A DNA stretch of 64,000 nt from NCBI RefSeq assembly GCF_963576615.1, contig NC_088712.1, forward strand, positions 15,522,027 through 15,586,026. The letters run 5' to 3'. Positions 1 through 64,000 of the stretch are shown piece after piece. Under the pieces are notes generated by a model that did not search any database, was not told the DNA's origin, and saw only the letters and a list, made by a program, of their open reading frames with translations. Within the stretch, counting starts at the first letter, position 1. Each line of letters opens with the position of its first letter. The position numbers and the translations under genes are program-made. This DNA is from Watersipora subatra. Taxonomy: Eukaryota > Bryozoa > Gymnolaemata > Cheilostomatida > Watersiporidae.

Positions 1-294
1 GATTTTAATTGACCTAATTATTTTGATTTAATTTTTGATTGACTTTAATTGTTTACTAAACAAAGAAGACAATTAAAACATAAAAACTGATAATAAGTTA
101 TGTGTGTGATATTTATTAATTTTAATATCATACTTTTGCTTTGATAAAAACCAAAAAAGACTACAAACAGGTTGAATGGAGAAATGCATGCTTTTATCTG
201 TAGATGTAAAAATCTTTGTTGCACAAATTGGTTATATTACGCTTGTTATAGTCTATTTAGCATTTAAGGAACTAATTGATTTTTCTGCAGAGTA

Positions 295-2103
295 GAAGAA
301 GGCGGGGTAATTTGTGCCGTTTTTCGGTTTTTGGTGTATGTACTAGTAGTGCCTTTTAACTTTTTTCACCCAAATATTTTTATGTATGTAGTTTAACATG
401 TTCTCTAACAATATATATCAATCAGTTTGAATTAAACTTACAAGGTGACAAAGGAAACCATTTCTTATAAAATCTTATTAATGGCACAACATACCCCGCA
501 TGTGGGGTAATTTGTGCCACATACTTATTTTATACGGGGTAATTTGTGCCAGCATAAAACATTAACAAAATTGCATAATTTTTGGTGACTTTATCATAAT
601 AACACTTTATAAAACTTTTATTTGCTGTATAACTCAGCTGAGTATTTAAATACTATAATATATATTAATTAAATGGTGACATTACACAAGTCAGTACTTC
701 AAACAATAAAATACATTTTATTCAATGGTGAAATCACCCAAGTCTATACTAAACATAATTTTTCTTGCAGCCCTTTTGGTCCCAGGAATAGAAATAGGCT
801 TTCTAAGCTATAGCACCACATCGTTAACTGTAATCAATTCTAGATCATCCTCATCAGGGAAGGTGAATGATACAGCCGGCCTCTTTACTTTACGCATGAA
901 TTTAACTTCGAAATTGTGTTTTACGAGAGCATTACTTTTCTGACATAGAACTTGTTATGCTGTTGATCAGTCACATAGTTCACCAGCACAAAATACCCGG
1001 CTCTTAACTAATGTAGGCTGCTCTAGGATGCCAGTTTCACCAAACTCATCATCTAGACTGTTTGAATCTGCCTGCAGCAATTCAATTTGCATATCCTCTT
1101 CTAACAATGACTCGGGTATTGGAGCTTTTGCAACTTTGTGCTTATTTGCTGGTGCTTATTTGCTTATTTTGCACTTGCTGGTGCTTCACGTTTGCTTCTT
1201 TTTAAAGAAGCTTTCTTAGTTATTTTTCATTTCGGCTCATTTCTGAGTTTTTAAAATTTGTCTTTGCTGAGCCCATGAAAACAAGCATTTAAAGTTTTAA
1301 TATAGGCAGCTATAGACCTCTCTTCTTCATCGGTAAAAACCCTGTGAGCAGCAGCAGTCCCCTCGTAGCCTTTTTGCATATTATTAGTGATATATCTAGC
1401 CAACGTCATTCTGTTTAGACCATGCACTTTGGCAGCATTTCTTATACTGGACGCCTCTTCATGAACCAATTCTAGTTCATGAAGAGGCGTCCATGTAGTT
1501 CATTAACAGCCTTTTCTAGTTGCTCTATCACCGATATTGTCAACACGAATTGTCTTTCTTTTGTAATTTTGTGTCATTTTTGCTATAGCAGTGAGAGTGA
1601 GCTAAAGTAATAGAGGTTCACCAGTAAAAACCCATATATAAACCAAATTTTATATAAAGTTACATGTTGCAGTAAAAGCACGGTGTAAGTTGTGCCGGCA
1701 CAAAGTACCCTAGTGTCAGTGGCTCAAATTACCCCGAACCTCCATGTTGAACAAAAACTGAAATTATAAAAAAAGTATTACATAGAATAAATTTATACAA
1801 TGATGTCATTATACCCAACAAACATATTAAAAAGGAATAAATGGTTTGGCGTAACTTTTGCAGTTCATTCTTCAAAAAAATTATTCCCAAATATCATGCA
1901 TCAAAAATACTTTTTACTGAGAAGATGACTAAAGTTAGAATAAATTACTCACTATGCGCTTTGAAGATAAGAAACAGGAAACAATATGGTCACTATCCAA
2001 TGCTTGTTATGTGAGAGAAAAAGCAATATCGTACATACAATAGTTTTTCTAAAAAGTGCCCTGGCACAAATTATCCCGTGGCACAAATTACCCCGCCTTC
2101 CCC
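295..2103 (-). mobile_element. pogo-like (Tc1/mariner superfamily) DNA transposon, degenerate
   Basis: About 1.8 kb bounded by inverted termini that share AAGGCGGGGTAATTTGTGCC (left from about 299; complement at the right end up to about 2099), with more copies of the GTAATTTGTGCC motif inside each end (537-550, 1683-1740, 2061-2100). A TA lies directly outside each end (293-294, 2104-2105). The duplicate at about 26090 has the uninterrupted site with a single TA, so the insertion and its TA target duplication can be read directly. The interior keeps only one recognisable coding fragment, a psq-type helix-turn-helix on the minus strand (1251-1469). The element is inactive. Confidence 0.8.
1251..1469 (-). 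pseudogene. pogo/CENP-B type transposase N-terminal fragment
   Basis: A 72-residue minus-strand frame with a psq-like helix-turn-helix signature: residues 7-27 read as 'SIRNAAKVHGLNRMTLARYI', followed by a VFTDEEERSIAAYI segment typical of the linker after the first DNA-binding helix bundle in pogo and CENP-B-like transposases. No DDE catalytic part is visible in the element, so this is a relic. Upstream the frame is cut by a perfect 19-bp inverted repeat (1448-1493) which appears to have replaced the start of the coding sequence. Assignment rests on the motif and on the TA duplication of the host element. Confidence 0.6.
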
Positions 2104-2563
2104 TACTGATAAAAAGACAACTTTCCACAAACTATAAACTTGTTTTTTTTTAGCAAAATGCAGCTAAATACAAAAGTTAAAGACACTAGATCTTAAAAAG
2201 TAGAGGATATGGTACCAAAACAGAGCACTTATGTACTAAATTTTATGCAATGAAAAATTCTGAACACGCAATTAATAAGACAACAAAAGTTTTGGTTAAT
2301 TAGCCAGCTTATTAGAATGTCACTCTAGCCAACTGTGCTAGTCAGCCACCTTACGAAACATCAAGAGTATTTGACCAAACTGCAAGAAAACAATTACTTG
2401 GTGGGAACAAAAACTCTTGACATTCAGTTTCATACAGTGAGGCTCTAACAACTACACTAATCCAATACAATAAAAAAGGATAAAATTACCAAAAGAAAAT
2501 TGAAAGCCAATGGCCATTGATTATGTGTGTAGTTTTTGATTAGTGTCTGTAGTATAATAGTAC

Positions 2564-2606
2564 AGACTTCATCTGTAGTATTATGCTACTACTACAGATG
2601 AAGTCT
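2564..2606. repeat. Perfect hairpin, 17-bp arms, 9-nt loop
   Basis: Arms 2564-2580 and 2590-2606 are exact inverted copies (AGACTTCATCTGTAGTA and its complement). It lies in the presumed intron of the minus-strand gene. The duplicate copy near 26518 keeps only one arm-like stretch, so the second arm arose after, or was lost since, the duplication. Confidence 0.85.
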
Positions 2607-2765
2607 AAAAACAAAACGTTAAATGATAATTTTCCGTGGCAACACAAACAATCTCACAACACACTGATTTGAAATCAAGTAACCATAATAGTACCAAGTA
2701 ACAAAAATAGTGAAAAGTAAAACACCAGATTTCCAGGAAACAAGATATAACTGATGTATACTTAC

Positions 2766-2814
2766 ATGATACAAGCATAAGCAGTACAACGATGATGCTT
2801 AACTTAATTCCCAT
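2766..2814 (-). CDS. Signal-peptide exon 1 of a secreted cysteine-rich peptide gene (partial)
   Basis: Minus-strand exon reading from ATG at 2814: MGIKLSIIVVLLMLVS plus one base, then a strong 5' splice site GTAAGTATA. The 16 residues are a typical short signal peptide (one Lys, then a hydrophobic run). Phase-1 exit is identical to every other member of the family here, and the exon is a near copy of exon 1 at 26690-26738, whose exon 2 lies 3.7 kb downstream at 22981-22734. By that spacing plus the 1.8-kb pogo insertion, exon 2 of this copy should lie beyond the left edge of the window. A TTGTTTACC forkhead-type motif upstream (about 2876) is conserved in both copies. Whether this copy is expressed cannot be told. 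Confidence 0.55.
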
Positions 2815-3000
2815 TGTTGTAAATATTCTACCGATATCTCACTTGAAGGAAACGTTTTTAGTGTGAAACTCTGTTTTGTTTACCAACGAGTAGAGTTTCT
2901 GCTATTGAAGCACTCATGCAAATAACTACCTACCATCTACATGAGCGGATACAGACTTGAAGTGAAATGAAGTGACAAATCAGAACTTTTGATCTTACAT

Positions 3001-3274
3001 ATGAATAACATTTATCAAATATTGTAAAAATCTACAAAACTCACATATAATATGTTTGTTCAACAATGACTTTCTTAAAGTCTGTGTAGCAAATTAGGTG
3101 TTTCATGACAGGAAGTCAACTATCATTGGCAATGTAGTTTGTCTCTCTTGCCTTTTCTGAGCTGCACTGATGAGGCTTCTATAGTCAAAACAGTACTGTC
3201 TGTAGCATGAGTATACAAAGTATATATCTATAGATATTTATGTTTATATATTTATTTTATATTTATTTCTCACC
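3001..3274. other. Short intergenic stretch, nothing recognised
   Basis: AT-rich sequence between the end of the segmental duplication and the 3' end of the minus-strand retrotransposon copy. The last 50 bases are the T/A-rich tail of that element. Confidence 0.5.
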
Positions 3275-4325
3275 CCGGTTAACCCATATGGATGGTAATT
3301 TCTGCTCTAACTCGGGTCTCTCACCAGAGACCTGGGAGTTTAAGCCCTCGCCTCAAGATCTTCGCTGTTCCCAATAAAACACTTTTCTGCAACTCACTTG
3401 AGTTGATTGTTGCCAGTATCTGGGCTAGCCAAGTTTTATGTGCAAGTGTTATTGCCCCCGGTGCCCCAATGACTACTGGAATTACAGTCGTTCTTACATT
3501 CCAGCATTCCTCAATATCTTCTCCAAGAGGGAGATATTTCTCCACTTTTCCTTTTTCTTTGCTGGCTATATTGTAGTCACTGAGTACTGCTATATCTATT
3601 ATTGTAGCCCTCTTGTTCTCTTTGTCCACCACCACTATATCTGGTTGGTTTGCTAGGACATGCTTGTCCGTCCGGATGTAAAAGTCCCTCAGGATCTTAA
3701 TGTAGTCATTTTCATTTACCCTACCGGGAGCTTCCCACATGTGCTGTGATTTATCAAGACCATACTCATAACATAGACTTTTGTACACGACATCTGTGAC
3801 ATGATTATGCCACTCAATGTATGCGTTTCTGGCTAGCTGCTTGAATTAATTGATGATGCGTTGGATGGTCTCAGGTGCATTATTGCACAGTCTGCATGTG
3901 GATCGTTTCTAGTGTAATAGATTTGTGTTTATGAGTTTTCTGTTTGTTGTTGTTGTTCATTGTTTGGTTGTTTTGACTTGAATTGCCTTGTTGGGAGTAC
4001 CTGCTCCCGGGCTGCTATGAGTAGTGACTCTATATTGGCCGCTAGGTTCCCTTTGTTCAGCCATATATATTTTAGGTAGAGATCGTCAACCTTAAATATT
4101 TGTCTGTGGTAAGCACCATGAAGAGGTTTCATGTGATAGTCAAGTTCCTCATCATCACTGCGAGGCTGTATTGTCAGAGCAGTCAAATGAAATTTAGCTA
4201 ACAACTTATCTGTGGTTGCCGTTGAGGCTGCATAAGCTTTAATGCTTTGTTCTTCCTCTTTCACTGTCTGCTGGGTTCCCTATCTCATCTTTCTTATTGA
4301 GATACAATCTGATGGTATCAGATAT
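3275..4325 (-). mobile_element. Non-LTR retrotransposon with restriction-like endonuclease, 5'-truncated copy A
   Basis: Minus-strand copy of the element at 6823-8545, covering only the C-terminal part of the polyprotein and the 3' UTR. Two frames remain: 4264-3929 (linker region, KAYAAS...KPLHGAYHRQI) and 3788-3321 (C-terminal endonuclease). The endonuclease has the PD...D signature of R2/NeSL-type enzymes: 'QPDIVVVDKENKRATIIDIA' followed by a [20 protein letters not shown] block and [11 protein letters not shown]. The zinc-knuckle region between the frames is broken by a frameshift and stops. The 3' end is the shared UTR (GAGACCCGAGTTAGAGCAGA in element sense) and a T/A-rich tail. Truncation at the 5' side is normal for LINEs. 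Confidence 0.85.
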
Positions 4326-4344
4326 TTATACTGATTCTACTAGA

Positions 4345-4540
4345 CTATATACATGTATATACCACTATATATTGTATTATATATATAGTATAAGTATATA
4401 TGAATACTAGATATATATATACATGTATATATATACATTTATATACATAAATGGCAGTATATGTATAAATATATATATACATGTAGTAGAATATATATAT
4501 ATATATAAATATATATATATATGTATAAATATATATATAA

Positions 4541-4590
<50 letters not shown>

Positions 4591-4716
4591 GTATATATAT
4601 ATAAATATATATATAAATGTATATATATATATATATACATTTATATACATACATGGCAGTATATGTATAAATATATATGAATATATACATGTAGTAGAAT
4701 ATATATATATATATAT
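4345..4716. repeat. TA microsatellite with an embedded duplicated motif
   Basis: Mostly (TA)n with interspersed ACATGTA words. A ~75-bp motif (containing ATGGCAGTATATG and CATGTAGTAGAATATAT) occurs at about 4432-4506 and again at 4632-4710, and in weaker form at about 5820-5862. Long open frames here on both strands are artefacts of the repeat. Confidence 0.9.
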
Positions 4717-4718
4717 GA

Positions 4719-5755
4719 GAGCTGCACAACGATTATAGAAATTAATCACGGTTAATAACTGATCTGAACTTGCTAATCTTCGATTAATTTTAGAATAATT
4801 CTAGCAAAAATCTGCATACTCTAAAACATATAATACAACTACATATAAATTAATTATATTTGAGAGAATTATTGTTAACAGGAGTACTTGTTATGTACAA
4901 CATTCACAAGTTTCAACATATTCATTATTATGAGTATGAAAATAGTCCATGAAAGTATACTATTAAACCAGCCAAAAGTTGAGGCAGCACAGTTTATTCA
5001 CACTATTTGAACAAAAAGATAGGGAAGAGATGCCCTCTTCTTACAATATTGCTAGCTTTAAAGGATAGCCGCTCACCGGGGACAGCAGTGACGGTAGTCA
5101 GAAGTTGTAGTTATTGTCTGCAACAGCTGGTGATGAATTCTGAGCGGTAGGATGAGAATTAGTTAAATTATATCTTAATGATGATGTGCTGCGGTGGTAG
5201 ACAAGTTCTTTCTGGTATATATTGCACTTCACTTTCTTGTTTATGCTTCCAACAACATCTGTAAATGTGTTAGCTAGTACGAAGGACATTTTTCTGCTTT
5301 TATGTTCCCATAAAATGTCAATCTTATTTTACTATTACTATAAAGCTGAAATATGATTGTGAGTTTTCTGAAAAATTAAAATACATGTATAATTTACCTT
5401 AAAAAAGTTTTAAATATAAGAAAAAAATAGACTGCAAGATATTAAATAGTACTGAAATCACAGTTGTGGCTATTACCTAGAAACATGTTCAAACAACTAA
5501 CAACATGGCCGCTTGCAACTAGATCGACACGGCACTTTTTTGTTGTAGAAACAAGTTTTAAGTTTGTTAGTGACTTTTTTAATGTTTTCATAATTGAGTG
5601 CAAAATAATTGTGGTTGTACTTGATTGGTAACAAAGTGTTGCTTGTCATAAATCACTGCGTTGCATTTTATTTAAGAATAATTGGCTTGACTCAGTTAAT
5701 CGTATAATTGAGTTGATTGCGTTAATCGTTTAATTAACACGATCATCGTGCAGCT

Positions 5756-5756
<1 letters not shown>
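4719..5756 (-). mobile_element. hAT-like DNA transposon relic
   Basis: About 1 kb bounded by short imperfect inverted termini sharing GAGCTGCAC (left from 4719; complement ending at 5756), with subterminal AT-rich similarity that includes TTAATTAA/GATTAAT words. It sits inside a TA array, so an 8-bp target duplication cannot be recognised. The interior carries a minus-strand BED-type zinc-finger remnant at 5098-5289, which fits the N-terminus of hAT transposases. No hAT dimerisation domain was recognised, so it is non-autonomous or decayed. Confidence 0.55.
5098..5289 (-). pseudogene. BED-type zinc-finger fragment (hAT transposase N-terminus)
   Basis: A 63-residue frame. Residues 18-47 resemble a BED finger: KVKCNIYQKELVYH then TSSLRYNLTNSHP. 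In an intact BED finger the second cysteine follows the first by two residues and two histidines close the finger; here the second Cys is Tyr (CNIY) and the first His of the closing pair appears to be Asn (LRYN), so zinc binding is lost. This supports a dead hAT element. The call is by motif only. Confidence 0.5.
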
Positions 5757-5757
<1 letters not shown>

Positions 5758-5815
<58 letters not shown>

Positions 5816-5896
5816 CGCACACATGGTAGTATATATACACACGCATGTAGTGGAATATATATGCATATAAATAATATATCTATATATATATATGTT
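5758..5896. repeat. TA microsatellite
   Basis: (TA)n interrupted by a CACACATGGTAGTATATAT-type motif also seen at about 4450 and 4650. It separates the hAT relic from the Helitron-like element. Confidence 0.9.
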
Positions 5897-6665
5897 TCTC
5901 AAAGTATGTATGTGTGTAATTCTGACTATAGCTATAGCATACACTGATTATTTCCCAATGCTGCTAAGCTTTCCAATGCTTTTATTAAGAATTAATTGTT
6001 GTAAGGTAAAATTGCTATATCTGGGGTCTAGGTCGAATCCTTTTACGCAAACAGTTATATTATCTGCATGGTAAGAGCCTCGACATTATCTCTCTGTTTG
6101 GTCAGACAAAGACAGTGCAATATCTCAGTTTTACATTTGTACCAGTATCAAGAGGTACCATTATCGTCAGATTAAAAGTTTTGATAGATAGCTTCTGGTG
6201 GAACAGAAACCTTTTTTATAAACACACTTTTATGCATGAATTGCTATTATTAATTCAACATATTCAGGATTTTTATTTTGCTTTCTCAGTCCGTATTAAT
6301 TGTATCATTACCGAATCATCATTTATTGTTATCATAGCAAAACCGACTTAATTTAGCTATTACTTGCTAATTATTTTACATTTTCATTTAAACCTTTTTA
6401 TATTCGTTTGATTTTTTTAATTGACCTGCACAAAAGTTTTTCTCTTGATATAAATTTTAAAAGTCGATAGAAAAAATTTGAAAAACTTTACAGCTGTTTG
6501 TATTTTCTCACTTAATTTATTTCAATTACAGAAAACACTTTTCTCATGAGATGTAGTTTGAAAGTTAGAATGGCAGATGTTCTTACATGTATTTGTTAAA
6601 TAAAAATAAATTTTCTGTCGAAAGACTTTTTTAATAATGCGGCAACGCTGGGTTGTTCAGCTAGT
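5897..6665 (+). mobile_element. Non-autonomous Helitron-like element, copy 1
   Basis: Starts TCTCAAAGTATGT and ends with a GC-rich hairpin-like segment (GCGGCAACGCTGGGT) about 10 bases before a terminal CTAGT, the 3' signature of Helitrons. It aligns along its length with 33451-34204: shared blocks include the 'GACAGTGCAATATCTCA' region and the GATAGCTTCTGGTG region. A third element with the same 5' end and a CTAAT 3' end lies at 33077-33435. No Rep/helicase coding sequence is present. The 5' boundary is less certain, since all three copies are preceded by T and not the usual A. Confidence 0.6.
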
Positions 6666-6822
<157 letters not shown>

Positions 6823-6827
6823 TCAGT

Positions 6828-7205
6828 ATGTACATTGAGAGATGTACACTCATCAAGATGTCAATGACCAAATGGAAGACGGAATTGGAGGCTAATGGTA
6901 AAAAGCTAGCGAGTGTAAAAATTAAGCGAGGCATCTATCAAGGTGATTCCTTATCACCTCTGCTCTTCTGCATATGCTTAAACCTTCTAAGCAATATGTT
7001 GGAAGAGACACAATATGAGTACCAGTTTAAGAGTGGCACCAAGATAAACTACCTCTTCTACATGGATGACATCAAGCTGTACGCTAACAAAAAAAGGGAC
7101 ATTGATTTGCTAATACAGCTCACTCAGGTATACAGCAAGGACATCCGAATGACCTTCGGTATTGAGAAATGTGGAAGGCTAATTCTTAAGAAAGACAATT
7201 CTTAG
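6828..7205 (+). pseudogene. Reverse transcriptase domain fragment (non-LTR)
   Basis: Contains RT motif 3-4 '[18 protein letters not shown]' and the catalytic motif '[12 protein letters not shown]' (YxDD with Met), followed by the FGIEKC segment seen after the palm in non-LTR enzymes. The fingers domain upstream is missing because the copy begins inside the palm, immediately after a TA array. The frame ends in an in-frame TAG (7203-7205), and LTDGLRISNGTI continues after it in the same frame, so the stop is a mutation in a once longer polyprotein. Confidence 0.9.
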
Positions 7206-7387
7206 CTCACAGATGGCCTAAGAATATCAAATGGTACCATAAAAGATATAGAAGAAGAGTACAAGTACTTGGGGATTATGCAAAGCAACATCAACACGAA
7301 GCCGGAGTATATCGCAAAGCCATTACCGGATAAAGGAAACGCCTTCGGCAGGTCTTACGGAGCCAGCTCAACGCCAACAACCAAGTC

Positions 7388-8487
7388 ATGGCAATAAATA
7401 CCTACGCACTGCCAGTAATAAGATATCTAGCAGGCATAATAAAGTGGACTGAGGAAGCCATCAAGGAAACAGATATAGCAACTTGTAAACTGCTGACCAT
7501 GCATGGAGCACTCCACCCAAAATCTGATACTACTAGATTGTATCTCGATTGGAAAGATGGAGGTAGGAGACTCAAAAGTGTACAACAGACAGTGAAAGGG
7601 GAGGAGGAAACCATCAAAGCATATGCAGCCTCCATGGCCACTTCAGATAAGTTGCTAGCGGAATTTCAATCGTCTGCTCTTACAATGGACCTACGCCATG
7701 ATGATGAGAACATTGACTGGCACACGAAACCTCTTCATGGTACTTACCACCGACAAATATCTAAGGTCGGCGATCTTCACCAGACATATATGTGGCTGAA
7801 CAAAGGAAACCTAACGGCCAATACAGAGTCGCTAATCATGGTAGCCCAGGTGCCGGTGCTCCCAACAAGGTAACTCCAAACAAAAATCTATCACACTAGA
7901 GACGATCCTAGATGCAGACTGTGCAAAGATGCACCTGAGACCATCCAACACATCATCAGTGGATGCAAGCAGCTAGCAGGAAACGCATACACTGAGCGGC
8001 ATAATCATGTCGCAGGTGATGTGTATAGAAGTCTATGTGACGAGTATGGCCTTAATAAATCACAACACTGGTGGGAAGCTCCTGGTAAGGTGAATAAAAA
8101 TGACCACGCTAAGATCCTCTGGGACGTCCACATCCGGATTGACAAGCATGTCCTAGCAAACCAACCAGATATAGTGGTGGTGGACAAGGAAAACACAAGC
8201 GCTACTATAATATATTTAGCAGTACCCAATGACTACAATATAGCCGGCAAAGAAAAAGAAAAGGTAGAAAAATATCTCCCTCTTGGAAAAGAAATTGAAA
8301 AATGATGGAATGTAAAAACAACTGTTATCCCAGTAGTTATTGGGGCACTGGGCGCAATAGCACCGATGCATAAAATGTGGCTTGCCCAGATACCAACAGC
8401 AATCAACTCAGGTGAGTTGCAGAAAAGTGCGCTATTAGGAACAGCTAAGATCTTAAGGCGAGTGCTCAAACTCCCAGGTCTCTGGTA
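7388..8487 (+). pseudogene. LINE linker, CCHC zinc knuckle and PD-D endonuclease, degenerate
   Basis: 7388-7873 is the linker frame (starting MAINTYALPVIRYLAGIIKW). Next is a zinc knuckle C-x2-C-x8-H-x4-C (CRLCKDAPETIQHIISGC), then YTERHNHVAGDVYRSLCDEYG, and the endonuclease with QPDIVVVDKEN. The second acidic residue of the catalytic set, present as IIDIA in copies A and C, is Tyr here (IIYLA), which would abolish cleavage. A TGA at 8303-8305 replaces the Cys codon of copy C. The last frame ends LKLPGLW then TAG in all copies, so this is the true C-terminus. Confidence 0.85.
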
Positions 8488-8547
8488 GGAGACCCAAGTT
8501 AGAGCAGAAATTACCACCCATACGGGGTATCTGGGGTGAGGAAACAA

Positions 8548-8685
8548 TTTATATATATACATATATATATAAATATATATATATACATATATATATATAA
8601 AATATATATAAAATATTTATAAGTGGAACTTCACTCTATAACTGGACTGTGCAGCGTCCACTTTGTCTAAAATATATATATATAT
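8548..8685. repeat. TA-rich tail and microsatellite after retrotransposon copy B
   Basis: TA repeats start directly after the 3' UTR and include an AGTGGAACTTCACT stretch that was not recognised. The position suggests that the array grew from the element's 3' tail. Confidence 0.7.
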
Positions 8686-9009
8686 AATCGAAGTAAGAGA
8701 TGACTAAAAATGAGTTTTTGTTACTAATAGTTTCATGTACAGAGTACAATCATCAAACAATAACTCATACTAAAATGACTACCCTATTGCCAACGTTAGG
8801 GCTCACATTCAAAACTGCATCACTAAAAGATTAAAATATTAAAGTCAGGGTACAAGCCTGTAGCTTACATATGAGATAGAGAGCTTCTAAAAGCAATTGT
8901 CCAAAAACAAAGTTTACTAAAAAAAAGATAAATAAATAAATAAATAAAAAATTATATACAAAGAGTGTTTATGTAATGCTGTCAGCTAAAAGAAATTTTC
9001 TATCATGTC
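8686..9009. other. Intergenic, nothing recognised
   Basis: AT-rich unique-looking sequence with a short (AAAT)n run at about 8930-8950. Confidence 0.5.
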
Positions 9010-9150
9010 TGCAGGTTGTTATTACTTTCTGTTGTTTATTCAGACTGCTCTTTTCAAGGTGCATAATAATGTAATATTTTATTTGCACCCTGAAAAATTA
9101 TTATGCACCCTGAAAAGAGCAGTCTGAATAAATGACAGGAAATAATATGA
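9010..9150. repeat. Inverted repeat at the 5' junction of retrotransposon copy C
   Basis: Arms 9035-9070 and 9097-9132 match over 36 bases with one mismatch, and weaker similarity extends outward to about 9010 and 9150. The right arm runs straight into the truncated 5' end of copy C. An inverted copy of flanking DNA at a LINE 5' junction could reflect a template switch during insertion. Confidence 0.75.
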
Positions 9151-9590
9151 CCGCGCTAAGATACTCTGGGACTTCTACATCCAAACGGACAAGCATGTCC
9201 TAGCAAACTAACCAGATATAGTGGTGGTAGACAAGGAGAACAAGAGGGCTACTATAATAGATATAGCAGTACCCAATGACTACAATATAGCCAGCAAAGA
9301 AAAAGAAAAGGTAGAGAAATATCTCCCTCTTGGAGAAGAAATTGAAAAATGCTGGAATGTAAGAACAACTGTAATCCCAGTAGTCATTGGGGCACTGGGC
9401 GCAATAACACCGGCGCATAAAATGTGGCTTGCCCAAATACCAACAACAATCAACTCAGGTGAGTTGCAGAAAAGTGCGCTATTGGGAACAGCTAAGATCT
9501 TGAAGCGAGTGCTCAAACTTCCAGGTCTCTGGTAGGAGACCCGAGTTAGAGCAGAATTTACCACCCATACGGGGTATCCGGGGTGAGGAA
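9137..9590 (+). mobile_element. Non-LTR retrotransposon, 5'-truncated copy C
   Basis: Covers only the endonuclease and 3' UTR. The PD-D motif is intact in amino-acid terms (PDIVVVDKENKRATIIDIAV), with one stop just before it (an Asn-TAA change in LAN-PD). The block continues [46 protein letters not shown] and ends LKLPGLW plus TAG. It is closer to copy B than to copy A. It lies 0.6 kb downstream of copy B in the same orientation and also runs into a TA array. Confidence 0.88.
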
Positions 9591-9595
9591 ACAAT

Positions 9596-10100
<505 letters not shown>

Positions 10101-10104
10101 GCCA

Positions 10105-10524
10105 AGAATATGAAGCAAGAATGATTTGCAATAATGCTAATTTATTAATGGAAACAGTGTGAACGTTTCAAGTGCTAAAACAAAACCTCAAGCAATAACA
10201 CAAACTAATAGACACTTGAGCTTATAAACTTTGCTAAAAACCAGCAGGCTTGAACATACCCAACAAATAACAAAATGTACTACAAAATTCAATTTGTACT
10301 GATCCAGTAAACAAAACTTTTGCAACAAATTGCCTATCTTTTTACTTAGTACCCTCTAACCATTTATTTAGCCATATAATCGTAAGTTGTTAGCTTAAAC
10401 TTTGTTGGCTGAGGTAATCAAAGGTTGAGAAGAAGGCCTAATTATTGAGTTCTCAGATCTGAACTACTAGCATGATCAGCCACGATGAGAAAATGAGTCT
10501 TTTTGCAACTCCAGTTATAAAAGT
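10105..10524. other. Intergenic, nothing recognised
   Basis: AT-rich sequence between the microsatellite and the start of the duplicated gene block. Confidence 0.5.
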
Positions 10525-10895
10525 TTTAAAAGAGTTGAAAAAGTAATTAACTACCAGCCGCAACAAAAAAAATACTTGTTTACTGAAATAGAATGCTTTT
10601 TAAGCATCTGATAAATTGCAGGCAAATTAATAACAAAAAAAAATAAAAGATGAACATTTTCAGTTCATATGTTGGTACATGTATAGCAATGAGTTGGAAT
10701 GATGGTTCGTGGTTCATGATTGGTTTATTAGTTTGACTGCCTCAAAAGGAAACCACCAAAATATTTGCTTAAATGACTCTTCATTACTATTTAGGTTTGA
10801 TTGGTTGTCTGTTGAAAACATGTTAACTATCAGTTTAGCTCCTAATTCTTTTCTTCATCAGCTAAGCATGTTTTTAATGGGTGTTTATTATTGAT

Positions 10896-10908
10896 CGATT
10901 ATATGCGC
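10896..10908 (+). promoter_or_regulatory. Conserved core-promoter candidate upstream of exon 1
   Basis: A TATA-like GATTATATGCGCCATTGC element, about 65-75 bases before the ATG, is preserved in all three copies of the locus (here, about 27168, and inverted near 29225), while neighbouring sequence differs more. Position and conservation fit a core promoter; no transcription data are available. Confidence 0.4.
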
Positions 10909-10969
10909 CATTGCAAACACGTTGTATTACAATTCAAACAGATTGTCTAGTGACAGACTAAACTGAGTC

Positions 10970-12098
10970 ATGCTGAAGACCACATTTATCTGTGTAATTT
11001 TTCTAAGTACCATATGTAAGTATATATTATATTATTACAAGTTATTATAAAGGTTTGATATGTAATAATACATATTAATATTATTATAATGTTGCTGTAC
11101 TATATAAAATATATTAATTGTGTCATTATATTATTACTCTAATTGTATGTGCCAAACTATTTATAGTATTATTTGATCACTATGATATTATTAGTATAGT
11201 ATTATCTGTAAGTGTACGAATTATATTAATATGTTATTAAAATAGCTTTATACGTAACTATCTGCACTGCGTAATAGCTATGTTATTATATTAACAACAT
11301 GGTGTGTATTACATGTATATTAATAAAGCACTATTACCATATTAGCTTAGGTTTATACACAAGTACAAGAATTATATTACTATTATAGTATTATGTTGTT
11401 TTTAATCTAGTTTTATATGTAAGTATATTCATTTTATTATCATAATATTATGATGTTATTGAAATTATTTTATGTGTAATGATATATATTATATTATTAC
11501 TATATTATTGTTATGGTATTTTATGTAATCATATTTACTATATTATTATGACAGTACTATGTTATTAATCTAGTAATTATATAAAATATATTATAAAATT
11601 ATTGTTACATTATTAGTAAAGTATTATAGATAACTAAATATATTATAACATTTTGGTCTAAAGATTATGTAAACTTCTTTATATAGTACCATGCTTTACT
11701 GTTCATAAATTTGACTTAGATGTGTAGGCGAATCAAAAAACGGTATTTTTGAAGGTCTACCAACAGCTTACGGAGTTCTGCCACCGATATGCTCTAAGAA
11801 AGAATGTGAAGCGTACTGCGCCCAAAATTTTGGCTGTCAACGCGGTTTCTGCTACGTTCGGAGCTTGTGCCAGTGTGATCGGTGCCCACCTTGTCAGAGT
11901 AATGCTCAGTGTACATCATACTGCAGCCAAAGAAGATATGCCTATGGAAAATGCCCTAGCTACACCCCTATTGAAGACTGCGTATGCATGAAGAAATGTG
12001 TTTATGACTTTGCCTGCGCGGTGCAATGCAAAGCACTAGTTAAGTGTCAAGATGGGTACTGCGCAAATGGCTGGTGTCAGTGTACTCAGTGTAACTAA
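10970..12098 (+). CDS. Secreted three-domain CSαβ (defensin-like) cysteine-rich peptide
   Basis: Two exons: 10970-11015 and 11728-12098, GT-AG intron of 712 bp at phase 1; 138 residues. Exon 1 encodes the signal peptide MLKTTFICVIFLSTI; the junction codon is Cys (T plus GC), as in two paralogues. Exon 2 holds three domains: D1, residues 37-68, C-x4-C-x3-C-x5-C-x4-C-x5-C-x-C-x2-C; D2, residues 71-102, six Cys with a nine-residue loop before GKC and a C-V-C end; D3, residues 106-137, again eight Cys. Each has the CSαβ hallmarks CxxxC, GxC (GFC, GKC, GYC) and CxC. The total of 22 Cys in the domains would allow 11 disulfides. A longer open frame from 11749 in another phase is a shadow. AATAAA lies at 12252. 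Known CSαβ peptides are antimicrobial or ion-channel active; function here is inferred only from fold. Confidence 0.87.
11016..11640 (+). repeat. Intron of degenerate ~57-bp tandem repeats carrying splice-donor-like motifs
   Basis: Most of the intron of the 10970 gene is a run of diverged units of roughly 50-60 bp of the form TTATATGTAAGTATAT followed by TATTATTA-rich sequence and a GTTATTAATCTAGT end. GTAAGTAT of the true donor (11016) recurs exactly at 11419, and GTAAGTGT at 11208; GTAA variants occur elsewhere. The same kind of intron is seen at 54225-54525 in another family member. Confidence 0.6.
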
Positions 12099-12383
12099 AA
12101 AAAAGACTATATGGCTACAATGAAAATACTAAATACAAAAAATCCTTTTTTATATACTTAATGGCTACAGAAAAAAATATTACGTATAAAAACCAGATTT
12201 CCTCTACACTGTAAAGCTGCAAAATTATTAACAGTACTAAACCTTTTTGGAAATAAATTTTAATTTATGTATTTGCTATTTGAGCAAATGAAGTTTTTTC
12301 TGGTGGTGGCTCAAAGAGTAGGCAACGGTACAGCATAATATATTGTCTAAATACATGTGGATCAATGGCAGTTATTATGGCAG

Positions 12384-12385
<2 letters not shown>

Positions 12386-12470
<85 letters not shown>
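12386..12470. repeat. TA microsatellite in the 3' flank
   Basis: Pure (TA)n. The duplicated partner at about 28420-28430 has only ATATAGATAT at this position. Confidence 0.95.
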
Positions 12471-12473
<3 letters not shown>

Positions 12474-14504
12474 CCTTTCATTGTAAATTCACTAATGTTA
12501 ACACCTTCCAAAAATCTCAGAGTTGCTTGAATTAAAGTGTGATTTTACTTATACATATGTACTCATATTATTTTTGATATTTTTAACAGATTAATAACAA
12601 TGTAGCACAAATTATCAAAAGCAGTGACTGATGCATGATGGGATGCAAAAGTGCTAAACATCAACTTTTATCTTCAAGCAAAAAATGGGACAAAATATTT
12701 TTGTGTAGAATTCTTCCAATGCTAACTTTATATTTATTGGAGTGTGTTACAGAACCACATATACTAAATGTAAATCATTTTTGTAGATTTAACAGAGTTA
12801 TAAACTCATTTCAACTTTGTACTGGAGTTACATGAAAGCAGATAGAATAGTAATGCTGTACAAACTTTAGTCAGTTAATTCTGCAAAAACTATGTAATAG
12901 CCACAAATTAAAGATAAAATTATGTTACATGTATTTTTGCTCAATATTTTTAAAATGGAACCTTTCAACATACAGACTTGTATATTGAAAGCATACAAAT
13001 CATATGTCAATCATACATCAACTTTTCAACATCTGTATTTGTAAATTTGACAAATGTGAGAACACAACTCATTATCATATGCTCTTAAAATGAAACACAT
13101 CAAAATTTTCAACATATATGTAAATTGTATTTGCTAAAAATGTGAGAATACAACAAGTTTGAAACCATTTTTTAATTAAGATGCACCATATATATTTATA
13201 AATAATAAAATACTATACACATGCATTGCAATTCATCTAAATATATATAATACACTAGTATTACCAATCATATTATTACCAATCAAGTTAACAATTAGAG
13301 GTGTACCTGTAATAGTAGAAAAGGTTTGTAGCTATTGAATAGTTATCAGAGAATTTTAACCTATCCATAGCAAAAAACCAGACTACAAAGTACAAAACAA
13401 TATGGCAAATTATAAAAAAGTCAGCACTAACATTATTTAAAAAAATGCAATTACTACCAAATTATTAGTTTAAAATGGAAAAAACTATGCAACAGCATGA
13501 ATCAAATGCCAGGACTTCATTATAAATCATATTTGGTGACAGCTTATCAAAAGCGATTACAAAATTGCACTAAAAAGCTATAAAACTAATTTAGAATGTT
13601 GTGCGCCAAAAAACTGAAAGATTTTAAAAATGAAAGTTGCATGACGCCATTGGTAAATGCGAAAAGTAATAAACTGGTGTAAATTTTTATTAGACAATAC
13701 GATTTCTTTAAACTAGTCTCTATTTAAAATAGTAATAAAATGTCAGAGATATTCAAAAGTCCATATATTTACTATATATTAACATAGAAAAAATCTTATA
13801 CATAACATTATAAATGTTGTAAATATTACCTATAAAAATTTATTTTATAAAGCTACAAAAAATATCACACTGTTAAATATATTACAATATATTTCTAGTA
13901 TTGTTTGTGAAAGAAGATTATTTTATTGCAAAATAATAATCATAACAAAATATTTATTTCCAATATTACAAAATATTAACAAAATCCTTATTAAAGTTAC
14001 CGACCAGCTGTCTTAAAAATTGAAAACCTTTACAATACAAATTCAATTTTGTTCTTACTTTATGGCAGATATTTTTCAAAAACAGCAAAAAAGTAAGTCC
14101 TGAAACACTATTTGCTAGCTGATGCTGATGAAGGTACATGTCATTAAATAAATGCAAGAAGTCCACATTGCAGCAGTAAAATTCATAGATACAGTAATGG
14201 TACAGCACCTTTATGTCATAACTGGCAATGGCTTTAACATACTTCAAATGAAGTAGATTTGAGTGGTCCTAATTTTGACCAGAGGCTTTTCTCACTTTGA
14301 GATCTCCTGGGAAAATGGTGCAGCATAACTTTCTGGTGAGAATTCTAGGCGAATGAACTGGCGAAGAGCCTGTCATGCAGAAGTACAATGCATTAAAGGT
14401 ACTCAAACTTTGTAATAAGTTGGAGCGCAGGTAAAATTCAAGACAGATGCTTTTGCATACATCCTTTAATGAGGCTTAAACTACCAATCTGTGACTTGAT
14501 GTGA

Positions 14505-14544
14505 CTTGGTGTACTTAGCACTTAGTAGTGCTAAGTACACCAAG
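14505..14544. repeat. Perfect hairpin, 18-bp arms, 4-nt loop
   Basis: Arms 14505-14522 and 14527-14544 (CTTGGTGTACTTAGCACT and its complement). Related GTGCTAAGTACACCAAG sequence at about 31310-31335 lacks the second arm, so the inversion-duplication is specific to this copy. Confidence 0.85.
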
Positions 14545-14689
14545 CTGCTGCATTTGAATCAGTAGCCTTTGGACAACTTCACTGTCTGTAAATCCAAACC
14601 TTCTACTGCATTTCTGTAGATTTATTGAACATTACCAATATAAAAGAATCACATGTAATGTATTTGGTTATTTAGGTCAAAATATACAG

Positions 14690-14930
14690 TTATATCTATA
14701 TGGTGCATAGGACAGCACATGTATATATACTGTCCTATGCACTATATGTACATAGGGCAGTACATACACTTATATTGTGCATGTGAATATACCTGTAGAT
14801 TTATATTTTACATATAAATATACATGTATATGTATTTTTTACATATAAATATACATGGATATTCATGTTGTGCATGTAAATTTACATGCACGTTTATATT
14901 GTTCTTGTAAATAAATATACATGTACCGTA
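14690..14930. repeat. Degenerate ACATGTA/TATATTGT minisatellite
   Basis: Units of about 30 bp built from ATATACATGTATATTTATATTGTGCATGTAA. The same family of units recurs at 19890-20180, 31110-31200, 31480-31553 plus 32924-33065, and 34205-34340. It contains a 13-bp inverted repeat around 14702-14742. Confidence 0.7.
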
Positions 14931-15060
14931 AAACCTGTAATTGAATGCCACGGTGCTCTATTTTCCAACCCTTCTTCTGTAGTGGCGGTCAATTGGAGGC
15001 AGCATTAAAATAGAGACTGGTGGTGTATTTTTCAAATGGCTTGTCAGAAAATTTGGAATA
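14931..15060. repeat. Interspersed element fragment, related to 36640-36800
   Basis: Begins CCGTAAAACCTGTAATTGAATGCC, close to CTGTAAAACCTCTACTTTAATGCC at 36641. It then has GGCGGTCAATTGGAGGC, compare GACCGCCTATTTGAC at 36765. Probably fragments of one transposon family; ends not defined. Confidence 0.45.
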
Positions 15061-15239
15061 TCATTCTAGCCTCTACTTTGCTCTCTTTTTGCGATGGAGC
15101 AATATTAAACCTTTTTGTATATAAAAAGGTTTAAAATTGTTAAGTCTTAGATTCGTTTATACCAGCGATCGTGCTAAAGATTTCCTTAAGGAAATAATTG
15201 CTGAGATCAATAGTTTTTGAAGAGAAACAACCGCTTTTG

Positions 15240-16040
15240 AGGAACAAAACCATTGCCTGAAGCACTTAAAGAGGATGATGGCACACACAAGTCAAAACTT
15301 CATGAGAGAATGACAGCAAAATGGAAAAAGGCAAAAGAGCTACCGGAAAAAGACAAAGCAAGACAAAGGAGTTACTAAGACAAGAGAGCTACACTCAGTT
15401 CCCTACAAGTAGACGACTTTGTTCTTTACTACGACAAGAAAGGCTACAAAAATAAATCCTATAAACTCATTCAGAGATGGAAAGATGCTCATGTGATCAG
15501 GAGTCACACAGAGACCAAAGCCTCCATTCAACCATTTGATTGCCTAGACAAACCAGTCATCGTTGCACACCTCATGCTCAAGCCACTCTTTAGACGACCA
15601 ACTAGAAGAGAAGACGATGACATCACTTTTGAATTAAACTCATCTGAAGAAATAGATAGTGAACAAGATGAAACAGAACTAAACAAGACAAAGAAGCGAG
15701 ATGAGATTACACCTTATCAAAGCAACAAAGAGATTGACGGTGACTCACCGGAATATATGACGATGAAAGGAGACACGACTTGCTTACAGTTATGAAATTA
15801 CTTTTCCAGCTCCAATAGATAATAATAGGCCTCGATGAAGAAGATGAACATGACACGCCTGAAACAGAAATTCAACAAACAATGTCATACATGGGACAAG
15901 GTTGAGAGAACAAAAATGAACCACAAACGCAGTCCATGCAAGTAACAGCACAACAAAATGAAACCCTATCACCCAATATGACCAAGAACAAAAGAAGGAG
16001 AAAACTTACAGACTCGAAAAAAGTTTCAAACCTTAGCGGG
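15240..16040 (+). pseudogene. LTR-retrotransposon integrase C-terminal fragment
   Basis: Reading from about 15250, a frame (one stop, TAA at 15375-15377) contains KLHERMTAKWKKAKELPEKD, a spacer, then LSSLQVDDFVLYY, YKLIQRWKDAHVI and IVAHLMLKPLFRRP. This order (helical segment, xVxDxVLxY strand, RWxxxxVI in place of the GPY/F box, VxHxxxLKPxxRR) matches the C-terminal domain of integrases of Ty3/gypsy-type elements. It is followed by an acidic tail (DDDITFELNSSEEIDSEQDE) to a TGA near 15793, and in another frame by a Lys/Asn-rich stretch to 16040. No RT, RNase H or DDE core was found upstream, so it is a fragment. The exact clade is uncertain. Confidence 0.65.
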
Positions 16041-19000
16041 TAGAAAATTTTGAATACTATGATTAATACGTTTTAACCTCCATAAAAGAACAAAATACAT
16101 GTACATGACATATTCTTTAAAAAATTAATCTCCTCAGACTATGATTAACTGAGCAAGACTATAAGCCATATTAGTTTATTCATACGACTACATAAACACT
16201 CTCTACATGACTTAACACACCCACTGGCTACAACGAAGGAATTGGGTGTGACAATCGTATCACACACACTTTTTGTTCTAGAAATAAAAGAACAACACAT
16301 ATAGGAGCAAAATCTGCAACAATAAGAAAACTAATAAGGCAAATGAGTGACCAACTGATTACCAGAAATGAATAGGACCATTGTATCCGGCCAGATGTCC
16401 AGTTTGCCCACCTTCATGGCACATTGGGATACAATTCTGTACCAAGGACACCGAAGGATGTCACAGGGCTGAAAAAAAAATCATTCAAAGCAGAGCTCAT
16501 GTAACAATCCAACTAACCATCATAATTATTCAGATAAAATTTTACACAAAAAAGATGAAAATAGAAGAAACGAACTTACCATATCGGATATTGGAAGAGG
16601 GCATATGCCCACAGCAATAAAGAAGACGATTAAAAGAAGCACCTACATAGTTATAGAACTGTATGCGAAGGAATAAAAAAGACATGTCAAAAACTGCTTA
16701 ATGACACCCCATAGACAATGCAAAAGGGCTTATCATTCGTTCCAATCTTCCCACCAACAGCTCATGGCACCATGCAAGCTTCACCACTTTTACAAGACCA
16801 CCAAATACACAAGTTTCACAAATGACCTCCAGACAATAATAAACAGGACGCACTGCCACTACCTCAAGAGTTCACATAAACTTATAACCATAATAACAAG
16901 TGACCATGCCAGAAAGGTAAGTGTGTACCAACTGTGGACACCACACCAGATGGACTGACAATTATAGCACAGACAATGATTTTTAAAGACACCTGATAGT
17001 GAACTGTCATTTTAAACAAAACTACAACCAACTGTGGACATACTATTAAAAGAAAGAACTTAGCGAACAACTTCAACTAAGTTAACCAATAACTTTGACC
17101 TTGACAAGATCATTTATTAAAGAAGAAATAGGTTGTACATAAGACAATTTTATGCGAATATATAGTACATGTATAAGCGGGGTTTTGCAAGGTGTGGGGC
17201 AGGCTGCCAGCTATACCACAGAGGTGCACTTGCACCAGATATCTTTCTGAGTGAGCTGACAGGAGCTTCTACAGCAGTGCCTACCATGACCACACTGTTC
17301 CTGGCCATCTAATATGACTATGAACAGGCACTTCTGTCCGCACACCTTCTCCTCCTTTTCAAATGAATTCTCCTCTCTCTCCGACTCTGCGCCCGCTAGG
17401 GCGTAGGCCACTCTAAAATAATAAAACATTTATTAGAAACTTTATAGCTTACTAACCAATTGAAATGACTGAAATCAGTTTTTAATGCTTCTTGAAATTA
17501 CGGTAACATACACCAGCGGTTTAGCAGACTGACTCGCTGCTGCTGAGAAAGGGCAGCTTCTTCCATTTTTTCCTTCTACTTCCTCTACTTCTTCTACTTC
17601 CTCTCCCTCTTCCTCTCTTTTGTCTGCTGTGCTCTCTTTCTCCAATTCTTCCATTTCTTTCTCTAATTCCTCTTGCGCTATCTCTTGAATTCTAAAACCC
17701 CACACCATATACTAATTGTCTGATCAAAAAAGCCAGGTATGTAACATTTGTTAAGCTTTAAAGGAGAAACTAAGCCTGCCTACTTGACAAACAACTCTTG
17801 TACCATCTTGAGCAAACGATTATTAAGTGAGTGAGAATTAATTATCTGCTGTTGATTGTAACACAAGTTTTTATAGTAAAGAAGATTTTACCACCAGGAT
17901 TAGTAAGATAATTTTACATTGAAAATTATAAATTACACTAGGCACTACATACCTGACCTAGCATGTCTAACAAACAATTCTTGTTACAGGGATAACGTAC
18001 CGTAACATTTTAAAAGTTGTTGATTAATAATATTTCAAATAACTACATCTTAAATAGCTTAACTATCAGACAGGAATTATAGCCACAGTAGAAAAGTAAG
18101 TGACCGGCCTCAACTGAGAAAAAAAGCCAGTTGTTGATTTTTTTTAGATTCTTTAGCTTTAGATAGCTTTAGACTCTATTGTGAATTGGACACAGCGTAT
18201 AAAAAAGGCCAAAATTGTACATAAATTTTCACTTTGCTGTGACTTTTTTTTTGTTAGGATAAAGTGGGCTAGCAATGGCACAGATGCTTTCATAGGTTTC
18301 TTTCTGTAGGTAACCTTTAAACTCGTTTCATATGCTTCTGAGCCAAGCAAACTATATCATGTAATTCCTGTAATTTTAGATTTCTGAGAGGCAAGCCACA
18401 TTTTGCTGCAATATTATATGAGGTTTCTGTTTCAAGATTTTAGTTCGCCTACAAAGATAGGCATTACCAATCACAGCTTACTACCACTATGCAGCTTACC
18501 CATGCAACCAACCACCCATATGCACCAAAAAGTGCTAGGGCTTGTTTACTTTACCAAGGGAAGCACAATACGAAGCGCAATACAAAACGCATGGCATTAA
18601 CACTGTACATCTGAACTGACTATAGACAATTGCTTAAACTGTATGACAAACTAACCATTGTATTCTTACACTGCATTTCATCAATGCCTCATTGCTGTTG
18701 TTGTTTAATGCTCATCAAAATTCTTTTATAATGGTGCCGGACTCATTATTATTCACACCCAAGTTTATTCTTGTGGTTCAGGGTTTTACAAAATATTATA
18801 ATTTTGATTTTATTCCTTTGATTTAGTTCTAAGCTAATTTATTCTTTTTACACTCTTACACTAGCCCAGCCTTACTGCAGAACATCGACACTGATAAGGG
18901 AACATAACATTTTTAAACAGCGGGAGAAATTTTTGTATGGAGATACAAACAAAACTAGATGTCAACATGATACAACCCTTAGATGACTGAAGATGTACAC

Positions 19001-19400
19001 AATAATCAACTAACAGATCAAATGGTACCAAAAAGAAAAGAAAGCCATCATACAATTTTTTACTAACAGATTAGAACCTTTATGTATAAGTAATAATCTA
19101 TGAAAAAATAGACATCAATTGACATGCCAGAACTAGGCAGAGGCGACTTGAGACACTCAGACGTACCGTATACTGCCCTACACGGTGACAATAACAAAAA
19201 CTTATTATTCCCCTTCCTAATCCAATAAATTTTCCTTGACGCACACAAATGCCAACCTTCCCACCATGGCATCATATCCAATTCGACACACACCTAACAA
19301 ATGACATACTCAGAGACAGCGTTCACTCACATATCAGGCCCTCACCTATATGAAATACCAGCCTGATTACTCAGACATATGCTCACAGGCTATTAGATAT
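16041..19400. other. Region downstream of integrase fragment; no confident gene
   Basis: A 3.3-kb stretch, locally richer in C and G than the rest. Small frames such as 16381-16620 (MYPARCPVCPPSW, zinc-knuckle-like) and 16701-16958 are degenerate. On the minus strand, 17413-17211 has an acceptor-like TATTTTAGAG before a Cys-containing frame (CGHGRHCCRSSC...WCKC) and 17697-17475 is an acidic Glu-rich frame. No splice combination joins these two in phase, so neither is called as a gene. Much of this may be the 3' part of the LTR element or nested repeats. Confidence 0.35.
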
Positions 19401-19402
19401 AT

Positions 19403-19597
19403 CTATAAAAGAGGACAGTTACAATTGTTTTTCCTCTTTTCCATTCGCCGCCTCGTAGACGTATGAGACCAAGTTAAAAAGGTAGCAGCTGTTTAGTGTA
19501 AGGGTATTCTTATTATTTAAGCCTATGTTATTGCTATTATTCTATTCATCCCGGAATGATGTTACTAGTGTCATTAAGGTGTTAGTTTTAAGAATAA
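19403..19597 (+). promoter_or_regulatory. LTR-like segment: TATA box and poly(A) signal
   Basis: CTATAAAAGAGG at 19403 is followed about 185 bp later by GAATAAAATACTTC (19590-19602), with a pyrimidine-rich start (TTTTTCCTCTTTTCC) between. This is the U3-R arrangement of a retroviral-type LTR, in the same direction as the integrase fragment at 15240. Terminal TG/CA and a second LTR were not identified, so the call is tentative. Confidence 0.3.
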
Positions 19598-19889
19598 AAT
19601 ACTTCTTTGATACCCAAAACCATCTCAGTATTGGCATAGCTAAGGTTCCTTAAGATCTAGACTAAACTTCACAGACTAAGCCAGCAAAACTTAACTCATA
19701 ACTTAGTCAGGAGTGCAGGAATAATCAATCATTGGTGTTGTGTAGTTGTCAAAGTGTAAGGGAATTCCGTGCATCAACGACACAACCATACTAATGATTT
19801 GAAAAGTTTTACCTGAAGAGTGCAGTTGTTTTAACTGTACGAAGCTGAATAGTACTAAAATGTTGGTAACATTTTAGTTCACTGGTTGA

Positions 19890-20180
19890 ATATATTTTAC
19901 ATGTATATTTATATTATGCATGTAATTGTGCATGTATATTTATATTGTACATGTACATATACATGTATATTTATACTGTACATGTACATATACATGTATA
20001 TTTATATTGTACACCCAAATACACATGTATATTGGCATGTAAAATATAAATATAAATGTATATTTATATTGTAAATGTAAGTATAATGTGCATTTATATT
20101 GTACATGTAAATAAGCAGGTGCGTTTACAATGTGTATGTAAAGAAACAGGTATATTTCTATTTTGCATGCAAATATTCAT
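19890..20180. repeat. ACATGTATATTTATATTGT minisatellite
   Basis: Tandem units of about 26-32 bp (e.g. ACATGTATATTTATATTGTA repeated from 19911), becoming diverged to the right. Same family as 14690-14930. Confidence 0.8.
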
Positions 20181-20204
20181 GCACATCTCTATTGTTCAAC
20201 TTGA

Positions 20205-20375
20205 ATGCAATAGCCAATGTCAACTATAGCAATGATAACAACTAGTGATGTCATTGTTAACCTACTGTTTGTTTGAGTATTTTAACCGAAATCAAGTTTA
20301 GTCGATTTTAATCTTGAAATTTCAAACAATGAAACAATAGCAAATCATAAAAAGGTACTGATACTTTCTGATAAA
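20205..20375 (+). repeat. Interspersed repeat (SINE-like), copy 1
   Basis: Shares with 25150-25345 and 49040-49250 the ordered blocks AGCAATRACAACTAGTGAYGTCATT, TTTTAATCTTGAAAC, AGATCACTTCAAAC-like, and ACTGATA-TTTCTGATAAAAT. A more diverged copy lies at about 59130-59335. No coding potential. Length about 170-210 bp; class unknown. Confidence 0.65.
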
Positions 20376-20878
20376 TTAATTAAAATCGCGTGTAAGTTTA
20401 TCTTTGATAAAATGTTTGTTTTTCAACAAGACACTTCCTAAGGCACTAAATTTCCTCATATAAAATTGTTATACTTTATAATGCAAACTGGTAAAAGTGA
20501 GTGCTATTGCCAGAACTGTATTCACGCATATCAATTTCATTTCTTATATATTTCCCATAATGCGAAACGCCGAAAGTACAACAGTACCTACTGTAAATGA
20601 GCTTGTTAGTCAAACAGATTTTTACTGGCATTACCAAGAACTCATAAGTTAACTATTACTTGAAGTTTTCCTAAAAACTACACTACAGAGTAACCTGTAG
20701 CTCAACATAAAATGCTGAAGTGAGCAGTAGATAAGTAATACAGGCACAATTACATCCAAGTTAATTATGTAACTGTATTTCTGCTGTAGGTTTATATTCT
20801 CACAATGTGCTGAATAGAAAAATTGGTTTAAATCTATTGCAAACTGGTCTCGTTATAAAACTAATGATGCATGAAAGT

Positions 20879-21117
20879 AATATTAATAGCCATTTACTTC
20901 AATAGCCATTTATATCAGTAGCCATTTACTTCTATAGCCATTTATATCAATAGCCATTTGTATCAGTAACCGTTTATTTCAATAGCCATTTATATCAATA
21001 GCTTCGCTAACCATTTCCCTCAAAAGCCATTTATTTCAATAGCCATTTATATCAATAGCCATTTGCTTCGGTGGCCATTTATGCAAATAGTAATTTATAC
21101 TAGTACCTATTTATACC
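20879..21117. repeat. 16-bp minisatellite (AGCCATTTATATCAAT)n
   Basis: About 14-15 units alternating AGCCATTTATATCAAT and AGCCATTTACTTCAAT with point variants and a few insertions (e.g. around 21000). Confidence 0.9.
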
Positions 21118-21300
21118 AATATTTTATATAAAATATTTGCTAGGAATAACTGAATTCAAGTCACGTCTGGTAGTGTTTAATTGGACCATATTAACCATTA
21201 TTCTACCAATGATTCATTTGGCAGTGAACTAAGTACACCTTGGCAAAATGCTTTTTTATAGCAAAGAATCACATCCTAATTGTTTAGAAAGACTAATCAC

Positions 21301-21343
21301 AGGCATTCTATAAACAAAAGTTGACTTTGTTTATAGAATGCCT
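21301..21343. repeat. Perfect hairpin, 18-bp arms, 7-nt loop
   Basis: Arms 21301-21318 and 21326-21343 (AGGCATTCTATAAACAAA and its complement). Confidence 0.85.
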
Positions 21344-21344
21344 T

Positions 21345-22656
21345 TAGATGCCTTGTTGCCTTTAGATTTATATGTACATGCATATGTTCTATTTGTGTCT
21401 ATGAGTAAATGTTGTTGTGTTTATGTTTGTATGTTGTTTTTGTTTCTGTTCATATGCTGTATGTTGTCATTGTGTCTATGTGTAGATAATGATTTCGCCT
21501 TCATGAATACAGGTAGTTTTTTTCTCTATGGGTACATGATGATGGTTTTGAGTCTAAGTGTATAAAGCTTTTGTGTCTCTGTGATGAATGGTTAAGCATG
21601 GCACTGCCTAGCCTAACTAAATGATGACTTCCTTGGTTTAAAAAAAGGCAAACGATTCTAAAAACTTTGAATAAAAAAATTCATTCTTTCATAACGCTTT
21701 TTGAAAAAGAATTGCGCCTAGTTCAATTACCAAAAGGCAGTTAAAAATTTTTAAGAGATCTCAAATCTATTTTAAAGTATTTAATAAGGCAGATATGAGG
21801 TGCACAACTTATATTGTAATCATTTTAGTTGGTTACCAAGGAAATAGTATTTGTTTAAAAAAGACAACTAAAAATGGAAAAGCATTTCACCAATTTACAA
21901 ATTTGCTTATCAAATAAATTTATAGATATTCAAACAGATTATTTAACACAGACTGCAATTAGAAAAAGAAAAATCCAAGATCAAAACACTGTTTAAAAAA
22001 GACTAATTTCAAATGTTCAAGTTATTTGAAGCATTACAGAAACTAAGATTTTTAATTACAAATTTAAGTTTAACATAAAAGTTTCAGTTGGTTATAATTG
22101 TGCTTGTTTTGCAAGATCTAAGTTTTAATATTTTTTGTATCACCATTGTTTTTATAATTGTATTTACATGTAAATAATAAACATAACGTGATTTTGTATT
22201 TTTTAGGTATATTTGTGTTTTATTTTGCATTAAAACTATTAATACTACTTGTATTACCCTTTTTTCATATTTTTATTTACATGTAAGTAATAAACATAAC
22301 TTAATTTTGTATCAAATATATAGACCAACTCAATATACACAAGAAGCCAGCTGAATGCTAGAGTACTTACATGTATGTTAGGGAAGTAGCAGGGTAAATA
22401 CATTTGTTAAAATCAGTTTGCTGCTGAACTATAGGATAAAAATAAAACTTGAAATATGTGAAGCACTATTAATGATGCAATAAAGCATAAAATTTCAATT
22501 CTATAATCAACAGAGAATTGGAAATTAACATAAGAAATGGCAGCATAATGATATCTTGGTGATATGACCATAACGATATGTAAGAAAAATATAAATGCTC
22601 ATTCAAATTCATAAAATTGTCAATTCAATGATGCAGATACTTTTAAATATCAAGTA
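21345..22656. other. Intergenic and 3' flank of the minus-strand gene
   Basis: AT-rich, no recognised gene. Contains two similar blocks around 22160-22190 and 22280-22310 (TTACATGTAAATAATAAACATAAC). AATAAA on the minus strand at 22662-22657 is a good poly(A) signal for the gene ending at 22734. Confidence 0.5.
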
Positions 22657-22733
22657 TTTATTGCCCAAAAACACTAACTTTACTAATATTTCTGACAGCT
22701 AATGAACAACCTTAAATAATAGCTTTTGTTGAA

Positions 22734-25700
22734 CTATTCATGATCTGTCGGAAGGGTATCAAAACATTCGCATGTGCTTCTTGACCTGGAAATCGGACAT
22801 TTGCCGGAACCATACCCCTTAGCTTTGCACTTTATAGTGCATTGCTTGTCACTTATGCATTTGAGACATACCTCGCAGACACAGTCTCCTTGCACGTCAC
22901 ATTTGCTATATATACATCCATAACGCTCGCACAAACTTGTACAAGCTCGGGTGTCGCATTTCGCTTCTGAGAGCGTCAAATCTGAAACATTAATACCGAG
23001 AATGAGATGAGGATTTATTTGCTAATTGTAATTTTTGTATTGCCAATTGATAATTGCTTGTTAGTTGCTAATTAACAAACAATTAGCAATTTACAAGCAA
23101 TTAGCAATTGGCAATACAAAAATTAAGGGTTTATTGCAGTTAAGGGTTGTTAATTGCTAATTAACAAGTGCAAGTTGCTCATTAGTAAATGCTAGTTTTT
23201 CACTGTAAATTGTCATATGCCAGTTTACATTTGCTAGCAGCCTATTAATAGGTGAAAGTTGTTAATACACGATCGTGTTGTCAAGATCTTATACTTGTAT
23301 ATGACATAACTTCATCAAGCAATTTGCAGACAGCGTGGGCAATTTAGCAGTTTAAAGCTTTAGCAAAGAAAATAACATAATTCACTGTGCTACAGTTAAT
23401 AAGAACTTTTAACTGCTCAACTGAACACGAACCTACAGACATAAGCATCATTATTCAAATATTTTAAGAAAACGTTAAGTTCTCTGAAAGCCGAAGGTTT
23501 GTACCTGTTAAATTCTGTAAACTTTATAAAACTGTAATGCTTATTATGGATAGCTAGCTGTTGTCCAATGCACAGCGGATTGGGTTTGAAAACATTTTAA
23601 AGAAGTAAATTCATACAAACATTATTAAAAGACAAATATTAGAGCAGCAAACATTTTTATAATATTGTGAGGCTAACTTGAATTGTTTTTATTTTGGCTG
23701 TTAATCAAAATAAAGATTTGCATCTTTTCAAAGCATGCTTGGGTCCAGCTGTTTGGTAGAGTAAAAGTGACCCTGTTCTTACTTTCTACCACTTCTGAAA
23801 CTGTCAGAACAACCTGAAAGGATGCCAGTGCAACACATCCAGTCTGACAGAGCCAGGTAGCCATTTCACTTGCTCAATGTGCAATGAACAGAGCTGGATC
23901 TTTAATGTACCCACGTTGTCAGTGGGGTACAAGAGGTGTCCAAGTTATGGTCTAGATTTGAAATACCCAGCAATTTAGAATTGAAAGCTTGCTAAAAGCT
24001 TTTGGTCAGATTGACATAAAGCAGGACGAACCACCAACACCACATGGTTGACAGTCAAATATGCTACAACCATAGCACCCTAGCACCCAGAGTGTCAGAT
24101 TGGCCTAGTGGTAGCATCTTTGACTGCCCTGACAGCCTGGATGCCAGGGTGTCAGGATGAAATGCAATAGTTAGCTAAAATATACCATTTTTTCCACTGT
24201 TGGAAGGCTTTTGCTTCTGTTACATGTATCTGTTACTATGAAATAAAAGTCAACCATATTTATAAAACAAATTTTAATCACATTCATTGCTTGGCAAAAC
24301 GATGTGTATTGTGTACTAAACTTTTAATTGTAGCAAACAAAGTTTTAGTGCATATTTTAGAGTGAAAATGCCTAGAGTGACTGTTATAAAACTGATAAAA
24401 AAAGAGGAACTATAAACAAGTGGCTATGAAAGTTGCTCAGAAACTTCCCAGAAAAATTTTCAGCAATGACTGACTAAATCTAAAATAATTTACTCCTTTC
24501 AAAAAGTACAACAAAAATGCTTGCTTTATAAATTCTTTACCTATTTTATTGGTCAGCAAATATACAAAGTGCTAGCTAACTTATAGAGTTATAAAAATCA
24601 ACTAGTATCAACTTTAACCTTTATTTAGTTTTGTCTCAAAATAGTACATTCCAGCAACACAAATTTTTTCAGGTGTTAAAAAATTGGTAGTAAGTTGTCC
24701 TACGCAGATTTTGAAAGGTGAGTAAAACATTGACTAGAAAAATACATAAGCAGTTTTTACTGGTTTGAAAATCGATCTGTAGAAAATTTAAAAGCAATCT
24801 CAAAACTTTTTAAGTATCAATAGTTGCAGTTGTTCAACAATTTGAAAATACTTTTATGCTAGATTATAAATACCTTAATTTTTTCTCAAACTTTAAGTTT
24901 ACAAATGACCTCACACAAAAGTTTAGTAAAATTCATCAGAAAACATCAGTGTTAGTCTTTTTTATTAGTTGCAAATGTTTTTCAAATTTTATGACCAATA
25001 TATTTTAAGATTAAAGTTCACAAAAATTGATCACAATTAAGATACTAATTGAAAATTAAAATACTCAGAATAAACAAAATTGCAGTTATGTTGTCTATAG
25101 CCGCACAGTGACAGACATAATACAATCGGTTATTTCTGCAACGTGAACATATTAGCCGATGGCAACTATATCAGCAATAACAACTAGTGACGTCATTTTG
25201 CTTGCATTTTTTCTGATTGTATTAACCTCAATCAACTTTTGTCAATTTTAATCTTGAAACATAGCAGTGAGATCACTTCAAACATCAAAAAACAATTGAA
25301 AACAATAAAAAGATGCTAAAAATTTCTGATAAAATCTACAAAGATTTTCACAGGTCTATTTTAAACTTGAAATGTGTTACAAATTTTGATGCATGCACTC
25401 ACCGGTTTTTTAACAATAAAAACTTTGAAAACAAAATTTTTAACAAAAGTTCCAGCAAAATGTTAAAAACTATGAATCGTTTCAGATGGAACCTTTTAGC
25501 TATTAGTATTTGAATTAATCTAGTTTGTTTTTAGAATTAATCCAAAATTATTATTTTTTGGTGAACTGACAACAGCCTGCTTGTAGCCAAACCTAATAGA
25601 AGAATGTGCATATACTGTTTCTGTTATTGAAACACAATTAAATTTTGAAATGAATATACTAAAAATATTGCATCTTACACCAAAGACAAAATAGGTCCTA

Positions 25701-26738
25701 AAAACTACTGATTAACTTCAAAAGATGGTGAAACAAGTGAAAATATAGTTGAACAAAAATTTTATATAAGATGTAAAAATAATGGTATTTACTAAACAAA
25801 GGAGTTCACTAAAACATAAAAAACCTACAAAAAATTATGTGTTTGAAATATCGAAAGTTTTCAATTGACTCTTGACTCATCAAAAAATTGACGTTTTAAA
25901 GAATTTAGTAACCTTGACGTTTAACTTTTGATTTGATAATGATCAAAAACACTAACACAGGCTGACTGGAGAGATGCATGTGTCTTTTCGTAATTGTAAA
26001 TAATCTCACCGAACCAATCTGTTACATTACACTTGTTATAGTCTATTCAGCATCTGATGAACTAATAAACCGTTCTGCTAAAGTACTGATAAAAATAAAA
26101 ACAAAGACAACTGTCCACAAATTATAAACTTGTATTTTTGAAGCAAAACCCCGGTGAATACAGGAGTTGAAAACACAAGCCCTTAAAAAGAAAATGTCAT
26201 AGTACCAAGATAGAGCACTTATGTACTAACCTTCATGCAATAACATTTTTCTGAAAATGCAATCGATAAGGCAACCAACGTTTTGCTTAATTAGCCAGTT
26301 TATTAAAATGTCATTTTAGCCACCTGTGCTAATCAGCCACTTTCCAAAGCGCCAAAAACATTTGACTAATTTTGGAGAATTGCTTGGCGAGGGGATGGGG
26401 TGAGAACTTTTGACATTCAGTTTTGTAAAGTAAGGCTCCAAACAACTACACTAATTAAACGCAACCCCGCAAGCAAAATGCGTGAAAAGTAAATTGAAGT
26501 TCAACAACTAACAATAATACAGATGAAATCTGAAAACAGATCATTAAATGATAATTTTCAATTGTACCCAGACAATCTCACGACATATTGGCTAAAAATC
26601 AAGTAACCATAATAGTACCAAGTAACAAAAATAGTGAAAAGTAAAACACCAAATCTCCAGGGATCAAGGTAAAACTGATGTATACTTACATAATACAAGC
26701 ATAAGCAGTACAGAGAAGATGCTTAACTTCATTCCCAT
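22734..26738 (-). CDS. Secreted two-domain CSαβ cysteine-rich peptide
   Basis: Minus strand, two exons: 26738-26690 (signal MGMKLSIFSVLLMLVL, donor GTAAGTATA) and 22981-22734 (acceptor TGTTTCAG); intron 3.7 kb, phase 1; 98 residues. D1, residues 25-55: C-x4-C-x3-C-x4-C-x4-C-x5-C-x-C-x2-C. D2, residues 58-89: C-x5-C-x3-C-x9-C-x8-C-x-C with GKC and CEC, the classic six-Cys invertebrate-defensin spacing. After the last Cys comes an acidic tail FDTLPTDHE; the third domain of the paralogues is absent. Fourteen Cys, an even number. AATAAA at 22662-22657 on the same strand. The pairing of the exons rests on phase, strand and order, without transcript evidence; the alternative is that exon 1 serves another exon 2. 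Confidence 0.75.
23029..23125. repeat. Large imperfect hairpin just upstream of the 3' splice site of the two-domain gene
   Basis: Arms of about 45 bp (TAATTTTTGTATTGCCAATTG... against CAATTGGCAATACAAAAATTA) centred near 23077, with ATTAGCAATT words repeated. It is inside the intron, 50-145 nt before the acceptor of exon 2. Confidence 0.8.
23126..24092. other. Intronic sequence, nothing recognised
   Basis: Part of the 3.7-kb intron of the minus-strand gene. Short CTAATTAACAAG words repeat to about 23175; otherwise no repeat or gene was recognised. Confidence 0.45.
24093..24165 (+). repeat. tRNA-like (SINE head) remnant
   Basis: TTGGCCTAGTGGTAGCATC matches a pol III A box/D-arm region (TGGCNNAGTGG), and CCTGGATGCCAGG downstream looks like a T stem whose loop has lost bases of the B box. 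This suggests a decayed tRNA gene or a tRNA-derived SINE head, not a working tRNA. Confidence 0.3.
24166..25149. other. Intronic/intergenic, nothing recognised
   Basis: AT-rich sequence without recognisable features. Confidence 0.45.
25150..25345 (+). repeat. Interspersed repeat (SINE-like), copy 2
   Basis: Same ordered blocks as 20205-20375, here with AACTAGTGACGTCATTTTG (a palindromic TGACGTCA core) and GAAACATAGCAGTGAGATCA. Located in the intron of the two-domain gene. Confidence 0.65.
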
Positions 26739-26930
26739 TGCTAATATTCTATCGATATTTCTCTGAGAAGAAAGGGTTTCAAAGTGAAACCTTTTTTTGT
26801 TTACCAACAAGTAGAGTTGGCGCTATTGAAATACTCATGTAGGTAACTACCTACCATCTATATGAGCAGATAGAGACTTCAGGTGAAATGAAGTGGAACT
26901 GAAGTTGAAATAAAATTAATGCAGGAGCAT
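25700..26930. repeat. Segmental duplication, copy 2 (partner 1-3000), uninterrupted
   Basis: Collinear with 1-294 and 2104-3000. At about 26089-26092 it reads GCTAAAGTACTGATAAA, the empty counterpart of the pogo insertion in copy 1. It carries the promoter and signal exon of the two-domain gene, whose upstream TTTGTTTACCAAC forkhead-type motif (about 26800) is kept. Confidence 0.8.
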
Positions 26931-27236
26931 GAATTTTCCAGGTTTATTAATTGAGTGGTACTTACTGCATTTGCATTAATCAAAAAAGTAGAAAAAGTAT
27001 TTAGTTATGAGCTGCAAAAACAAAACTTGTGTACTGAAGCAGAATGTTTTCTATGCATTTTGTGTTTGATTGGTTGTCGGTTGAAAACATGTTAACCATC
27101 AGTGCAGCTCCTAAATTTTCTCTTCATCAGCTAAGCATTTTTTAAGGGTGTTTGTTATTGATCAATTATATGCGCCATTGCAAACACTTTGTATTGCAAT
27201 TCAGACAGATTGTCTAGCGACAGACCAGACAGAGTC

Positions 27237-28166
27237 ATGCTGAAGACCACAGTTATTTATGATGCTTTTCTAAGTATTATATGGAAGTATATGTAATATA
27301 TTATAATAGTACTACAATTTATTAAAATGATCCGGTATGTAATTATAAAGATTACATTGTGTCATTATCATTAGTAAATTATTATATAAAAAATATTAAT
27401 TATATCATTATGTTATTACTCTGATTGTATTCGTCGTAATATGTATGGTATTACTAAATCACTATGATATTATTACTATAGTAAGATCTGTAAGTGCACA
27501 AATTATATCATTATGTTACTAATATGTTATTAAAATATCTTTTTATGTGACTGTATGCACTGTGCAATAGTTATGACACTACATGTATATTAATAACATG
27601 GTGTGTAATATATTAGCACAGCGCTATTACATTATTAGTTTATACATATCGTGTATAAATTAATAATGTGTATATCTTATACATATAGTGTATAAGATTT
27701 ATACACATTTATATGTACTATATTATTCTAGTTTTATGATGTTAATAATCTTTTTTTATATGTAATTATATTTATTTTATTATCATAGTATTATGGTGTT
27801 ATCAAAGCTATCTTATATGTAAGGATATGTATTTAATTATTGCTGTATTTTTATTATGGTATTATATTATAATATTATATATTACCAGAATAAAAATACA
27901 GCAGTAATAAAGTACATATTCTTACATAAGATAATATTAATAACATCATAATAATATGATAATTAAATAAATATAATTACATATAAAACTACATTAATAA
28001 TATCATAACACTAGAATAATATAGTTCATATAAGTATGTATAAATCTAAACTAATAATTTAAAAGCGTTGTACTAATATATTAAGCACATTGGTGTTCAT
28101 ATACATGTAATATATACATGCAGATGAGTACTGTAACACTGGTGTCAGTGTACTCGGTGTCCCTAG
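27237..28166 (+). pseudogene. Dead copy of the three-domain CSαβ gene
   Basis: Exon 1 at 27237-27282 is a clear copy of 10970-11015 (MLKTTVIY...), but the splice donor GTAAGT is GGAAGT, and the hydrophobic core gains Tyr-Asp. Of exon 2 only the last 40-45 bases survive (28121-28166), still readable as W-C-Q-C-T-R-C-P then TAG, matching the end of D3 of the 10970 gene. The rest of the exon and its acceptor are gone, replaced by an inverted repeat. It cannot encode a product. Confidence 0.85.
27600..28105. repeat. ~500-bp quasi-palindrome in the dead gene copy
   Basis: Left arm about 27600-27870 and right arm about 27875-28105 are inverted copies (TGCTGTATTTTTATT at 27841-27855 against AATAAAAATACAGCA at 27889-27903, with similarity extending outward over the intron repeats). 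The left arm corresponds to the intron of the 10970 gene; the right arm occupies the place of most of exon 2. Confidence 0.75.
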
Positions 28167-28579
28167 AAGAAAGGCTATCCAGCTACAGAAAAAAATTAAC
28201 TATTATAGCCAAAATATAATGACCTAAATTTTTCATATATGCTAAGACTATGAAATTATAAACAATTTTAAATATTTTTTGTAAATAATTTTTATTTTAT
28301 GTATTTTTTATTTAGGAAAATGAAATTTTATTTGGTGGTGGCTCAAAGAGTAGGCAACGGTACAGCATAATATATTGTCTAAATACATGTGGATCAATGA
28401 CCGTTATTATGGCAGATATAGATATTGCCTTTCGTTGTATATACATTAATGTTAACACTTTTTTAAAAGACTCAGTGTTGATTGAATTACAGTGAGATTT
28501 TATTTATACATACGTATTCATATTATTTTTGATATCTTTAACATATCAATGTAAAATTTATTAAAATACCAGCATCAGG

Positions 28580-29250
28580 TAGCATACTAATGTTTCATGA
28601 CTTACTTTTTGCTCCTTTTAACATGTGTTTGCCATGGATTAGGAGCAAAATTACATGTGTATTTTTCCAGTTTTTGTTTTTTAAGACAACTGGTCAGTAG
28701 CTTCAATAAGGTTTTGTAGTATGTTTTTCTATATTATTAAAATGATTTTTATTTATTATTTTAATGAAATAGATCTTATTAAATAAATGCATGCATAAAT
28801 GTATCTATTTCTGATCATGTTTATATTTTTTATCAATTTATACACTTATTTGTTTAAAGGAATGATGTTGCCTAAAATTCTTTATGCTGATAAAATATTT
28901 GCTTATTTGCAGATTATGTTATCAAATTTTTAGTTATTTATCTTTTGGTCACACAAATCTTTAATCAACTTGATGGCGTTTTAGTGCAATTTGGTTATAG
29001 ATTTTGATAAACTCCGATCAAATATTGTCAAGTAAAACATTACAGTTTATTTATTAAAATTTACATTTTAATAAATTGTAGTACTAATATAATATATTAC
29101 ATATACTCCCATATAATGCTTAAAAAACATTATAAATAACTGTGGTCTTCAGCATGACTCTGTCTGGTCTGCCGCTAGACAATCTGTCTGAATTGCAATA
29201 CAAAGTGTTTGCAATGGCGCATATAATTGATCAATAACAAACACACTTGC
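28580..29250 (-). repeat. Inverted partial third copy of the gene block
   Basis: Read on the minus strand it starts with the promoter and exon 1 (29250-29110, matching 27165-27340) and then jumps directly to sequence matching 30138-30600. It forms a ~460-bp-arm inverted repeat with 30138-30600 (spacer about 1.1 kb). The gene body between is deleted. Confidence 0.75.
29110..29155 (-). pseudogene. Inverted exon-1 fragment of the CSαβ gene
   Basis: ATG at 29155 on the minus strand, MLKTTVIYNVF then TAA. The donor position reads GGGAGT. It is a copy of exon 1 with a stop inside the signal peptide; no exon 2 follows. Confidence 0.8.
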
Positions 29251-31203
29251 GCAAAGTACTACAAGCAGTGACTGATGCATGATGGGATGCACATATGCTG
29301 AGCAGCAATCTCAACTTTTATCTTCAAGCAAAAAACGGGAGAAATTTCATATTTTTGTGTAGAATCTTTTTAATGTTGGCTTTATATTTATTTAAGCGTT
29401 TTACAACACAGAACCACATATACTGAATGTAAATCATTTTTGTAGATTGAAAAAAGTTATAAACTCATTTCAACTTTGTACTGGAGTTACATGAAAACAA
29501 ATAGAATAGTAATTCTGTACAAACTTCAGTCAGTTGTTTCTGCAAAAAACTATGTAATAGCCAAAAACTAAAGATAAAATTATGATACATGTATTTCTGA
29601 TTATTATTTTTTAAAATGACACTTTTTACCATATTTGTAAATTTGACAAATGTGAGAATACAACTCATGCTCATATGCTCTCAAAATAAAACAAATCAAA
29701 ATTTTTAACATATTTGTAAATTATATTTGCTGAAGATGTGAGAATACAACAAGGTTGAAAATATTTCTCAATTAAGATATGCCGTATATATTTATATATA
29801 ATAAAATACTAAACACAGGCATTGCAATACATCTAAATATATATAATATATTATTAATATATTATTATTATTATATAATACACTAGTATTACCAATCATT
29901 TTAATATTGGTTAGAGTTGTACCTGTAATAGTAGAAAAGGTCTGTAGCTATTTGAGAGTTATTGGAGACTTCTAATGTTTCCATAACAAAGAAACCAGAC
30001 CAAAAATTAGAAGAATATACCGTAAATTATAAAAACTCAGCAGTGACATTCTTTGCAAAACTTAAGGACTACCTAGTTAATTAGTTTAAAATGGAAACTT
30101 TATGCAGCGGCGTGTATCAAAAATTGTGATGTAGTACTTGAAAATATTTGATCAGAGTTTATCAAAATCAATAACCAAATTGCACTAAAAGTCATGAAGT
30201 TTATTTAAAGTGTTGTTTGACAAAAACTTGAAAATACCAAAAATTTAATAGCATAATCTGCAAATAAGCAAATATTGAATCAACATAAAGAATTTTTAGG
30301 CAACATAATTCCTTCAAACAAATAAGTGTATAAAATGATAAGAAATATAAACAGAAATAGAAACATTTATGCATGCATTTATTTAATAACATGTATTTTA
30401 TTAAATAAAATAGGAAATAAAATTCATTTTAATGATTTAGAAAAAAATGTTACAAAAACCTATTGAAGCTACTGACCAGCTGTCCTAAAAAAATCTGAAA
30501 TTTGAAAAATACCCATGTATTTTTGCTCCTGGTTCATGGCGACCACATTTTAAAAGGAGCAAAAAGTAGGTCATGAAACATTGATTTGCCACCTGATATT
30601 GATAAAAGTACAAGTAAGTGTCATTAAATAGATGTAATAGTTCTACATTGTAGCAGTAAAATTCACAGTGGTGGTACAGTGTGTCTCTGTAATAACTGGC
30701 AACACTTGGGTAGTTGACATAATTCGAACGAAGCTGCTTTAGTTGGTCCTAGTATTGACCAATGGCTTCGCTCATTGTGAGATCTCCATGGAAGAAAGAC
30801 ATAGCCAATATGTCTAGTAGGAATTCTAGGCAAAGGAGCTGGCGAAGAAACCTTTCATGCAGTAGTACAACGCATTAATGGTACTCAAACTTCGTAATAT
30901 GTTGGAGCGCAGGAAAAAATTAAGACAGATGCTTTTGCACACATCCTTTAATGAGGCATAAACTACCAATCTGTGACTTGGCACTTAGCGCTTAGACTTT
31001 GGGTAACTTCTTTGTTTGTAAATCGAAACCTTCTACTGCACTTCTATAGATGTATTTGATGTACAATTTGCATTTAATTTACTCTACAAAACACTTAACA
31101 ATTTTAACCAAAACATATATATATATTTATATTGTTCATGGAAATATACATGTACATTTATTTTGACTGAAAATATACTTGTATATTTATAATGCACAAT
31201 ATT

Positions 31204-31460
31204 ATTGCATTGATTGTACTCAAGCTTCATATTAAGTTGGAGCGCAAAGGAAAATTCAAGACCAGATGCTTTTGCTGACATTCTTTATGAGGAGTAGTGC
31301 TATCCTTAGTAGTGCTAAGTGCTAAGTACACCAAGCTTCTGCATTTAAACTGATAGACATTGAAAAATTTCCCTGTCTGTAAATTAAAACATTCTACTGC
31401 ACTTCCGTAGATTTATTTAATATTTAGTATACAAAAGAATCACTTGTAATATAACCACTT
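31204..31460. repeat. Additional partial copy of 14390-14660
   Basis: Shares GTTGGAGCGCA, TTCAAGA-CAGATGCTTTTG, AGTGCTAAGTACACCAAGC, CTGTCTGTAAAT and TCTACTGCA blocks in the same order with 14400-14640, just 0.3 kb after the main duplication block (which ends in the related stretch 30890-31050). Confidence 0.75.
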
Positions 31461-31555
31461 AATAATTTTATTCAAAGTATACATGTATATCCATATTGAG
31501 CTTAGAAACATGCATGCAAATTTATATTGTATATTTAAATATATATATATATATA

Positions 31556-32921
31556 CCCTAGGACACTTATATTTCGCTAGTATTTAGTTTCGTGAGTAGC
31601 TCAGAGAGTAAAATTTCGAAGCAACTTAATTTCGCAGCTCTGATGGGTGCGAAAATATAGTGATGTGAAAATAAATGCAGTGGAACAAACATAATTAGAT
31701 TCCTCAGGTTCAGTTCACCAATAAAATTTTTTTTCAATTTGCGACTAGTTTGTATTTGTGAACCGCAGGTAGAATGGTGCGGGCGAGGTCGAAAATGCAA
31801 TTTGATCGCTTGCTGCCATTTGTTTCTTGGACTATCAACAGGCCCGTTTTTACTGGGACAGCTGGCCGGCTGAGCCGCCCCAACTTTTTGGGGATTTTTT
31901 ACGGTAAGTACAGTCCAACTTGGATAACTCGCCCTCAGATAAAATGTAACATTTCATCTCAAACACAAGGTCAACTCAAACGGATTTGTTTGGTCAGTTC
32001 CAATGCAATGATAAATTCCTTCAGATAACTCGACCTCAACATCATTTATTCGAAAAGTTATTTGCCCAACAGCCATGGACGCGGTTTTTATCGCTGTAGA
32101 ATATCACTTCATTCCAAGCCATAGAGACAAACATCAACTTCTAGTAGTTCTTAGGCATCATTGTTATCATCATCAGAGGCAAAATATTTTTGTTAACGAC
32201 TTTTATAAAGGTTTGCAAAAGATTAAGTTTTATCAAACACCCGCTTGGCCATGTCCCATCGAAAGCGTAAAAGCCTCCGAATAAACTTACAATAAAATCC
32301 GCAAAATTGATCTTTGTTAAAACGCTCAAAAGAAAAAAAATGTCTTTTTTCTGAACGTTTTAACTGCGGTCATGTTTTGCCTATTTTAATTTAAAAAGCT
32401 GTCTCGCCAGTCACATCACTTAAAACAAAACAAATCTCAAAAAATTACAAGTTATTGAAGAGGTGTCAGTGGTGACTCCAAACCTTTCCAGAGCCATGCT
32501 GCTTGTGTAGTACTGCGAGTGTCAGTGAGTCTTATTTTCTTTCAACACACGGTGCTCACTGCATTGATTGATGTCCCCAGCAAACAATAACGCTACTAAT
32601 CCGTGTGCATTGACATCAAATTCCCATCATTATAAATCATTCTTAATGGGAAAATAATCATAATTAATTGCAAAATAATAGCGTAATAAATTTTGACAGT
32701 CAAATTATTTTGTTGGTTTATATTTTAACGATGCTATAGTGGTCGTTAAAATAAATGTCGTTATAAAATTCTATTCTACAGTATCAATGAACAAAGCTAT
32801 TTAGTTTCGCTTTTTCGCGCGTTTGTCATGATAGTTTAGTTTCGCACATGAAACTTTCGCGAGAGGATGACAACGCGAAAACGTGAAAGTTAGATGCCGC
32901 GAATACAAAAGTGTCCTAGGG
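31556..32921. mobile_element. TA-target TIR transposon family 'CCCTAGGACACTT', copy 1
   Basis: 1366 bp with 13-bp perfect terminal inverted repeats (CCCTAGGACACTT) flanked by TA on both sides. Both ends are rich in TTTCGC/GCGAAA subterminal motifs (31570-31650, 32808-32890). A second copy lies at 41456-42663. No transposase frame was recognised, so it is non-autonomous. The TA duplication points to the Tc1/mariner-like group, but the family was not identified. It is inserted in an ATACATGTA minisatellite. Confidence 0.85.
31911..32060. mobile_element. Nested transposon end inside copy 1 (tentative)
   Basis: Directly after a TA, CAGTCCAACTTGGATAACTCG begins a block with repeated GATAACTCG motifs (31923, 32031) and absent from the sister copy at 41456-42663. 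The form CAGT...GGATAACTCGA is seen at ends of pogo/Tc1-like elements; the other end was not found. Confidence 0.35.
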
Positions 32922-32923
32922 TA

Positions 32924-33065
32924 TATTAATATTGTACATGTAAATATACTTGTATATTTATGGTCTGCATAAATGTATACACACACGTTTATCCTGCACA
33001 TATCAATATTTCTGAATATTTATATTGTACCAGTACATAGAAATATACATTTATATTGTGTATCT
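32924..33065. repeat. ACATGTA minisatellite, right part (split by transposon)
   Basis: Continues the array of 31480-31553 after the transposon insertion: units such as ATATTGTACATGTAAATATAC. Confidence 0.7.
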
Positions 33066-33076
33066 ATATATATACT

Positions 33077-33435
33077 TCTCAAAGTTTGTGTATATGTGTG
33101 TGTATGTGTGTCCTCTAGCTATAGCTCTTTAAATCTTGGAATAAATAATTTACACAAAATAAGATTTGATCTTGGAGCGTACCAGTTAGGCCACAGAGAC
33201 CGATTTCGAAGATAGCCGGTATATGTTGCTATGTTGGAGCAAATACCCAACGGCTTTGCGTACTAGGCAGGGTGATTGCGTAACATCACAAGATAAATAT
33301 CTTTCATTAGTAAGCATACCCAAATCTTCCATTGGCAACATCCCAGGCTACTAGCAAGCGGCAGCCAACTCATTATTTTTTATTGTTCATGAGCTAATTT
33401 TTAATGCCCGGGCAACACCGGAAAACACCGCTAAT
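33077..33435 (+). mobile_element. Non-autonomous Helitron-like element, copy 2
   Basis: Starts TCTCAAAGTTTGTG like the other two, has a different interior, and ends with CCCGGGCAACACCGG followed by AAAACACCG and CTAAT, fitting the CTRRT Helitron end. It lies 15 bp upstream of copy 3. Confidence 0.55.
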
Positions 33436-33450
33436 CTACATTTATATATT

Positions 33451-34204
33451 TCTCAAAGTATGTTTGTCATTCCGGTTATAGCGCGCACTGATTATTTTAC
33501 TGATGCGATCACGAATCACAATTTCCCTGTTAAGAAATATTTTTTGCAAGGTTCAATTACTATATTTGGGTTCACGGTCAATTCTTATAACGCGAACTAT
33601 TGTATTTTCTTCTTGGAAGGAGCTTCGAAATTATTTCTCCGTTCGATCAGAAAAAGACAGTGCAATATCTCATTTTACCTTTATACTGGGAATGAGAGGT
33701 ACCAGTATCAGTGTATTCAAAGTATTGACAAATAGCTTCTGGTGAAACAGTGATTTTTTTATACACACACACTTCTATGCGAGAATTGTTATTATTGATT
33801 CAAAATATTAAGATTTTTATTTTGTTTTCTCAGTTTGTATTAATTGTATCATTACTGAATTATTTTTATTGTAATCGTAGCAAAACCCACTTAATTTAGC
33901 TATTACTTGCTAATTAGTTCACATTTACAGCTAAACCATTTTATAGCTGTTTTATTTTTTTATATTTGTTTGACCAAAACATTTCCTTCATGATATGAAG
34001 TTTAAAAGCTGTTTGACAGAGTTTGAAACTTTTACAGTTGTTTTTATTTTCTCTCTTAATTTACTTCAATTACACAAAAAAACTTTTCTCATGATAGTGT
34101 TTTAAAAGTTTAGAATGAAAAACTTTGTTATATGTTAAATACAAATACATTTTCTGTCAAAAAGCCTCTTTATTGCCTGGGCAACGCCGGGTTGTACAGC
34201 TAGT
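33451..34204 (+). mobile_element. Non-autonomous Helitron-like element, copy 3
   Basis: Full-length relative of 5897-6665 (754 against 769 bp), ending GCCTGGGCAACGCCGGGTTG-TACAG-CTAGT. Open frames at 33460-33745 are not conserved in copy 1 and carry no known motif. Confidence 0.65.
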
Positions 34205-37200
34205 GTAAATATATATGTGCATTTATGTTTTACATAAAAACATGCCCAAATATCTACCTTGTACTCAAAAATATACATATTGAATATTGCAAATGCGCTT
34301 GTATTTTGTATATACACGGATTCAAAGTACAATGTATATGAAGTATTTTATGTTTTATATATTTTGAAACTCCCTTTCGGCATTGCGAGACTGTCTGTTA
34401 GTCTGCCTGAATAAAATGTGTTTTCACATTTTTCAGCCGAGTTTGAAAAACTGGACAGGCATATGCTCCCTATCTTTTGCTGGGTTGCTAAAATATTTAG
34501 TTTTGAAACCTGAACTTGTTCTTTTTAAGAAGCTTTTAAACACCCATCTGATCAAAAAATCAAGTATCCAAAATAGATGCGCTCATGACTTATTGTCCTA
34601 AAAACAGTGTAACCTTTTTGTTAAAATTTACACCCATGCTGAAAAATGGTTAAGCTTTATAAAAATATTTACATGCAATACAAAGGGTGAAAATGAACTT
34701 AGATATAATCTTTTAGGATATTAAACTTTTATATAAACTTAAACATATCCATAGACCATCTAAATTATGTTCACACACATACAAGTTCTCATTGTACAGA
34801 CAGATTGTGGAATACTATGTTGAATTTTCAAAAAACTTTGCAGAACAGATGAGAAAAAAAGAGGACTGCACGAAAGGCTAGTCGAAACTCTTTGCTTTAT
34901 AAAACAGAGCTAACAAGAGCTAAAATTCAACAAACAAACAAGTATAGCAAATAATCTTGGACCTCAATTTGCCAAACTTTGTTGAACACAAATTTTGAAA
35001 TTCTGTCTACGGTCACAACTGCCTTAAATGGTGAAATACACACAAAAAGTTAATGACTCTTTTTTTTACCTGTTTTACTAGCTGCCTCTGCATATTAAAC
35101 GACAGAAAGTTTTAGTTATAGCACTTGTCTACAATGGAAATACATGATTCTTTAAAAAGATTGCCTACTCCATTATGATCTATAGCCTTTCTTATTGGTT
35201 TGCTCAGAAGTATAGAATAGAATAAGAAGAATGAGTAAGAATAAGTAAGAAAAATAAAAGCGCAAGAGATCAACTTAAAATAGATGCTAAGCAAGCTGTC
35301 AGTTAATAAATACTTCAGAGGTGATTGTTGAAAAGAATAATCAAAAAAATGCTGCAATAAAAAAATATTCAGGTATGAGATGGTTTCACTGTTAATTAAT
35401 AATTTTTTACATTACAGTGTTCGTCCTTTGTTGTATTGTAGCTAGACAAACATGTTTCTCTGACTCGACAGATGAAGTGTTTAGGGTAACGCAGTATTTA
35501 AACACATTGCCTAATGCTACTCTTACGGTTGCAGAAACCAATCATAGCTTTATACGATTTGTTAAAATTTTTCGAATTTGCAGGGTTCGCTGATTTTTTA
35601 TTTACTTAGCTAAGTTTTGAAACATCTGAATTAAGGCAGAACCATAATACTATAACAGGTAAATACTTATGATACAGTTAATAATAGACTAAATCATAAT
35701 CTCTAATAGATTACAATAGATCAGAGTGTAAATTAAGATAGGTTATTCTGATTGATTAAAAGGTGTTAATTTTTTTACTATTAGTAGGATAAACTATTTT
35801 TACATGTGTACGAACAACATCTGCACCAATTTTTGTTTGTATGCAACAACGACTTGTCACATTTTGCAAGTTGTCAGCACTATGTTTACCTAGTTCAAAA
35901 ATTGAACTTATTTAAATGAAAATAATTTTGTACTATAGAACTGCTGTAGATTGGAAAAAACAGTTATTTTATTGTTGTTACTAAATTTGATAGAGTATTT
36001 TGGTACTTACAACTTCAATTAAAGCAAACTTTAACACAGTTAAAATGGTTACAGTAAAGATTATGTAATATGCTGAGCATATAAAAATATAATTAAATTA
36101 TTATAAATAGTTCAGTGAATCTTTTACATTTAACTAGAAGCAAACAACAAGTTAAAATTTGATAAAAAGTATTCAAATATTTGCTTATGTTATTTAAATA
36201 AGTTAGCAGATTCCTCAAGCTGTTGTCAAATTCAACAATGATTTTATTGACACGCAACATATTAAAATGTTCTTATAATATGCTTGTAATTGTTGGTAAA
36301 TTTAAGTTTTTTGTAGATCATTTACTGCTAAAACCTTTATGCACAGTTTAATTGCTGATGCCACTTTTTAGTATAAATATTAATTTTTGATAATAAAATT
36401 TTTAAATTTAAGAAATTATAGCAATCATGATGCAATAAGAGCTCAGTGATGCAGGATACTATCCTGTGTTTCCATTTTGTCAAATAGAAAAGCAAAATCA
36501 TCAAAAATGATTAAAATGCAAGTTCTCAACAAAAAATCAAACTATACATCAATACCATAATGGAAAACTTTATTGGGCAATTGCCAACACTTGCTGTACT
36601 ATCGTTAGTACATGTAATTATAGCAAAATAAACTAATCTACTGTAAAACCTCTACTTTAATGCCACATCTCCTTTATTTGAATGCTATCTCTATTTGACC
36701 ACCACCATGAAAAATAAATTGAAAAATAAAGAGCCACGATCTTATTGAACGCAACCACTATCTGACCGCCTATTTGACATTATTTGATCTTTACGAGCCC
36801 GTAATATTAATATATCAGAAGAAATATGCTAGATGGTAAATTAGTGTTGATTTTTTATTGAAAATTTTATTTATTATGTGTGCATTGTCAGGCATTCATG
36901 TAGGAGTTACTATAAATTGAAAACAGTAAATCATGGTACTGTTTTATTTGCTTTCGTCAGTATGACATTTACCTTATTGATAAAAATCTTTGTACGCAAA
37001 GTTAACACAACTGCTAGTATACTGAGATGAAGGCTGTCTAGATTAGCACGATGCACTATTCCCTAAGTGTTCAGCAATCTTTTTATTAAGCTCGTTAAGT
37101 TTTGGATTATATAAATATAATATAAATAAATATAATATAAAATATGACTAAATGACATTAAAACATAAACCTTTACTATTATGAGAGCCTCTTCTGTCTG

Positions 37201-38590
37201 TCTGTTCAAAGCCAAAGTTAGAAATTTGAATAAAATATTGTTTTATACAAGAGTTAAACATGTGACAGATTACCAGCCAGAAACTCTAACAGCACCGATA
37301 ATCAACCAAATTTCCACATTTCCACATTTCCACATTTTAGAACAGTCATACATATAGTTGTTCTATGTGATTTACTATCACACCTGAAAGTCTTCCACAA
37401 GCTGGTAAAGTACTAGTTCACTATAAAGTTGATTCTATTTTCTTTGTTTGCACAACCAAAAATCTGCAGTATTCTTATAACCATAACTGTTGCTCTAAAC
37501 GTAGGTGAGAGATTTTCAAAGTTACGCCATTGCACATTCACTCATATGGCTTTTGTTCAAATATCTGGCAGCAGTTTAATCACTTCAATTGCTAAATAAT
37601 TGTAACATAAGTAAATTTTAATTGCTGAATCATTACCTTTGTTCCTTTGAGGCCGAATTATTTTTGGACAACTTTCATTAAAGTGATTGGATGCTTCATC
37701 AATTACACTTTATAATATCGAAAAGTCATATAATACAAAACTATAAAACAACTACTATAAATTGACTACCATTCCTCCAGCTTTTGTTTTGGCAAAAAGG
37801 TAAGTTGAATGATACATGTATTAACTTAGCCGTATAATACTTGAAAGTTGGTTATTAAATGTATATAAATATTTTCTTATTTGAAATGATTGTCTTTAGA
37901 GTCGAGGTAAATTATATTAGGGTAACTGCTTAGTATAAAATAAGAACTTTCTTAATTTGCTTCAACAACTTATTTTTGTTACACTGAAAAAAACTTCAAA
38001 ATATTGACATCCCTATAACAAAAATTAAGGAAATCACAAATTTCAATGTGTCCCAAAAAAGTTTGTGCTTTTCAAAACTTAATGGTCAAGCCAGAACTAT
38101 GGTTTCTTGTTTTCAAGCTCAGACCAATTCTGTAAAACCTACTCATTCTTAATAAAATACAGTTCAAGATGTAAGTTTAATTCATATTAGATTTATTTTT
38201 CAATTCTTCAACTAAGTGCAGATAATGAAAATTCTTTGATAGGAGGTCAATAATCTTAGTCATGTGACCATCACAAAAGGATAACTCAAACATATAAGTA
38301 TATGCCTAAACTGTATTATAACTACCTTACTGAACACTACATTTTCTCTGTCATCAAAGGCTTTCCCATAGCGACATCATCGGAAAGCTATATTGGTAAG
38401 GTTATACATAAAGTGTTGTTTACAGTGTTGGTACCTTTGTCGAGCTGCTAAACTAACCCATATGAGAAGAGAAATCAGTGGTCACTCCATTGATGAGTCG
38501 ATATGAGTCCATGAATCGAATGAAATAGGATCATAAAACTAAAGTTCCTTATTCATGCTACAAAACTGTCTCAATAGAATCAGACTGCGT
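34205..38590. other. 4.4-kb gene-poor stretch
   Basis: AT-rich. An ACATGTA-type remnant at 34205-34340; an interspersed fragment at 36640-36800; a triple CCACATTT repeat at about 37315-37335. A short segment at 37175-37215 (TATTATGAGAGCCTCTTCTG) resembles repeat ends but was not assigned. No conserved frame or splice-bounded exon was recognised. Confidence 0.45.
36640..36800. repeat. Interspersed element fragment, related to 14931-15060
   Basis: CTGTAAAACCTCTACTTTAATGCC followed by repeated 'TATTTGA-AYGC / TATTTGACC' phrases. Transposon-like; boundaries unknown. Confidence 0.5.
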
Positions 38591-38593
38591 CGA

Positions 38594-38602
38594 TCTATAT
38601 AT
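38594..38602 (+). promoter_or_regulatory. TATA-like element upstream of the 38686 gene
   Basis: CGATCTATATATTCG lies about 85-90 bases before the ATG, with a second CATATATACC about 37 bases before. Positional evidence only. Confidence 0.3.
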
Positions 38603-38685
38603 TCGTTCTGTTTAGCTCAACAGACTTTACTTCAGTAAGCTGAAGTCATATATACCAAATGCTTTTAGAACTGAAATCAAAGAAA

Positions 38686-39896
38686 ATGAACTTCAAAATT
38701 ACAAGCCTGTCTCTTGCGATCTGTCTTTCAGCAGTCTGTAAGTGAATCTTCTAATAGAAACAATTTTAACCAACTCACACCTTCGTTGGCTAATAATTCA
38801 TGTAATACTATGAAACACCTTAAACTCTATCAACGGTTGTTATAAAATATAGACTGTAAAAATAATTTGAGTGTTTCAAACGCATACGGTTACATACTAA
38901 CTTATAATATAAGCAATTTTGTTTTAGAGTTGTAGTTGACGCCGAAAAAAATTCTTTTCTATTTTAATTGTTTAAACCATATTTAAACAAGCTAATTTGA
39001 CTTTACATAAATAGTAAAGTGTTGCATGCAAGTTGCTTTATGCTTTTCAAGCAATAATCATATTTGGAATATAATAATATAATATATAATAATACAATAA
39101 TATATTTGAATCATATATGTTGACAAAATAACACATGTTTTAAAACTCAATTTAACAAAAGATTATAAGCCAGTTGATTTTGCTCAAAATATGTATATTG
39201 CTAAATGTTACGGCATATTGTAAAACTTTGAAAACAAATTATATCACATGCTGTGTGATTTTGAAGCATGAACAATATTCCAACCTATTTTTCGGAACAC
39301 AAATGTTTTGAACTGTATTTAAAAGATTTAGCACACTTAAACTTTAGAAAAAGCTTAGCAACATATTGCTGCAACCATTATTATAGTTATTGTAGTTGTT
39401 ATTAATATAAGTGTAATAGTTCCTTTTCTAATGTTTTTTTTGTATTCATGAAAAGCTATTTTATCAAAATCATTATTTGTATTTCAATTGCTACACATTG
39501 TTAGGTTGAAATGAAACCTTTAATTTTATTTTATATGCTAACTGATTTTTAGGCTTTGGTATATGCTTTGGAAGACACAATCAAACACAAATCTGCACAG
39601 AAGATGCCTGTGAAACAGATTGCATGAATATATACAGCTGCGGAAATGGCACTTGCAATGAATGGAGATGCGAGTGTGCAAACTGCCCATCATTAGGTGA
39701 CGAGACGGACTGTAATTTAGTCTGCCAGAAAAAGGGATTTGCTTATGGAAAAGGACCCAAAATTGGCACCACAAAGGATTGTGTGTGTTTTAAAAACTGT
39801 AAAGAAGACCATTACTGTTGTCATGTTTGTAGACATCTCGGATGTCAGTATGGAACATGTTTAGACTCACAGTGTGCTTGTCACAATTGCTTGTGA
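38686..39896 (+). CDS. Secreted three-domain CSαβ peptide with a reduced middle domain
   Basis: Exons 38686-38737 (signal MNFKITSLSLAICLSAV, donor GTAAGT) and 39553-39896 (acceptor TTTTTAG); phase 1, junction Cys; 131 residues. D1, residues 32-62, has the full eight-Cys pattern. D2, residues 65-96: by alignment its first Cys is Leu65 and the Cys of the GxC motif is Gly85 (GKG), leaving CxxxC (71, 75) and CxC (94, 96). In six-Cys CSαβ folds the first and fourth Cys pair, so exactly one disulfide is lost. D3, residues 100-130, has eight Cys plus an extra one (CC at 106-107). A further Cys (22) lies before D1. Poly(A) signals at 40256 and 40290. Probably functional: no stops, intact splice sites. 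Confidence 0.87.
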
Positions 39897-40794
39897 TTGA
39901 TTTTACATTTTGAGATATCTCTACAGTACATATCTTCACTTATTGATGAGATAACATAGAAGGCAACCACATACATGTTACATTCCAGCTTGCATCTCAT
40001 GATTTTGTAACATGTTACAATGTTGCTTCTTGTAATGCTTGCAAGGTGCCTCAACTTTTACAGTTATGAAAATGAAAATCAATTTCTAAGTTTTTATAGC
40101 ACGCTGAATATAACACAAATATATTTTGTTGAAGTCATTGCTACATTGTAACCACAATATTTTTTAGTCTCAAATTCAGTTGTTCAAAACAAGGCTATAT
40201 TGGCCTTTGAAGAATTCACTAATTATCAGCTTTAAAAGATTTTCCTAACTAAAAAAATAAATTTTGATTTCTATAAATGATAAAATCATAATAAAGTTAA
40301 AACTGTGGGTTTACATTGTAAAAAGTTGTCTGCCAACACAAAACAAAAGAATATGCTTTCAAAATGCGCCAAAGTAACCAAGATTACTTGAACAAGAACA
40401 TACCCTGCACAACTGTTCTGATCAAGCTGCAAGAGCTGCCTTCCTTGATTTCTCTAAGATATTGTGAGCACTCTTTTACTGCCTACTTCCTTAACAGTTG
40501 AGCTGAGCCAAATGTTTGTTCATCAGCTTGCGAACTTCAGTTGGCAAGTGAAAGTTAACACAATTTACTTTTCATCAAACCATCATCTAATAAAATGAAC
40601 AATTAGAGACTTGTTTTCTCTTGTTTAACTCTGCTACCCTTGTTCAAAGACAGGGTAAATTTTTAGTAATCGAGGTTACTACTGAAATAAAAAAATACCA
40701 GAGAATGGTGATCATTTATCAATGTATCATATACTTAAAACAGTATTATTAAACTGTTATTTGTGATTCTAATTGTGGCACCACTTGCGATGAT
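39897..40794. other. 3' flank of the 38686 gene, nothing else recognised
   Basis: 3' UTR candidate to about 40310 (AATAAA at 40256 and 40290), then AT-rich unique sequence up to the satellite. Confidence 0.5.
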
Positions 40795-41455
40795 ATGATA
40801 GTAATACTACATACTAATCATGATAATAATAGTAATACTAATAATCATGATAATAATAGTAATACTAATAATCATGAAAATAATAGTAATACTAATAAGC
40901 ATGATAACAATTGTAATACTAATAATCATGATAAAAATAGTAATACTAATCGTCATGATAATAATAGTAATGCTAATAATCATGATAAGAATAGTAATAC
41001 TACTAATCATAATAATAAAAGGAATACTAACAATCATGATAATAATAGTAATACTAATAATTATGATAATAATAGTAATACTAATAATCATGATAATAAT
41101 AGTAATACTAATAATCATGATTATAATAGTAATACTTATAACCATGTTAATAATAGTAATACTAATAATCATGATAATAATAGTAATACTAATAATCCTG
41201 ATAATAATAGTAATAATCATGATAATAATACTAATACTAATAATCATGATAATAATAGTAATACTAATATTCATGATAATAATAGAAATATTAATAATCA
41301 TGATAATAATAGTAATACTAATAATCATGATAATAATAGTAATAATAGTAATAACCATGATAGTATTAGTAATACTAGTAATCATGATAGTAATAGTAAT
41401 ATTAATAATCATGATAATAATAGTAATACTAATAATCATGATAATAATAGTAATA
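40795..41455. repeat. 27-bp satellite, left block
   Basis: About 24 units of ATGATAATAATAGTAATACT-AATAATC (27 bp), moderately diverged and without higher-order order. Because 27 is a multiple of 3 and the unit lacks stops in several frames, long frames open on both strands (for example Asn-rich 230 codons); they are not genes. Confidence 0.95.
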
Positions 41456-42663
41456 CCCTAGGACACTTATATTTTGCTAGTATTTAGTTTCGTGAGTAGC
41501 ACACAGAGTAAAATTTTGCTGCAACTTAATTTCGCAGCTCTGATGGGTGCGAAAATATAGTGATGTGAAAATAAATGCAGTGGAACAGACATCATTAGAT
41601 TCCTCAGGTTCATTTCACTGATATGAAAAAATTTTCAATTTGGGACTACCGTACTTTTCGGACTATAAAACACACTACTATATAAGCTGCATCTGCTTTA
41701 TTTTCCAATAAACGATAATAAAACAATACATAAACTGCACCTTGGTATATGCCGCAGAACTAGGACTGTGCTTTTTAACATGGCAGCAACTTTGCCGTTT
41801 AAAACGGAACAGTGCAGAACGACACAGTTTCGTATTGTCTGATGCTTTTTAACTTAGTGCCTAACGGGACAGTACCGTGAGGCATTGTTTCGTATTTTCT
41901 TTCATCGCTAGAAGTGCACTAATTGGAGATTCCCGTTAGTGCGCCCTAGTAGTGAAAGAAAAAGCCACAGATTAGCCGCACTCTTATATAAGCCGCATGG
42001 CTCAAATCATCAGAAAAAGTAGCGGCTAATAGTCCGAAAAGTACGGTAGTTTTTATTTGTGATCCGCAGGTAGAAATGTGTAGGCGAGATCAATAATGCA
42101 ATTTGATTGCTTGCTTCCATTTGTTTCCTGGACTATCAATGACGTCAAGGTCCCTGCCACAGTGACCTATGTGGTACCAATATTAGAATTCAAGTATTTA
42201 TAGCACGCGGTGGCCATGGCCATGGCTCCGGGTGTTGTTGCTTTTGGTTGGTAATAAAATTCATCACCACAATAATTATTATTCAATTTTATGACTTTCC
42301 CTACCAGACTGTCATCTTCATCAGTTACAAATTCAATGACTAAACTAATATCATCATCTTCCTAAATTGTCTAGGTTTTTCCAAAAAAAACTTATTATCT
42401 TAATTTGTTTTGCCATGCCGCTCAGTCGGTGTATTAGCTATTATGAGTTTAACAAAAATTGCCCAATGAGACAACCACACACCAAACTTGCTTGCATTTC
42501 CAATATGTCAATTTTATTGTGAATATCAATGAACAAAGCCATTTAATTTCCCGTTTTTGCTTGTTCGTTATGATTGTTTAGTTTCGCTCATGAAGTTTTC
42601 GTGAGAGGATGTTGCCGCGAAAATGCGAAAGTTAGATGCCGCAAATACATAAGTGTCCTAGGG
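41456..42663. mobile_element. TA-target TIR transposon family 'CCCTAGGACACTT', copy 2
   Basis: 1208 bp, same termini and subterminal TTTCGC motifs as 31556-32921; similar in the outer 250 bp on each side but different in the middle. It is inserted in the 27-bp satellite: the flanks AGTAATA and TACTAATAATCATG join to the normal satellite unit when the element and one TA are removed, which proves the TA target duplication. It contains a nested element, 41649-42046. Confidence 0.9.
41649..42046. mobile_element. Nested MITE, 'CCGTACTTTTCGGACTAT' termini
   Basis: 398 bp with inverted ends CCGTACTTTTCGGACTAT (right end complement GTCCGAAAAGTACGG), flanked by TA (41647-41648 and 42047-42048). The sister host element at about 31743-31755 reads GACTAGTTTGTATTTGTGA, the empty site with one TA. 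Internal ATAAGCCGC/GCGGCT motifs near both ends. Non-autonomous. Confidence 0.88.
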
Positions 42664-43985
42664 TACTAATAATCATGATAATAATAGTAATAGTAATAAT
42701 CATGATAATAATAGTAATACTAATAATCATGATAATAATAGTAATACTAATCATGATAATAATAGTAATACTAATAATCATGATAATAAAAGTAATAATA
42801 ATCATGATAATAATAGTAATAATAATAATCATAATAATAATAGTAATACTAATAATCATGATAATAATAGTAATACTAATAATCATGATAATAATAGTAA
42901 TACTAATAATCATGATAATAAAAGTAATAATAATCATGATAATAATAGTAATAATAATAATCATAATAATAATAGTAATACTAATAATCATGATAATAAT
43001 AGTAATACTAATAATCATGATAATAAAAGTAATAATAATCATGATAATAATAGTAATAATAATAATCATAATAATAGTAATACTAATAATCATGATAATA
43101 ATAGTAATACTAATAATCATGATAATAATAGTAATACTAATAATCATGATAATAAAAGTAATAATAATCATGATAATAATAGTAATAATAATAATCATAA
43201 TAATAATAGTAATACTAATAATCATGATAATAATAGTAATACTAATAATCATGATAATAAAAGTAATAATAATCATGATAATAATAGTAATAATAATAAT
43301 CATAATAATAATAGTAATACTAATAATCATGATAATAATAGTAATACTAATAATCATGATAATAATAGTAATACTAATAATCATGATAATAAAAGTAATA
43401 ATAATCATGATAATAATAGTAATACTAATAATCATGATAATAATAGTAATACTAATAATCATGATAATAAAAGTAATAATAATCATGATAATAATAGTAA
43501 TAATAATAATCATAATAATAATAGTAATACTAATAATCATGATAATAATAGTAATACTAATAATCATAATAATAATACTAATAATCATAATAATAATAGT
43601 AATACTAATAATCATGATAATAATAGTAATACTAATAACCATGATAATAATAGTAATACTAATAATCATGATAATAATAATAATAGTAATAACCATGATA
43701 ATAATAGTAATGCTAATAATCATGGTAATAATAGTAATACTAATAATCATGGTAATAATAGTAATACTAATAATCATGATAATAATAGCAATGCTAATAA
43801 TCATGGTAATAATAGTAATACTAATAATCATGATAATAAGAGTAATACTAATAACCATGATAATAATAGGAATACTACTAGTCATGATAATAATAGTAAT
43901 ACTAATGATAATAATAGTAATAATAATAATAATCGTGGTAGTAATAGTAATACTAACAATCATGATAATAATAGTAATTATAAAA
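42664..43985. repeat. 27-bp satellite, right block, with higher-order repeats
   Basis: About 49 units. From about 42720 to 43550 four unit types (27-bp type with ACTAATAATC; 24-bp type with AAAAGTAATAATAATC; 27-bp type with GTAATAATAATAATC; type starting ATAATAATAATAG) recur in a fixed order, giving higher-order repeats of about 105-132 bp. Right of 43600 the units become single and diverged (CATGGTAATAAT variants). The 443- and 478-codon frames here are artefacts. Confidence 0.93.
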
Positions 43986-46040
43986 ATCCTGATAATATTA
44001 GAAACTGATCACAATAAAAAAGTTTATAATATAGTATTACTACTCACAAATACATGTTTTGCTAAATTGTAGCTGCTTTACATCATAGTTGAAGGCTTGC
44101 ATCGTAAAATTTCTTTTCTTTTAGAGATAATCTTTTTTTTGCTAACATCAAAGTCTTATCAGGAACATAAATTATAACGAGAGTACTAACATAATTAAAC
44201 ATCTTTTTCAAATTTTCTCAACTCAACTTTAGCTCAAATAAAAAATGAAAACTTTGTTATTAGAATTATTTAGCCAGGTACTATCTCAACTAAAGCATCT
44301 TGCAACAGCTGTTCAACTTTATGATGTATAAGATAGCTCACTAGATGTACGCGCACTACTGCCAACAGTTGGTCTGTAATAAAGCCCATGGCTAAAGAGT
44401 TGCGTCATTACTTCAAAGATACCATGTGTAGTGTTTTCTACAAATGATAGTCAAATAGAAGTCATAAAGAAAAAACCTTTATTTGGCAGCGCTTAAGATA
44501 AACCATTTAAGATCTCAGTGCTGAGTTTTATTTTCTATAATTTAAAACTAATTGTATAAGTAATCGAATAAGCTAATCATTTAAAATTTTTGTAGCATTT
44601 TGCTTTGTTTCTAACAATCTTTAAAACTCTGTGCAAATGTTTAAATAATTTCTACTAAAACACTGTCATATGAAATATTTCTTTTTTCTGCAAATCTCAA
44701 ATACTAGAACTGCCAAATTTTTAGCTTTGCATAATTAAAAGGGCTAAGCAAGTGAAAATATAATGTGAAATTGCATAAAGAGTAAACAAAAAATGTGAAT
44801 CTGAGCTGAAAATTTATTAAAATATATGTTCAACATATTAAAATAAAAAACACATTAAAATAAGTTATATATTAAACATATGTTAAAATAAAAAAGTTAT
44901 GCAAGTTAAATGTCAAAAATTTTTTAAAGTCAAAATTTTTTTAAAGTTAGAGTACTACAAGTTTATCTTTTCATAAACAATGAACAATATGTAGTCGTTA
45001 ACATCCAGTTTCCAGTACGTTAATCTAGTTATAATCTATTACATACTTCATTGGAAGCCTTTAGTCACTGCCAAGCTATTTAGACAATTGATTGATTGTT
45101 TTTAAAAGAACACTCAATAAAAAAGTAACTCCTGCGCTAGTGTTGTCATTTGAAAGAGAAGGTGAGTAATTGTTTATCTTATCTTGAAGAACTTCCTAAT
45201 GAAGTGTATCAAGATGATTAAATGTTATTGATAGCAACTATGCCTTTCCAAAGTCATGATATTTGATTGTTATAAAGAAATTATGCAAGTACACGTGATT
45301 GGCTGCTGTGTGAAATGTATCTTTAACATTGCTTTAGTTCATTAAACTTTTCAGAAAAGTTTTTGAAATAATTTTTTTCTGAATTTCAATAAAATTGAAC
45401 TGTAAATCTAACTCTGCATTAATAAAAGTTTCTACCTTTTTCTATTGCTTCAATTAAAAAATTACCATGTGAATTATTTTATTGGCATTAAGTTTTTTGA
45501 TGAAAACTACTTAGTTATTTTCATACTTGCAATTGAATAAATATTACATCACTTGAAAATACAAAAAATGATTTTGGGACCTACCATTGCACAACCCTAT
45601 CTACATGCACATGTACATTGATAGTAAAAATAAACATATTTCACATTTCCAACACATTTTAAAATTTTAAATCTAGCCAAATAACTAAATTACGTTTACA
45701 TATATACTGTATATCTTGATGGATGTAATGGCATGCGTATCCATAGGATAGGTACAAGTTATTCATTTTTTTGGATTCCAAAGTTTTTGGAAAATATTAA
45801 ATTACCTTTTGTTTATGCTAGAAAATAATTCAAATAAAATCTGACCTAGCTAAAAAACACCTGCAGCCAAATAGGTCATACAAAAATCGAATACTATTTT
45901 CAGTATTATGTTTGGTGAAAATTCAAAATAATAGCCAAGTTGCCACAGATAATCGATAAGTTTTGTTATCATTTCTACTGCAGATCAATAATATTTTGAA
46001 ATTTTACATGCTGCCATGTGATAGAAGAAAAAGACACCCA
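43986..46040. other. 2-kb stretch, nothing recognised
   Basis: AT-rich; no splice-bounded exon or repeat recognised. The last 150 bases are the promoter region of the 46047 gene. Confidence 0.45.
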
Positions 46041-46046
46041 AATACA

Positions 46047-49000
46047 ATGGCAGTTGCTGCAATATTGGTGGCCATACTGACTGCCTTCACTGTGATAGGT
46101 AAGTACTTTTGGCTGCTTCAAATAGTGTACCATTTAGAAACTACAACAGTTTTTATGTGATTTATCTGGTAAACAGTAAACCTGCACAATGTTTTGGTTT
46201 GATCCGGTGGTTGTGGTTAGTTTCTATTAAATCAAGTCAAATCTTTTATTTTCTGACATCGGAAAAACCGAAAACTTCGGTTAACAAGTGCGAGTTTGAG
46301 GTACGATTTTTTCGGTGCGGTTTCCGTTTCCATATCATAAAAACTGTGCCTGCGTGCTTGGACCAGATACACAGAATCTTCCATAAAAATTTACACTATT
46401 TTGTCTTGAAAAGTTTTTTTAATCTTTGTTTTACATAAATGTAGATATCACATCCATTCTCGAAAGCTATTTATATTTCATAACAAAAATTTGAAGTTAA
46501 GGTTCATGAAATGAGGATGTTTAGGTGGCTTTGGTTCATGTTAACCGCAAGCAATTGGGACATCGTTTGACTCTGTGATGAGTCATCATATGTGTCGGTT
46601 ATAAACGGTGTTAGAATGAAGTTGAGGTTTATAACCGAATAGACGTGGAAGACCAATCGTACAGGTCTAGTAAAACATAGAGTTGAACAGAGATTGTTAC
46701 AACATGTCTACTCAGCAAAACTTTATTTTCCCTTTTACTAAAATAGTTTATTTGCTGAAACACAATGTTTGATGTTTTTTAACTCTAAAGGTATGTTTAC
46801 ACTATATCGCTGTATTTTGACATTGATGCCGCAATAATTTAGATAGTGTCAAGGCTAACAATGTTCACACGACCACAAACTCATCTGCGTCCGCATCAGC
46901 AAATACTCTGTGATGTAGTGTTTTCATTTTTATTTCCAACTTTTTGCTAAGAAACCTATTGGTTTTTGCAAGCTCTATTTAAATACTAATCTCACTGCAA
47001 CTATCAGAAACGGAAATGAATAGTTCATGTTCTCCACGACACTGAATTACTATCACCGAAACGGTTCACCTTGTACAAGCTGTTATAGATGCTCGGCACA
47101 ATATCAAGAAAGTTTGACAGCTTCAAGCTTTTAACCCTTGTATCTGCGTTGATCAGTCGATGCTATCAATTCCTGGGGCATCTAGTCAATGATGAGCCTT
47201 GAATGAAAAAAGCCAAAGTAATGTTACCCAAGATTAAAAGACCAAAATTTTCAATTTTCTCACATTTAATTACATTGTGGTCAACGTTTTTGATAAAATG
47301 AAACGTTTATCCAATTTAAACATTGCACTATTACAATAAGATACTAAAGGCCTTGTTTAATAATTTTTGTCAGTTGAACAAAATATGTTTTTTACAGTTA
47401 GAATAAGGCTTAAAAATAGCAGAGATGGGTTTGTCATTTTAAACGTTTTTTCATTCATATCTACATAAATCTCATTACAATTCGAGGTATTCATATACAT
47501 GTATACTCTCAATACAAAACGTTTTATACTACATACTATATGCTATAGGCTATTAACTACATGAATGAGAGATATATATCACATACCACATACTATAACC
47601 ACTTTAATTAAACACTTTACTATATAAAATAGATCCTGTACAATTTAAAATGTATGTTTCATATCATATACTATATAGTATGTTTACAAATGTACTATAT
47701 AATTCATACACATCTGCTGCGTTATTATTGGTCGTTGTCTATCTGACCTACTGACTAGCTGGTTGATTGTCTGTTTTTCTGTCCTTCCATCTGTTTTTTG
47801 CCTACCCGCATCAGAGCTTACTCACCTGTCTGTCTATCCATCCATTCACGTGTTTGCTTTTTTGCACAACAAACAGAGAATAGCTATTAATGCAACTGTT
47901 GTGAGATTTTGGAAGACCAACAGTAGCTGACATAGCTGGCTAGCTCAGATGGTAAGAGAGCCAGTCTAATAAGCTGAATTTCATGGTTGGCATAACAAAT
48001 GGAGCTCAAAATGGCCAAAGCATTAGCTGCCTCGTTAATTGTCTGTACAGAATTTTGTAATTGCGGGAAAGTTGGTACATTTAATACAACTGTTATTGTA
48101 ACACAAACATAAAAAAATGACATTCATTCTGGAATTTATCATTTCTGACCATGTAGTAATGATTCAAAAGTTACCTTTTAGTGATAAGGAATCTGTCAGT
48201 TTTCTTAAACAAATAAAAAAACTGATTTCATATCAAAAGAACTATAAAAGATATTTAATCAAAAATACATAAGTTACTTCTCATTCACCAACTATAACAG
48301 TTAAAAATAGAAAGATTGGTGGCATTTATTCAGATTCCACATATTAAGTGCTAGAAATAGTATACTTCTCATTAACATGATGTAATAAGTAAGTTAAAAA
48401 AACTTCACATTCAAAAATCTTTAAACAATGTGTGTGGTCTCAATATACAGATTTGAACACTACAATAACCATACCCTTGTTTTTTTTATTAACAAAAATA
48501 AACTATATAACTTTTGTGTTGCACAATGTTTACATAAATATTTCAAATTCTGCATTAAGTTTGGTCTGGAATTTAGATTTCTAACTAATAAATCTGAATT
48601 TATAAATAACTTATAAAAGGTAACTGAAAGTCAACTAAAAACTGACAAGCATCAAAGCTTAACAACTACTAATAGTTTTTATTAAAATTATGTATTGGCA
48701 GCAAGTTTGAATTTAAATTGAGAATAATGATTTTTAAAATCTATTTTTTTAAACAAATAAACTAGATACTGATTAGGTGTCATTTTGCAAACAAGTTGTT
48801 TTTAAGTTTCCATCTCGTTATAAATTAACTTGACAAATCTTTAATTGATTTTATGAGAATGTATTGACTTTCTTTTATTACTTGCTATTTTTTTAGATGT
48901 TTGAGATGGTGTGACTGCCAAAATGTTTAAGTTTAAATCAACAAAACTTAATTGCAATAAAAATGCTCAGATCATGCAAAAGTGGTTATGAGTCGCAGAG

Positions 49001-49581
49001 AGACCAATAGAATAGAGACATGTAAAGCTGCAATATAAATGCCACACCTGATGTCAGCTATTGCAGCGATAACAATTAGTCAAGTCATCGTGAACTTTCT
49101 TCTAAGCATTTGAACTGCAAGCAAGTTTCATAGATTTTTATCTTGAAACATCCACGTAGTCAGATCACATCATTAGTCAAAATTAATTGTAAATGAAACA
49201 AATATACTGATAATTTTTGATGAGATTTTGTCAAAGTTCCTTTTCTAAAAATATGTGTCAACTTGCAATTTTCAAGATTAATAAGAAGCAATATTGTTGT
49301 TTATTCCAATTTACTTGCAATCTAACTGGGTTTCAGCTGCAAGAGAGAGAAGCCAAGAGCGAAGATGCTATATTCAATTCTGCAGAAGCTTCTGTGAAGG
49401 TGAAAGGAAATGTATAACAGGTTTCTGTACTCGTGCTGGCTGCCACTGTGTTGATTGTTCAAGACTAATACTGGCTAAATCAATCAGAAACCAGAGCCAT
49501 CTTAAAGCAGCTCTGGAAGAGGCAGTAATTCTTTCTAAGAATACAGAAACATCATCTATGGGAACGGTAACAACTCAATAA
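46047..49581 (+). CDS. Secreted single-domain eight-cysteine CSαβ peptide with C-terminal tail
   Basis: Exons 46047-46098 (signal MAVAAILVAILTAFTVI, donor GTAAGTAC) and 49337-49581 (acceptor GTTTCAG); intron 3.2 kb, phase 1; 98 residues. One domain at residues 28-58: C-x4-C-x3-C-x5-C-x4-C-x4-C-x-C-x2-C with GFC and CHC, the same as D1 of the multi-domain paralogues and like mollusc eight-Cys defensins in spacing. A basic stretch (ARERSQERR) precedes it, suggesting a short propiece or cationic N-terminus, and a 40-residue Cys-free, Ser/Thr-rich tail follows. An in-frame ATG at 46008 would add MLPCDRRKRHPNT, but the downstream ATG gives a better signal peptide. AATAAA at 49700. The exon pairing over 3.2 kb is inferred from phase and strand. 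Confidence 0.7.
47735..47870. repeat. Degenerate (CTGT/CTAT)n microsatellite
   Basis: CTGTCTATCTGACC, TGTCTGTTTTTCTGTCC and CTGTCTGTCTATCCATCC phrases within the intron of the 46047 gene. Confidence 0.6.
47932..47998 (+). repeat. tRNA-like (SINE head) remnant
   Basis: TAGCTCAGATGGTAAGAGAGC reproduces a tRNA D arm with A box (GCTC/GAGC stem); the anticodon arm has only a 3-bp stem and the B box is degenerate (ATTTCATGGTT). Most likely a tRNA-derived SINE relic. Confidence 0.35.
49040..49250 (+). repeat. Interspersed repeat (SINE-like), copy 3
   Basis: Blocks GCGATAACAATTAGTCAAGTCAT, TTTTTATCTTGAAACATC, GTCAGATCACATCA, ACTGATAATTTTTGATGAGA in order; ends about 90 bp before exon 2 of the 46047 gene. 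Confidence 0.6.
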
Positions 49582-52500
49582 GTGTTACTGCATTTGAGTC
49601 TGTTTAACATAAAACCTTTATATATAGTAGTTAGTGCTTTTATTATTTTAATTCTAACAACATATTGAAACTTATTTTGTTAAAACAATATTCTCTTTGA
49701 ATAAATAATAATTGTAGGCTAATATTTATACAATATTCACAAATATAATGGTATAAACATTAAGTTATGAAAACACTTTTGAAGCATATACATTGCTCCA
49801 GAAATGGTTTTAGTAGTAAAAAGTATTATTGTGAAACTGTATATTTGTAAACTGATAAATGAAAAATAATTAATTAATGATATACTTATTAAGGTATCAA
49901 AATGAACATTTTTAGATTGTTCAGTTCAATTGTTTTCATTATAAAAATTGCTAAATCTGGTAGAAAATTTTTTTGGTTCTGTATGTTTTATATTATATAC
50001 ATGTAGATATTTATATTATCTGCAATAACTATTTTTTTGAATAGTTGTACAGTGACTACCGCTGCTTTTTGATAATTAACCAATTGTTTTACTGTTTTAT
50101 TCTATGTTGTATTTTTCATTCTAGTGCTGATACTTATTTTTTGTTTGAGACACAAAACTGATGTAAGTCAAACAAACTACCTTTGGTACATTTTAACAAT
50201 GTGTATTTTTCAAAATAAAGATTTCAACACCACAAAAACTATATCTTGTTACTTTGTTTTGTTTATCCAGCAGTACTCTGTTTTAACGGATAAAACACTT
50301 GAACATGAAAATGAATGCGAGTTCTTAACAAAAAGTAAAATAAATAAGATTAAGGTGTAGAGAACCTTATATTCTGGTCAGTCTGCAACTTGGCCCAATT
50401 TGAAATCTTGGCATTTCATTTAATGTCACCAGCTCTCAATGGTTGCAGTCCCAAGGGGTCCTAGCTTAAAGAGAGATATACTTGTATAAAAATAATAACA
50501 TAGCATGAAAAAAGTGTAAAACAAGAAAGCAGCTATTTTCATGTCTATAGACAAGCGTCGCTCTACAAATCTTTGTGTTAGTTTCATTAGTTCTTTTCTT
50601 GCTTAGTTGGAAAACATCTGGTTGTCTCTGTGTTTGGGGAGTGTATTATTTATGGTTGGCTCTCCTTGGTGGCCTTGCTGCTTCTGCCACAAACAAGTGC
50701 TGTGACAGAGAAAATTGTGTGTTAAATGCCATAAACTGGCAGCCATAATGTGAACGTTGGCAAAATTTAGAAATAAGTCCAAAGAGAAACATTGGTAAAA
50801 TATGATGCATTGAGGCTGATGGACTCAAGGAGGCAGCAATCCAAGGTGCAGAAAAGAAAGCCTGCCTATCCAATAAGTATTTAATTCTAATTTTATATCT
50901 ATTAATGCAATTTAACTTTGTACTAAAATGAAGATTTGGTAAAGCGCTCACTAAATAACTACTTCATGATAAGAAGTAGGTATAGTGTCAAAAGAAACTG
51001 GAAGCCAGCCTAAGGAAATACACAGCAATTCTTTTGTTACGGCCTATGAAGAATACAGCCTTAACTTTTATACCTTGACCGTACATTTAGATACTGTACA
51101 TGAACAGAGATTATTGATACACGAGTTCACAGCGATTTTAGCCACGATGGCAATGCACAAGTTGTGTATGGTCAAATGTTAGCAATATGAAAACAGTGGG
51201 TAAAGGAGAACACAAGTTCTAATGGTAGTAACATATTTATGTTATACGGATAAAGATGGAAAATTATTTCATGTGCAGCGAAAATATGTGAATGCCAGTT
51301 TTTTACTAATTATCAAGGTCACTGCCCAGAGCCATCTACAGTAAATAAAACTAAAAGCAGAAAACAGCAACAATGAGAGGAGACAACTCAGCAAAAAAGA
51401 CTCTACAGCAACAGAACGGAGTAGACAACTAATAATAGCTTTGCTCAACTGTAGGTTTAACCAAAGCTATAAGTTGTCGATTACTGGCAGTTTTATCTAA
51501 CTCACCTGACTAACTTATACCTCATCAATCTTCAGCACCCTTTTCAAAGATTTTATTTATGAATCGATAAGCACAAACAGGGCTTCTGTTGAACTACAAG
51601 ATTTTTACAAAGAGGTACACAACCATTGGAACTGATAAGTTATCCAGAGTAAATAATTTAGAGTAGAAAAAGTTACAGTATATCCTAAGCTTTTTCCGCT
51701 GAAGAAATATGATAATGGTGGTGCTCGTAAGGGCCTGGAGAGTACCCTTAATATAACCAAACAAGCATCATGAGGCTAGGCAAATAGTTTACTCAAGATT
51801 ATGTTAGCCTTCTAAAAACTTTGTGGCTGGACTAAGTTGTGCTGACCTTGTGGCTGAGTCAGCGCACCTTACTGTATCTGTTAAAAGTAGCTAAGTGCTA
51901 ATAACACACCTCACCAAAGGTAAGCCTCAACACTCATAAAATTTTCATTTTATACAGTACGCTGTTCACATTCCGAACACTACAGTACAGGTATATTCTT
52001 TAATGATGCGCTGGTCTTACACAATCTATCTATGTTCTAAGTAATCATGCATTCTATTACCTCGATTAACTCATCCATTAAAGCTTCATTTGTCAGATGA
52101 TGTGAGACAGCTTCTAATGACCAGGATTTATTTGGTTTCTTGAGTTAAACGCGAAACGCAAATACTTCCTTTCAAGTTCGGTAAAATGTTGGTAAGTACT
52201 GAGCTTACAACACAACCAGGTTGCATCTGGTGGCTTGTATTTGACAATAAGTTGAATATATTGTAACATTTTCTCTTTTTTGTGCAAGTACTAATAGAAG
52301 TTAAACATAGGAAAAAGTGATGAGGGCACCTGACCAGTGAACAACCGTTTAACGTTTCATTTCTAGGAAAGCTGCTGGTGGCAATGGGAAGGCCATCCTT
52401 CCTTAACTGGTTCTTTTTGTCAATTTGATAATGCAATGTTGGATGCCTTCTGAAAAATAATTCTGCAGCCAATGTTTATGCAAGGGGGTATTGTTTGGAA

Positions 52501-54182
52501 ATAATGCGTGTGGAATTCATTTTAGAAAAACTATCAAATTATTTTGTTACTGCAGCTAAAGCATTGCGACTGTTTCTCGTAAGTAAGAAAGATAACCGAT
52601 ATGACATTTTTTAAACATATACCAAAGCCAATTGTCTATGAGATGCAAATTTTTGAATAAAATTGTTTTTCTGAAATGTAGTGTGTAACAGAAAGAATAA
52701 AAATACAATAATAATAGATTGCTCAATATTTAATACCAAATGAGAATATTTGTGGAACATTTCCTTCATACCTTTAACAAAACAAAATCCCAGAAGACTA
52801 TTTGTTTTCAGAATAACAGCTGATAAGATATTTTGCAATATTTCTAAATTTGTTCATGTATTTCTATAGTCTATATCTTTATAATTTTTTTATAATTGCG
52901 TAGTTAAAGAGTCAGGTAGAAGACTGTAGATATTTTAAACATTTTGAAACTATAAAATGACTATGTAGGTGTGATTATGATTGCAAAATAGTTTTTTATC
53001 AGTCAGTTGAGGAAAAATAGGAATATGTAGTATGATTACCTAAAAACTGCCGACTATTTCTCAATAAAAATTGTTATTATGTTAGCATAAATTTAATAGA
53101 AATCATGAGCTACATGTATGTTTCAAGTTAACATTTCAAGATGGTTCAATCTTGAAATACAGTTTCTAGACTAGACACTTTTTTGGTTATTTTTTGCTTG
53201 GCCACTATAGCATTCATTTGTTTTACTACCTACATTGTCTGTGTTTTATCACAGTCACAGTGTTTTATCAAAATCGACTATTTGCTCTCAAAATAACCAC
53301 AAATTACAGTCATAAATTAATATGTAGTATATTTAGTTGTTTAAACTGGAAGTTTCTACTGGCATGTTGTTATCAAGCAAATTAACATATGAAAATAACA
53401 ATGTAAAAGCAAACAGTTTAACAGGCTATCTACCATAGTGCAATTTAAAAAAAATGATATTGATCAATGATCTATTTGATTGGATATCAACCATCAAATG
53501 AATCAATCAGCTGCTTTATTGACCACTGTTGGCACCAACCAGTTGTGCCAACTATAAATCAACAAACAAAGGAAAAATAATTTACTTGTACATCTGGGTT
53601 GTCAGACTGATCTGGTAAGGACATTTATATCAAATACAAAATTAAAAAAAAGTAATCAAGTGTTATTCAGAACTCATTAACTAGATACCTTCAAGGTTAA
53701 AGAGTGCATTTAGTTAACTAATAAATAATTGATATAAATAAATGTATGAGGAGCTTTTACAGGTGTTAAAAATATTTGATGATTTTCTTCATTTATTTTA
53801 ATTACATGCCCTCAATTGTTCCGTTTATTTGTACAAAACCGTGAAACAGGTTTTCCTAAAAATAGATATTCATATATTTTATAATAGATTGTAAATGACA
53901 TCTATGATTCTATTTAAATCACAATTTATTTGAACAGTTAAAATATTTGAGCAGCTGAACAGCTGAACAGCTGAGTTACATTTCTTCAGACTGTCGAACC
54001 TCGGATAAAAAGGAGTAACATGATTGATTATTAAAAGAATATTCAAATTATTCATTATATGAAAATCGATAATAGCTTGAAATGTTTATAACAAGATTGC
54101 AATAAAGTTATAATATATGTATTTATCTGTAATATTAATTTGGTAAAATTTCAGTTGTAGGCTAAAAACAGATCAAGACAAA
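49582..54182. other. 4.6-kb intergenic stretch, no gene recognised
   Basis: 3' UTR of the 46047 gene to about 49720, then AT-rich sequence. Small frames (50124-50360, 50646-50951, 52128-52472, 53194-53385) have no signal peptide, splice context or known motif. A triple AGCTGAACAGCTGA phrase occurs at about 53950-53975. Confidence 0.45.
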
Positions 54183-55808
54183 ATGATGAAGTCAGGCCTG
54201 AGTATAACTCTTGTCTGTAGTTTGTCTTTAATCTGTGCATGTAAGTATAAACTATTTACCATATATGTTATTTATTATGTACACATAAATAGTAATTAGT
54301 TACAATACATGTTCTTTATGCTGTACATGAAAGTATAAAATAGTTACCATGTATTTTATTTAATCTGTGCATGTAAGATAGTTACCATGTATGTTATTTA
54401 ATCTGTACACGTAAGTATTATTTAGTTATCAAAAATAATCTTCATGCTGTAAATGTGAGTATAAATAGTTACCATGTATGTTCTTTAATATGTACATGTG
54501 AGTAGAACACTGTTAGCATATATGGAGCTGCATTGTTGTAGTTTGTTAGCTAGCCATATAGCTGATTAAATAGCTTTATATGCTGCATGCAATATGGTTC
54601 AGTAAATTGATGACTCACTAACCATCTAACAACATAAATATAACAAACACAGTGGCAAAAAAATGCAGAATAGTCTTTCCTTGCTGCATCTGCAGCAAGG
54701 AAAGACTTTAAATAAATAAATATATATATATAAATTATAAATATAAATAATTAAAAATAAATTATTAATCAATATAAATAAATAAATAAAAAGACCAAAG
54801 AAGATTAAAAAAGGTTTCATTCAGATTTTCACCAAAATGCATCAAATGATTGTATGTAATATGCTTTAAAAATATTTTTGTTAAAGAGGACCTCCTCATA
54901 TAATTTCTATTATACAATAATTCTAGCTTTAAAAATAGATTGATATAGTATTATAAACAAAAACCTGGTGAAGAGAAATACAACTTTTTTCCATCCATCA
55001 AATGTCGCTCTGAATTTTGTTATAGTCAACTAAGCTTTTCAAGTATTGATAGTTAGCAATCACGTTTTTGAGTCATTCTAGATTTTAATAATATTCTTGG
55101 TCCATCTGTTTATTTTAATCAACTTTAAAAAATTGAAAAGATTTTTTAAATATAATTCTACTGAGATGCTAATTTAATTAACCATTCATTGCATATTTAA
55201 GTGATACCTGCAGAAATACCAATCTAAATGATTGAAAGTGACAAAAAAATTATTAACTATTTGATCGTTTCAAAATTTGCCATTAAACTTAATTTCTTTC
55301 CATGCCTAATTGTTTATTATTATTTTTATTTATTTATTGTACATGGATTATTTTTTGATAGTAGTAAGTTAATATACTTAGAATTAAACCTATTTAACTT
55401 CATATTTATTACATTCCTTACAATTTTTTTACACTAAACATTAAATGTGATTACACGCTATTTTTAATACTTGCAGGCATGTCTATGAACTTCATAGATA
55501 CTCAGTGTACAAACAACGATTGTGCCACTAAATGCAAAGATACATATGGATGCAGCAACGGAACTTGCAACCAATGGAGATGTGACTGCCAAGGATGCCC
55601 ACCCTGTGAAAGTGAGAAGTGTGGAGCGATATGTCGCGATCAGGGCTTTGCAGCTGGTGTTTGTCCTGAGAACACCTGCATGAAGCACTGCGTATGCGTT
55701 AAGGAGTGCCAATCTGATATCTTCTGTTCATACATTTGCCGATACCGAGCCGAGTGTAAGTTCGGCACCTGCCACAGTGGACAATGTAAATGCCACAGCT
55801 GCTTATAA
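54183..55808 (+). CDS. Secreted three-domain CSαβ (defensin-like) cysteine-rich peptide
   Basis: Exons 54183-54240 (signal MMKSGLSITLVCSLSLICA, donor GTAAGTATA) and 55477-55808 (acceptor ACTTGCAG); intron 1.2 kb, phase 1, Cys at the junction codon; 129 residues. D1, residues 30-60: C-x4-C-x3-C-x5-C-x4-C-x4-C-x-C-x2-C. D2, residues 63-93: six-Cys pattern (GVC, CVC) plus one extra Cys at 87, giving an odd total of 23 and a possible free or intermolecular thiol. D3, residues 97-128: eight Cys. The charge is mixed and not strongly cationic. Closest in the window to the 38686 gene (both NGTCN-x-WRC in D1 and FGTC/YGTC in D3). Start could be either of two adjacent ATGs. Confidence 0.88.
54225..54525 (+). 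repeat. Tandem repeat made of the exon 1/intron junction
   Basis: Units of about 38-52 bp: CTTTAATCTGTGCATGTAAG, then TATAAATAGTTACCATGTATGTT. The first unit contains the last ~16 coding bases and the true donor (54241); donor-like GTAAG/GTGAGT recur in register at 54373, 54411, 54455 and 54498. Six or seven units, increasingly diverged. Confidence 0.75.
54672..54707. repeat. Perfect hairpin, 17-bp arms, 2-nt loop
   Basis: AGTCTTTCCTTGCTGCA-TC-TGCAGCAAGGAAAGACT in the intron of the 54183 gene, followed by an AT-rich (AAAT)n tract to about 54795. Confidence 0.9.
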
Positions 55809-56972
55809 TGAACAGAAGTGGATCTGGAGACATTGGTCCAACAATATTGTCTATCCAAATCAATATTGCTGTTATTTACACATTATTACGCTGATATAAT
55901 ACATGAAATAACCACATTTCAGTATTATTAGGATATCTAAATGCTATGCATTTACTCAGTGTTTATTGGACTTTCTTGCTTGCCAGACCTTTTCTTGTTC
56001 AATTCATAATTGAAGCAAACAGAGCTAGAGAATTGAAAAACATAGCGATGAATCTCTCATTGCTTCACTAATGGTTTTTTTGGAGCCCTTTGAGCTCAAG
56101 AAATATTTCGATGTTGCAAGCTATTTTTCGCAAAGCCTGTACTTTTCTTAGTACTAGTGTGTTTTGAAATATTATACGTTATATATAATTGATAATAAAT
56201 ATTTTATCACAAGATTTGGTAAACAAATCTTTAACAAGTTCAAAAAAACTGCAGGTATCAAAACAAACTTCCTAAAATATTTAAGTAAATTAGATGTGAA
56301 AGTTGTTATTGTTAACATCCTGAATGTCTTCCCTCTCTTTAGCATAATGAGAACTCAGAGCAAAAAAGATGCAACGAAAAACCTGATGTTAGCAACATGA
56401 AATAAACAATTGCTTATATTGCAGGATGATCATTTTCCCTAGAGACTATTGAAAAATTGCCACAAGTTTAGTGAACCATAACAAAGCTTTGCTAAGTGCA
56501 AAAACAAAATATACATATATCACCATCTTTGATTGAAGTAAACAAAATTCTAAAACGTTTGTTTGCACAAACTGGGTTTTTGTAGTTGTTTAAATTTTCA
56601 CTGGATGCATGATTGCCAATTAATATTATTATCAAATTCTTGACAACCGTACGGACTTTTAACCATGTAACTGCCAGACTCAAAAATCACAATAAAACAT
56701 TGCTCAAGCTATCCAAAAACTTAGGGACTTTGTACAAAATTTTAAATAAACAAATTCAAATGGAAAACAAAAAATGAACCTACATGTATTTTTGGCAGTA
56801 TAAATTATAAATTAACCTGCCTGTGCACACAAGTGAATGCTAAATAATTAAATACCTATTTTTTTCTTTAAAATTACCAATTCACGAGTTCTATTATTTT
56901 AAACAGACATACCTAACAGTATCATCATTGAAACTATGTTATTTCAATGTCAAAAGCACAACTATCTTTGGA
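55809..56972. other. 3' flank, nothing recognised
   Basis: 3' UTR of the 54183 gene and AT-rich sequence. The frame 56164-56400 has no recognisable motif. Confidence 0.45.
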
Positions 56973-57088
56973 CTATGGCTTTGCCAACAGATATGGCACC
57001 CAGCACTGCAAATCTTTGGCATTTTGCCGGCACATACAGCACCCTTTGTTTTGACACTTCTCATGGTCATTTCTACAATAGTGTTGAG
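56973..57088 (-). pseudogene. Cys-rich minus-strand frame, unassigned
   Basis: Downstream of an acceptor-like TATTGCAG (minus strand) a frame reads C-x6-C-x4-CC-x-C-x8-C and ends AKP-TAG; key residues HEKCQNKGCCMCRQNAKDL. Two readings are possible: a phase-1 exon of a small secreted Cys-rich protein, or the C-terminal cysteine-rich finger of a piggyBac-like transposase (KGC-x2-C-x-NxKD). Stops directly upstream in the same frame fit either. Too short to decide. Confidence 0.3.
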
Positions 57089-57349
57089 CTGCAATAGTCT
57101 ACTTTGGGCTTTGCTAGAAAAACCGAAACTGGGTCATCTCTTGCAACTTCTTCGATGCTCTCTAAATATACAAATGGTAACATTTCAGTATTGAAATGAC
57201 TAAGTTAATTTTCATTCACTGAAAGATTGACAAAAAATTAATATTAGATTTGAGCTGACAGCGAAATACAGCTGCCACTTTATTCATGTAATAATTATTT
57301 AAGATTATTACTATTGTTCCTATTATTATTATTGTAAAAGTTTTTCTTC

Positions 57350-57760
57350 ACAACCGTGTGGTGTTAGGTGACTGGTTTTAGTCCGTGTTGAGTCTGGGTC
57401 TTAACAAAAGGCCAAAGGATCCAAGATTTTCCTCAATTCTACTAAGAGAGGACCTTCCTCAATATGTGAGCTGTTCATAAGATGGCTGTCTTCTGCATAG
57501 TCTCAAAAGACATGTTTACTACCTCGGCCAGGTATGTTATATGACTCATTGATATTGTTCCGAGTGCACCAATTACTATTGGTATCACTTTGGTCTTCAC
57601 TTTCCAAAGTCTGTTTATCTCAAACCCCAGCTCTTTATATTCACCAATCTTCTTATTTTCCTTCTGTACTTCCCTTGTGTCTCCAGGTATTGCTATGTCT
57701 ATGACCTGACACTGTTTGGTTTCTTTGTTTATTAGTATCAGGTCTGGTCTTAATTTTATT
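57350..57760 (-). mobile_element. Second non-LTR retrotransposon family, endonuclease/3' end fragment
   Basis: Minus strand from 57750: RPDLILINKETKQCQVIDIA, then PGDTREVQKENKKIGEYKEL, INRLWKVKTKVIPIVIGALG and TAHILRKVLS. This is the PD-D restriction-like endonuclease C-terminus of the same superfamily as 3275-9590, but a different family (low identity, different 3' UTR). One internal TGA (in AIL-TAH). The 3' UTR runs to about 57355 and into an AATAAT-type tail (57300-57335). A severely 5'-truncated copy. Confidence 0.75.
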
Positions 57761-57789
57761 ATTATTATTACTATTATTATTATCCATAT

Positions 57790-58731
57790 TATTATTCTAC
57801 TTAAAAATATTTTAATTGAATTGGGTTTATATAATAATTAGGTAAATTTATCATTTGATGGACTCAATATTATCGACTCAATTCAGACTGACAAAATTTT
57901 CCTAGTCATAGGACAATGGTAATTACTTTTAACAAAAAAAATTGTTTTTTTAGTATCAAAGTTTTTTAGATTATGCTAAAGGCATGCCGATGAAATGAAA
58001 ATAATTAAAATTGAAGCATAAAAATAAAACTTAAAGATTGAATACAGTTTAGAGATACAAACAAAAGCACAAAATCTTTTATCGTTTAAATGCGATGAAA
58101 CACAATTATAAACCATGTACATGGGAATATGACGATAACTTGCACTTCCATTTGATTTAAACTTTGTTTATGAACCAAATTTATTGATGAGTAAGATTTT
58201 AGCTGCCGCCTGCTTCTCTTAATTGTTTGATGGACTTTAGAAAAAAACTTGGCAAATGTTTTGAATGAACAATTTAACAAAAATAAGCCTTGCAATGAGA
58301 AGATATTACTATCACAGATGTGTTTTTATTACAATCTCTTTTATGTGGTTGCTGTTTACAAGAAATGGTCTCTCTTGTACACCAATTAATATTGCGTGAT
58401 TTTCTATTGACAGATACTCTTTTGACAGTTGATATGAAAAAATCAGTGAAGCTAGTAGATTTTAATCAGCACATTTACATTTATCTAAATGTAAACTGCA
58501 GCATTTTTAGTTGCTCAAAATCTTATCACAATTTTATCAGAAGGAATTGTTATGTTTCTATCTTTTGCACATGCTTTTATGTTTGAGGTGATTTAGTTGA
58601 CAATATGTTTCAAGATTGAAATTGACAAAAATTAGCAGGTGTTAAAATTCTCAGAAGAAATATACGCGCTAAATGACATCACCAGTTGCTATCATTACTA
58701 TAGTTAATAGTGTTGTGGAATGTGACCCACT
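57790..58731. other. Intergenic, nothing recognised
   Basis: AT-rich with a (TTA)n tract at 57755-57795. The small frame 58320-58586 has no supporting context. Confidence 0.45.
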
Positions 58732-58890
58732 GAGAGCTGAGCCTAAAGCTGAGCTAAGCCGAGCCAGGCTGTGCTCAGTCAGGCAGAATACCGTAACAAG
58801 GTGAGGGTTTAGCCAGTCAGAGCCAAGCCGAGCCGAGCCGAGCTGAGTAGAGCCAAGGCAAAGCCGGCAGAGCCGGGTCAAACCCAGCCA
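58732..58890. repeat. GC-rich AGCCG/AGCCA pentamer repeat
   Basis: A compositional island in an AT-rich window: GAGCC-AAGCC-GAGCC units, purest at 58826-58845 (AGCCGAGCCGAGCCGAGC). The minus-strand frame 58669-58881 (Leu-Gly-Ser-Ala rich) is a by-product of the repeat. Confidence 0.8.
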
Positions 58891-59129
58891 AGTAGAACAA
58901 GAGGTGCGGCCTTCCCGCTATGTAAGTCTGAAAATTTGCGGTAGAGAGCAGAGCTGTTCTAGGCCTGTTTATTGCATGTGTTTTACTATTCGTGTAATCT
59001 TATGAACGAAGCAGCAATACATGTATAAACTCATGCACCGAGTCTTGTACTGGTGGAGGAAAGTAAGGGTGGCACAATACCTTTACAAGAGTTGGTATTG
59101 CGTTCAAGTTGCAACATTGCAAAATTCCG

Positions 59130-59335
59130 TTGTTCCCTTTGCAACTATAAACACTCTTTTGCAGCTGAGCTCACTATTTTAGCTGCGTCATTAACCGCTA
59201 TCACATTGTGTTAGTATTAATCTAGAAACATCTGGTCTGTCTAATCACCTTAAACCTCAAAAACAGTCACAAGTAAGAAACAAGTTTTGACACTTTTTGA
59301 TGAAGCCTGGTAAAGTTTTGTGCAAGTTCACATTC
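59130..59335 (+). repeat. Interspersed repeat (SINE-like), diverged copy 4
   Basis: Weaker match to the 20205/25150/49040 family: AATCTAGAAACATCTGGT, TAATCACCTTAAACCTCA, TTTTTGATGAAGCCTGGTAAAG in the expected order. Confidence 0.45.
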
Positions 59336-59339
59336 AAGG

Positions 59340-62300
59340 TATTTCATGAACTCAGTTTTTTTGTAATTGGTTATAGGATACCTCATTTTAAAGGTTTATT
59401 GATGATACACATTTTTGTTGCATTGACAACAGCAGATACCATTACAAAATGAGGTTTCAATAATATTTTTCAGTAAGTTCTGTCAAATACATCAACATTT
59501 CAGAGTCAGACAAATAGCAAGAATGATTTGCAACTCAAAAAATATTGACTCAAAGCAATTGCCACTCTATATCTATACTAAAATCATTTGTTAACAAAAT
59601 AAAATTATTTAAGAATTATTCAATTGAATTTTTTATTCATGTAATCAGAAGCTGCTCTAGTAGGTTTTAAACCGTAAACTTTTAAGAGTAGCTGGTTGTT
59701 ATGAATGAACTTTTAAGGTTTTTTATTTGTGTAAACGAATTATTTGTTAGCGCACTCTTCAAGATGGAATCAGCGCAATTCTATTATAACCGATACTCAA
59801 AAGTTAATATGGAGTTTATAACCACCCTGCATGCTTCTTCACTGTTTGTAGAACCTGCTGAAACTATCTACCTTGTTGGGTAGCAGTGTGAAAACTGTAT
59901 GGAGAAAAGTTTTTAAGTAAAGGCAGCCAATCAATGGCAGCCAGAAAACCATTTATTTTTGCATTTCTGCAATGACTAACCATTGAATTCTGTTATTGAA
60001 GTTTTAAGTTTATGTTTTGATTAAACAGTGATTTCGTTAGATCACACACAGCATGGTAATTTTTTTGTTGTTTCCAAAATTGCTTTTTGTTTGTCCCTCT
60101 AACATCAAAAAATAGGAAAAAATGAAACATGAATATAAATAGGCTAAATATTAAAATGCTCTAAAGCCACCTTTAAACAAAAACAAACATGTTAATATCT
60201 GTTGCTGCAGTTTTAGAAGAACATAAAAGTAAAGAAATTATAAAACGATGTATTAAAGTTAGAAAGCTGACCAAGTGTTAATATTTTCATTTGGTTCTTT
60301 ACCTTCAAGGATCACTTCAGAAATTGTTACCATCAAACAACCTAATTGTCTCTGTTCTACTCAATTTGCTAAAGTGAAGAAAACATGAAAGTCATACAAG
60401 TCAAAGGTTTTGAGCAATATAAAGCTTGATTGATCTCACTTGAGTTACCTCAATGAACTCATGTGTAGGAACTAAGAAGGTTTTTAACTTTTGAAGCGTT
60501 TACTGAAAAGCATTTGTTTGAAGAACTAGTAGTGCTTAAAGCAGGGAAAAAACTTTTCCCTGACGAGATGTTTTATTTTTTAAGCAATTAAATTTTATAA
60601 AAACGATTTTAACGCTTTTGCATGGGCTATTGTGTGTGATCAATAGGCACTCTATCAAAACAAAATGATCTGTACTTGCGGATACCAAGATGCTCAGAAA
60701 AAGCTGTCAGTGTAATCACTTTCTTTTTCGAGACGTCGAAGTCAGCGCAAATACGGCGTTTTGCGTAGAGCAATATTCAGCAGTCTTGAGTCAGTCATCA
60801 TTAGTAAATCTAACTTGGAATACCATATTTTAAACGCGGAGCCACTCTTTTAAAGCCAAAGGTATGTAGTATTTGGAGTATTAAATCTTTAATCAAAGTT
60901 ATATTGTAAACTCAATTATTACTGTTTATATTCTTTAGTTAGTGTGAAGGTACTTGCTCCTTTGTTAGATGTCTCTGCCATTAACCCTTTGCTGTCTTCT
61001 ATTCTTTTATTATAAAACTTTTTTAGGTTTGTTTGGTAAACATTAGTATCATTATTTATCACAGACAAATTGTAAACTTACAGAAGTGCTAACTAACGTA
61101 ACTTAGACATTTTTTATAACTTACATAAAATATATAAATTTTATATAACAATTTTTATACAACTACAAAACATTTTAAACAGTCACATCAAACCTGTTTT
61201 TTAATTTAATCAATATTTAATTAACAACCAAATCTTAAATTAATGACATAAATTAATGGAACTTTTTACAATCCTTTAAAGATAAATAGTTTAACCATTT
61301 CTTTAGATTGTCTTATATGTGTATTCCTTGGGATAATCTTGAAAATGTCTCTTAAGTATGAAAAGATATGGGATACCAAACAATATGCTTTAGGAAAGCA
61401 TACATATTTTACTGATGTCAAAGTTGGCTTGCAAATTTCAATTGCTCTATACTAAATATAGCATTAAATACTAAAATGCTAATAGGACATGACTTGGACT
61501 TCAAATATAAGCGGTTAATTTTAATTTTTATATATGAAGAATCTAATAATTAGATACTTTAAATTAAATGAAAATTTCACAAAGATCAAAATATTTAATT
61601 CTTTTTGCAAGGCCGTAACATAGGTCACTCATTTGCAAGTCAAACTTCTGATGGTTTTGTAAGGCATAAAATAATTGCTTACTTTTCATAATCACATTTT
61701 GCTTTTACTGTTGATTTTTAGGTTATACAGAAAGTATGTTTTTAAAGTTTGTAACAGAGTTGTTCAATCCTAAAAATCTGGGAATGTGTTCAGTGATTGA
61801 TGTTTTTTGTCACGGAACTCAGACATGTCCAGCTTGAATCATATAATTTTTGTTGATCAAAGATTGCCTTTAAATACAGACACAGCCTCTGCTTTCACCA
61901 AGCTAAGTAAACATCGTGCAAGATTTTCAAGAAACTGCTAACACCAAACTTTTAACTAAATTGAAAGGTTTAACAGTAAAAAAGTAAATTTTCCTTAATT
62001 AAAAATTTAAAGATATAATTTTCAGGTTAAAGTGATTTAATAAATTTATTGTTTGTTTTAAATGAGCTATTGCAACGACATTTTGCAAAGATAACCTAAT
62101 ACAAGTACTAGTTTTTATGCTAATCAAATTCAATTGTACCATAATCTTTAGTTTATAAAAACATATGTTTAGCTGTCCCTGTAAGCATAAAATAATATTT
62201 TGCCAGTGATTTATTGATAACGTGTAGTTCAATAAAAATAAAGATCAAAAATGTGCGCTTATTAAATGATTGGCAAAAGCTAATGCAAACCTATCAACGC

Positions 62301-63506
62301 ATTTCGCAGTTACAAATTATTAATAATAACAGAAGCTCCGGCAGATGCCAAAGGTTCATATAAAATAAATAGCAAATTAAATCTAGATCTAACTATCTAG
62401 AAAAAAGAGAATGATGCTGCTAGCTGCTACATTGTTAAGTTGATAAAGTTTATGATACTCAAAAGTTTCAAATTATTGATAGGCTTTGAACCTAATTGTA
62501 GATGGTTGTTGAAAACTTTTTGAGTTTAGTTTCAAGCCATTTTTGATGTTTTCAGTATTTCTGTTAGAAAACTGAAATCGCTTTTTAGATACAATATTAA
62601 ACAGCTTGGAGCATTATCATAAGATCAATCATGTTGGAAGCTGTAGTTTGCATTTTTACCTTTTTTATTATTCTAGTACAGGTCTTGAATAGAGTAATTT
62701 GTTCTGGTATAAAATTACAGCAGTTATTATATATTTGGTCAATTAACTTGATTTTATGACAAAATAATTTTCTTCAAGTTTGGAGAAAAAAATAATTGGC
62801 AAATGAAATAAAAGGAAAATACTGCGCAGACACCAAGTGATATGGAAACAGCTTTAAGTAAACTTTTTTTAACTCGGCATAAAAATATGTTTTTACAAGC
62901 AATTGTTAGCCCTTTAATATTTAGATCTAAAAAATCGTTGCTTAAAAACGTTTACTACACTAAAACATTGTCTATCTATCTCCCATCTGTTCACAGCTAC
63001 ACAAAAAGCGCGAGAAACAAAGAATGCCATGCACAGAGATAAAACTCTGATTTTACGTTATTGAGCCAAGCATGCTACCTCCTGCACTTCTCTACCAACT
63101 TGTCCAATTAAAAAAAAACTCCACTTATAGTTACTACATTTTATGACCTGTTATAGAACACAAAACTCTAGTGTACCAGTCTGTTCAAAATCAGAATAGG
63201 ATGTTGAAGTAAAATATACATGGCTTTCAACAAGACTCAAACTCACAGCATTTATAGTTCGGTATACAAACACTCTAATGATGGTACCAATTAGCCATCC
63301 TCATGAAAATACTTGCGCGAATACTCGTTTTCTGTGCTTTATTGATGCATCTGATGATCGCTCGCAGTACATCCCTGACGGAGTACTGTGTGCCTATTTA
63401 AAAGATGAATTTTGTTAAAACCATGGTTAGAGTTTCTGATGAATATATCAGCAATATATCAACATCAATTAGCATTAATTGCAGCTGCAGAAACTATTGA
63501 GAGCCT
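59340..63506. other. 4.2-kb stretch, no gene recognised
   Basis: AT-rich. A slightly more CpG-containing patch at 60680-60870 ends in AAAGGTATGTAG, a possible donor, and could be a non-coding first exon, but nothing supports a product. Frames at 61999-62232 and 62842-63042 lack motifs. Confidence 0.4.
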
Positions 63507-63567
63507 ATGATGCAGTTCAGAGACAAATACATAAGGATTGTTGTTTTCATCTACTTTTTAATAACAA
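63507..63567 (+). CDS. Candidate signal-peptide exon 1 of a further family member (partial)
   Basis: ATG-ATG start, 20 codons (hydrophobic core IRIVVFIYFLIT after a charged MMQFRDKY), then GTAAGTACC at phase 1, exactly the exon-1 form of the other genes. Exon 2 would lie beyond the right edge. The N-region is longer and more charged than in the paralogues, and the junction base is A instead of T or G, so the call is moderate. Confidence 0.45.
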
Positions 63568-64000
63568 GTAAGTACCTTAAGTGACTGCCTTTATTTACTA
63601 ACGCTTATAAAACCAAAGTGTGGCAAAGCTAAAGTCTTCTAGGCTAACTGCTTTACATATGCAACGTTTGGTAAGCAAAATTGCTCTACGATTGATTAAT
63701 ATAATCGTTATTATTGGCTCTACAAAACTCTTTGTTGCCATTAAACTGAAGTCAACAAAATTTACTTTTTTTCAATAGTTTTATGAGAAACTGAGAATTA
63801 AAAAAGTTTCCCTTACTTAAAGACAGTCCTACGCTGCTGACGAGACTTTTGTAAGCAATTAAGCAGTTGCGCGACGATCTCCTTTAGTTTATTGCTTGTA
63901 ATTTGCCCGTTACAAGTACATTACAGCTACCATTGCAGTGCTCCTATTGCACTGCAGTGCTATTTGACTGCTAGTATTGCATTTCTCAACCATCAGTACC

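Follow-up and report, generated by a model that had tools for sequence, protein, structure and literature searches.

Five two-exon genes in the window

The window, by which we mean the whole 64-kb stretch of Watersipora subatra DNA analysed here, contains five complete two-exon genes, and our reading of splice sites and open reading frames bears out the first-pass annotation in this respect. In each of the five, a signal-like exon 1 is followed by a phase-1 intron with a GTAAGT donor and an AG acceptor, and a single exon 2 holds one, two or three units of the CSαβ type, as had been proposed. Exon 1 measures 46-58 nt and the intron 712-3708 nt, and the proteins encoded by genes 1 to 5 are 138, 98, 131, 98 and 129 residues long, respectively. 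The features are as follows, exon 1 of each gene being read from the sequence and the domains being numbered D1 to D3.

10970..11015, plus strand: gene 1 exon 1 (putative signal peptide), phase-1 donor GTAAGT
11728..12098, plus strand: gene 1 exon 2; D1 8-Cys 11790-11885, D2 6-Cys 11892-11987, D3 8-Cys 11997-12092
26690..26738, minus strand: gene 2 exon 1 (putative signal peptide)
22734..22981, minus strand: gene 2 exon 2, two domains; D1 8-Cys 22866-22958, D2 6-Cys 22764-22859
38686..38737, plus strand: gene 3 exon 1 (putative signal peptide)
39553..39896, plus strand: gene 3 exon 2; D1 8-Cys 39594-39686, D2 with four Cys, D3 8-Cys plus one extra 39798-39890
46047..46098, plus strand: gene 4 exon 1 (putative signal peptide)
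49337..49581, plus strand: gene 4 exon 2; one 8-Cys unit 49366-49458, then a 40-residue Cys-free tail
54183..54240, plus strand: gene 5 exon 1 (putative signal peptide), second in-frame ATG at 54186
55477..55808, plus strand: gene 5 exon 2; D1 8-Cys 55506-55598, D2 6-Cys plus one extra 55605-55697, D3 8-Cys 55707-55802
2766..2814, minus strand: exon 1 of a two-domain gene resembling gene 2, putatively paired with an exon 2 left of the window (C5:15519724-15519918, minus strand)
63507..63567, plus strand: candidate first exon of the three-domain gene that follows, putatively paired with an exon 2 right of the window (C5:15588495-15588794)

The last two rows explain the range given by the first-pass annotation, whose end points (2766 and 63567) belong to the first exons of two additional genes. 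Of the 19 related loci that we scanned, 11 also have an upstream exon that resembles a signal peptide and ends at a phase-1 GTAAGT donor, one has a doubtful donor and seven have no such exon in the ~1.4 kb examined. Splicing of the cluster genes is thus inferred from sequence and from its recurrence across paralogs. In translation, the N-terminal exon of each of the five window genes is hydrophobic, which makes secretion likely, as previously suggested.

Cysteine layout and predicted fold

The units run 8+6+8 in gene 1 (at 11.8 kb), 8+6 in gene 2 (22.8 kb, minus strand), 8+4+9 in gene 3 (39.6 kb), 8 in gene 4 (49.4 kb) and 8+7+8 in gene 5 (55.5 kb). The cysteine spacings noted earlier fit in general, with the exception of D2 and D3 of gene 3 and D2 of gene 5. 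The last of these has one Cys beyond six, while gene 3 has an extra Cys in D3 and one more ahead of D1. Its D2 lacks Cys1 and Cys4, both gone together, which leaves one of the four D2 units in the window not six-Cys. Since C1 and C4 are disulfide partners in the CSαβ frame, this paired loss agrees with a C1-C4 bond. The strict 8-Cys pattern is not a product of chance, since its five matches in the window compare with none in each of 30 dinucleotide-block shuffles.

When 13 three-domain proteins are aligned, 20 of the 22 Cys columns are invariant and the other two are missing jointly in one gene, all 22 Cys being retained in 12 of the 13. The only invariant non-Cys columns are three Gly (13/13), found one apiece in the GxC motifs of D1, D2 and D3, a place that we take to be the γ-core position. 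The C...CxxxC...C...CxC frame is present in every D1 and D3 (13/13) and in 12 of the 13 D2 units, gene 3 being the exception. The short spacing between domains is equally regular. The three-residue D2-D3 linker of the first-pass annotation occurs in all 12 three-domain genes of the cluster (see below), and the D1-D2 linker has two residues in 11 of them, the twelfth lacking the bordering Cys.

Structural modelling and profile searches argue for the proposed CSαβ units, with three predicted α-β-β repeats and PDB profile matches for both head types. The AlphaFold model of the gene 5 protein (best of five models) has a mean pLDDT of 77.9 and a pTM of 0.62, and shows helix-strand-strand three times. 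Against the PDB, the D1/D3 profile retrieves CSαβ toxins (E 2e-4), first HsTX1 (E 1.9e-4) and then other α-KTx toxins, and the D2 profile retrieves plant defensins (E 4.5e-3). A Foldseek search with the predicted structure gave no full-length match among the best 50 of 128 matches; the structural matches are weak and mostly cover one head (the third in the best VIA rows), neither of which is evidence of a new fold. The curated Pfam cut-offs (25.1 bits each) were not reached by the five window proteins, the best scores being 21.0 for Gamma-thionin and 20.1 for Toxin_2; over the 13 three-domain proteins, the best E values are 4.3e-5 and 7.6e-4, respectively. The predicted fold of gene 4 was of low confidence (mean pLDDT 58.5) and was set aside.

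A larger array and its domain history

The tandem cluster is real, and the window is a section of a larger array. In the 204 kb examined there were 45 regex matches (a low-complexity one at C5:15450986 was left out of the count), and 17 genes spread across 132 kb: 12 with three domains, four with two and one with a single domain, so that 16 of the 17 have two or three. A genome search found additional copies on other chromosomes, the three-domain form included. As to selection on the three-domain unit, the two C2 copies differ at six sites in a 324-nt CDS (dN 0.012, dS 0.047) and are 86.5% identical over 2787 aligned nt surrounding and including the CDS. Divergence is greater in the 15506/15509 gene pair (dN 0.090, dS 0.138) and in the gene-2 pair (dN 0.181, dS 0.534).

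In a domain tree, from which three genes unmatched by the D1 pattern (L013, L015 and L032) were excluded, D1, D2 and D3 group largely by position, with six changes as against a least possible four and a shuffled mean of 27.4. The three-domain unit thus looks old and kept whole. Since it is also the commonest form (12/17, and present on other chromosomes), it is most simply read from these sequences as ancestral, with the two-domain genes as losses. Behind the four two-domain genes, we found no D3 remnant beyond chance, the best HMM score being reached by 61, 162, 128 and 162 of 200 shuffles (0/200 for a positive control), and the argument for D3 loss is therefore one of distribution only. On the tree, the two-domain genes need three changes, a number that 98 of 500 label shuffles also reach or undercut, and a single two-domain clade is compatible with the tree test (p-AU 0.157).

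Gene 4 and a second multidomain family

A second family on the same chromosome (C5:36.9-37.3 Mb) consists of four to eight 8-Cys units separated by long linkers. The single unit of gene 4 scores up to 88 against these poly-8-Cys units (mean 74.1, n=34), as against up to 69 for D1 (mean 53.8, n=16) and up to 72 for D3 (mean 52.1, n=13). A genome search with it (E up to 10) returned gene 4 itself and six poly-8-Cys places, three of them in one gene, all six candidates being scored. It is therefore unlikely that gene 4 is an 8-6-8 relic; by sequence, it stands outside that series and its nearest kin found are poly-8-Cys units. Accordingly, the suggestion that one-, two- and three-domain members form a single series of gain or loss is not supported as it stands, because the three-domain form is the commonest, the domains group largely by position and gene 4 is nearer the other family. 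We also considered whether the gene 4 tail is a frame-shifted poly-8-Cys linker and rejected it, the DNA comparison being null (143 of 300 shuffles reach the score). At the protein level, only two of 2000 shuffles reach the score, in a comparison picked post hoc. The poly-8-Cys family is apparently a second multi-CSαβ form on the chromosome, built separately.

Discussion

Proteins with several CSαβ units, and repeat cysteine-rich proteins at large, are already known. SCREPs (secreted cysteine-rich repeat proteins) and double-ICK toxins such as DkTx, Hi1a/Hc1a and Xt3a are described as a signal peptide followed by tandem cysteine-rich domains (PMC13172734), a tandem arrangement that the 12 three-domain and four two-domain genes among the 17 share. 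For Hc1a, the same report describes a single exon that encodes the entire mature part, and domains that were lost later. However, the heads in these examples are ICK or Kunitz, mostly two and alike, whereas the cluster has CSαβ heads of two Cys types in a fixed 8-6-8 order. The Cys order of D1 and D3, compared as an order and not loop by loop, is that reported for the eight-Cys CSαβ defensins of molluscs and nematodes (MGD-1, myticin, ASABF; PMC5116183), and α-KTx6 toxins (maurotoxin, HsTX1) have an eight-Cys CSαβ frame too, but those are single-domain proteins and here two eight-Cys units flank a six-Cys one. The account of the mollusc and nematode defensins also gives macins an extra bond, C1-C7 of its reference array. 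The plant defensin MtDef5, as described in PMC5700942, is likewise multidomain, but with two 50-residue domains and a 7-residue linker. Lepidopteran X-tox and Nasonia nasonin-2/-6 also combine several CSαβ/defensin motifs within a single protein related to immunity (PMC2728511, PMC2853521). Rusticalin, described as having two β-defensin-like repeats (PMC6339383), and the peptides of a nematode AMP survey (PMC10506718) and of ribbon-worm toxins (PMC9132205) were not taken as kin.

We put at roughly 55% the reading that this is a lineage-expanded array of secreted, uncleaved three-headed CSαβ proteins, whose likeliest role is that of a host-defence effector. In such a protein, a signal peptide would lead into the secretory path, and head 1 (8-Cys, of the mollusc/nematode-defensin pattern), head 2 (6-Cys, plant/insect-defensin-like) and head 3 (a second, distinct 8-Cys) would be joined via two- and three-residue linkers. 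Eleven disulfides (4+3+4) would lock the three predicted α-β-β units, and the heads would remain joined as a multivalent ligand, most likely on microbial surfaces. The three-domain unit most likely had one origin, before the cluster spread, and the two-domain members most likely lost D3. A more specific version, which we offer tentatively and at less than even odds, is an obligate 8-6-8 defensin that stayed intact while its genes multiplied across chromosomes. Every head would bring a γ-core and a variable surface of its own, one molecule could bind up to three targets at once, and the poly-8-Cys family of the same chromosome would be a counterpart that was apparently built separately.

The main rival is a venom or epidermal toxin, a three-headed channel ligand whose avidity would be raised by linked heads, as in two-ICK spider and remipede toxins. 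We regard it as rather unlikely, even though HsTX1 and other α-KTx toxins are the best PDB matches of the 8-Cys profile and Toxin_2 matches seven of the 13 three-domain proteins (E up to 0.1). In α-KTx toxins, the pore-plugging Lys is the residue preceding the γ-core Cys, and here a Lys occupies that place in only one of 13 D1, three of 13 D2 and one of 13 D3 units. Furthermore, the matches track a Cys frame reported as common to mollusc and nematode defensins (PMC5116183). This case against a toxin is weak, since toxins have other ways to reach channels. High-avidity tandem cysteine-rich toxins have been described (PMC9950431, PMC6262176).

Cleavage of a precursor into three single-domain peptides, rather than an uncleaved protein, is improbable. 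A dibasic pair does occur in the D2-D3 linker of gene 1 and of the 15506 gene, and in 10 of 13 poly-8-Cys linkers (two genes counted), which are 21-23 residues long. However, the linkers of the cluster are of two to three residues, and in 10 of its 12 three-domain genes neither linker contains a dibasic pair. We find equally little to favour an X-tox-like protein with an immune or structural but no antimicrobial function, its defensin units having lost their killing role: although Spod-11-tox (11 CSαβ motifs) is reported to be unprocessed and no reservoir of antimicrobial defensins (PMC2728511), and some cluster members are low or negative in charge, X-tox proteins are described there as Lepidoptera-restricted repeats (up to 11) of one six-Cys type with unconserved spacers and a spacing, C-x4-C-x3-C-x7-G-x-C-x3-K/R-C-x-C, that the 8-6-8 units do not follow, and of the 13 three-domain proteins aligned, 12 keep all 22 Cys and all 13 keep the three Gly.

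In the mainly open-access literature that we searched, we found no 8-6-8 CSαβ protein, and the CSαβ defensins and toxins encountered in our comparisons are mostly single-domain. The unusual three-unit layout may represent a multi-headed immune or toxin peptide and, if the heterotypic three-domain form is conserved, a natural trivalent scaffold with differing heads. With an array, two-domain members and a family of four to eight units in one genome, the evolution of multivalency would become directly testable in the CSαβ fold, much as it has recently been tested in two-ICK spider toxins (PMC13172734).

A tandem array of one-, two- and three-domain CSαβ genes

Five complete two-exon genes, encoding secreted peptides of the CSαβ type with one, two or three domains, had been proposed for the window by the first-pass annotation, and all five are confirmed by their cysteine patterns and by our reading of the exons. 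Each gene has an exon 1 of 46-58 nt, encoding a hydrophobic stretch, and just one exon 2; the intron between them lies in phase 1, with GTAAGT as donor and AG as acceptor. The predicted proteins, in order from gene 1 to gene 5, are 138, 98, 131, 98 and 129 residues long. A strict eight-cysteine pattern occurs five times in the window vs. 0 times in 30 shuffles of it. As for the domain-specific patterns in that annotation, with eight, six and eight cysteines in the first (D1), middle (D2) and third (D3) domains, they hold in general but fail at D2 and D3 of the gene at 39.6 kb (gene 3) and at D2 of the gene at 55.5 kb (gene 5). The former has lost Cys1 and Cys4 from its D2 and carries one extra cysteine in its D3, while the latter has one additional cysteine in D2. 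Both ends of the span assigned to the cluster (2766..63567) are exon 1s of two further genes with exon 2s beyond the window, and we infer that these outside exon 2s belong to the exon 1s at the span ends.

The window corresponds to C5:15522027-15586026 of a genome of 784 Mb in 239 contigs. When exon 2 of gene 5 was used to query this genome, 25 of the 30 candidates scored were matches with E no higher than 10. In the 204 kb around the window, cysteine patterns read together with exon translations identify 17 exon 2s, at C5:15456606-15588794. Twelve of these encode three domains, four encode two and one encodes a single domain. Taken alone, the cysteine pattern misses the four-cysteine D2 of gene 3, and other copies with strong changes would escape it as well. 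Three-domain relatives are also found outside the array.

Three-domain loci outside the array
L015, C1: complete gene with the 8-6-8 order of cysteines per domain
L022 and L024, C2: three-domain genes in which the spacing of D3 differs
L032, C5: resembles the C2 three-domain genes; D1 without its first cysteine

At 11 of 19 related loci, located on C5, C1 and C2, a signal-like exon was seen that has GTAAGT as its phase-1 donor. Several degenerate copies lie on C5 outside the array. Scattered loci at C5:15.87-18.73 Mb (L026-L028, L030 and L033) resemble the C2 three-domain type, several of them with stops or changed cysteine spacing, and look like a decayed, dispersed subfamily.

The cysteine frame is held while the surface changes

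In an alignment of 13 three-domain proteins (12 from the cluster and one encoded on C1), 20 of the 22 cysteine columns are invariant. The other two, Cys1 and Cys4 of D2, are absent from gene 3 alone among the 13, and we take them to be a disulfide pair under the usual CSαβ connectivity. The sole invariant residues other than cysteine are three glycines, one in the GxC of each domain, which is the γ-core position in cysteine-stabilised defence peptides. Other positions are highly variable: the 81 columns in which cysteine does not predominate have a mean entropy of 2.36 bits. In close pairs, dN is lower than dS: 0.012/0.047 for two C2 copies, 0.181/0.534 for the gene-2 pair, and 0.090/0.138 for the 15506/15509 pair, where the ratio of 0.65, based on 28 differences, is just mildly under one. 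The cysteine frame is held while the surface changes.

The three-domain unit most likely arose once

In a tree of 51 single domains, which has low support and leaves out three genes missed by the pattern (L013, L015 and L032), D1, D2 and D3 cluster largely by position, although two D1s fall outside the D1 group. The position labels change six times on this tree, the minimum possible being four and the mean after shuffling 27.4. The three-domain unit therefore most likely formed once and was then copied whole. For the two-domain genes, three changes are required on the D1+D2 tree and a single origin is not rejected; no remnant of D3 was seen behind them.

The single-domain gene 4 belongs elsewhere. 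Its nearest kin found are proteins encoded at C5:36.9-37.3 Mb, which have up to eight eight-cysteine units joined by linkers of 21-23 residues. The open frames of this second family of CSαβ-like units lie at C5:36.92-37.30 Mb.

Open frames of the second family
L031: 5 eight-cysteine units
L049: 4+2 eight-cysteine units, frame broken
L050: 8 eight-cysteine units
L051: 7 eight-cysteine units
L054: 8 eight-cysteine units

A candidate multivalent defence protein

For the three-domain genes, what is directly observed is the frame of cysteines, the short linkers, the exon layout at sequence level and the constraint, and the CSαβ fold of their product is predicted. The protein would be secreted, with 4+3+4 disulfides across D1, D2 and D3. 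Since the linkers between domains are only 2-3 residues long and a dibasic pair is present in only 2 of the 12 three-domain cluster genes, the three domains would remain uncleaved. Joined in this way, they would most likely bind multivalently, and the protein would most likely have a role in defence. The main rival is that these proteins are toxins. α-KTx toxins use a lysine that is at its place in few of the heads, but this point against toxins is weak because CSαβ toxins also reach channels by other routes.

Secreted repeat cysteine-rich proteins are a named class (PMC6262176), and multi-CSαβ or multi-defensin proteins occur in moths (PMC2728511), Nasonia (PMC2853521) and a legume (PMC5700942). 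The 8-6-8 genes have their closest evolutionary parallel in the Hc1a family of two-ICK proteins, in which the mature part is encoded by a single exon, duplication took place within that exon and domains were lost repeatedly (PMC13172734). No description of the 8-6-8 order was found in the literature searched, mainly open-access.

Other features of the window

Two pieces of the window read like a repeated LINE-type element; neither matched Pfam when tested. In the right flank, a frame resembling them (L043) has an RVT_1 match (E 4.6e-28), and window 2766-4766 as query gives 135 genome matches. The window also contains two arrays of a 27-nt unit.

Repeats in the window
3324-3845 (-): LINE-like piece
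6600-8300 (+): LINE-like piece
40790-41456: array of a 27-nt unit, about 25 copies
42664-44001: array of a 27-nt unit, about 51 copies

On both strands, long open frames that are probably spurious overlap the 27-nt arrays.
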